From NCBI GenBank assembly GCA_002294185.1, contig DBFD01000030.1:28740-70972 (forward strand): DNA of 42,233 nt, written 5' to 3'. Source of the stretch: Paracoccus sp. UBA889. Its GTDB lineage: Bacteria > Pseudomonadota > Alphaproteobacteria > Rhodobacterales > Rhodobacteraceae. Both the position numbers and the translations under genes were made by a program. Positions 1 through 42,233 of the stretch are shown in pieces (positions within the stretch are counted from its first letter, which is position 1; every line of letters starts with the position of its first letter). The notes beneath the pieces were generated by a model that saw only the letters and a list, made by a program, of their open reading frames with translations, was not told the DNA's origin and searched no databases.

Positions 1-813
1 TTTCACGCCCATGCCCCCGACTATCAGACGCCGGTGCGGGCTGCGCTGGACGGCGCCCGCCGCGATCTGGGTTTCCTGCGGCTGGCGCGAGCGCCCTGGG
101 AAAGTCTGCCGGACAATTCCATCGATTACGCGGTGATGGAAAAGGCCGACAATCTGACCGTGGTGCGTTTTTCGGGCCGCTGGTCCGATCTGGGCGGCTG
201 GGACGCGGTCTGGCGCGAGCAGCTGGAACGGATGCCTGCCGGCGACGGGGTCGTCGCCGATGCCAATTCCACCGCCATCGATTGCCGCGACGTGCTGCTG
301 CGATCGGACCATGCGGATCTGCAATTGGTGGGTATCGGATTGCAGGACGTGATGGTCGTGGCCACCGGGGACGCGGTCCTGGTTGCGGACAAATCGCGCG
401 CGCAGGATGTGCGGCAGGCCGTTACCGCGCTGAAGAAGAAAGGCCGCAAGCAGGCCGAGGCGTTCCCGCGCGATCACCGCCCCTGGGGCTGGTTCGAGAC
501 GCTGGCGCTGGCCGACCGCTTTCAGGTCAAGCGGATCGTGGTCAAGCCGGGCGCGGCGCTGTCGCTGCAAAGCCACGTCCATCGCTCCGAACACTGGATC
601 GTGGTCAGCGGCACGGCCAGGGTCACGGTTGACGATCACGTCACGCTGGTGACCGAAAACCAGTCCATCTATATCCCGCTGGGCGCGCGCCACCGGATGG
701 AAAATCCGGGCAAGGTGCCGATGGTGCTGATCGAGGTGCAGACCGGATCCTACCTGGGCGAGGATGACATCATCCGCTACGAGGATGTCTATGCCCGCGA
801 CAGCGGCGATTGA
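1..813 (+). CDS. manC: Mannose-1-phosphate guanylyltransferase / mannose-6-phosphate isomerase, C-terminal part
   Basis: The frame is open from base 1, so the gene begins before the window; 270 residues are visible. They cover the end of the nucleotidyltransferase domain (SIDYAVMEK, then SGRWSDLGGWDAVW) and the whole type II phosphomannose isomerase cupin (HRPWGWFETL, VKPGAALSLQSHVHRSEHW, ENQSIYIPLGARHRMENPG, IEVQTGSYLGEDDI). In this bifunctional family the cupin interconverts fructose-6-P and mannose-6-P, and the N-terminal domain makes GDP-mannose from mannose-1-P and GTP. The stop codon overlaps the start of the GDP-fucose synthase gene by one base (TGATG), so the two are probably cotranslated for exopolysaccharide or LPS sugar supply. 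Family assignment is secure. The symbol is by family; algA, xanB or cpsB are other names for it. Confidence 0.93.
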   Translation, partial: FHAHAPDYQTPVRAALDGARRDLGFLRLARAPWESLPDNSIDYAVMEKADNLTVVRFSGRWSDLGGWDAVWREQLERMPAGDGVVADANSTAIDCRDVLLRSDHADLQLVGIGLQDVMVVATGDAVLVADKSRAQDVRQAVTALKKKGRKQAEAFPRDHRPWGWFETLALADRFQVKRIVVKPGAALSLQSHVHRSEHWIVVSGTARVTVDDHVTLVTENQSIYIPLGARHRMENPGKVPMVLIEVQTGSYLGEDDIIRYEDVYARDSGD

Positions 814-1733
814 TGCGCGTTCTGCTGACCGGCGGCAGCGGCATGGTCGGCCGCGCGCTGCTGCGGCTGGCGCCCCGGGTCGCGCCGGGGCTTGACCTGC
901 TGGCGCCATCGCGCGCCGAATTGCCGCTGACGCAGCGAGAGGCGGTGACCGACTGGATCACCGCGCACCGGGTCGAGGCGGTGATCCACGCGGCGGCGAA
1001 AGTCGGCGGGATTCAGGCCAACCTGGACGATCCGACCGGGTTTCTGGCGGAAAACCTGCGGCTCAACGATGCCCTGATCATGGGTGCGTTCCGGGCCGGC
1101 GTGTCGCGGCTGGTCAATATCGGCTCGTCCTGCATCTATCCGCGCGACTGGCGCCAGCCGCTGGTGGAAGAGGATGTGCTGGCTGGCCCGCTGGAGCCTT
1201 CGAATGAGGGATATGCCCTGGCCAAGATCACGGCGGCGCGGCTTTGCGCGGCGATCTCGGGACAACACGGATTCGCCTACCGGACCCTGATTCCGTGCAA
1301 TCTGTTCGGCGCGCAGGATCATTTCGGACGGGATTCGGCCCATCTGGTCGCCGCAGCCATCACCAAGATCCTGCGCGCCAAGGCGGATGGCGCCGATCAT
1401 GTGACGATCTGGGGCGGGGGTCGGGCACGGCGCGAATTTCTGGCCGTCGATCATCTGGCCCGGTTCGTGCTGACGGCGCTGAACCGTCTGCAAACCCTGC
1501 CGCTGCTGCTGAATGTCGGGGCGGACCGGGATTACAGCGTCGATGAATATTACCGGATGATCGCTGACCTGGCCGGGTGGCGGGGCCGGTTCATCCACGA
1601 CCGCAGCCGCCCCGAGGGGATGCAGGCCAAGCTGATGTCATCGGCCCGCGCGCGTGACCTGGGCCATGCGCCGCCTGCCGACATCCGGCCCGATCTGCGC
1701 ATCGCGATCCGGGCCGCGCGGATGGCGCTGTAG
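813..1733 (+). CDS. fcl: GDP-L-fucose synthase (GDP-4-keto-6-deoxymannose epimerase/reductase)
   Basis: This is a 306-residue extended SDR enzyme. It has the N-terminal NADP-binding glycine motif GGSGMVG (residues 7-13), the family signature GSSCIYP (104-110), and the catalytic pair Tyr134/Lys138 in YALAK. The family converts GDP-4-keto-6-deoxy-D-mannose to GDP-L-fucose in the cytoplasm. The ATG at 813 shares its A with the TGA of the upstream mannose gene. A TTG three bases earlier also opens the frame, but the ATG overlap is the natural start. Length is close to the E. coli enzyme (about 320). GDP-mannose dehydratase, needed to make the substrate, is not in the window and may lie to the left. 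Confidence 0.93.
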   Translation: MRVLLTGGSGMVGRALLRLAPRVAPGLDLLAPSRAELPLTQREAVTDWITAHRVEAVIHAAAKVGGIQANLDDPTGFLAENLRLNDALIMGAFRAGVSRLVNIGSSCIYPRDWRQPLVEEDVLAGPLEPSNEGYALAKITAARLCAAISGQHGFAYRTLIPCNLFGAQDHFGRDSAHLVAAAITKILRAKADGADHVTIWGGGRARREFLAVDHLARFVLTALNRLQTLPLLLNVGADRDYSVDEYYRMIADLAGWRGRFIHDRSRPEGMQAKLMSSARARDLGHAPPADIRPDLRIAIRAARMAL

Positions 1734-1803
1734 CATCGCGCGACCCCGGCCCGGCCCGGCCGCGTCGCGGGCACAGGCTGGGCGGCGGCCGGTTCTCGCG
1801 CCA

Positions 1804-4504
<2,701 letters not shown>

Positions 4505-4512
<8 letters not shown>

Positions 4513-5545
4513 AGTCGGGCACCTTTCGCGGGCTGAATTCTGCGACCGCATCGGCGATGGCACGAATATGATCGGGCGTCGTGCCGCAGCAGCCGCCGAC
4601 GACATTGACCAGCCCCTCGCGCGCGAAGTCCGCCACCTGCCGGGCCGTATCCTGCGGCCCCTCGTCGTATTGGCCAAAGGCATTGGGCAGGCCGGCATTG
4701 GGATAGGCGCAGATCAGCGTGTCGGCCACGCCAGCCATCTCGGCCAGATGCGGGCGCATGGCCGAGGCGCCAAGCGCGCAGTTCAGCCCGACCGTCCAGG
4801 GCCGAGCATGGCGGACCGAATGCCAGAAGGCGGTGGGCGTCTGGCCCGACAGGGTGCGCCCCGAGGCATCGGTGATGGTGCCTGAAATCATCAGCGGCAT
4901 ACGCTGGCCATGCGCCTCCATCGCCTGAAGGCAGGCAAAGATCGCGGCCTTGGCGTTCAGCGTGTCGAAGATCGTCTCGATCAGCAGGATATCCGCGCCG
5001 CCCTCGATCAGGCCCCTGGCCTGCTGAAGATAGGCCGCCCGCAGATCGTCGAAGGTCACGGCACGAAATCCCGGATCGTTCACATCCGGGCTGATCGATG
5101 CGGTGCGGTTGGTCGGGCCCAGGGCGCCGGCCACGAAACGTGGCCTGCCATCCTCGGCGGTGGCGCGGTCCAGGGCCCGCCGCACGACGCGCGCGCCTGC
5201 GACATTCAGATCGTGAACGGCCGCTTCCAGTCCGTAATCGGCCTGCGCGATGGTGGTCGAGGAAAAGGTGTTGGTCTCGACGATATCGGCCCCGGCCATG
5301 GCATAGCGATAGTGGATGTCCTCCACCGCCTCGGGTTGGGTCAGGACCAGCAGGTCGTTATTGCCCTTTTGCGGTCGCTCCGAAGAATGCCCGCAGGCAT
5401 GTCCCGAGCCGGTACCGGCATAATCCACTTCGTCAAGGTCCAGATTCTGGATCTGCGTGCCCATCGCCCCGTCAAGGATCAGAATCCGTTCGGCCGCCGC
5501 GCGATCCAGCAGGGCGAAAGCAGGAGAAGGGGGCAATGCGGTCAT
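4505..5545 (-). CDS. Homocysteine S-methyltransferase domain of methionine synthase (split MetH, N-terminal subunit)
   Basis: The 346-residue protein is the zinc-dependent homocysteine-binding module of MetH. Motifs are [12 protein letters not shown] near the N terminus, the zinc ligands Cys256 (GLNCALGAS) and Cys319/Cys320 ([10 protein letters not shown]), and the substrate-site segment [14 protein letters not shown]. It ends exactly in the MetH interdomain linker and overlaps the C-terminal gene by 8 bases, so both chains are probably made together and act as one enzyme. I prefer the ATG at 5545, which has GAGG about 7 bases upstream; ATGs at 5560 and 5623 are in frame. A betaine-homocysteine methyltransferase role is possible for this fold alone, but the neighbour makes MetH far more likely. 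Confidence 0.88.
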
Positions 5546-5654
5546 ATCGGGCCTCGTCATCGAAGCCTGCTGGATAGACAGCGGCCCGGCGAATGGCAAA
5601 TTCATAATCCGCGAGAAGATCATGACGTGAATCGATAATCTTTTGCGCCTCTCC

Positions 5655-5712
5655 CTCGCGCTCTTTCCAAATACCTTCGGGGGGTCCGGGGGGCGAAGCG
5701 CCCCCGGCCGTC
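5655..5712 (-). repeat. Intergenic hairpin-plus-box repeat, copy 1 (3' end of the SDR gene)
   Basis: Read on the minus strand directly after the SDR stop codon, this gives a GC hairpin (GGGGGCGC TTC GCCCCC type), then a run of C, then AGGTATTTGGAAAGAG and GCGCGAGG. The same order with the same box appears at 8455-8517 on the other strand. The hairpin probably acts as the transcription terminator of the SDR gene. From memory, similar boxes after GC hairpins are common between genes in Rhodobacterales, but I cannot name a described family. Confidence 0.65.
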
Positions 5713-6456
5713 TCAGGTCATGCGCAGGCCGCCGTCCAGCCGGATCACCTCGCCGTTCAGATAGGCGTTCTCGACGATCGTTCCCGCCATCCGGGCGAAT
5801 TCGGCCGGATCGCCCAGCCGTCGGGGAAAGGTCACCCCGGCGGCCAGCCCGTCCTGCACTTCTGTCGGCAGACCGCGCAGCATCGGCGTTGCGAAGATGC
5901 CGGGTGCGATGGCGCAGATGCGGATGTTGCGCGAAGACAGGTCACGGGCGATTGGCAGCGTCATCCCGGCGATCCCGGCCTTCGAGGCCGCATAGGCCGC
6001 CTGTCCCTTCTGCCCGTCGAAAGCCGCGATCGAGGCCGTGTTGACGATGACGCCGTTCTCGTCGCGGCCATTCCTCGCCATCTCGGCGGCGGCCAGCCGC
6101 AGCACGTTGAAACTGCCGATCAGGTTGATCTCGACGGTGCGGCGAAAGCCTGCCAGGCTGTGCGGCGCCTCGCGGCCCAGGGTCTTTTCACCGATCACGA
6201 TGCCGGCGCAGTTCACGCAGATGTCTATGCCGCCCATCGCCTCGACCGAGGCCGCGATGGCGCGGGATACGCTGTCCTCATCGGTCACGTCGGTTTCGGC
6301 GAAACCGGCGCCCATGGCCCGCGCGACCCTTGCCCCGGCCGGATCGCGGTCCAGCAGCACGACCTGCGCGCCGCGTTCGCGAAAATGCCGGGCCGTCGCC
6401 TGGCCAAGCCCCGAGGCACCGCCGGTCACGACGGCGCGGCTGACTGACAGATCCAT
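5713..6456 (-). CDS. Short-chain dehydrogenase, 3-hydroxyacyl-CoA dehydrogenase (HSD10)-like
   Basis: This 247-residue classical SDR has the cofactor motif TGGASGLG (11-18), an Asp (Asp36) near the end of the second strand, which favours NAD over NADP, NCAG at 82-85, catalytic Ser142 (NTASIA) and Tyr155/Lys159 (YAASK). The overall pattern ([29 protein letters not shown], the closing RLDGGLRM) resembles type II 3-hydroxyacyl-CoA dehydrogenases, which oxidise 3-hydroxyacyl-CoA in beta-oxidation or branched-chain catabolism. The ATG at 6456 has an AGGGGGA ribosome site about 7 bases upstream; an earlier in-frame ATG lacks similarity. It stands alone, 97 bases below ppk2, and ends in the repeat-type terminator. 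Substrate is inferred only from the subfamily. Confidence 0.85.
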
Positions 6457-6553
6457 GCGTCTTTCCCCCTGTGATCGGTGCCAATCTGGCACGACCGCCG
6501 CAGCCTTTCCAGACCGCCATGGCCGTTCGGCGGACCGGCGGACCCTGCGCGGT

Positions 6554-7447
6554 TCAGGTCAGCAGCATTTCCGGACCGCCGGCGATCTTGGGATCGACCT
6601 CGCCGATCCGCTTGCGGTCCTTGCCGGCGTAATCGACCGCGTTCAGCACCGTCTGGATCGCCGCGATCCGGGCCCGGCGCTTGTCGTCGGACCGGATCAC
6701 GGCCCAGGGCGCGATGGGCGAATGCGACAGGTTCAGCGTGTCGTGAATCGCCTGGGTATACTCATCCCATTTGGCCAGACCCTCCACGTCGATGGACGAC
6801 AGCTTCCACTGTTTCAGCGGATCCTTCTCGCGGTCGAGGAAACGCTGCAATTGCTCGGCCCGGCCCACGTTCAGCCACAGCTTGACCAGGATGATGCCGT
6901 CATCGACCAGGGTCTGCTCGAATCCCGGAAGCTGCCGGAAGAAGGCGTTGCGCTGCGTCTCGGTCGAGAAGCCGAAGACACGCTCGACCACGCCGCGATT
7001 ATACCAGCTGCGGTCGAACAGCGCGATTTCGCCGGCAGCGGGAAGCCAGTCCACGTAGCGCTGGAAATACCATTGCCCCGCCTCGCGTTCGGTCGGCTTG
7101 GGAAGCGCCACGATATAGCACGAGCGCGGATTGAGGTTCTCGCGCAGGCGTTCGATCGTGCCGCCCTTGCCGGCCGCATCGCGGCCTTCGAACAGCACCA
7201 CCAGACGTTTGCCGGTCGAGGAAATGTCGTGCATCATACGGACAAGCTGCAACTGCAGCATCTCCAGATGATCCTCGTAATCGGTCTTGTCCATCTCCTC
7301 GCGGTAGGGATAGCCGGGATCGAGGATCTCTTTCTTGCCGGCCTTCTCGATGGTCTTGCGGACGTCCCTGGGGGCGCCCCGGTCGAGATAGTCGCTGATC
7401 TGGCCGACCAGCGGCAGGTCGGGCGCGGAGGGTTTCGCTTTCGCCAT
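6554..7447 (-). CDS. ppk2: Polyphosphate kinase 2 (PPK2 family)
   Basis: This 297-residue single-domain PPK2 has Walker [13 protein letters not shown] (86-97) and the Walker B/lid segment FDRSWYNR (144-151), plus [11 protein letters not shown] and HSPIAPW, which are typical of the family. PPK2 enzymes move phosphate between polyphosphate and nucleotides, often making GTP or ATP from the diphosphate. The N-terminal extension of about 75 residues suggests the short one-domain class I subfamily, although the class cannot be fixed by eye. The ATG at 7447 shares its A with the metA stop codon (TGATG), so translation is coupled to homoserine acylation. A TTG at 7450 is a less likely start. Confidence 0.93.
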
Positions 7448-8373
7448 CAAGGGGTTCCGATCCTGGACATGTCGTATTGCGTGGTCTGGTAGATTTCGTT
7501 GATCCAGTTGCCGTAGAGCAGATGCGCATGGCTGCGCCAGCGGTTCAGCGGCATCCGGGCCGGATCGTCGTCGGGATAGTAGTTGCGCGGCACCTCGATG
7601 GCCTTTCCGGCCAGCGCGTCACGGTCATATTCGTCCTTCAGCGTCGTGCTGTCATATTCCAGGTGGTTGAAGATATAGAGCGCGCGGCGACCCGGATCCT
7701 CGACCAGGCAGGGGCCGACCTCGTCGCTGGCCAGCAGCGTGGTCAGGGCCGGGCGCTGGTCCAGTTCGTCCTGCCGCACCTCGGTCCAGCGGCTGACGGG
7801 AACCAGCACGTCATCCGAGAACCCGCGCAGATAGGGCGAGGCGGCCAAAAGGTTCCGGTGCCGAAAGCAGCCGAAGGCCTTGGCGTCCAGGATGTGCTTG
7901 GGAAGGCCGTGGAAATGCCAGGCCATCGCCATCCCGCCCCAGCAGACGCCGAAGGTGGAATGGACATGGGTCTGGGTCCAGTCGAAGACTTGGGTCAGTT
8001 CGTCCCAGTAGGTGACCGCCTCGAAGGGCAGGTGTTCGATCGGCGCGCCGGTAATCACGAGGCCGTCGAATTTCTCGCCCGTCGCCGCGACCTCGCGGAA
8101 GGGACGATAGAAGCTTTCCATGTGGTCGGCGGCCGTATTGCGGCTTTCATGATCCGACATGCGGATCAACTGAAAGTCGATCTGCAGGGGCGTCGCGCCG
8201 ATCAGCCTTGCGAACTGGTTCTCGGTCTGGATCTTGCGGGGCATCAGATTCAGCAGGCCGATCCGCAGCGGGCGGATATCCTGGGTTGCCGCACGCCCCG
8301 GCGACATCACCATCACGCCCTCTTCCGACAGGATTCGGTAGGCGGGCAGGTTCTCGTTCAGGGTGATGGGCAT
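7447..8373 (-). CDS. metA: Homoserine O-acyltransferase MetA, predicted O-acetyltransferase
   Basis: The protein has 308 residues and aligns end to end with MetA. It has [11 protein letters not shown] at the start, the catalytic Cys144 in [13 protein letters not shown], and the His/Glu pair in FNHLEYD. It acylates L-homoserine, the first committed step to methionine. The residue matching E. coli position 111 is Glu113 ([10 protein letters not shown]) rather than Gly. In this family Glu at that site is reported to select acetyl-CoA and Gly succinyl-CoA, so I predict O-acetylhomoserine as product. It overlaps ppk2 by one base. The leader contains a 7-bp hairpin at 8418-8434 and, further up, a copy of the intergenic repeat. 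The split methionine synthase is nearby on the same strand but separated by two genes. Confidence 0.93.
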
Positions 8374-8417
8374 GGCTGCGATCCTTTTGCGACCGATAAG
8401 TAGAAGGCAGCGGCGGT

Positions 8418-8434
8418 CACGGCAAGATGCCGTG
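8418..8434 (-). promoter_or_regulatory. Inverted repeat in the metA leader
   Basis: CACGGCA-AGA-TGCCGTG is a perfect 7-bp inverted repeat with a 3-base loop, 44 bases upstream of the metA start. It could be a leader hairpin or an operator. It does not match the SAM riboswitch consensus sequences I know. Confidence 0.4.
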
Positions 8435-8454
8435 CCGCGATGGCGGGCGGGCAA

Positions 8455-8517
8455 GGGGGGCGCCGCCCCCCGTCGCGTCCCGCGACTCCCCCCGAGGTAT
8501 TTGGAAAGAGCGCGAGG
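8455..8517 (+). repeat. Intergenic hairpin-plus-box repeat, copy 2
   Basis: On the plus strand there is GGGGGGC-GCC-GCCCCCC (8455-8471), a second perfect hairpin GTCGCG-TCC-CGCGAC (8472-8486), then CCCCCCG and the box AGGTATTTGGAAAGAG with GCGCGAG. The order and box match copy 1 at 5655-5712, on the opposite strand. It lies between the P-loop ATPase gene and metA, both leftward, so here the box faces against the flanking genes. Confidence 0.65.
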
Positions 8518-8597
8518 CAGAGACACGAGGCAGGCGTGATCGAATGCGCCGGATGCGCGCGACCCGGGACGGTTTCGGCGCCCGCCGGCGGGCCGGA

Positions 8598-9461
8598 TCA
8601 GTCCGGCCGCCGGTCGATGGCGCGGGCGATGAGGGCATTGAAATCGGCCGGGTCCTTCACCTCGGCCACCTCTTCGGCCAGCACCGTGATGCCGCGCCGC
8701 GCCATGGCCTGATAGCGCGGCTGGCGATGGGCCAGGGCGCGGGCATAGGTCCAGCGGATGAAATCGTCGGGGTTGACCTCGTCGCCGGTCAGGCCCTTCT
8801 CGACCCGGTAGGCGACCCAGGCGTTTTCGAGGAATTCGGGCTGGTAATACATGGGTTTCGGCGCCCTGTCGAAGCGGCGGACCAGTTCGGCGGTATGCGC
8901 GTCGCTGCCCTTGATCCAGACCATCAGCAGATCGCGCGCCAGCGCCGACAGGACCGGATCGTCGGGATCGTCCGGATCGACCACCTCGCAGATCGAGCCG
9001 CCGCTGTCGCAGACGAAATGCGGAATGCCGTAGATCCGGATTGCGCGGGACATGAAGTGATGGGTGTCCAGAAGCGCCGCGATCTCGGCCCGGCGGTGCT
9101 GGTCCTGACGTTGGTGATATTCGTCGAAAGGCAGGCCGCCGCGGCTGGGGCTGCCGGGCTTGCCGAGATAGGTCGATAGCGGCGCCAGATTGTCGAAGGT
9201 GATGTTGCTGGCGATATAGACGCTGTCGGATAGCAGCAAGTCACGCAGGAACGGAACCTTCATCGCCTCGTGCTTGAAGTTGTCGGCGATATATTCGCCC
9301 ATGTAGCGGGTGCCGATGCGGTAATCGACCGAATAGTGAAACCACTCTCCCGAGGCGCGCAGCATGTTCGACAGATGGGTCTTGCCCAGTCCCGACATGC
9401 CGAACAGCAGAACGCGCCGGTTCGCTGCCCGAAGCCAGTCCTGGCCGCTGTGATGGATCAT
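8598..9461 (-). CDS. P-loop ATPase of unknown function
   Basis: The protein has 287 residues. A clear Walker A motif, [17 protein letters not shown], starts near residue 18 (GMSGLGKT 21-28), and the fold therefore probably binds ATP or GTP like a nucleotide kinase or small AAA-type domain. I see no second diagnostic motif that names a family, no signal peptide and no membrane segment. Acidic PDDPDDP and several Tyr/Trp-rich stretches ([14 protein letters not shown]) are notable. I recall similar conserved hypothetical ATPases in Rhodobacterales, but no function. The ATG at 9461 has AAGGA about 11 bases upstream. It is the first gene of a leftward run that continues into metA and ppk2 after a 224-base gap. 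Confidence 0.75.
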
Positions 9462-9636
9462 GTGCCGCCCCGTCCTTGGTTTCGGACTTGGTAATCCGCG
9501 GCGCGCCCAAGGGAAAGGGGCGGGCGTCAAGCCAGCGCAGGTTTCGGTGCGGCCATGACCGGTGCGGGGACGGCCGGGGTGGCGCCGCCCGGCCCGGAGC
9601 GGCATCGGCGACAGCCTTGCACCAGGGCGGGCTGGC

Positions 9637-9668
9637 GGAAAGGCCCCGACGATGCGGCGGGCCTTTCC
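9637..9668. terminator. Hairpin terminator downstream of the FadL-type gene
   Basis: GGAAAGGCCC pairs perfectly with GGGCCTTTCC across a 12-base loop. It lies 20 bases past the stop codon of the leftward FadL-type gene. The T-rich tail (GTTTCTTCC) is on the plus-strand side, so it may work in both directions or mainly block rightward transcription. Confidence 0.6.
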
Positions 9669-9688
9669 GTTTCTTCCTGGTCGGGCGA

Positions 9689-10879
9689 TCAGAAACTGTA
9701 GCCGATCCTCATTCCCACGCCCCAGGCGTCATTGCCCTTCATGTCCGCGCGCGCGGTGTCGGGTGTGCCGGTTTCCGGCCTCGCATCGCCGAGTTTGGTA
9801 TAGTTGACGCCGGTGGTGATCTTCATGTTGTCGCGCGTATAAATCGCCGCCAGCGTGATGCCCTTGCGCCCGTTGGTCGGGGCCAGCGGCGAAACCAGAT
9901 CATTCCCGGCCTTCTCATAGGTGAACGAGGCCGAACCGGACCAGGCATCGGTGAACTTGCGACCCACGCCAAGCGTGTAGGTGGTGGTGTCCTCCAGGCT
10001 GACCAGTCCGCCACCGGTCACGGCGGTGAAGTTGCGCGGATCGACCCGGAATTCGGACCAGTTCACCCAGCGGATCGATCCGAAGACCAACGTATCCGGC
10101 GCGACGCCGGTCTGGAATTCCAGGTTCCAGCTTTCCGGGGTCTTGACCTTTGTCATGGAGGTGCCGGTCAGCAGCGGCAGGGCCGGCAGCGGCCCGGCCC
10201 CGTCGGGATCGACCAGCGGGCCGGATTCGGTCGTGTCGAATTCATGCTCGACCTCGGAATTGTAGGTCAGCGAGACGCGGGCCGCGATCTCGGGCTTTTC
10301 CCAGGCGGCGCCGGCCACCCAGCCGACGGCCGTGTCGGTATCCAGATCGACCGAATAGCCCGCCACCGGACCATAGGCCGCGCCGTTCAGGCTGACCTTG
10401 CCGTCGGCACGCGACCCGCGGATGCCGCCATGAACCGAGAAATTGTTCTGGAACTTGTAGCGTCCGAGCGCGGTGAAGGTGGTGGAATCCACCTTCGCGC
10501 TGGTTCCGCCCAGAAGGAGCGACCCGTCCTGGCCCGGATCCGGGATCGCGCCGGGTTGCGTCGGATAACGGATATCGGCGCCGAAGGGCTGTTCGATGAT
10601 GATGGCGCCGGAAATGCTGGGCGTGAACTGGTGCTTGTAGGCCAGACCCACGAAGCCGTAGCCCTGCGCCACGTCGCCGGTGTTGTAGGGGCCTCCGGCC
10701 GCCGCTGGCGTGCGGTCCTTGCCCTCGACCGTCGGATCGACGCCGCCAAAGCTGAGCTCGGCGTAGTTTCCGTCTTCGAACAGCGGGCTCAGCGATTGCG
10801 GCGCGCGTTCGATCCCGCCTGCCAGCAGGGGCGATGCGCTCAGCAGCAGGGTGGCCGCGCCGGTCAGTGTATATCTCAT
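9689..10879 (-). CDS. FadL/OMPP1-type outer-membrane transport protein
   Basis: This is a 396-residue exported beta-barrel. The N terminus MRYTLTGAATLLLSASPLLA is a signal peptide with likely cleavage after Ala20. The body has alternating aromatic and polar strands (LGRYKFQNNFSVHGG, WNLEFQTGVAPDTLVFGSI, YTLGVGRKFTDAWSGSASF). It ends in GMRIGYSF, with the terminal Phe typical of barrels inserted by BAM. This pattern fits the FadL family, which moves long-chain fatty acids or other hydrophobic compounds through the outer membrane. It is somewhat shorter than E. coli FadL (about 420 mature residues). A strong ribosome site GGAGGA lies 6 bases before the ATG. The transported compound is not shown by the sequence. 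Confidence 0.82.
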   Translation of the reverse strand: MRYTLTGAATLLLSASPLLAGGIERAPQSLSPLFEDGNYAELSFGGVDPTVEGKDRTPAAAGGPYNTGDVAQGYGFVGLAYKHQFTPSISGAIIIEQPFGADIRYPTQPGAIPDPGQDGSLLLGGTSAKVDSTTFTALGRYKFQNNFSVHGGIRGSRADGKVSLNGAAYGPVAGYSVDLDTDTAVGWVAGAAWEKPEIAARVSLTYNSEVEHEFDTTESGPLVDPDGAGPLPALPLLTGTSMTKVKTPESWNLEFQTGVAPDTLVFGSIRWVNWSEFRVDPRNFTAVTGGGLVSLEDTTTYTLGVGRKFTDAWSGSASFTYEKAGNDLVSPLAPTNGRKGITLAAIYTRDNMKITTGVNYTKLGDARPETGTPDTARADMKGNDAWGVGMRIGYSF

Positions 10880-10897
10880 AAGTTGTCCTCCCTAGAC

Positions 10898-10911
10898 GGA
10901 TCAACCGATCC
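10898..10911. promoter_or_regulatory. Inverted repeat upstream of the FadL-type gene
   Basis: GGATC-AACC-GATCC, 18 bases upstream of the start codon and partly within the likely untranslated leader. It could be an operator or leader hairpin. The match is short and could be chance. Confidence 0.25.
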
Positions 10912-10964
10912 AGGTTGTCACCTTACGGGACTTCGTGATGCAATCAATCGTGCCGGCCCGATGA

Positions 10965-12560
<1,596 letters not shown>

Positions 12561-12905
12561 ACCCTGGTCGGGGCGGTCATTTCTTGGGTGCCTGTCTGCG
12601 CATGATGTGAAGCCCTTCGGGAGCCCGCGACACGGGGCGCCCCTCGTGCCGCGATCGCGGGAAGGCCAAGACTCCCCGGACAGCAGAAAAGGTGCGTAAA
12701 GCCCTTGCAGGCGGGCATGGAGATCCTCGGGGCGGGTTCGGCCTCGGTAAATTTTTTCCTTTCCCCGGCACGGCTTGTTCACGACGAGGCTTGCCTGCTG
12801 CAAGGCTTCGTGCCATCAAATGACGCTCAAGATCCCGCCTCAGGGACGATGTTGCGCCCTTGCAGGAATGCGGCGTAGCATCCGTAGGACAACAGGAGGA
12901 AAACC
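12561..12905. other. Non-coding region between guaB and tctC
   Basis: This 345-base stretch has no convincing gene. An 80-codon leftward frame at 12577-12819 has arginine-rich, low-information composition and no clear ribosome site. It holds a long GC hairpin at 12626-12653 (CGCG and CACG arms around GGGCGCCCC), a 12-base perfect palindrome CCGCGATCGCGG at 12649-12660, and a rightward terminator at 12728-12757. The last 50 bases before tctC include its strong ribosome site ACAGGAGGAAAACC. I cannot place the tctC promoter with confidence. Confidence 0.6.
12728..12757 (+). terminator. Intrinsic terminator downstream of guaB
   Basis: CGGGGC, a loop of 7 and GCCTCG pair with one G-U, followed by GTAAATTTTTT. 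It is one of the few hairpins in this GC-rich window with a real T-tract. It lies about 165 bases beyond the guaB stop. Confidence 0.7.
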
Positions 12906-13895
12906 ATGATTTTCAAGGCAAGCCGGATGATCGCGGCCGCCGCGTTGCTGGGCGCGTCGTCGCTGGGCGCGATGGCGCAGGATTTCAATCCCACCAATCC
13001 CGAATGCATCGCCCCGGCCAATCCCGGCGGCGGCTGGGACTTCACCTGCCGCCAGGTCGGCAAGACGATGCAGGATCTGGGATTGATCGACACGACGATG
13101 CAGGTCGTCAATCTGGCCGGCGGCGGCGGCGGCGTGGCCTTTGCCGAGGTCGTCAACAAGCGCGAGGACGACAACAACCTGATCGTGGCGGCGTCCTCGG
13201 CGACCGCGACGCGGCTGGCACAGGGCGCCTATCCGGGCAACACCATGGATCAGGTCCGCTGGCTGGGCTCGATCGGGGCCGATTACGGCGTCATCGCCGT
13301 GGCGGCCGACAGCGAGATCAAGACGCTGCCGGAACTGCTGGACAAGATCAAGGCCGATCCGGGTTCGATCTCGGTCGCGGGCGGTTCGGCCGTGGGCGGC
13401 TGGGATCACCTGAAGGTGCTGATCGCGGCCGATGCCTATGGCATCGAGGATGTCCGCTCGGTCAAGTATATCGCCTTCGATGGCGGCGGCGAGGCCGTGA
13501 CCCAGCTTCTGGCAGGGTCGGTCCAGGCCTTCACTGGCGACCTTTCCGAGGCCAAGGGCTTTGTCGATAGCGGCGACATCAGGGTGATCGCGGTGCTGGC
13601 CCCCGAACGGCTTGACGGCGAATTCGCCGATTTTCCGACCGCCAAGGAACAGGGTGTGGATGCTGTCGGCGCGAACTGGCGCGGTTTCTATGGGCCGGGC
13701 GGCATGTCCGACGAAGCCTATAACGGTTGGGTGTCGAAGCTGGGCGAGCTTTATGCCTCGGACGAATGGAAAGAGGTGATGAAGGTGAACGGCATCGCGC
13801 CGCTGGACCTTCAGGGCGAGGAATTCCAGCAATTCGTGTCCGAATCGGTGACCCGGATCCAGGACATCTCGCGCAAGATCGGCATCATCAAGTAG
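12906..13895 (+). CDS. tctC: Tripartite tricarboxylate transporter substrate-binding protein (TctC/Bug family)
   Basis: The 329-residue periplasmic receptor has a clear signal peptide (MIFKASRMIAAAALLGASSL then GAMAQ, cleavage near residue 25). The Bug-type N-terminal pocket follows (CIAPANPGGGWDFTCRQVG), then GGGGGVAFAEV, the SVAGGSAVGGWDHL region and GVDAVGANWRGFYGP. These proteins bind organic acids such as tricarboxylates and deliver them to the TctAB membrane pair. It is the first gene of tctCBA, with an excellent ribosome site AGGAGG 6 bases before the ATG. The ligand cannot be told from sequence. No TctDE two-component genes are adjacent. Confidence 0.92.
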   Translation: MIFKASRMIAAAALLGASSLGAMAQDFNPTNPECIAPANPGGGWDFTCRQVGKTMQDLGLIDTTMQVVNLAGGGGGVAFAEVVNKREDDNNLIVAASSATATRLAQGAYPGNTMDQVRWLGSIGADYGVIAVAADSEIKTLPELLDKIKADPGSISVAGGSAVGGWDHLKVLIAADAYGIEDVRSVKYIAFDGGGEAVTQLLAGSVQAFTGDLSEAKGFVDSGDIRVIAVLAPERLDGEFADFPTAKEQGVDAVGANWRGFYGPGGMSDEAYNGWVSKLGELYASDEWKEVMKVNGIAPLDLQGEEFQQFVSESVTRIQDISRKIGIIK

Positions 13896-13973
13896 ACGCG
13901 GGCTGATGCCGGCAAACATCTCGGGCGCCGCGACCTTTCGCGGCGCCGCTTCTGTCCCGAAAGGAAATCAGCG

Positions 13974-14405
13974 ATGAGCGATCGCATCCTTGGCCTCGTC
14001 GGCATCCTGCTGGCGATCGGTTTCGCGCTGGCCGCGCTGTCGATCGAGGAAAGCTTCCTGTCGGACGCTGTCGGTCCCAAGGCATTTCCCCTGATCATCG
14101 CGGCCGTCCTGGGACTGGCCAGCATCGTCATCGCGCTGCGCCCCGATCCCGATCCGACCTGGCCCGCCCTGGGCCGCCTGGCCGAGATCGGCGCGGCGGT
14201 GCTGGTCATGATCCTCTATGCCAAATTGCTGCCGGAAGCGGGTTTCGTCATCGCGACAGCCTTCGCCGCAACCTATCTGTCCTGGCGTCTCGGGTCGACG
14301 ATCCTCTGGGCCACGGCGACGGGAATCGGCACCTCGCTGGGCATTTATGTCATCTTCAATCTGGCTCTGGGTCTGTCGCTGGCGCGCGGCCCGTTCGGCT
14401 TCTGA
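13974..14405 (+). CDS. tctB: Tripartite tricarboxylate transporter small membrane subunit TctB
   Basis: The 143-residue protein has four predicted hydrophobic segments (starting near residues 5, 40, 75 and 115). The phrase DAVGPKAFPLIIAAVLGLAS is typical of TctB (DUF1468). It forms the small membrane subunit of the transporter with TctA. A good ribosome site (GAAAGGAAATCAGCG) precedes the ATG, and the stop is 11 bases before tctA. Gene order C-B-A is the usual one for this system. Confidence 0.88.
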   Translation: MSDRILGLVGILLAIGFALAALSIEESFLSDAVGPKAFPLIIAAVLGLASIVIALRPDPDPTWPALGRLAEIGAAVLVMILYAKLLPEAGFVIATAFAATYLSWRLGSTILWATATGIGTSLGIYVIFNLALGLSLARGPFGF

Positions 14406-14416
14406 AGGAGCGCGTC

Positions 14417-15955
14417 ATGGAAACCCTGTCCAATCTTGCCGACGGCTTCGCCATCGCGCTGACCTGGCAGAATCTGAGCCTTGCCTTGCTGGGCTGTTTT
14501 CTGGGCACCATCATGGGCGCGCTGCCGGGGCTGGGGCCATCGAACGGCGTGGCGATCCTGATCCCGCTGGCCTTCACGCTGGGGCTTGGCGCCACGCCGT
14601 CGCTGATCCTGCTGACCTCGGTCTATTACGGGGCGATGTATGGCGGGCGGATTTCGTCGATCCTGCTGAACATACCGGGGGACGAGCCAGCGATGATGAC
14701 CTGTCTGGACGGGCACCCGATGGCCAGGAAGGGCCTGGCCGGAGAGGCGCTGTCGCTGTCGGGCATCGCCTCTTTCGTCGGATCCTTCATCGCGACCTGG
14801 GGCCTGATCGTGCTGGCCCCGCAACTGGTCAAGATCGCGCTGCTTTTCGGACCGGCCGAATATTTCGCGCTGTTCGCGCTGGCCTTCATGACGCTGGGCG
14901 GGGTTTCCTCGACCAACCAGGCGAAATCGGCCTTTGCCGCGGCCCTTGGCCTTGGCTTGGCGATGATCGGCGTCGACACGCAGACCGGCGTGCCGCGCTT
15001 TACCTTCGGCGAGGTCAATCTTTACGACGGGCTGGATTTCCTGGTCGCGATCGTCGGCCTTTTCGCGCTGTCGGAAGTCTTCATCTTCCTGGAAGAGGGG
15101 CACGGCGCCTCGGATGCCGAGGGCCGCAAGCTGAAGATCGGCCGACTGACGCCGCCCTGGTCGATGCTGAAATCCTGCATCCCGACAATGCTGCGGACTT
15201 CGGGCCTGGGCTTTGTCGCGGGCGTCCTGCCCGGGGCGGGCGCCTCGCTGGGCTCGTTCATCTCCTATACGATGGAAAAGCGGCTGGTGGACAAGGACAA
15301 CACCTTCGGCACCGGCGACCCGCGCGGTGTCGCCGCGCCCGAGGCCGGCAACAACGCCGCCGCCGGCGGCGCGCTGGTGCCGATGCTGGCGCTTGGGGTG
15401 CCGGGATCGGGGACGACGGCGGTGCTGCTGGCGGTCCTGCTGTCGCTGAACATCACGCCCGGGCCGCTTCTGTTCACCAACAATCCGGATGTGGTCTGGG
15501 GACTGATCGCGGCGCTGTTCATCGCCAACTTCATGCTGCTGGCGCTGAACATCCCGATGGTGGGCCTGTTCACCCGCATCCTGCTGGTCCCGCCACGGGT
15601 GCTGATGCCGGTCGTGGCGATGGTCAGCTTCGTGGGCATCTACGGCATTTCCGGTTCCTCGTTCGATCTTCTGGTGATGATCGGCTTCGGCGTCATGGGT
15701 TGGGTGCTGCGCAAGTTCGACGTGCCGCTGGTGCCCATCATCCTTGGCACACTTCTGGGCAACCAGATGGAAAACAACCTGCGCCGCGCCATCACCATCG
15801 ACAACGGCAACTGGTTCACCCTGATCGATTCCCCGCTGGCGATCACGCTGTGGGCCATCGCGATAGCCGGATTCCTTCTGCCGCTGATCGTGGGTCGCCG
15901 CGTCAAGTCGGGGATGCGCCGGCGTGGCGATGACGAGGGCTCGATCCGGGACTGA
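14417..15955 (+). CDS. tctA: Tripartite tricarboxylate transporter large permease TctA
   Basis: This 512-residue polytopic inner-membrane protein shows the family signatures ALPGLGPSNGVAILIPLAF, TSVYYGAMYGGRISSILLN, IPGDEPAMMTCLDGHPM and APEAGNNAAAGGALVPMLAL. Length and the many hydrophobic segments fit TctA, the main secondary-transport channel driven by an ion gradient. AGGAG lies 7 bases upstream of the ATG. It is the last gene of the operon and is followed 31 bases later by a strong hairpin shared with the convergent dGTPase gene. Confidence 0.95.
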   Translation: METLSNLADGFAIALTWQNLSLALLGCFLGTIMGALPGLGPSNGVAILIPLAFTLGLGATPSLILLTSVYYGAMYGGRISSILLNIPGDEPAMMTCLDGHPMARKGLAGEALSLSGIASFVGSFIATWGLIVLAPQLVKIALLFGPAEYFALFALAFMTLGGVSSTNQAKSAFAAALGLGLAMIGVDTQTGVPRFTFGEVNLYDGLDFLVAIVGLFALSEVFIFLEEGHGASDAEGRKLKIGRLTPPWSMLKSCIPTMLRTSGLGFVAGVLPGAGASLGSFISYTMEKRLVDKDNTFGTGDPRGVAAPEAGNNAAAGGALVPMLALGVPGSGTTAVLLAVLLSLNITPGPLLFTNNPDVVWGLIAALFIANFMLLALNIPMVGLFTRILLVPPRVLMPVVAMVSFVGIYGISGSSFDLLVMIGFGVMGWVLRKFDVPLVPIILGTLLGNQMENNLRRAITIDNGNWFTLIDSPLAITLWAIAIAGFLLPLIVGRRVKSGMRRRGDDEGSIRD

Positions 15956-15986
15956 GGCCGATCGGTCTTGCGGCGCCGCATGACAT

Positions 15987-16019
15987 GGCGCGGCACGGAC
16001 AGCCCGTGTCGCGCCCTTT
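15987..16019. terminator. Bidirectional hairpin between tctA and dgt
   Basis: GGCGCGGCACGG pairs with CCGTGTCGCGCC over 12 positions with a single G-U, with a 5-base loop, then CTTT on the plus strand. It lies between convergent genes and ends at the dgt stop codon. Confidence 0.7.
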
Positions 16020-17176
16020 CAACCGGTCAGCAGCCGCTGCGCCTCTGATATCGCATAGCGGTCGGTCATCCCCGAGACGTAGTCCAGCACGATGCGGGCA
16101 CGGCGGGTTTCATCGGGCGCCGCCTCGGCCGCGCTGTGCCATTGCGGCGGCATCTGGGCGGGGTCCGACAGAAACAGCGGGAACAGCTCGTTCAGGATCG
16201 CCGTCACCCGGACCCGTTCATCCACGACCGAGGGCGCGCGATACATGCGCGTGAACAGGAACGACTTGATCGCCTTGATGTTCTGGTAGAGCGGCTTGGA
16301 AAAGCGGATGATCGGCCCGTCCATGTCGCGGATTTCCTGCGCCGATTGCGGCTGCAGGCCCGCCAGCCGGTTCTCGGCCACGGCGATGACGTCCTCGACC
16401 ATGACGCCGAAGACCCGCCGCAGCGCCTCGTGTCGCCGCCGCATCCGGTCGAGGCCGGGATAGAGGCGGTCCACCTCGGCGAAGGCGGGACCGATCACGG
16501 GCAATTCGGCCAGTTCCTCCTCGGTGAACAATTCGGCCCGCAGACCGTCATGCAGATCGTGGTGGTTATAGGCCACGTCATCGGCCACGGCCGCCACCTG
16601 CGCCTCGGCGCTGGCATTGCTTGAAAGCTCCAGATCCCAGTCGCCGTTCACCTCGGCCAGGGCATAGGGCAGGGGCGGCTCCACCGGCCCGTTATGCTTG
16701 GCGATCCCCTCCAGCGCCTCCCATGTCAGGTTCAGCCCGTCGAAATCGGCATAGTGCCGTTCCAGCCGGGTGACGATCCGCAGCGCCTGCGCGTTGTGAT
16801 CGAAGCCGCCATAGGGCTGCATCAGCGCGGATAACGCATCCTCGCCGGTATGGCCAAAGGGGGGGTGGCCCAGATCGTGGGCCAGCGCCACCGTCTCGGC
16901 CAGGTCGGTGTTCAGCCGCAGCGCGCCGGCGATGGTGCGGGCGACCTGCGCCACCTCGATCGTGTGGGTCAGCCGGGTGCGGAAGTAATCGCCGCGATAT
17001 TCGTCGCCGTCATGTTCGACGAAGACCTGCGTCTTGTGCTTCAGCCGCCGGAAGGCGCTGGAATGGATGATCCGGTCGCGGTCGCGCTGCCAGGGCGAGC
17101 GGAAGGTGGACAGGCTTTCCGGATGCAGCCTGCCGCGACTGTCTTCGGGCTGGCAGGCATAGGGGGCGGTGGACAA
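16019..17176 (-). CDS. dgt: Deoxyguanosinetriphosphate triphosphohydrolase-like protein (HD domain)
   Basis: This 385-residue HD-superfamily phosphohydrolase has the metal site His71 (RLTHTIEVAQ), His100-Asp101 (LAHDLGHPPFGHTGE) and a later Asp in VADDVAYNHHDLHD. The N-terminal RSPWQRDRDRIIHSSAFRRL is diagnostic for the dNTP triphosphohydrolase type 2 group. Members cut dNTPs to deoxynucleoside and triphosphate and help set dNTP pools. It diverges from the ErpA-type gene across about 75 bases that must hold both promoters. Substrate preference among dNTPs is not decided by the sequence. Confidence 0.94.
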   Translation of the reverse strand: MSTAPYACQPEDSRGRLHPESLSTFRSPWQRDRDRIIHSSAFRRLKHKTQVFVEHDGDEYRGDYFRTRLTHTIEVAQVARTIAGALRLNTDLAETVALAHDLGHPPFGHTGEDALSALMQPYGGFDHNAQALRIVTRLERHYADFDGLNLTWEALEGIAKHNGPVEPPLPYALAEVNGDWDLELSSNASAEAQVAAVADDVAYNHHDLHDGLRAELFTEEELAELPVIGPAFAEVDRLYPGLDRMRRRHEALRRVFGVMVEDVIAVAENRLAGLQPQSAQEIRDMDGPIIRFSKPLYQNIKAIKSFLFTRMYRAPSVVDERVRVTAILNELFPLFLSDPAQMPPQWHSAAEAAPDETRRARIVLDYVSGMTDRYAISEAQRLLTG

Positions 17177-17250
17177 GGCGCGGTCCTTCCTTGCGAGGGA
17201 TGCGTGCAGAGCCTATATTCCTGACCCAAGGACGAAAACGGGAACGCCCC

Positions 17251-17574
17251 ATGAACCTGCCTCCGAAAGTGACCGAACGGGCCTTTGCCCACCTTGCCGA
17301 GATCAATGCGGGCGGCGACGTCCGTCCGCTGCGCGTCGCGGTGGCCGGGGGCGGCTGTTCCGGGTTTCAATACGAGATCCGGCTGGATCAGGCCGAAGCC
17401 GACGATCTGGTGCTGGAAGGCGCCGGCCAGCGGGTCGTCGTCGATCCGGTCTCGCTGCCCTATCTGGCGGGTGCGGTGATCGATTTCGCGGATGAGCTGA
17501 TCGGCGCCCGGTTCACCATCGACAATCCGAACGCCACCTCAAGTTGCGGCTGTGGCACGTCCTTTTCGATGTGA
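17251..17574 (+). CDS. erpA: A-type iron-sulfur cluster carrier (ErpA/IscA family)
   Basis: The 107-residue protein has the HesB/IscA fold. The three conserved cysteines are Cys36 (GGGCSGFQY), Cys99 and Cys101 (SSCGCGTSF), which hold a [2Fe-2S] or [4Fe-4S] cluster for transfer to apo-proteins. I take ATG 17251 (NLPPKVTERAFAHL follows); upstream in-frame ATGs at 17191 and 17200 give an unrelated extension. The ribosome site is weak (GGGAA). It is not linked to isc or suf genes here. ErpA rather than IscA is suggested by the sequence VDPVSLPYLAGAVIDF but not certain. Its stop codon directly abuts the stop of the convergent gene. Confidence 0.9.
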   Translation: MNLPPKVTERAFAHLAEINAGGDVRPLRVAVAGGGCSGFQYEIRLDQAEADDLVLEGAGQRVVVDPVSLPYLAGAVIDFADELIGARFTIDNPNATSSCGCGTSFSM

Positions 17575-18186
17575 TCAGCCGCAGAGACGTTTGCGGATCA
17601 CGAAGCTGCGCTCGATATAGCGCAGCTTGGGCGGCGCCTCCAGACCGTTGGGTCGCGGAATGCCGTAACGGCGTTCCCGCATGACCGGATCCAGCCCGCG
17701 TTCCGGCGGGTATTCGGCGTCCTCGCTGGTCCACGACACGATCTGGCATTCCGCGCGCGGGTCCGCATCGACGATCTTCATGGTGCCGTTCTCCTCGATG
17801 AGCGTGACGATATAGACGCGGCGCCGATTCAGGCCGAGAATGCTGAAATCCAGAACCTGCCGCATCTCGGTCCGGCCTGTCTCCGGGCCGAAGAGGGCGT
17901 CTTTTCCCTGCCAGTCGAGGCCATAGGCGAAACGCAGCCGCCACTGGCCGGGCGGCACCAGAAGGCGAAAGAAATCCCCGCCACGGATATAGCCCGCCAT
18001 GATCGCCCGGCCGCTGCCAGGTTCGGTCACATGGACCAGGTAATCCTTGCCGGGCAGGGTCTTGACCTGCAGCGGAAAGGTCGCGGGCAACCCGCTGCGG
18101 TTCCACATCAGTCCGGTCTGCGGACGTTCCTGTGCGGCCGCCGCAAGCGGCAGAAGGCACAGCGCAAGGACCAGAAGGCGCCACAT
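17575..18186 (-). CDS. Exported protein of unknown function
   Basis: The 203-residue product has a clear signal peptide (MWRLLVLALCLLPLAAAAQ, cleavage before about Glu20) and no later membrane segment, so it is likely periplasmic. The mature part is mostly beta-type, with aromatic pairs (YIRGGDFFRLLVPPGQWRLRF) and a basic C terminus (IERSFVIRKRLCG). I do not recognise a domain. I chose ATG 18186 because it starts the signal peptide; an in-frame ATG 36 bases upstream adds only arginine-rich sequence. It follows glmS on the same strand by 48 bases, after a strong hairpin, so it may be transcribed alone or by read-through. Confidence 0.75.
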   Translation of the reverse strand: MWRLLVLALCLLPLAAAAQERPQTGLMWNRSGLPATFPLQVKTLPGKDYLVHVTEPGSGRAIMAGYIRGGDFFRLLVPPGQWRLRFAYGLDWQGKDALFGPETGRTEMRQVLDFSILGLNRRRVYIVTLIEENGTMKIVDADPRAECQIVSWTSEDAEYPPERGLDPVMRERRYGIPRPNGLEAPPKLRYIERSFVIRKRLCG

Positions 18187-18210
18187 GGTTCCGATCCTAG
18201 CGCGGAAGGG

Positions 18211-18229
18211 GCGCGGCGTCACGCCGCGC
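18211..18229 (-). terminator. Hairpin at the 3' end of glmS
   Basis: A perfect 8-bp stem GCGCGGCG-TCA-CGCCGCGC sits 6 bases after the glmS stop codon on the leftward transcript. The tail is CCCCTTCC, not a strong T-run, so termination may be partial or factor-assisted. Confidence 0.5.
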
Positions 18230-18234
18230 GGGCA

Positions 18235-20052
18235 TCACTCGACCGTGACGGATTTCGCCAGATTGCGCGGCTGATCCACATCCGTGCCTTTCGCCACCGC
18301 CGTGTGATAGGCCAGATATTGCATCGGGATCGCATAGAGGATCGGCTGGAACGCCCCGCCACCCGAGGGCAGGCGCAGCGTGGCGTGCACACCCTCGCCC
18401 CCCGCCGCGATCCCGGCCTGGTCCGAGACCAGCAGAATCTGCCCGTGCCGGGCCATCACCTCCTGCATGTTCGAGACGGTCTTGTCGAACAGCGCATCAT
18501 GGGGGGCCAGAACGATCACCGGCAGATCGCGGTCGATCAGCGCGATAGGGCCGTGCTTCAATTCCCCCGAGGCATAGCCTTCGGCGTGAATGTAGCTAAG
18601 TTCCTTCAGCTTCAGCGCACCTTCCAGCGCCACCGGATACAGCGCCCCGCGCCCCAGATACAGCACGTCCTGCGCCTGACCCAGCCATTCCGACAGCGCC
18701 CGGCAATCATCGGACAGGTTCAGCGCCTGCTGCAACAGGCCCGGCACGGCGCGCAGATCGGCCAGATGGCCCGCAAGCTGCACATCGTCGATCCGGCCGC
18801 GATCACGGGCCGCCTTCAGCGCCAGGATCGCCAGCACCGTCAACTGGCAGGTGAAGGCCTTGGAGGACGCCACGCTGACCTCGATCCCCGCCAGCGTCGG
18901 CAGCGCCACGTCGCTGTCGCGCGCAATGGCCGAGGTGCCCACATTCACCAGACCGACGGTTCGGGCCACCCGGTCCTTGGCATAATGCAGGGCAGCCAGC
19001 GTGTCCGCCGTCTCGCCCGACTGGCTGATGGCGATGAACCAGCTCTTGTCCGACAGCGGCGGCTCGCGATAGCGGAATTCCGAGGCCACGTCGATATCGC
19101 AGGGCAGGCCCGCCAGCCGCTCGAACCAGTATTTCGCGACATGGCCCGCCAGATGCGCGGTGCCGCAACCGACCAGCGCGATGCGGTCCACGCCCGTGAA
19201 ATCCAGCCCCTCGGGAAGCACGATCCGGTTGTCCTTGACGTAATGGTTCAGCACGTCGCCGATCACCACCGGCTGCTGAGCGATTTCCTTGGCCATGAAA
19301 TGCCGGTAGCCGCCCTTGTCGATCGCCGTCGCGCCGACGTCGATCCGGCTTTCGCCGCGGCCGACCGGACGCCCCCCGGCCTCATAGACCTGCACGCCCG
19401 CGCGGGTCAGGACGGCGTGGTCGCCATCCTCCAGATAGGTGATGCGGTCGGTAAAGGGCGACAGGGCCACCGCATCCGAACCCAGAAACATCTCGCCCGT
19501 GCCATGGCCGATGGCCAGCGGGCTGCCCCGGCGTGCCGCGATCATCAGATCGCCCTCGCCCTCGAACAGGAAGGCCAGCGCGAAGGCGCCGTGCAGGCGG
19601 GACAGGGTGGCGCGCGCGGCCTCCAGCGGTGACAGGCCCCGATCCAGATGATGGCCGGTCAGCAGGGCCACCGTCTCGGTATCGGTTTGGCTTTCGGGCC
19701 TGAGGCCGTTCGTGGCCAGTTCCTCGCGCAGGTCGCGGAAATTTTCGATGATGCCGTTATGAACCACGGCCACGCGGCCATGCCGATGGGGATGGGCATT
19801 CGTCTCGGTGGCGGCGCCATGGGTGGCCCAGCGGGTATGCCCGATCCCGGCATGGCCGCGAAGCGGATCAAGAACCAGCCGGTCCGACAAATTCACCAGC
19901 TTGCCCACCGCGCGGCGGCGATCCAGCCTGCCCGCATCGTCGACCGTCGCGACGCCGGCGCTGTCGTAACCGCGATATTCCAGTCGGCGCAACGCATCGA
20001 CCAGTTGCGGTGAAACTTCATGTTTTCCAAGTATGCCAATGATTCCACACAT
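18235..20052 (-). CDS. glmS: Glutamine-fructose-6-phosphate aminotransferase (isomerizing)
   Basis: This 605-residue enzyme makes glucosamine-6-phosphate from fructose-6-P and glutamine, the entry to peptidoglycan and LPS amino sugars. Cys2 (MCGIIGILG) is the glutaminase nucleophile, with GHTRWATHG and VVHNGIIENF in the class II amidotransferase domain. The two SIS domains follow (ISQSGETADTLAALHYAKD, then EGALKLKELSYIHAEGYASGELKHGP), and the end LAKSVTVE is typical. Its start overlaps the glmU stop by one base (TAATG), so both enzymes of the UDP-GlcNAc pathway are coupled. I see no glmS ribozyme, as expected outside Gram-positives. Confidence 0.98.
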   Translation of the reverse strand: MCGIIGILGKHEVSPQLVDALRRLEYRGYDSAGVATVDDAGRLDRRRAVGKLVNLSDRLVLDPLRGHAGIGHTRWATHGAATETNAHPHRHGRVAVVHNGIIENFRDLREELATNGLRPESQTDTETVALLTGHHLDRGLSPLEAARATLSRLHGAFALAFLFEGEGDLMIAARRGSPLAIGHGTGEMFLGSDAVALSPFTDRITYLEDGDHAVLTRAGVQVYEAGGRPVGRGESRIDVGATAIDKGGYRHFMAKEIAQQPVVIGDVLNHYVKDNRIVLPEGLDFTGVDRIALVGCGTAHLAGHVAKYWFERLAGLPCDIDVASEFRYREPPLSDKSWFIAISQSGETADTLAALHYAKDRVARTVGLVNVGTSAIARDSDVALPTLAGIEVSVASSKAFTCQLTVLAILALKAARDRGRIDDVQLAGHLADLRAVPGLLQQALNLSDDCRALSEWLGQAQDVLYLGRGALYPVALEGALKLKELSYIHAEGYASGELKHGPIALIDRDLPVIVLAPHDALFDKTVSNMQEVMARHGQILLVSDQAGIAAGGEGVHATLRLPSGGGAFQPILYAIPMQYLAYHTAVAKGTDVDQPRNLAKSVTVE

Positions 20053-21395
20053 TATTTATTGCCTTTTGCCAAGCGCAAAGCCGCCATGAGCCGGGTCGCG
20101 AGGCCGGGCTTGTTGACCTGCCGCGCGCGCGCCAGAGCCAGCGCCCCGTCCGGCACGTCCTGCGTGATCACCGAGCCCGATCCGGTCAGCGCATCCGCGC
20201 CGACCCGCACCGGCGCGACCAGCATCGTGTCCGATCCGATGAAGGCGCGCGGCCCGATCCGGGTCCGGTGCTTGCCGACGCCATCATAGTTGCAGGTGAC
20301 GGTGCCCGCGCCGATATTCGCGCGCTCGCCCACATGCGCATCGCCCAGATAGGTCAGGTGACCGACCTTCACGCCCTCGTCCAGAACCGAATTCTTGATC
20401 TCGACGAAGTTGCCGACATGCACGTCGCCGCCCAGTTCCGCGCCTGGACGCAGGCGGGCGAAGGGGCCGACCGTCGCGCCTGAGGAGATGTGGCAGCCTT
20501 CCAGATGGCAGAAGGGCAGGATTTCGGCGCCGGATTCGATGGTGACGCCGGGCCCGAAGACGACATTCTGGCCGATCACCGCGTCACGGCCGATGCAGGT
20601 GTCCAGCGCGAACCAGACGCTGCCCGGATCGAACAGGGTCACGCCGCCCGCCAGCGCCTCGGCCCGGGCTCGGGCCTGGAACGCGGTTTCGGCGGCGGCC
20701 AGCTCGGCGCGCGTGTTGATGCCCAATGTCTGCGCCTCATCGCAGGTGACGACATCCGTGCGCCGGCCCTCGGCCCGGGCCAGGGCCACCAGGTCGGTGA
20801 GATAATATTCCCCCGCCGCGTTGTTGTCAGACAGCCGCACGATCAGCTGCCGCAACAGGCCCGCATCCAGCGCCATCACGCCGGAATTGCACAGGGCAAT
20901 CTGCCGCGTAGCGTCGTCCGCGTCCTTGTATTCGACGATCCTGTCCAGACCCGTGCTGCCGACGACCAGTCGTCCATAACGGCCCGGATCCTCGGCCTCG
21001 AATCCCAGCACGACGACATCGGCGGGGTGGCCTGCCAACGCGGCCAGCGTATCCTGCCCGATGAAGGGCGTGTCGCCGTAGAGAACGACCACCTTGCCCT
21101 CGAATCCCTCCAGTTCGGGCAGGGCCTGCCGCACGGCGTGGCCGGTGCCAAGCTGACGGTCCTGGCGCACCAGCCGCGCCTCGGGGTCAAGCTGGCCAAC
21201 CGCCTGTTCCACGGCCTGCGCGCCGTGGCCGGCGACCACGATGACCTGTTCGGGGTCCAGCCCGCGGGCCGCGGTCAGTGCATGAGCGATCAGCGGCACC
21301 CCGGCCAGCCGATGCAGCACCTTGGGCAGGTCCGACTGCATTCGGCTGCCCTGTCCCGCCGCCAGAACCACCACCGATACGGGAATATCCGTCAT
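20052..21395 (-). CDS. glmU: Bifunctional glucosamine-1-phosphate N-acetyltransferase / UDP-GlcNAc pyrophosphorylase
   Basis: The 447-residue protein has the nucleotidyl-transfer motif LAAGQGSRMQSDLPKVLH at the N terminus, and GTGHAVRQALP and YGDTPFI nearby. A left-handed beta-helix of hexapeptide repeats begins near residue 250 (IGQNVVFGPGVTIESG, VGNFVEIKNS) and ends with the acetyltransferase region (GDAHVGERANIGAGTVTCNY). It makes UDP-N-acetylglucosamine in two steps. It is the first gene of glmU-glmS and diverges from a phosphatase gene over 122 bases. Length is close to E. coli GlmU (456). Confidence 0.97.
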   Translation of the reverse strand: MTDIPVSVVVLAAGQGSRMQSDLPKVLHRLAGVPLIAHALTAARGLDPEQVIVVAGHGAQAVEQAVGQLDPEARLVRQDRQLGTGHAVRQALPELEGFEGKVVVLYGDTPFIGQDTLAALAGHPADVVVLGFEAEDPGRYGRLVVGSTGLDRIVEYKDADDATRQIALCNSGVMALDAGLLRQLIVRLSDNNAAGEYYLTDLVALARAEGRRTDVVTCDEAQTLGINTRAELAAAETAFQARARAEALAGGVTLFDPGSVWFALDTCIGRDAVIGQNVVFGPGVTIESGAEILPFCHLEGCHISSGATVGPFARLRPGAELGGDVHVGNFVEIKNSVLDEGVKVGHLTYLGDAHVGERANIGAGTVTCNYDGVGKHRTRIGPRAFIGSDTMLVAPVRVGADALTGSGSVITQDVPDGALALARARQVNKPGLATRLMAALRLAKGNK

Positions 21396-21517
21396 GCCTG
21401 CCCCTTCGCCGGTTCATTTTCCTTGTCCGGCGTTCTAGACGTGGCGGGGCGCGCTGGAAAGTCCCCCGGGGGCACGCGGCGTTCACCTTTGTTTACGGAT
21501 CGTTACGAGAGGGCAGG

Positions 21518-22192
21518 ATGGGCGGAACGGTGGTCTTCGATCTGGACGGCACGCTGGCCGATACCTCGGGCGATCTGATCGCCTCGGCCAATGCCTGTTT
21601 CAACGCGCGTGGCCTGGGCGATCTGCTGGACCCGGTGGCTGACGCGCTGATCGCCTTTCACGGCGGTCGTGCGATGCTGCGTGCCGGATACGGTCGGATC
21701 GGTGCCGACACCCTGCTGCCGCCCTCCGCCGAGGACGAGGATTATCCCCGCCTGCTGGATCATTACGGCCAGAACATCGCCGTGCATACGCGGCTTTACC
21801 CCGGCGTCGGCGCGGCGCTGGAGCGGCTGGCGGGCGACGGATTCAGCCTGTCGGTCTGCACCAACAAGCCCGAAGGCCTGGCCGAAATCCTGCTGCGCGA
21901 GATGGGCATCCGCGACCTGTTCGCGAGCCTGGTCGGGGCGGATACGATGCCGGTCCGCAAGCCCGATCCGCGCCCCTATCGTGCCGCGGTCGAGGCGGCG
22001 GGCGGGTCGGTCAGCGCATCCTTTCTGGTCGGAGATACCGAAACGGATCGCAGGACGGCCTCGGCCGCCGGGGTCCGGGTGGCGCTGGTGGCCTTCGGCC
22101 CGGAAGGCGAGGCGATCGGCCGCCTCGCGCCCGAGGCGCTGCTGGCCCATTTCGACGACCTGCCCGATCTTGCCCGCGAGTGGCTGGCCTGA
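21518..22192 (+). CDS. gph: HAD-family phosphatase, phosphoglycolate phosphatase type
   Basis: This 224-residue haloacid dehalogenase hydrolase has motif I FDLDGTLADT with nucleophile Asp8 and acid Asp10, motif II SVCTNKP, and motif III/IV KPDPRPY and FLVGDTETDRRTA. The cap domain is inserted after motif I, as in Gph, which removes 2-phosphoglycolate formed by DNA repair or photorespiration-like reactions. Substrate specificity in this family cannot be read safely. The ATG at 21518 follows GAGAGGGCAGG. An imperfect TTTAC-N6-TTACG lies just upstream (21492-21507). Confidence 0.85.
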   Translation: MGGTVVFDLDGTLADTSGDLIASANACFNARGLGDLLDPVADALIAFHGGRAMLRAGYGRIGADTLLPPSAEDEDYPRLLDHYGQNIAVHTRLYPGVGAALERLAGDGFSLSVCTNKPEGLAEILLREMGIRDLFASLVGADTMPVRKPDPRPYRAAVEAAGGSVSASFLVGDTETDRRTASAAGVRVALVAFGPEGEAIGRLAPEALLAHFDDLPDLAREWLA

Positions 22193-22285
22193 GGCGCCGT
22201 CGCCGCATCCATGCCGGAAAACCCCGTGGCGCGGAACATTCGCGACCTGATCCGGTTAAAGCCTGGATACGTCAAGGAGCTTGTC

Positions 22286-22372
22286 ATGTTCAAATTCGCC
22301 GGGGGCGTCGTCCTTCTCATCTTTCTGATCGGACTTGCCGTGGTCATCGGTATCCTGAAGCTGTTGTTCTGA
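22286..22372 (+). CDS. 28-residue single-span membrane peptide
   Basis: A short frame starts at ATG 22286 with a good ribosome site (AAGGAG, 7 bases before) and ends at TGA 22370-22372. The product begins MFKFAGG, is almost wholly aliphatic from Val8 to Ile23, and ends ILKLLF. That is one transmembrane helix with a Lys near each end. It is followed 7 bases later by an intrinsic-type hairpin, so it has the layout of a complete small gene. I do not recognise it. It is 93 bases after gph, and a lone TTAA at 22256 lies in its upstream region. Coding status rests on the ribosome site, the composition and the terminator. Confidence 0.6.
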   Translation: MFKFAGGVVLLIFLIGLAVVIGILKLLF

Positions 22373-22379
22373 TGGGAAG

Positions 22380-22400
22380 CGCCGCCCCTTCCGGGCGGCG
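22380..22400 (+). terminator. Terminator after the 28-residue peptide gene
   Basis: A perfect 8-bp stem CGCCGCCC-CTTCC-GGGCGGCG follows the stop codon by 7 bases. The tail TTAACGGAATCTT is modest in T and merges into the CtrA-like site that begins at 22401. Confidence 0.65.
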
Positions 22401-22417
22401 TTAACGGAATCTTAACC
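22401..22417 (+). promoter_or_regulatory. CtrA-type binding site 1 (TTAAC-N6-TTAACC)
   Basis: TTAACGGAATCTTAACC matches the CtrA full-site consensus TTAA-N7-TTAA and the longer form TTAAC-N6-TTAACC shared by all three sites in this window. No annotated gene lies directly downstream on the plus strand; bfr converges from the right. A small RNA may start just beyond it. Confidence 0.55.
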
Positions 22418-22480
22418 GGAATCAGTTCATAACGGTCCTCGGCCGGAACCGAGGCACGAAGGCCAGACCAAGGCGCGCGT

Positions 22481-22517
22481 CCCGCCATCCTTCCGCTGCC
22501 ATCAGGGGGATGGCGGG
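22481..22517. terminator. Long-loop hairpin at the 3' end of bfd-bfr
   Basis: CCCGCCATCC and GGATGGCGGG form a perfect 10-bp stem with a 17-base loop, 11 bases beyond the bfr stop codon. There is no strong T-run on either strand, but the position between convergent units fits a terminator. Confidence 0.6.
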
Positions 22518-22528
22518 GCGACGTCCGC

Positions 22529-23014
22529 CTATTCGGCCTCGTCGGCGGGCTTGGCGTTCAATTGGCCGAAATTCTGCGCGCCAATGGTGTCATGCAGTTC
22601 GATCTGGGTTTCCAGATAGTCGATATGGCCTTCCTCGTCGGCGATCAGTTCCTCGAACAGGACCTTGCTGACGTAATCGCCGACCTTCTCGCAATGATCA
22701 CGGGCCTCGATATACAGGGTCCGCGCGTCATGTTCGGCGGCGAGGTCGCTTTCCATCGTTTCCTTCAGGTTCTGCCCGATCCGCAGCGGATCCAGCTTTT
22801 GCAGGTTCGGATGGCCTTCGAGAAAGATGATCCGCTGGACCAGCCGGTCGGCATGATGCATTTCCTCGATCGATTCGGCCCGCGACTTGTCCGCGATCCG
22901 TCCATAACCCCAATCTTCTTGCAGCCGGTAATGCAGCCAATACTGGCTGACGGCCGTCAGTTCAGACCGGAGTGCGGCGTTGAGATACTCGATGACCTTG
23001 GCGTCGCCCTTCAT
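22529..23014 (-). CDS. bfr: Bacterioferritin
   Basis: The 161-residue protein is full length for Bfr. All ferroxidase ligands are at the standard positions: Glu18, Glu51, His54, Glu94, Glu127 and His130. Met52, the heme ligand at the dimer interface, is also present (EEMHHADRL). Twenty-four subunits form a shell that oxidises and stores iron. The ATG at 23014 has GGAGGA about 8 bases upstream. The reading frame starts inside the end of the upstream bfd gene, a 53-base overlap, so synthesis is coupled to the ferredoxin that releases the iron. Confidence 0.97.
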
Positions 23015-23255
23015 GACCGGAATCCTCCTTCTTGTCCGTGTTCACCCGCAGGATCGGCGGGGCGACGCCCAGACTATCGCAGCGGCGCATGGTGTCCAGA
23101 AACAGCTTCATGCAGCCGCCGCAATCGGGGCGCTGGCCCAGTGCGTGATAGACCTTGCCCGGGGTGATGATCGTTTGCGGATCGGCGGCACGCATCCAGT
23201 CGATGGCGGCGCGAATCTGATGATCGGTGATCTGGGTGCAATGGCAGACGATCAT
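22962..23255 (-). CDS. bfd: Bacterioferritin-associated ferredoxin
   Basis: This [2Fe-2S] protein has 97 residues. The ligands are Cys4 and Cys6 ([11 protein letters not shown]) with Cys45 and Cys48 ([11 protein letters not shown]), the usual Bfd spacing, and [10 protein letters not shown] between them. Bfd docks on bacterioferritin and passes electrons to the heme so that stored iron is released. The ribosome site is CCAGGAG before ATG 23255. The C-terminal 30 or so residues are polar and basic, and most of them lie in the 53 bases shared with the start of bfr, so they may exist mainly because of the overlap. Iron-dependent control is likely, but I see no certain Irr or RirA site upstream. 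Confidence 0.92.
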
Positions 23256-23394
23256 GGAAAACTCCTGGATGAGCGAAACCTAGTGAATTTGTCGGGCATG
23301 TAAAGCCCGCCTTTTTCGCCCGCTCATCACGGCATGGCGAGCGGCCTGCGCGCGATGCTTGACCCGCGGCCCCGTCAGGCGCAGAAGCCCGGCC

Positions 23395-24441
23395 ATGAAA
23401 CTGTCCGATTTCGATTTCGAACTGCCCGAGGGGCTGATCGCTACGCGGCCGGCCCGCCCGCGCAGCGCGGCGCGACTGTTGCTGGCCGAGGACGGGACCA
23501 TCGCGGATCGTGTTGTCAGCGATCTGCCCGCGATCCTGCGACCCGGCGACCTGCTGGTGCTGAACGACACCAGGGTCATCCCCGCGCGCCTGACCGGCAG
23601 CCGCGAACGCGATTCGGCGCAGGGGGCCGTCAGCGCCAGGATCGAGATCACGCTGCTGGAACCGGCCGCCGATGGCTGGCGCGCGCTGGCCAAACCGCTG
23701 CGCAAGTTGCGCGAGGGCGAGGTGATCCGTTTCGGACCACAGCTTTCGGCCGAGGTCGCGGCGATCGGGCAGGGCGAATTGCAGTTGCGGTTCGATGCCA
23801 CGGGCGAGGCATTCGACGCTGCGCTGGCGCAGGTCGGCGCGATGCCGCTGCCGCCCTATATCGCCAGCCTGCGCGCACCCGACAGCCAGGACCGGCAGGA
23901 TTACCAGACGGTCTGGGCCGCGCGGCGGGGTGCCGTCGCCGCGCCCACGGCCAGCCTGCATTTCGATGAGGCGCTGCTGGCCGCCCTGGACGCCCGCGGC
24001 GTGGAATTCGTCCACGTCACGTTGCATGTCGGCGCGGGCACCTTTCTGCCCGTCAAGGTCGAGGACGTGACGACGCACCGGATGCACGCCGAATGGGGCG
24101 AGGTCACGCCGGACGCGGCGGCGGCAATCAACCGCGCCAGGTCCGGGGGCCGGCGCGTCATCGCCGTCGGCACCACGGCGCTGCGACTGATCGAAACGGC
24201 CGCCGCCGGAGACGGCCGGATCGCCCCGTTCGAGGGCATGACCGACATCTTCATCTATCCCGGTTATCACTTCCAGGTGACAGATGGGCTGATGACCAAT
24301 TTTCACCTGCCCAAATCGACCCTGCTGATGCTGGTTTCCGCCCTGATGGGGCCCGAAAAGATCAAGCAAATCTATACACATGCGGTATCGCAGCGGTATC
24401 GTTTCTTCAGCTACGGCGATGCGTCGCTCCTGATTCCCTGA
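23395..24441 (+). CDS. queA: S-adenosylmethionine:tRNA ribosyltransferase-isomerase
   Basis: The 348-residue QueA carries the family start [20 protein letters not shown], the motif [49 protein letters not shown] and [15 protein letters not shown], and ends with [11 protein letters not shown]. It transfers the ribosyl part of SAM to 7-aminomethyl-7-deazaguanine in tRNA, giving epoxyqueuosine. I take ATG 23395; an upstream in-frame ATG at 23359 adds arginine-rich sequence. It diverges from bfd over 139 bases. No tgt gene follows; an MFS permease is next. Confidence 0.96.
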
Positions 24442-24547
24442 CGTCGCTTTCCGGCTGGCATCGCCGGGCACACGGGATTAGGGCGGGCGATCTGATGAAA
24501 CGGGTCTTCCGGACCCCTGGCGACACCCTGACGAAACGAGACGAGAC

Positions 24548-25819
24548 ATGACTTCGGTGATGCGCAGCACCTGGCCCCTGCTTCTGGGGATGCTTCTTCT
24601 GATGATCGGCAACGGGATGCAGGGCACGCTTCTGGGGATCCGTGGCGGCATCGAGGGGATTCCCACCTTCCAGATGTCCGTTGTCATGTCCGGCTATTTC
24701 GGCGGCTTCCTGCTGGGCAGCCTGGTCGTGCCCGGCGTGATCAAGAATGTCGGCCATGTCCGTGTCTTCGCGGCCCTCGGATCACTGATCTCGGCAGCGG
24801 TGGTGCTGTATTCGATCCAGCCGGACTGGATCGTCTGGACGCTTCTGCGGGTCATGGTGGGGTTCTGCTTCTGCGGGGTCTATATCACCGCCGAAAGCTG
24901 GCTGAACGCAAGTTCGACCAACGAGAACCGGGGACAGGCGCTGGCGGCCTACATGATCACCCAGCTTCTGGGGATCGTGATCGCGCAGGGGCTGCTGAAT
25001 ATCGGCGATCCGGCGGGATACCTGCTGTTCATCATCCCGTCTGTCCTGGTTTCGCTGGCCTTCACGCCGATCCTGCTGACTGCCCGGCCCGCCCCCAACT
25101 TCGAGACGATCAAGCGCATGTCCTTTGCCCGGCTCTACGATGCCTCGCCGTTGGGCTGCGTGGGCGTGTTCCTGATGGGCGGGGTCTTCTCGGCGCTTGC
25201 GGGCATGTCGTCGGTCTGGGGCGCGTCGATCGGGCTGTCGGTCGCACAGATATCGCTGTTCGTGGCGGCGATCTATTCGGGCGGGCTGGTGCTGCAGTAT
25301 CCGCTTGGCTGGGTGTCGGACCGCTGGGACCGGCGCCGGCTGGTGCTGATCCTGTCGGCCGTGGGCGCGCTGACGACGCTGGTCGTGGTGGTGGTGCAGC
25401 CCGGTACGCTGGGGCTGGTGGTCGCGGGGGCGATCATGGGCGGCGTGGCGAACCCGATCTACGCGGTTCTGCTGGCCTATACCAACGACTATCTCGATCA
25501 GTCGGACATGGCCGCGGCATCGGCGGGGCTGCTGTTCATCTATGGCGTCGGATCCTTTGGCGGCCCGCTGATCACCGGCTGGATGATGGCGCAGATGGGA
25601 CCGTCGGGGTTCTGGGCCTATATGGGCGTGCTGATGCTGGCGCTGGCGATCTATGCGGGGTGGCGGATGACCCGGCGCCGGGCGCTGACCCCGGACGAAC
25701 AGGGCAACTACGCCGTCATCACCCCCGGCAACACGCAGCTTGTGGTGGGGGCGGCCCTGGACGATGCGCAATCCTCCGGCCAGGCCGACGCGCAGGACGC
25801 GCCGCCCCCCGCCGCCTGA
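24548..25819 (+). CDS. MFS transporter, YcaD-like
   Basis: This 423-residue polytopic inner-membrane protein has about 12 hydrophobic segments in two halves, the MFS loop motif between helices 2 and 3 in weak form, and a clear WVSDRWDRRRLVL loop in the second half. The phrases GFCFCGVYITAESWLN and ANPIYAVLLAYTNDYL resemble the YcaD/TMEM180 group of MFS permeases. The C-terminal tail is cytoplasmic, acidic and proline/alanine-rich. The substrate is unknown. It lies 106 bases after queA and 74 bases before the lipoamide dehydrogenase gene, so cotranscription is possible but not shown. Confidence 0.85.
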   Translation: MTSVMRSTWPLLLGMLLLMIGNGMQGTLLGIRGGIEGIPTFQMSVVMSGYFGGFLLGSLVVPGVIKNVGHVRVFAALGSLISAAVVLYSIQPDWIVWTLLRVMVGFCFCGVYITAESWLNASSTNENRGQALAAYMITQLLGIVIAQGLLNIGDPAGYLLFIIPSVLVSLAFTPILLTARPAPNFETIKRMSFARLYDASPLGCVGVFLMGGVFSALAGMSSVWGASIGLSVAQISLFVAAIYSGGLVLQYPLGWVSDRWDRRRLVLILSAVGALTTLVVVVVQPGTLGLVVAGAIMGGVANPIYAVLLAYTNDYLDQSDMAAASAGLLFIYGVGSFGGPLITGWMMAQMGPSGFWAYMGVLMLALAIYAGWRMTRRRALTPDEQGNYAVITPGNTQLVVGAALDDAQSSGQADAQDAPPPAA

Positions 25820-25893
25820 GATCGGGGCCGATGCTTGCCGCTGCCGGGGGATTGGTTTAACGCTGAACCATCTTGACCGAGCGGGGGGAACCA

Positions 25894-27285
25894 ATGGCCC
25901 AGAATTTCGACATGGTGGTGATCGGTGCGGGGCCTGGCGGCTATGTCGCGGCGATCCGGGGCGCGCAACTGGGGCTGAAGGTGGCCTGTATCGAACGCGA
26001 GCATCTGGGCGGCATCTGCCTGAACTGGGGCTGCATCCCGACCAAGGCCCTGTTGCGCAGCGCCGAGGTCTTTCACCTGATGGAACGCGCCAAGGATTTC
26101 GGTCTCAGCGCCGAAGGGATCGGCTATGACCTGAACAAGGTCGTCGATCGTTCGCGCGGGGTGGCCAAGCAATTGTCGGGCGGTATCGGGCATCTGTTCA
26201 AGAAGAACAAGGTCACAACCATCATGGGCGAGGCCAGGCTGGCCGGCAAAGGCAAGGTGACGGTCAAGACCGACAAGGGCAGCGAAGAGGTCACGGCCCG
26301 GTCGATCATCATCGCGACCGGCGCGCGGGCCCGCGAATTGCCGGGGCTGGAACCGGATGGCAAGCTGGTCTGGAACTACAAGCACGCATTGAAGCCGCCG
26401 CATATGCCGAAAAAGCTGCTGGTCATCGGATCGGGCGCCATCGGCATCGAATTTGCCAGCTTCTTCAACACGCTGGGGGCTGATACCACCGTGGTCGAGG
26501 TGATGGACCGCGTTTTGCCGGTCGAGGATTCCGAGGTCTCCGCCTTTGCCAGGAAAGCCTTCGAAAAGCAGGGCATGACCATCATGGAAAAGGCGACGGT
26601 CACGAAACTGGACCGGGCCAAGGACAAGGTCACCGCCCATATCGAGAAGGACGGCAAGACCAAGACGATCGATTTCGACACGGTGATTTCCGCCGTCGGC
26701 ATTGTCGGCAATGTCGAGGGGCTGGGCCTGGAAGAGGCCGGCGTCAAGGTCGACCGCAGCCATATCGTGACCGACGAATATTGCCGCACGGGCGTCGATG
26801 GCCTGTTTGCCATCGGCGACGTGGCGGGGGCGCCCTGGCTGGCGCACAAGGCCAGCCACGAAGGCGTCATGGTCGCCGAACTGGTCGCGGGCGGCCATCC
26901 GCACCCGATCAAGCCGAACTCGGTCGCCGGCTGCACCTATTGCCAGCCGCAGGTCGCATCCGTCGGGCTGACCGAGGCCAGGGCCAAGGAACAGGGCTAT
27001 GAGGTCAAGGTGGGCAAGTTCCCCTTCATCGGCAACGGCAAGGCGATCGCCCTGGGCGAGGCCGAGGGTTTTGTCAAGACCGTCTTCGACGCCAAGACCG
27101 GCGAGCTTCTGGGCGCGCACATGATCGGCGCCGAAGTCACGGAACTGATCCAGGGCTATATCGTCGGGCGCCAGCTTGAGACGACCGAGGCCGAACTGAT
27201 GGAATCCATTTTCCCGCACCCGACGCTGTCAGAGATGATGCATGAATCGGTGCTGGACGCCTATGGCCGGGCGATCCATTTCTGA
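25894..27285 (+). CDS. lpd: Dihydrolipoamide dehydrogenase (E3)
   Basis: The 463-residue flavoprotein has the FAD site VVIGAGPGGYVAAIRGAQLG, the redox disulfide in GGICLNWGCIPTKALL, a second Rossmann motif VIGSGAIGIEFASFF for NAD, and the C-terminal catalytic HPTLSEMMHE contributed across the dimer. It reoxidises dihydrolipoyl groups of pyruvate, 2-oxoglutarate or branched-chain dehydrogenases or the glycine system. I chose ATG 25894, where similarity starts; an upstream in-frame start at 25873 adds seven residues. No E1 or E2 gene is adjacent, so the complex it serves cannot be told. Confidence 0.96.
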   Translation: MAQNFDMVVIGAGPGGYVAAIRGAQLGLKVACIEREHLGGICLNWGCIPTKALLRSAEVFHLMERAKDFGLSAEGIGYDLNKVVDRSRGVAKQLSGGIGHLFKKNKVTTIMGEARLAGKGKVTVKTDKGSEEVTARSIIIATGARARELPGLEPDGKLVWNYKHALKPPHMPKKLLVIGSGAIGIEFASFFNTLGADTTVVEVMDRVLPVEDSEVSAFARKAFEKQGMTIMEKATVTKLDRAKDKVTAHIEKDGKTKTIDFDTVISAVGIVGNVEGLGLEEAGVKVDRSHIVTDEYCRTGVDGLFAIGDVAGAPWLAHKASHEGVMVAELVAGGHPHPIKPNSVAGCTYCQPQVASVGLTEARAKEQGYEVKVGKFPFIGNGKAIALGEAEGFVKTVFDAKTGELLGAHMIGAEVTELIQGYIVGRQLETTEAELMESIFPHPTLSEMMHESVLDAYGRAIHF

Positions 27286-27301
27286 ACGGCGTCACGACAC
27301 A

Positions 27302-27316
27302 AATCCCTTGGGGATT
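27302..27316. terminator. Small hairpin between lpd and the Hint-domain gene
   Basis: AATCCC-TTG-GGGATT is a perfect 6-bp stem placed between two convergent stop codons. It has no T-run, so its terminator role is a guess. Confidence 0.3.
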
Positions 27317-28458
27317 CAGGCTTCGTTCACCAATTGCCGGCTGTTCTTGACGTGCCGCTGTGCCAACTTGCGGCCTTCGCGGCCGTTCAGCAGGCGTCGC
27401 GCGCCGGTGGATCGGAAACCCGGATCGGACAGATGCGGAAACAGGGCGAGGATTTCGCGCCGCGCCGCGCCGCTGACGGCTTTCAGCGCCTCGGGGCCGG
27501 TATAGAGGCTTTCGGTCCAGGCGCCGTTGGACCGGACCACCTCGTGATCGTCGAACAGCATGTGATGATAGCTGACACCAAGCGCGGGATTGACGATCTC
27601 GATCCCCGGCAGGCCCAGAAGGTGTTTGGCGGCCACCAGGATTTCGTCCTCGCCGAACATGCGCCGGGCGATGACCGATCGCACCAGAACCCGATGCTGC
27701 GGCGACACCCGCAGATCGCGCGAGGGAAAGCCGGGCGCCAGCGCATCCGCGCGGATCAGGATCGGCCGCAGATGGGGTTGCAGATCCAGGCGGTCGCGGC
27801 CCAGCAGCGTCGATCCGATCCAGCGCAAGACCCGAAAGCCGTTGTCGCGCGTCAGCACCATGTCGCCGGCCGACAGCGTTTCGATCGCCTGCGCGCCGAA
27901 CATCGTCTCGATCATCGTTCCGGCGGTAAAGCAGATTGCCGCCTGGGGGGCGTAGGCGACGCTGGCATATCCGTTGCCGAACCCCTTCTCCGAGACATAG
28001 GAGAAGGTCGCATTGACATCGAATTTGGGAAATGTCGTCTTCCCCGTGCTGGCATCGGTCACCGGCAGGGGCGTGATCAGGATGGCCTTGCGGCCCCCGA
28101 CCATGTTGCCGAAACTTCCCCGCGTTCCATTGATGAAGGGAAAGTTGGCCAGGAAGCGGTTGCCGTCTGCATCCTTGATGATCGAGCCGCGAAACACCGA
28201 CAGCCGGTTGCCTGCGGCGACAAGGTCGGGACCGAACGCGGTATCGGAGACGAGAAATTGTTCCAGGTCGGTCGAATAGCGCGGCACCTCGAAATTGGGA
28301 TCATCGTCGAGAACGGCGACAGTGCTGACACGCGCCCCCGACATCGTGAACGAGTTTTGCCTGTACCAGGGCTCGAACACCGTGTTGGTGCTGCTGCCGA
28401 TGGGCGGCGGCGAGTCCAGCGTCACCATCGTGATCTTGTATTCGCTCAGTTCCGCCAT
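27316..28458 (-). CDS. Hint-domain (hedgehog/intein-type) protein
   Basis: The 380-residue protein has an N-terminal region of about 170 residues that I do not recognise, rich in beta-type and Gly/Asn sequence. The Hint module follows: block A starts at Cys176 (ICFTAGTMIET) with ALSAGDMV-type spacing (IETLSAGDMVLTRDNG), and a block B-like segment SPQHRVLV has His255. YHHMLFDDHEVV follows. No splicing Asn plus Cys/Ser/Thr ends the domain, so self-cleavage or a structural role is more likely than intein splicing. Such Hint proteins are frequent in Rhodobacterales and are sometimes large secreted proteins. There is no N-terminal signal peptide. A CtrA-type site lies 87 bases upstream of ATG 28458. 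Confidence 0.8.
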   Translation of the reverse strand: MAELSEYKITMVTLDSPPPIGSSTNTVFEPWYRQNSFTMSGARVSTVAVLDDDPNFEVPRYSTDLEQFLVSDTAFGPDLVAAGNRLSVFRGSIIKDADGNRFLANFPFINGTRGSFGNMVGGRKAILITPLPVTDASTGKTTFPKFDVNATFSYVSEKGFGNGYASVAYAPQAAICFTAGTMIETMFGAQAIETLSAGDMVLTRDNGFRVLRWIGSTLLGRDRLDLQPHLRPILIRADALAPGFPSRDLRVSPQHRVLVRSVIARRMFGEDEILVAAKHLLGLPGIEIVNPALGVSYHHMLFDDHEVVRSNGAWTESLYTGPEALKAVSGAARREILALFPHLSDPGFRSTGARRLLNGREGRKLAQRHVKNSRQLVNEA

Positions 28459-28502
28459 CCGCCCCCCGCCACCGTGCCTGTCCTGTTCCCGGACGTTCCG
28501 GC

Positions 28503-28527
28503 CGCGGGTGATCGGCCCGCGCTTTTT
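28503..28527 (+). terminator. Intrinsic terminator oriented rightward, between two leftward genes
   Basis: CGCGGG-TGATCGG-CCCGCG is a perfect 6-bp stem followed by CTTTTT on the plus strand. Both neighbouring genes run leftward, so it would stop a transcript antisense to the Hint-domain gene, for example read-through from lpd. On the leftward transcript it would be a leader hairpin. Confidence 0.5.
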
Positions 28528-28545
28528 CGCGGTTTACCGGCAGAT

Positions 28546-28562
28546 GGTTAAAGAAGGGTTAA
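28546..28562 (-). promoter_or_regulatory. CtrA-type binding site 2 upstream of the Hint-domain gene
   Basis: On the minus strand this reads TTAACCCTTCTTTAACC and continues AT, so it meets both the TTAA-N7-TTAA full site and the TTAACCAT half-site described for CtrA. It starts inside the last codons of the GlxA-type regulator and ends 87 bases before the Hint-domain start, pointing toward that gene. Confidence 0.65.
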
Positions 28563-29605
28563 CGCGATCGTGACAAAGGCCGGTCGGTTCCGGGCCGGCC
28601 CGATCCATGCACGGTCGGTGCATTCTCGCCGCCGTTCGGCGCCGCTCCGGTGCCGCGTTCGCGATAGGGGGTGCTGCCATATTGCGCGCGGTAGCATTTG
28701 GAGAAATGCGACGGGCTGGAAAAGCCCGAAGCCAGCGCCACTTCGATGATCGACATCTCGGTCTGCATCAGCAGGTTCCGGGCGCGGGCCAGCCGCGTCT
28801 CCATGTAATACCGCTTGGGACTGCGGTTCAGATAACGGCGAAACAGGCGTTCCAGCTGCCGAGTGGACATGCCGGCATCGCGGGCCAGGGTGGCCGGACT
28901 GATCGGATCTTCCAGATTGCCCTCCATCCGCGCGATCACGGCGGCCAGTCGGGGATGGCGAACGCCGATCCGCGTCGGGATCGACAGGCGCTGACGGTCC
29001 TGATCGGTGCGGATCGCGGTGTGCAGCATCTGGTCGGCCACCTCGGCCGCCAGCGCGTCGCCATGCCATTCCGCAATCAGATGCAGCATCAGGTCGATGG
29101 ACGAGGTGCCGCCCGCCGCCGTCAGCCGGTTGCCATCATGCACGAAAACCGAACGGTAGAGATCGACCTCGGGGAAAGCCTCGGCCAGACCGTCGTGGTT
29201 TTCCCAGTGGATCGTGGCCTTGCGGCCGTCCAGCAGACCGGCCTCGGCCAGAACCCAGGCGCCGGTGCAGACCGCGCCGATCCCGGCGCCGCTGCGGGCC
29301 TGCTTGCGCAGCCAGTTCAGCACCGGTTTCGTCGCCACGCGCGCGATCCCGATGCCGCCGCACAGGATCACCACGTCGTCGCGCCCGAAGGCGATCTCGG
29401 CGTCCAGCCCGCCATCCAGTTCCACGCGGGCCCCGTTGGAGCAGACGGCGACATCCCCTCCGGGCCCGATCAGGCGCCATTCGAACAGCGTTTTTCCGGC
29501 GGCCCGATTCGCCAGCCGCAAGGGTTCGATCGCGGCGGCGAAAGGCAGCATCGTGAAACGGTCGAGCAGCAGGAAGGTGAAACGGCGTGGCTTGTCGGCG
29601 GACAT
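28559..29605 (-). CDS. GlxA-type AraC-family transcriptional regulator
   Basis: The 348-residue protein has an N-terminal DJ-1/PfpI-like amidotransferase domain ([28 protein letters not shown], and [18 protein letters not shown] at the usual nucleophile elbow) and a C-terminal AraC HTH pair ([20 protein letters not shown] and [20 protein letters not shown]). The pattern is close to Rhodobacterales regulators of carnitine, choline or dimethylglycine use (GbdR/CdhR group). I take ATG 29605, where similarity starts; ATG 29635 is an alternative and neither has a strong ribosome site. It diverges from the DAHP synthase gene. Target genes are unknown, although a BCCT betaine-type transporter lies 8 kb to the right. 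Confidence 0.87.
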
Positions 29606-29755
29606 CGGACTGGCTTTGTTGTCGATGAGGCACATCAGCAGGGATTTCGCGCCGCCGCAAGGGGCGGTTGCCGCGTCCGCAAGGCTTCGCCACCCTTTCC
29701 CTTGACGCGGTTCGGCCCTATACCGGCCCGACCATTTTTTCAAGGAGTGCGCGCC

Positions 29756-31162
29756 ATGACGCAGGAGACCCGCAAGACCGCCGCCCGGAACTGGGACAAG
29801 GCCGGCTGGCGTGCCTATCCGCGCGTCCAGATGCCGGACTACACCGATGCCGCCGCGTTGCAGATGGTCGAGGCGCAGTTGCGCCGATATCCGCCGCTGG
29901 TCTTTGCGGGCGAGGCGCGGCGCCTGCGCGAGCAACTGGCCGAGGTCGCAGCGGGCCGCGCCTTTCTGTTGCAGGGCGGCGATTGCGCGGAAAGCTTCGC
30001 CGAATTCAGCGCCGACAACATCCGCGACACCTTCAAGGTTCTGCTGCAGATGGCCGTCGTGCTGACCTGGGGCGCGCAATTGCCGGTCGTCAAGGTCGGC
30101 CGCATGGCCGGGCAATTCGCCAAGCCGCGCAGCGCGCCGACCGAGACCGCGAACGGGGTCGAACTGCCCAGCTATCGCGGCGACATCGTCAACGGCTTCG
30201 ACTTTACCCCCGAGGCGCGGATTCCCGACCCGCAGCGGATGCTGGCCGCCTATACGCAGGCGGCGGCGTCGCTGAACCTGCTGCGCGCCTTCTCGACCGG
30301 CGGCTATGCCGACATGCACCGGGTCCAAAGCTGGATCGCCGATTTCGTCGGCGGCCCCGAGGCCGCGAAATACCGCGACATCGCCGATCGCATCCGGGAC
30401 GCCATGGCCTTCATGCAGGCGGCGGGTGTCAATTCCGACACGGCGCATCAATTGTCCAAGGTCGATTTCTATACCAGCCACGAGGGTCTGCTGCTGGAAT
30501 ACGAAGAGGCGCTGGCCCGGATCGACACGACGACCGGACTGCCGGTCGCCGGTTCGGGCCACATGATCTGGATCGGCGACCGCACGCGGCAGCCCGATGG
30601 CGCGCATGTGGAATTCTGTCGCGGCGTTCAGAACCCGATCGGCCTGAAATGCGGCCCGACGACCACGCCCGACGATCTGAAGGTGCTGATGGAAAAGCTG
30701 AACCCCGACAACGAGGCCGGCCGGTTGACCCTGATCGCACGCTTCGGCGCCGGCAAGGTCGGCGATCATCTGCCGCGCCTGATCAGGACGGTGCAGGAAG
30801 AAGGCGCCAATGTCGTCTGGTCCTGCGACCCGATGCACGGCAACGTCATCAAGTCCTCGTCGGGCTACAAGACCCGGGCCTTCGATTCGATCCTGCGCGA
30901 GGTGCGCGAATTCTTCGGCATTCACAAGGCCGAGGGCACGATCCCCGGCGGCGTGCATTTCGAGATGACCGGCAAGGACGTGACCGAATGCACCGGCGGT
31001 GTCCGCGCCGTCACCGACGAGGATCTGTCGGACCGTTATCACACCGCCTGCGATCCACGCCTGAATGCCAGCCAGTCGCTGGAACTGGCATTTCTGGTGG
31101 CCGAGGAACTGCGCAACCGGCGCGAGACGGCCGCGCCCGGGAAGGACGTGAAGGCAGGCTGA
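29756..31162 (+). CDS. 3-deoxy-7-phosphoheptulonate synthase, class II
   Basis: The 468-residue enzyme is the plant-like, class II DAHP synthase that condenses phosphoenolpyruvate with erythrose-4-P, the first step to aromatic amino acids. Motifs are [43 protein letters not shown] and [15 protein letters not shown]. It differs from the E. coli AroFGH type in length and sequence. A good ribosome site (CAAGGAGTGC) precedes ATG 29756. It stands alone, ending in an 11-bp hairpin at 31184-31211. Confidence 0.96.
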
Positions 31163-31183
31163 ACACGGCCCCCGCGCCCGGAG

Positions 31184-31211
31184 GACAGTCGCCGCACGCC
31201 CGGCGGCTGTC
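31184..31211 (+). terminator. Hairpin after the DAHP synthase gene
   Basis: GACAGTCGCCG pairs with CGGCGGCTGTC (one G-U) across a 6-base loop, 21 bases past the stop codon. The following GTCGTTCC has few T residues. Confidence 0.5.
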
Positions 31212-31241
31212 GTCGTTCCGGACCGTGGCGATGTCTGTCCA

Positions 31242-31258
31242 TCCGCCTTTCGGGCGGA
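31242..31258 (-). terminator. Hairpin after the adenine deaminase gene
   Basis: TCCGCC-TTTCG-GGCGGA is a perfect 6-bp stem 12 bases beyond the leftward stop codon of ade. It has no clear T-run. Confidence 0.4.
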
Positions 31259-31270
31259 GCGAAGGCAGGC

Positions 31271-32968
31271 CTAGCCCGAGATGATCTCGAACCTTTCCAC
31301 ATCGACCATGCCGCGATCGGTGATCTTCAGTGCCGGGATCACCGGCAGGGCCAGAAAGGCCAGTTGCAGGAACGGCTCTTCCAGCGTCACACCCAGCGAT
31401 TTCGCCGCCTTCCGCAATCGGGCCAGCCGGTCGCGCACCGTCTCGAAGGGCTGAAGGCTCATCAGCCCGGCGACCGGCAGCGGCAATTCGGCCAGAACCT
31501 CGCCCTCGGCCGCAACCACCAGACCGCCCTCGATCTGCGACAGCCGGTTTGCCGCCAGCGCCATGTCGGCATAATCCGCGCCGACGACCGCGATATTGTG
31601 GTGATCGTGGCAGACGGTCGAGGCGATGGCCCCGCGCGCCATGCCGAAGCCCCTGACGAAGCCGGTGGCAATGTTGCCGTTCCTGCCATGCCGCTCGATC
31701 ACCGCGATCCGGATCAGATCGCGCGCGGGGTCGGGCCGCTTGTCGCCATCCTTCGGTGCGATCTCATCGTGCAGATGGCGGGTGATGATCTTGCCTTCGA
31801 TGATTCCGATCACGTCGGTTTCGGCCCGGTTGCCGCTGGACCGGAAATCACGAGCCTCGACCTTCGGGGCCTTGACCGAGTTTCGGCCGACGGGCGGCAC
31901 GTCGCCACGTGCGGCAAATGCCGCATCGTCCACGACCCGGCCGCCACACAGGACCAGCGCCGCGTGACAACCTTCCAGCGAATCCAGCGCCACGATATCG
32001 GCCCGCCGCCCCGGCGCGATCAGCCCGCGATCCTTCAGCCCGAAGGCTTCGGCCGCCGACAGCGAGGCCGCGCGATAGGCGGCCAGCGGCGACGTGCCCA
32101 TCTGGATCAGCCGCCGGATCATGTAGTCCAGGTGACCATGCTCGCCGATATCCAGCGGGTTGCGATCGTCGGTGCACAGGCACAGATAGGCGCTGGTCGT
32201 CTCGGTCAGGACCGGCTGCAGGGCTTCCAGATCCTTGCTGACCGAACCCTCGCGGATCAGCACGCGCATCCCCTTGCGCAGCTTTTCCAGCGCCTCCCCG
32301 GCGGTTGTCGCCTCGTGTTCCGTGCGGATGCCGGCGGCGATATAGGCGTTCAGATCGCGGCCCGAAAGCTGCGGGCAATGGCCGTCGACATGGCCGCCCG
32401 CGAACAGGCGCAGCTTGTCCATCGCGGCAGGGTCGCGGTGGATCACGCCGGGATAATTCATGAACTCGGCCAGCCCGATCCCCGAGGGATGTCCCATCAG
32501 CGGTGCCAGGTCGGCGGCCTCGATCCGCGCGCCCGAGGTCTCCATCTCGGTCGACGGCACGCAGGAGGACAGTTGCACCCGCAGATCCATCAGCAGATGC
32601 AGGCTGGCCTGCTGAAAATAGCGGATACCGTCCAGGCCGATCACGTTGGCGATCTCGTGCGGGTCGCAGATCGCGGTGGTGATGCCGCGCGGTGTCACGC
32701 AGCGGTCGAACTCGAACGGCGTGACAAGGCTGGATTCGACATGCAGATGGGTGTCGATGAAGCCCGGAACCAGCGTCAGCCCGGTCACGTCGATCACCGC
32801 GCGCGCCTCGTATCGCGCACCGATGCCCACGATCGTTTCGCCGCAGATCGCCACGTCGCCGTCGATCATGCTGCCGGTGACCAGATCGAAGACCTGCCCG
32901 CCGCGCAGGACCAGATCGGCCGGTTCATCCCCGCGCGCCTGTGCGATCCGCTGTTCCAACCCGTCCAT
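31271..32968 (-). CDS. ade: Adenine deaminase
   Basis: The 565-residue amidohydrolase has the metal site HLH at 74-76 in [13 protein letters not shown], the segment [23 protein letters not shown] and later [14 protein letters not shown], and a C-terminal domain with [15 protein letters not shown]. It deaminates adenine to hypoxanthine for purine salvage, using a two-metal centre. Length fits the bacterial enzyme (about 580). ATG 32968 has GGAGGA about 5 bases before it. It diverges from the HpcH/HpaI aldolase gene over 129 bases. Confidence 0.95.
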
Positions 32969-33097
32969 GCCGTCCTCCGTCGCGTCCTTGCAGGCGGCCA
33001 CAGAACCCCATCGCCCGGCCAAGGTCCAGAGCCGGGGCCACTTGCCGCGCGGGCCAGCCTGTGTTTGCCTTCACTCCGGCGGATGAGGAGGCCACGA

Positions 33098-33859
33098 ATG
33101 ACTTTGACGGCAGGGACTTTCCGCGACCATTTCAGGGCCGGCGGCAAGGCAATCAACGGCTGGTGCGGCATCCCGTCGCCGGTCACGACCGAAATCCATG
33201 CGCATGCGGGCTATGATCTGCTGACCATCGACATGCAACACGGGCTGGTCGGCTATGCCGACATGCTGGCGATGTTGCAGGCGATGTCTGCCAGCCCGGC
33301 GCCGAAATTCGTGCGCATCCCGTGGAACGAACCCGGCATCGCGATGAAGGCGCTGGATGCCGGGGCCGACGGAATCATCTGCCCGATGATCAACAGCGCC
33401 GACGAGGCGCGCGCGCTGGTCCGGGCCGCGCGCTATGCGCCGCTGGGCGCGCGCAGCTACGGGCCGGTGCGGGCCGGCGCCCTGCATGTCGACTACGTCG
33501 CCCGCTCGGCCGATCTGGTGCAGGTCTTTGCCATGATCGAGACGCGCGAGGCGCTGCGAAACCGCCACGAGATCATGGCGGTCGAGGGGCTCAGCGGGGT
33601 CTATGTCGGCCCCGCCGATCTGGGCTTGTCGCTGGGCTACGCCCCCACGCTGAACCCCGAGGCGGTCGAGGTGCTGCAGGCAATCGGCGATGTTCTGGCG
33701 GCGGCGCGGCAGGCGGGATTGCTGGCCGGCGTGCATTGCGGCGATGGCGCGATGGTGCGCGCGATGCTGGGACAGGGATTCGATTTTGCCTCGCTGGCCA
33801 CCGATACCGGGCTGTTCACGCGCGCGCTCGGCGCCGCGCTGGCCGAAGCGCGGGGATAG
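33098..33859 (+). CDS. HpcH/HpaI aldolase family protein
   Basis: The 253-residue protein follows the class II pyruvate aldolase pattern: GWCGIPSPVTTEIHAHAGYD, IDMQHGLVGYAD with His48, the phosphate/pyruvate region GADGIICPMINSADEA, MIETREAL for the metal Glu, and VYVGPADLGLSLGY for the metal Asp. Family members cleave 2-keto-3-deoxy acids or 4-hydroxy-2-oxo acids, releasing pyruvate. Which substrate is used here cannot be told. The ribosome site GAGGAGG lies 7 bases before ATG 33098. It faces hisH and ends before a hairpin at 33918-33940. Confidence 0.88.
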   Translation: MTLTAGTFRDHFRAGGKAINGWCGIPSPVTTEIHAHAGYDLLTIDMQHGLVGYADMLAMLQAMSASPAPKFVRIPWNEPGIAMKALDAGADGIICPMINSADEARALVRAARYAPLGARSYGPVRAGALHVDYVARSADLVQVFAMIETREALRNRHEIMAVEGLSGVYVGPADLGLSLGYAPTLNPEAVEVLQAIGDVLAAARQAGLLAGVHCGDGAMVRAMLGQGFDFASLATDTGLFTRALGAALAEARG

Positions 33860-33917
33860 GGCGCGGTTTTGCGCCGCCGGCGCGCGGGACGCGCGCGCCC
33901 CGCCCAGCGGCAGCGAC

Positions 33918-33940
33918 CGGGGCAGGATCTTCCTGTCCCG
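33918..33940. terminator. Hairpin between the aldolase gene and hisH
   Basis: CGGGGCAGGA-TCT-TCCTGTCCCG is a 10-bp stem with one G-U and a 3-base loop, placed between convergent stop codons. There is no T-run. Confidence 0.5.
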
Positions 33941-33952
33941 CCCCCGTCATTG

Positions 33953-34582
33953 TCAGGGGGTCCAGCGCAGGAAATTCGCGATCAGGCGCAGACCGACGCC
34001 TTGCGATTTTTCGGGATGAAACTGTGTGCCGACGATGTTGTCGCGGCCCACCACCGCCGTGACCGCGCCGCCGTAATCGACATGGGCCAGCAGATGCGCC
34101 CGATCCGCTACCCGGAACTGCCAGGAATGGACGAAATAGGCATGATCGCCCGTGCCGATACCTTCCAGGACAGGATGGGGGCGGTCGATGACCAGATCGT
34201 TCCAACCCATATGCGGCACCTTGAGGCCCGGCGCGTCGATCCGCGCCACTTCGCCGCCGATCCAGTCCAGCCCGGCCGTCGGGCGGTATTCGTATCCCGT
34301 CGTCGCCAGCATCTGCATTCCGACGCAGATGCCGATGAAAGGCACGCCGCGATTCAAGACCGCCTCGCGCAGGGCCTCGGCCATTCCATCGACCTCACCC
34401 AGGGCCGCGCGGCAGGCGGGAAAGGCGCCGTCGCCCGGCAGCACGATCCGGTCGGCGCGTGCCGCGATACCCGGATCGGACGTCACAACGATCTCGGCCC
34501 CGACGCTCCGGCCCATCTTCTGGAACGCCTTTTCGGCCGAATGCAGGTTGCCGCTGTCGTAATCGATCAGCGCCACACGCAT
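33953..34582 (-). CDS. hisH: Imidazole glycerol phosphate synthase subunit HisH
   Basis: The 209-residue class I glutamine amidotransferase has nucleophile Cys86 (GICVGMQ) and the His189/Glu191 pair (QFHPEKS). It supplies ammonia to HisF, which forms imidazole glycerol phosphate and AICAR in histidine synthesis. The start is ATG 34582, sharing its A with the hisB stop codon (TGATG); a GTG one codon upstream is also possible. hisA and hisF are not within the window. The next gene leftward is convergent, so this his cluster ends here. Confidence 0.97.
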   Translation of the reverse strand: MRVALIDYDSGNLHSAEKAFQKMGRSVGAEIVVTSDPGIAARADRIVLPGDGAFPACRAALGEVDGMAEALREAVLNRGVPFIGICVGMQMLATTGYEYRPTAGLDWIGGEVARIDAPGLKVPHMGWNDLVIDRPHPVLEGIGTGDHAYFVHSWQFRVADRAHLLAHVDYGGAVTAVVGRDNIVGTQFHPEKSQGVGLRLIANFLRWTP

Positions 34583-35169
34583 CACAGCGCACCCTTGGTC
34601 GAGGGCAGGGCGCCGGACATGCGCGGGTCGGGTTCGACCGCCTCGCGCAGCGCGCGGGCGACCGCCTTGAAGGCGGCCTCGGCGATGTGATGGGAATTGA
34701 TCCCGTCCAGGCGCGCGAGATTCAGGCTGATTCCGCCATGGGTGGCCAGCGCCTGGAAGAATTCGCGCACCAGTTCGGTATCGAAGCCGCCGATCCTTGC
34801 CGACGGGAAATCGACGTTCCAGACCAGATAGGGCCGCCCCGACAAATCCAGCGCGGCGCGGACCAGCGCATCATCCATCGCCAGGAGGAAGTTGCCGTAG
34901 CGGCGGATGCCGGTCTTGTCGCCCAGAGCCTTGGTCAGCGCCTGACCGATGGCGATGCCGGTATCCTCGATCGTGTGGTGGTCGTCGACATGCAGATCGC
35001 CCGTCGCCCGGATCGTCATGTCGATCAGGGAATGGCGCGACAACTGGTCCAGCATGTGATCGAAAAAACCCACGCCGGTCCGGTTGTCATAGGTTCCGGT
35101 GCCGTCCAGGTCGATCGCCACCTCGATCCGGGTCTCGGCAGTGTTGCGGGTGATGGTCGCCTTGCGCAT
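34582..35169 (-). CDS. hisB: Imidazoleglycerol-phosphate dehydratase
   Basis: The 195-residue single-function HisB has the two metal-binding repeats [13 protein letters not shown] and DDHHTIED, then [14 protein letters not shown], with the [10 protein letters not shown] segment between. It dehydrates imidazole glycerol phosphate to imidazole acetol phosphate. ATG 35169 follows AAAGGAAATTCC; an in-frame ATG five codons upstream lacks a site. The gene lies 45 bases after ktrB on the same strand, and it overlaps hisH by one base. Confidence 0.97.
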
Positions 35170-35214
35170 GGAATTTCCTTTCACGACGCGGGCCTTATAG
35201 GGCGGCGCGGCGGA

Positions 35215-36567
35215 TCAGCCAAGATGGACCTGTCCTTCGGGATAGCGCACGCGGGGCGTCGTGCGCGTCGCCAGGAAAAAGCCCAGTGTCAGTGGCCCGA
35301 CCCGGCCCAGGAACATCACCGTGATGATGATGATCCGGCCGAAGGGGTTCAGTTCCGAAGTGTAGCCGCGCGACAGGCCGGTGGTGCCGAAGGCCGAGGC
35401 GACCTCGAAGCTGATGTCGAGAAAATAGCCGTCGTGGCTGGCCATCATCAGAAACACCGCCGTGAAGATCAGCACCGAGGCGATGGCGATCAGCGCCATC
35501 ACCTTCAGCACCTCGTCAAGCCCGATGGACCGCCCGAAGGCCCAGATCTCGGTCCGGCGGCGGAAGAAGGCCAGGGTCGCCAGCAACATCACCACGATGG
35601 TCGTGACCTTCAGCCCGCCCCCGGTCGAGGTCGGGCCGGCGCCGATGATCATCAGCGCCATGTAGAGCAACGAGGTCGAATCGTGTAGCCCACCGATATC
35701 GACGGTGTTGAAGCCGGCCGTGCGGGGCGTCACGCCCTGGAACCAGGCCACCGTCATCCGCGCGACCGGGCCGTCATATTGCGCCAGCGTCAGCGGATTG
35801 TTCCATTCCAGGATCGCCGTCAGCCCCACCCCGATCACGATCAGCGCCGCCGTTCCCACCAGCATCAGCCGCGTATGCAGGGTCCAGCCATACCAGAAGC
35901 GCCGGTTCCAGACATCCGACACGACCACATAGCCGATCCCGCCCAGAATGAAGAGGCCGGGGATGACGATGTTGACCAGCGGATCGGTCGCATAGCGGAC
36001 CAGGCCCTCGGAAAAGGTCGAGAAACCGGCATTGTTGAAGGCCGAGACGGAATGGAAGACCGCGTCCCACAGGCCGGGACCAAGCCCCTCGCGGGGCATG
36101 AAGCTGAGCGACAGCAGCATCGCGCCCGCGATCTCGGCCATCAGCGCCACGCGGAAGATGGTAAAGACCAGTTGCGTCAGGCGGACATAGGACGTCTGGT
36201 TCAGATCCTCGCGCAGATAGGTGTGGTGCGTGATGCGCAGCGGCAGGCCAAGCGCGGACCAGACCAGCACGGCGAAGGTCATCAGCCCCAGCCCGCCAAG
36301 CTGGATCAGCACCGCAACGACCACCTGCCCCCAGAAGGTCAGATCGAGTTCGGTGTCGATCACCGAAAGACCCGTCACCGTCACCGCCGAGGTCGAGGTG
36401 AAGATCGCATCCGAAAAGCTGATCGCCCGCGTGGTCGTGAAGGGCAGCATCAGCGCCAGCCCGCCGGCAAGGATCAGCGACAGGTACAGGACCGCCAGCA
36501 CGGCCGGCGGCGGCGTGCGCGACAACCAGCCCCGGAACGCGGCCAGCGGATGCGTCCGCACGCTCAA
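35215..36567 (-). CDS. ktrB: Potassium uptake membrane subunit (KtrB/TrkH family)
   Basis: The 450-residue channel-like protein has four pore loops, each with the selectivity Gly: STSAVTVTG (58-66), SAFNNAG (175-181), VTPRTAG (279-285) and SAFGTTG (391-397). The length and short N terminus fit KtrB better than TrkH. It imports K+ through the inner membrane with a gating ring made by the upstream subunit. The start is a TTG at 36567 whose bases overlap the ktrA stop codon (TTGA), so translation is coupled. A GTG at 36561 is an alternative. Confidence 0.93.
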   Translation of the reverse strand: MSVRTHPLAAFRGWLSRTPPPAVLAVLYLSLILAGGLALMLPFTTTRAISFSDAIFTSTSAVTVTGLSVIDTELDLTFWGQVVVAVLIQLGGLGLMTFAVLVWSALGLPLRITHHTYLREDLNQTSYVRLTQLVFTIFRVALMAEIAGAMLLSLSFMPREGLGPGLWDAVFHSVSAFNNAGFSTFSEGLVRYATDPLVNIVIPGLFILGGIGYVVVSDVWNRRFWYGWTLHTRLMLVGTAALIVIGVGLTAILEWNNPLTLAQYDGPVARMTVAWFQGVTPRTAGFNTVDIGGLHDSTSLLYMALMIIGAGPTSTGGGLKVTTIVVMLLATLAFFRRRTEIWAFGRSIGLDEVLKVMALIAIASVLIFTAVFLMMASHDGYFLDISFEVASAFGTTGLSRGYTSELNPFGRIIIITVMFLGRVGPLTLGFFLATRTTPRVRYPEGQVHLG

Positions 36568-37223
36568 ATCCGGTCGCCGAACCGGGTCAGATCGACGCGC
36601 TTGCCCAGCAGCAGCAGGCGGTCATTCGTGTTCAGCACCGGATCGGCCTTGCCGCGCAGGTCGATATATTCGGTTCCGCGCATCATCCCAAGCGCGGTGA
36701 TCCCCTCGCCGATGTTCAGTTCGGACAGTGTCTTGCCCTTCAGTCGCTCGGGAAGCATCAGGTTCACGACCGAAAAGCCGTTACCAAGCGCGACGTAATC
36801 CTGCACCGCCGGATTGTTCAGCATCTGTGCGGTGTGGCGGCCCATCTCCAGTTCCGGCAGAACCACGCGGTCGGCGCCGATCTTGGACAGGATGCGATGG
36901 TGGGTGCGGTTTTCGGCCTTGGCCCAGACCGAGCCGACGCCGATCAGGCGCAGGTTCATCGCCGCGATCACGTTGCTTTCCAGATCGTTGCCGATCGAGA
37001 CCAGCGCCACGTCGTAGCGGTCCACCCCGGCCTCGCGCAGCGCGCCCTCGTCGGTGGCGTCGAGGATCACCGCATTCGACAATTGCTCGGCCAGGGCCGC
37101 GACCCGACGCTGGTTCTTGTCCACGCCCAGAACGCGGTTGCCGAACCGCGCCAGTTCGGATGCAACCACGCTGCCGAAGGAGCCGAGGCCGACGACGACA
37201 AAGCTGCGATTCTGCTTGCCCAT
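36564..37223 (-). CDS. ktrA: Potassium uptake regulatory subunit (KtrA/TrkA-type RCK protein)
   Basis: The 219-residue cytoplasmic protein has an RCK N domain with the nucleotide motif VVGLGSFGS (10-18) and acidic Asp35 at the end of the second strand, and a C-terminal RCK C domain ending in LLLLGKRVDLTRF. KtrA rings bind ATP/ADP or NAD and gate KtrB. ATG 37223 follows CCGGAGGGTCC; upstream in-frame starts lack a site. It is the first gene of ktrA-ktrB and shares a 366-base divergent upstream region with the BCCT transporter gene. Confidence 0.93.
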   Translation of the reverse strand: MGKQNRSFVVVGLGSFGSVVASELARFGNRVLGVDKNQRRVAALAEQLSNAVILDATDEGALREAGVDRYDVALVSIGNDLESNVIAAMNLRLIGVGSVWAKAENRTHHRILSKIGADRVVLPELEMGRHTAQMLNNPAVQDYVALGNGFSVVNLMLPERLKGKTLSELNIGEGITALGMMRGTEYIDLRGKADPVLNTNDRLLLLGKRVDLTRFGDRI

Positions 37224-37589
37224 GGACCCTCCGGAGGACCGAGTCGAGACGGCGGCGATACTGCTCATGCAGGACGGCCGGGGTCAAGCCGGGCCACCGC
37301 AGCCGCTTCTTGCACCCGCCGGGATCACGCCTGGCAAGGGCGCGACCGGCCAGCCCGATCCGGTTCCCAGACCGAGCCGCGTGTTTTCGCGGACGGATTC
37401 CGCATTGGCGCCGGCGGACAAAGCGGCCGATGTCGCAACCCGCGTTGCCCGGGTCGCATTTGTCCGCCACTTTCGCGCCCCTTGTGGCCATTCTGAAGAG
37501 AATGTGACAGAAACCCGGTTCCACGCGCGGATTTCCGCCAGTCACGGCTGATCCGCCGCCCCGATCCAATCATAACGAGAAAGGGACGC
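37224..37589. other. Divergent control region between ktrA and the BCCT transporter gene
   Basis: This 366-base region has no supported gene; frames through it are arginine/proline-rich shadows. It must hold the promoters for K+ uptake to the left and the BCCT transporter to the right. I see no clear sigma70 pair and no long perfect inverted repeat. The less GC-rich part is near 37480-37525 (CCATTCTGAAGAGAATGTGA), which is a possible promoter zone for the transporter gene. Confidence 0.5.
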
Positions 37590-39323
37590 ATGACAGATTC
37601 GACACAGCCCAAGGGGCAGAAGAACGTCAAGGGCCGGCCCGGCGACGAACGCCGCGAACGCGAGGCGCTGAAAGGCCGCTTCGAGCCCGATCCCGAACCC
37701 GATATCGAGGCGATACCCGCGCCCGAGGGCCCCACCCAGGTGATCCAGACGGATTACGAGATCGGCCAGCACAATATCGAGGGCAAGAAACCCTTTCCCT
37801 TCGATGTTCACAACCCGGTCTTCATGATCTCGGCCGTCACCATCGTGCTGTTCACGCTGGTGACGATGCTGTTTCCCACTCAGCTCGAACCCGTGTTCCT
37901 GCAGATGCGCGACGGGTTGACCAGCAATCTCGACTGGTTCTTCCTGCTGTCGGGCAATGTCTTCGTGCTGCTGTGCCTGGGGCTGATCCTGTCGCCGCTG
38001 GGGACGATCCGTCTTGGCGGACCCGACGCGACGCCGGATTTCAGCCTGTCGGGCTGGTTCGCGATGCTGTTCGCGGCCGGGATGGGGATCGGGCTGATGT
38101 TCTATGGCGTCAGCGAACCGATCAGCCATTATCAGACCGCGCTTGGCGGGGTCACGATGGAAGGCGGCGTGCGCACCGACTGGGCGCCCCTGGGCGGCGC
38201 GCAGGGCAACGAGATGGAGGCCCGGCGCCTGGGCATGGCCGCGACCATCTTCCACTGGGGTCTGCATCCCTGGGCGATCTATGCGATCGTGGCGCTTGCG
38301 CTGGCCCTGTTCGCCTATAACAAGGGTCTGCCGCTGACCATGCGGTCGATCTTCTATCCGCTTCTGGGCGAACGTGTCTGGGGATGGCCGGGACATGTCA
38401 TCGACGTTCTGGCGGTTTTTGCCACGATCTTCGGTCTGGCAACCTCGCTGGGCTTCGGGGCGGAACAGGCGACGGCGGGCCTGAACTTCCTGTTCGGTAT
38501 CTCGAACTCGAACACGACCAAGATCATCCTGATCGTCTGCATCACCGGAATCGCGACGATGTCGGTCGTGCTGGGTGTCGAGAAGGGCGTCAAGCGGCTG
38601 TCCGAGATCAACATGGTGCTGGCCTTGGTCCTGCTGCTGTTCATCATCTTCTTCGGCCCCACGATCGAGATCTTCCGCGGCTTTTTCGGCAACCTGGGCG
38701 CCTATGCGCGGGAACTGGTGCCGCTGTCGAACCCGTTCGGGCGCAGCGACGACAACTTCCGTCAGGGCTGGACCGCTTTCTACTGGGCCTGGTGGATCAG
38801 CTGGTCGCCCTTCGTCGGCATGTTCATCGCCCGCGTCAGCCGCGGCCGGACGGTGCGTCAGTTCCTGATCGCGGTGCTGATCGTGCCCTCGGTCATCTCG
38901 ATCCTGTGGATGACCGCCCTGGGCGGCACCGCCATCACCATGACCGTGGGCGGGTTCGAGGGTATCGCCGATGCGGCGCTGGAGCTGAAGCTGTTCCAGA
39001 TGCTGGGACAATTGCCGCTGACCTCGATCACCAGCTTCGTGGGCATCATCCTGGTGATCGTGTTCTTCGTGACCTCGTCGGACTCGGGCAGCCTGGTCAT
39101 CGACACGATCGCGGCCGGTGGCAAGGTGAACGCGCCGATCCCGCAGCGCATCTTCTGGTGCAGCTTCGAGGGTCTGGTGGCGATCGCGCTGCTGCTGGGC
39201 GGCGGCCTGACCGCCTTGCAGGCCATGGCCGTCTCGACCGGGCTTCCCTTCACCATCATCCTGCTGATCGCCTGCTGGTCGATCGTGAAGGGTCTGATTG
39301 CCGAACGGCGAGAACTTGCCTGA
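37590..39323 (+). CDS. BCCT-family transporter (betaine/choline/carnitine type)
   Basis: This 577-residue secondary transporter has about 12 membrane segments after a hydrophilic N-terminal tail of about 70 residues, rich in charged residues and proline. Family motifs are AAGMGIGLMFYGVSEP with the flexible Gly-Met-Gly, TIFHWGLHPWAIYAIV, FAYNKGLPLTMRS and AWWISWSPFVGMFIARVSRG. The GMGIG sequence resembles Na+-coupled betaine carriers such as BetP rather than proton-coupled choline carriers, but this is not decisive. The long charged N terminus could sense osmotic state, as suggested for relatives. It ends in a strong terminator. Its divergent neighbour is the K+ uptake operon. Confidence 0.92.
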   Translation: MTDSTQPKGQKNVKGRPGDERREREALKGRFEPDPEPDIEAIPAPEGPTQVIQTDYEIGQHNIEGKKPFPFDVHNPVFMISAVTIVLFTLVTMLFPTQLEPVFLQMRDGLTSNLDWFFLLSGNVFVLLCLGLILSPLGTIRLGGPDATPDFSLSGWFAMLFAAGMGIGLMFYGVSEPISHYQTALGGVTMEGGVRTDWAPLGGAQGNEMEARRLGMAATIFHWGLHPWAIYAIVALALALFAYNKGLPLTMRSIFYPLLGERVWGWPGHVIDVLAVFATIFGLATSLGFGAEQATAGLNFLFGISNSNTTKIILIVCITGIATMSVVLGVEKGVKRLSEINMVLALVLLLFIIFFGPTIEIFRGFFGNLGAYARELVPLSNPFGRSDDNFRQGWTAFYWAWWISWSPFVGMFIARVSRGRTVRQFLIAVLIVPSVISILWMTALGGTAITMTVGGFEGIADAALELKLFQMLGQLPLTSITSFVGIILVIVFFVTSSDSGSLVIDTIAAGGKVNAPIPQRIFWCSFEGLVAIALLLGGGLTALQAMAVSTGLPFTIILLIACWSIVKGLIAERRELA

Positions 39324-39346
39324 ACAGGCGGCGTCAATCACAGTGG

Positions 39347-39378
39347 CGGGCGGGGTTTTCCCCGCCCGTTCTTGTTTT
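39347..39378 (+). terminator. Intrinsic terminator of the BCCT transporter gene
   Basis: CGGGCGGGG-TTTT-CCCCGCCCG is a perfect 9-bp stem followed by TTCTTGTTTT. It is the clearest factor-independent terminator in the window, 23 bases past the stop codon. Confidence 0.85.
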
Positions 39379-39431
39379 ATGGTCCGCGCGGTGCCAAAAC
39401 CGTTGCTGACGCCACCGAAGGACCGACGCCG

Positions 39432-40073
39432 ATGAGCGAAATTTCCGTCAGCGAACGCCGCCTCAGCGCCGCGCTGGACCGCATCGACCAGATCCTCGAA
39501 GCCGGCACCGGCCGAGGCGCGCAATCCCCGGCCACGCAGTCCGATCAGGACCAGGCGCTGGCCGCCGCGCAGGCCGAGGCCGACCGTCTGGCGCAGGAAC
39601 TGGCCGCTCTGCGTGCCGATCGCGGCGGCCCGCTGGAGGCGGCATTGGCCGAGGCGCGGGCCCGGCTGGACGGCGCCGGCCAGCAGGCGGCTCGCCTGGC
39701 CGCCGCGAACGAGGAACTGACCGCTGCCAACCGCGCGCTGATCGACGCCGCCGGGCAGGGTGACGCAGATCCCGCGATTCGGCGCGCGCTGGAGGCCGAG
39801 ATCGAATCCCTTCGCGCCGCGCGCGAGGCCGAATTGTCGCAGATGGGCGATATCATGGTCGAACTGGAACGCCTGCTGGCCGAGGATCAGGTGCCCGCCG
39901 CACCGGGACAGATTGTCGATCCGACGCTGGAAGCCGCGGGGGACGAAGCCGGCGTGCCCGAGGCGCCCGAAGCCCGGCAGACCGGAAAAGACGGCCTGCC
40001 CAGCGATCACGACGAACGGTCCGGGAATGGCGGGGTCGCGGATGACGATGGCTTTCAGGAGGGAAACAGGTAA
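39432..40073 (+). CDS. Coiled-coil protein encoded upstream of zapA, function unknown
   Basis: The 213-residue acidic protein has no signal peptide or membrane segment. Residues about 5-25 and 45-150 are heptad-rich, with Ala/Leu/Glu patterns (AQAEADRLAQELAALRAD, LEAEIESLRAAREAEL), so it is likely one long coiled coil. The last 60 residues are disordered and acidic. The TAA stop shares its A with the zapA start (TAATG), so the two are cotranslated; a role at the division site is inferred only from this. ATG 39432 follows AAGGA with 9 bases between. I know of no name for it. Confidence 0.8.
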   Translation: MSEISVSERRLSAALDRIDQILEAGTGRGAQSPATQSDQDQALAAAQAEADRLAQELAALRADRGGPLEAALAEARARLDGAGQQAARLAAANEELTAANRALIDAAGQGDADPAIRRALEAEIESLRAAREAELSQMGDIMVELERLLAEDQVPAAPGQIVDPTLEAAGDEAGVPEAPEARQTGKDGLPSDHDERSGNGGVADDDGFQEGNR

Positions 40074-40435
40074 TGGCCGAGGTCGCATTCACCATCGGGC
40101 ACAAGGAATACAGCCAGGTCGCCCAGGACGGCGAAGAGCGGCTGCTGCAACGTGCGGCCTCGGTCCTCGATGCCGAGGCGCAGCAGATCCTGGAACAGAC
40201 GGGCCGGATGCCCGAGCCGCGCCTGCTGCTGCTGGCCGGGCTGATGTTGGCGGATCGTTTCGCGGTGATGGAGGAGCGCGCCGAAAAGGCCGAACGCCAT
40301 CTGAACCGGCTGCAATCGAACCCGGCCCGTGTCGAGGTGCCGGTGATCCCCTCGGATTTGAAAGAGGCCATGGCCGAGCTGGCCGCCCGCGCCGAATCGC
40401 TGGCCGAGAAGCTGGAGGAACAGCAGGGGTCTTAA
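40073..40435 (+). CDS. zapA: Cell division protein ZapA
   Basis: The 120-residue protein matches ZapA: an N-terminal beta/alpha domain (EVAFTIGHKEYSQVAQDGEE) and a C-terminal helix with coiled-coil heptads (ADRFAVMEERAEKAERHLNR, then LAARAESLAEKLEEQ). ZapA cross-links FtsZ filaments at mid-cell. The start overlaps the preceding coiled-coil gene by one base. The stop codon TAA is part of a perfect CtrA-type site (40432-40448). The short length and lack of enzymatic motifs fit the family; the assignment relies on general pattern rather than a single signature. Confidence 0.85.
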   Translation: MAEVAFTIGHKEYSQVAQDGEERLLQRAASVLDAEAQQILEQTGRMPEPRLLLLAGLMLADRFAVMEERAEKAERHLNRLQSNPARVEVPVIPSDLKEAMAELAARAESLAEKLEEQQGS

Positions 40436-40448
40436 CGCTTTGTTAACC
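40432..40448 (+). promoter_or_regulatory. CtrA-type binding site 3 at the zapA/lipoprotein junction
   Basis: TTAACGCTTTGTTAACC fits TTAA-N7-TTAA and the extended TTAAC-N6-TTAACC. It overlaps the zapA stop codon and ends 5 bases before the first ATG of the lipoprotein gene. A promoter using it would start near 40465-40475, so the lipoprotein mRNA may begin at its second ATG (40469). Confidence 0.6.
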
Positions 40449-40453
40449 CGGCG

Positions 40454-40765
40454 ATGCGACAAGCGGTCATGCGCTGCTTGCTTTTGCTTCTACTGCTGTC
40501 GGCCTGCGCCACCTCGTCGCCCGGAATGATGGGCGGAACGCGGCAGGCGGTGACGGTGGAAGGACTGGATTTCGTCGTCTTTCGCAAGGGCGACCGTGTG
40601 GAAATCGTCCGCATGGGATACCTGTCCCGCCCCCAGCGGGACAGGGTGCCCGTCCTGATGGCCGAGGCCGGGGAACGGGTCACGGGCTGCCGCGTGCTGG
40701 CAGACAGCATCAGGACCCGTTTGCCTGGCGACACGGGGGTGGCCCAATTCGATCTGGTCTGCTGA
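40454..40765 (+). CDS. Small lipoprotein of unknown function
   Basis: The 103-residue product has a lipoprotein signal: MRCLLLLLLLSAC with lipobox LSAC and acylation Cys18 counted from the first ATG. The mature part is about 85 residues, with two further cysteines (TGCRVL and the terminal DLVC) that could form a disulfide. I do not recognise a domain. The start may be 40454 or 40469; neither has a clear ribosome site, which together with the CtrA-type site immediately upstream hints at a leaderless message from 40469. It follows zapA by 18 bases. Confidence 0.7.
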   Translation: MRQAVMRCLLLLLLLSACATSSPGMMGGTRQAVTVEGLDFVVFRKGDRVEIVRMGYLSRPQRDRVPVLMAEAGERVTGCRVLADSIRTRLPGDTGVAQFDLVC

Positions 40766-41440
40766 GGCGGCGCGAACAGGCGCGGACCGCTCTTGTCGGT
40801 CGGCAGGCCGAACCCTGACCCGAGATTCAGGCCACGGCCTGCGCCATTCCGTTCGTCCCGCAAAGCGCGTGCATCGTGACATGTCGGCAGCGGCGGCGGA
40901 CATCATCCCACGGGATCGAAGCATTCGTGAAACATTCGTCCGGAGCGATCGTCCCCGGAAGTCAGGCGCGTCATGGGACGCGCCGTCTCGCGCCCCGTAT
41001 GGACTGCCGCTTGCGCCCGCGCTGAAAAGGACGATCGGCCCCTCTTTATCCGGCAGGACGGAATCGCCGGTCGGAGCGCCTGTCTCGATCAAGTCGCCTC
41101 TGCCGTGAGGAAGGGGGTGCGCTTGCGCGAAGGCAAAGCAGGCTGCAAGGCAATCGCCGGCCAAACAAGCCGCACAACACCCCTTGCCGCCAAGCTGAAA
41201 CAGTTCACCGGTCGTTGTGGGAAGGCGGGGGGGCGGATGTCCGGTCTGGCGGTGATTTCGCCGGGTCCATCTCTGATCGACGACATGCCGAGAGAACCGC
41301 AATGGCAAGCAAAGCGTTCGATATATCGGACGAGGACATCACACCCTGTTTCGGCCTGTAGCCGGATCCCGCTTCGGCGCGAAGCAATCGGGCAGAGAAG
41401 AGGCGCCCGATGTCCTGCAAATGAAAGAAAAGAGGACCCC
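40766..41440. other. Long region without a recognised gene
   Basis: For 675 bases no frame looks like a conserved protein. Translations on both strands are of mixed composition. A 19-codon frame at 41302-41361 starts MASKAFDISDEDITP and then stops; it could be the remnant of a longer gene. Inside it is a near-perfect palindrome GTTCGATATATCGGAC (41316-41331). The last 20 bases hold the ribosome site of the flavodoxin-type gene. The region may be a decayed gene plus the promoter of the next gene. Confidence 0.5.
41316..41331. promoter_or_regulatory. AT-rich palindrome upstream of the flavodoxin-type gene
   Basis: GTTCGATATATCGGAC has a perfect 10-base core CGATATATCG with partly matching flanks, 110 bases before the start codon. 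It stands out in GC-rich DNA and may be an operator for a redox or stress regulator. No known regulator is assigned. Confidence 0.35.
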
Positions 41441-42184
41441 ATGGACCCGAGCGAGAAGCAAGCCGCCCATCGCGGCGAAAAAAACACCGATTTTTCCGAT
41501 CTGCGCGCCGTGTTCTTCAACTGCACCCTGAAGCATCCCGACCAGGCGTCCCATACCTCATTGTTGATGGGCAGCTCGGCCAGGATCATGCGCAAGAGCG
41601 GCGTCGCCGTCGACGAGATCCGCATGACCGCGCACGATATTGCCTTTGGCGTGCAACCCGACATGCGCGAGCATGGATGGGACCGCGACGACTGGCCCGA
41701 CCTGTGGCCCAAGGTGAAGGCCGCAGACATCCTTGTCGTCGGCACGCCGATCTGGCTGGGCGAGCAATCTTCGGTCTGCCGGCTGCTGATCGAGCGTCTC
41801 TATGCCATGTCGGGGATGTTGAACGACAAGGGCCAGTCCATCTTCTACGGCAAGACCGGCGGTGTCGTGGTCACCGGCAACGAGGACGGGATCAAGCATG
41901 TGGCGATGAACGTGCTCTATTCCCTGTCGCATCTGGGTTACGCGATTCCGCCGCAGGCCGATTGCGGATGGATCGGCGAGGCGGGCCCAGGCCCGAGCTA
42001 TGGCGATGATGGCGCCGGGCTCGACAACGAGTTCACGCAGCGCAATACCACGATCATGACCTGGAACCTGCTGCACATGGCGCGGATGCTGAAGGATGCT
42101 GGCGGCATCCCCAGCCACGGCAACGACCGGAAAGCGTGGTCGGCCGGGTGCCGGTTCGACTATGAAAAACCCCAGCCCGGCTAG
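41441..42184 (+). CDS. Flavodoxin-fold NAD(P)H-dependent oxidoreductase (FMN reductase family)
   Basis: The 247-residue protein starts with the phosphate-loop pattern AVFFNCTLKHP and continues with IRMTAHDIAFGVQPDM, the FMN ring-binding loop VVGTPIWLGEQSSVCRLLIERLY, VVVTGNEDGIKHVAMNVLY and AGPGPSYGDDG. It matches a well-spread group of flavodoxin-family reductases. The family binds FMN and reduces quinones or other small acceptors; the true substrate is not known. ATG 41441 follows AGAGGA with 4 bases between. The stop codon TAG overlaps a leftward TAG (CTAG) of the presumed next gene. Confidence 0.88.
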   Translation: MDPSEKQAAHRGEKNTDFSDLRAVFFNCTLKHPDQASHTSLLMGSSARIMRKSGVAVDEIRMTAHDIAFGVQPDMREHGWDRDDWPDLWPKVKAADILVVGTPIWLGEQSSVCRLLIERLYAMSGMLNDKGQSIFYGKTGGVVVTGNEDGIKHVAMNVLYSLSHLGYAIPPQADCGWIGEAGPGPSYGDDGAGLDNEFTQRNTTIMTWNLLHMARMLKDAGGIPSHGNDRKAWSAGCRFDYEKPQPG

Positions 42185-42233
42185 CCGGCCGCCCGATTGC
42201 GCAGGATCAGGCCGGCACCCGGCTTGCCGGCCT
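42181..42233 (-). CDS. C-terminal end of an unidentified leftward gene (partial)
   Basis: From the right edge a leftward frame reads AGKPGAGLILRNRAAG and stops at TAG (42183-42181). The window ends before any identifying motif. Composition is like a real C terminus, and the convergent CTAG layout is tidy, but 17 codons are too few to be sure. Confidence 0.4.
   Translation of the reverse strand, partial: AGKPGAGLILRNRAAG

Follow-up and report, generated by a model that had tools for sequence, protein, structure and literature searches.

Three CtrA-type boxes in a Paracoccus genome: conserved sites before a Hint-domain gene and a small lipoprotein gene with a putatively leaderless mRNA, and a candidate small RNA

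The window analysed here, a 42,233-nucleotide stretch of DNA from Paracoccus sp. UBA889, contains three short sites of identical motif that lie between genes or at gene ends. The sites, the neighbouring genes and the elements predicted from them are as follows.

22401..22417 (+): site 1, CtrA-type box TTAACGGAATCTTAACC, between gph and bfr, with A at index 28 and a -10-like CATAAC
22440..22529 (+): candidate small RNA, with a predicted start at about 22440, a conserved GAGGC and, ahead of the stop of bfr, a GC-rich hairpin of some length
22529..23014 (-): ferritin-family gene bfr (PF00210), convergent with site 1
27316..28458 (-): gene for a Hint-domain protein of 380 aa (PF13403 at residues 175-321), the proposed target of site 2
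28546..28562 (-): site 2, CtrA-type box TTAACCCTTCTTTAACC, with a predicted start at about 28524, 66 nt before the Hint ATG
28559..29635 (-): AraC/GlxA-type regulator gene, best NCBIfam match GbdR at 361.2 bits, below the cut-off of 480
40073..40435 (+): zapA (PF05164), whose TAA stop lies within the first TTAA of site 3
40432..40448 (+): site 3, CtrA-type box TTAACGCTTTGTTAACC of the lipoprotein gene, with the presumed -11 A at 40459 and a predicted start at about 40470
40469..40765 (+): gene for a small lipoprotein of 98 aa with lipobox Cys13; counted from the first T of the box, its ATG is at 37 nt

The motif TTAAC-N6-TTAACC occurs exactly at 22401-22417 (+), 28546-28562 (-) and 40432-40448 (+), as a first-pass annotation of the window had read it, and all three sites also satisfy TTAA-N7-TTAA exactly. 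In 100 dinucleotide shuffles of the window the longer motif was found 0 times in each. The earlier count of eight TTAA words, six of which make up the three paired sites, was confirmed, as was the rarity of the word, since the shuffles contained a mean of 17.4. The first-pass annotation also placed every site in non-coding DNA, which holds for site 1 but not entirely for the other two: site 2 runs into the stop codon at the end of the AraC/GlxA-type gene, and site 3 into that of zapA.

Across the whole genome (3.24 Mb, 79 contigs), TTAAC-N6-TTAACC gave nine strand hits at seven places, three of them in the window, against 0 for the reversed control. The looser TTAA-N7-TTAA was present at 17 places versus 11 for its reversed control, which by itself is weak evidence for enrichment of the motif, and TTAAC-N(0-24)-TTAAC with all gaps pooled was rarer than its reversed control (16 versus 71 strand hits). 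The signal therefore sits in the fixed gap. With palindromic hits merged by hand, nine of the 13 distinct TTAAC-pair places in this genome (gaps 0-24 nt) had a gap of N6, so that the check set beforehand by the first-pass annotation, whether genome-wide occurrence is no higher than chance, did not refute it. The same preference was found in the nine genomes of the genus with complete listings, this one included, where N6 accounted for 56 of 140 TTAAC-pair places and the runner-up among the 25 possible gaps, N5, for 11 of 140. Five of the 17 TTAA-N7-TTAA places in this genome, site 1 included, are more than 400 nt from any called gene start. That TTAA words cluster by chance in intergenic DNA and at AT-rich stop codons, for which one could cite the TAA stop inside two of the three sites and the modest excess of TTAA-N7-TTAA over the reversed control, is scarcely credible in view of the gap preference for N6 and of the conservation of the TTAA blocks at site 3 round a diverged spacer (mean pairwise identity 0.92 versus 0.40, with 0.35 for the stretch from box to ATG).

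The genome encodes a CtrA ortholog (NCBIfam equivalog NF045991, 402.8 bits, cut-off 350), the best PDB sequence match of which is the CtrA chain 4qpj_C, residues 1-118. Its gene adjoins a ligA-like gene, and in the 74 nt of upstream sequence covered there is a box, at 70 nt, with a single mismatch in its core. TTAA-N7-TTAA is also found 62 nt upstream of a CckA-like kinase gene of partial sequence (NF046020, 241 bits, below the cut-off of 1000); another such place is beside a PAS-domain gene, and two more are those near the comM- and coaBC-like genes and the muramidase fragment described below. According to excerpts of published work, Rhodobacterales CtrA regulons include ctrA, cckA and divL (PMC2877005, PMC4046655), and the CtrA site of Dinoroseobacter shibae is TTAAC-N5-GTTAAC (PMC7232146). 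The box that had been called extended is therefore the known Rhodobacterales box. What the window's sites have in common with the full CtrA sites of D. shibae and Caulobacter (TTAA-N7-TTAA) is their sequence, gap and position near -35, and such sites also neighbour ctrA and a CckA-like gene; nothing essential differs, the targets here being a Hint protein and an unnamed lipoprotein. That these are ordinary CtrA boxes is thus well supported by sequence and comparison, and the CtrA reading of the first-pass annotation gains from the N6 preference, from the ortholog scoring above its cut-off and from the boxes that relatives keep upstream of the Hint and lipoprotein genes. It is very unlikely that a different regulator with a TTAAC half-site, for example one of Crp/Fnr type, binds instead or competes with CtrA. 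The D. shibae Dnr/Fnr site TTAAC-N4-GTCAA does have the half-site of CtrA in the excerpted report (PMC7232146), but here the gap is fixed at N6, the halves are direct TTAAC repeats, and boxes precede the CckA-like gene and, with one mismatch, ctrA, as in Rhodobacterales (PMC2877005, PMC4046655). Among the titles and abstracts searched we found no CtrA study of Paracoccus, nor anything on point for zapA, CtrA and lipoprotein, or for CtrA and the Hint domain.

The best explanation of the whole, and in our judgement a highly probable one, is that all three are full CtrA binding sites of ordinary Rhodobacterales type, each in an activated promoter. Phosphorylated CtrA would bind over the -35 region at each of the three sites, and RNA polymerase would start about 23-24 nt past the box. 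This places the predicted starts as in Rhodobacter sphaeroides, where the mapped CtrA promoters, in the part of the study available, start 23-24 nt past the box and have an invariant A at -11 (PMC6180460). Paracoccus would thereby gain three concrete, testable CtrA targets. CtrA could instead mainly repress, or block read-through from zapA and the AraC-type gene, without activating anything downstream. Two of the boxes do overlap the stop codons of upstream genes, and CtrA half sites over the -10 region repress in Caulobacter, as excerpted (PMC4287350). However, measured from the predicted starts, the first T of the box falls at about -38, close to where CtrA activates in Caulobacter and R. 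sphaeroides (PMC4287350, PMC6180460, in part), and at site 3 the box lies anywhere from -4 to +34 from the zapA stop, yet at a constant distance from the lipoprotein ATG. We therefore regard repression as unlikely, and activation as the preferred role of the three sites.

Site 2 would drive the Hint-domain gene, and the transcript would have a leader of about 66 nt, the end of the box being 88 nt from the Hint ATG. Among the 19 full-length homologs fetched from the genus (further partial matches, such as that of G004 at residues 40-366, were left out), 15 had a perfect TTAA-N7-TTAA upstream; in G011 and G015 the core of the box had a single mismatch, and no box was seen upstream in G018 and G010. 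The spacer of the box varies between species, and TA is present at index 26/27 or 27/28 after the box in 12 of the 15 Hint promoters. An AraC-type motif was found upstream of nine of the 19 homologs and not found in 10, so the box belongs with the Hint gene and not with the AraC-type gene. None of 11 paralogs from the genus that match in the domain only had a perfect core upstream, although for three of these controls (L115, L116 and L122) just 60-105 nt before the farthest start were covered; one, L120, had a box with one mismatch. In a further 29 Hint loci, 28 outside the genus and one inside, a perfect TTAA-N7-TTAA was found once (L224), the upstream stretch being shorter than 350 nt in 13 of them. 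In locus L224 (G184, another genus) the match is an exact TTAAC-N6-TTAAC, at 91 nt before the farthest start of the Hint gene. Among the matches listed outside the genus, most begin past residue 100 and a few at residues 38-82, with about 40% identity.

At site 3 we compared the 3' flank of zapA in 123 of 125 genomes of the genus, leaving out G113, which has no zapA, and G138, which is fragmentary. Both box and lipoprotein gene were present in 33 genomes, the lipoprotein gene only in two, the box only in one and neither in 87. A box with at most one core mismatch was found in 33 of 35 genomes with the lipoprotein versus one of 88 without; the search for the lipoprotein covered about 560 nt from zapA, and genes farther away, as in L301, count as without. 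The core was perfect in 27 of the 34 boxes at this position. Site 3 was rejected as a zapA-linked element because the box stands at a constant distance from the lipoprotein ATG but at a varying one from zapA. Beyond the genus, the lipoprotein and its box were also found in two loci, in Alkalilacustris brevis and a Rhodobacterales MAG, with the ATG at 38 nt; in both, tblastn detected no zapA within about 4 kb. Since the box is kept in these two loci with no zapA detected in that stretch, the lipoprotein is not tied to cell division. Thus, of the division-linked lipoprotein proposed by the first-pass annotation, the lipoprotein gene with a conserved box before it stands and the link to division does not. 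Eleven of the 13 named lipoprotein loci are from Paracoccus, P. siganidrum among them. The lipoprotein sets were A1, with 20 of the 33 lipoproteins, and A2, with the window protein and 12 of the 13 named loci (L309 left out). The protein had no Pfam or NCBIfam match. Its structure model has a mean pLDDT of 86.8 and a beta-beta-beta-alpha-beta order, and none of 535 matches of the model in the PDB reached an E of 0.001, the best being 0.023.

The spacing of this promoter varies little. The distance from box to ATG was 37-40 nt in all 33 genomes, with the start among several Met codons chosen as the one nearest to 38.5, a choice that favours constant spacing in genomes with repeated Met codons. 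The standard deviation was 0.7 for this distance, compared with 6.0 from the box to the lipobox Cys codon and 11.2 from the box to the zapA stop. In the named loci the ATG was 38-40 nt from the best box in 13 of 13. ATG 40454 was rejected as the lipoprotein start, an ATG at box +37 to +40 having been found in 33 of 33 genomes. The start codon also moves with the base expected at -11. Among 27 non-redundant promoters, A27 went with an ATG at 37/38 in 14 of 14 and A28 with an ATG at 39/40 in 13 of 13. In four loci new to this count the rule was kept in two (L301 and L310) and broken in two, L304 having A27 with the ATG at 39 and L311 no A at 27/28.

Given that CtrA-dependent transcripts of R. 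sphaeroides start 23-24 nt past the box with A at -11, as the excerpted study describes (PMC6180460), the +1 of the lipoprotein transcript would fall at the ATG or no more than 2 nt off. Because the start codon coincides with this predicted transcription start, the mRNA is probably leaderless, a conclusion drawn from the spacing and the covariation of A and ATG. Site 3 would accordingly be the promoter element of the small lipoprotein gene, its mRNA having no leader, and the promoter is an unusually regular one from which to infer leaderless expression. The lack of a ribosome-binding site is not clear-cut, since eight of 26 lipoprotein genes have an SD-like 4-mer ahead of the ATG, versus 15 of 26 window genes and a background of 10%. 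The 5'-RACE-mapped, CtrA-dependent fla2 promoters of R. sphaeroides share the distance from box to start and the A at -11; their start codons, in the excerpted account, are 12-33 bp past the start site, whereas the lipoprotein ATG is at the predicted +1 (PMC6180460). In Caulobacter, the excerpts give a CtrA motif at -32 of the leaderless start of CCNA_01391 (PMC4287350); the lipoprotein gene would share with it a CtrA site before a leaderless transcript. Unlike that case, the spacing here is conserved over many species, and the transcript start is predicted rather than mapped. With a start codon that moves with the -11 base over 27 promoters, the idea that a cell-cycle regulator drives a leaderless mRNA can be put to the test.

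Site 1 is the least certain of the three as to its target. A box was found at the matching place in five of 71 genomes (G000, which is this genome, G023, G083, G107 and G130), 128-155 nt from the bfr stop; the count covers 71 of 75 loci, the four without bfr being left out, and the close relatives G081, G055, G067, G096 and G061 are not included. A gph gene lies upstream of bfr in 48 of the 71 genomes and was not located in the G130 stretch. A DNA search of 125 genomes with the site 1 region matched 81 of them, the best places being mostly the bfr end. An ORF at 22286-22372 (+; 28 aa) matches the YohP membrane-protein family PF25659. It was rejected as the target of site 1, since it stops short of the box.

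Between the predicted start and the stop of bfr, two main hairpins were found in G023, G083, G107 and G130, and the 5' hairpin is short in this genome. RNAalifold on A3 gave 27 pairs, nine of which were changed on both sides in at least one sequence, and the likeness of the noncoding part between G023 and this genome exceeded that seen in 500 shuffles. After site 1, no ORF of 12 codons or more recurred over the five species, save related ones in the near-identical G083 and G107. In a search of the window no Rfam family matched at its gathering cut-off, the best weak match being Atu_Ti1 (22.7 bits, cut-off 55, E 0.099).

Site 1 could drive a short RNA that is not translated and runs toward the 3' end of bfr, and we put this possible small RNA at about even odds. 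Almost as probable, at slightly less than an even chance, is that site 1 drives nothing, in which case the long hairpin would only terminate bfr and the box would be a remnant, for example of a VPLPA-CTERM-like gene since lost but found at that place in relatives. In G012 and G115 a box lies farther upstream in the gph-bfr interval, in G012 before such a gene. Covariation in the whole element did not exceed that of column shuffles of the four non-redundant sequences (z -1.03, 46/300), nor did that of the 3' part (z 0.13, 152/300), and weighing the whole-element shuffles in full raised the standing of the remnant slightly. The short 5' hairpin of this genome and the absence of a T-run behind the long GC-rich hairpin point the same way, and that hairpin may be simply the bfr terminator. 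Against a remnant, however, all five genomes with the box have an A at index 27 or 28 on the + strand, and the 5' hairpin, which begins at the predicted start, covaries beyond column shuffles of the same four sequences (z -5.46, 2/300). The small RNA suggested by the first-pass annotation gains some support from these comparisons and is the least certain of its proposals.

The VPLPA-CTERM-like gene lies between gph and bfr in G012, G003 and G017 (loci L140, L145 and L143); a CtrA-like box precedes it in G012, while in G003 and G017 the upstream boxes are degenerate.

For the small RNA that we propose at site 1, the nearest likeness is with Caulobacter, where transcripts with a CtrA motif include six non-coding RNAs in the excerpted report (PMC4287350), the common trait being a CtrA box before a noncoding transcript. 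The element here matches no Rfam family at the cut-off, and the resemblance lies in the arrangement. Taken jointly, a wider reading is that Paracoccus CtrA controls both an envelope lipoprotein, through a leaderless promoter with an ATG-to--11 register and a spacing kept beyond the genus, and, at the bacterioferritin locus, a small RNA of two hairpins that is so far undescribed. We hold this combination to be possible, a little short of evenly balanced; if true, it would link CtrA to the envelope and perhaps to iron storage.

Further arrangements of the motif were seen elsewhere. Between comM- and coaBC-like genes, two TTAA arrangements overlap (L016, 1485-1516), and a long arrangement like this one (TTAACCTTTCCTTAA...GTTAAC) was found again in several genomes of the genus. 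A TTAAC-N6-TTAAC box also stands about 435 nt ahead of a dnaA-like gene, with an rpsT-like gene on its other side (L025, 1501-1516). The names gph, ligA, comM, coaBC, rpsT and dnaA are presumptive. A fragment of a holin-associated muramidase (L022, 501-809; NF040573, 167 bits, below the cut-off of 240) lies about 690 nt from a palindromic CtrA box; muramidases of this type are known from gene transfer agents.
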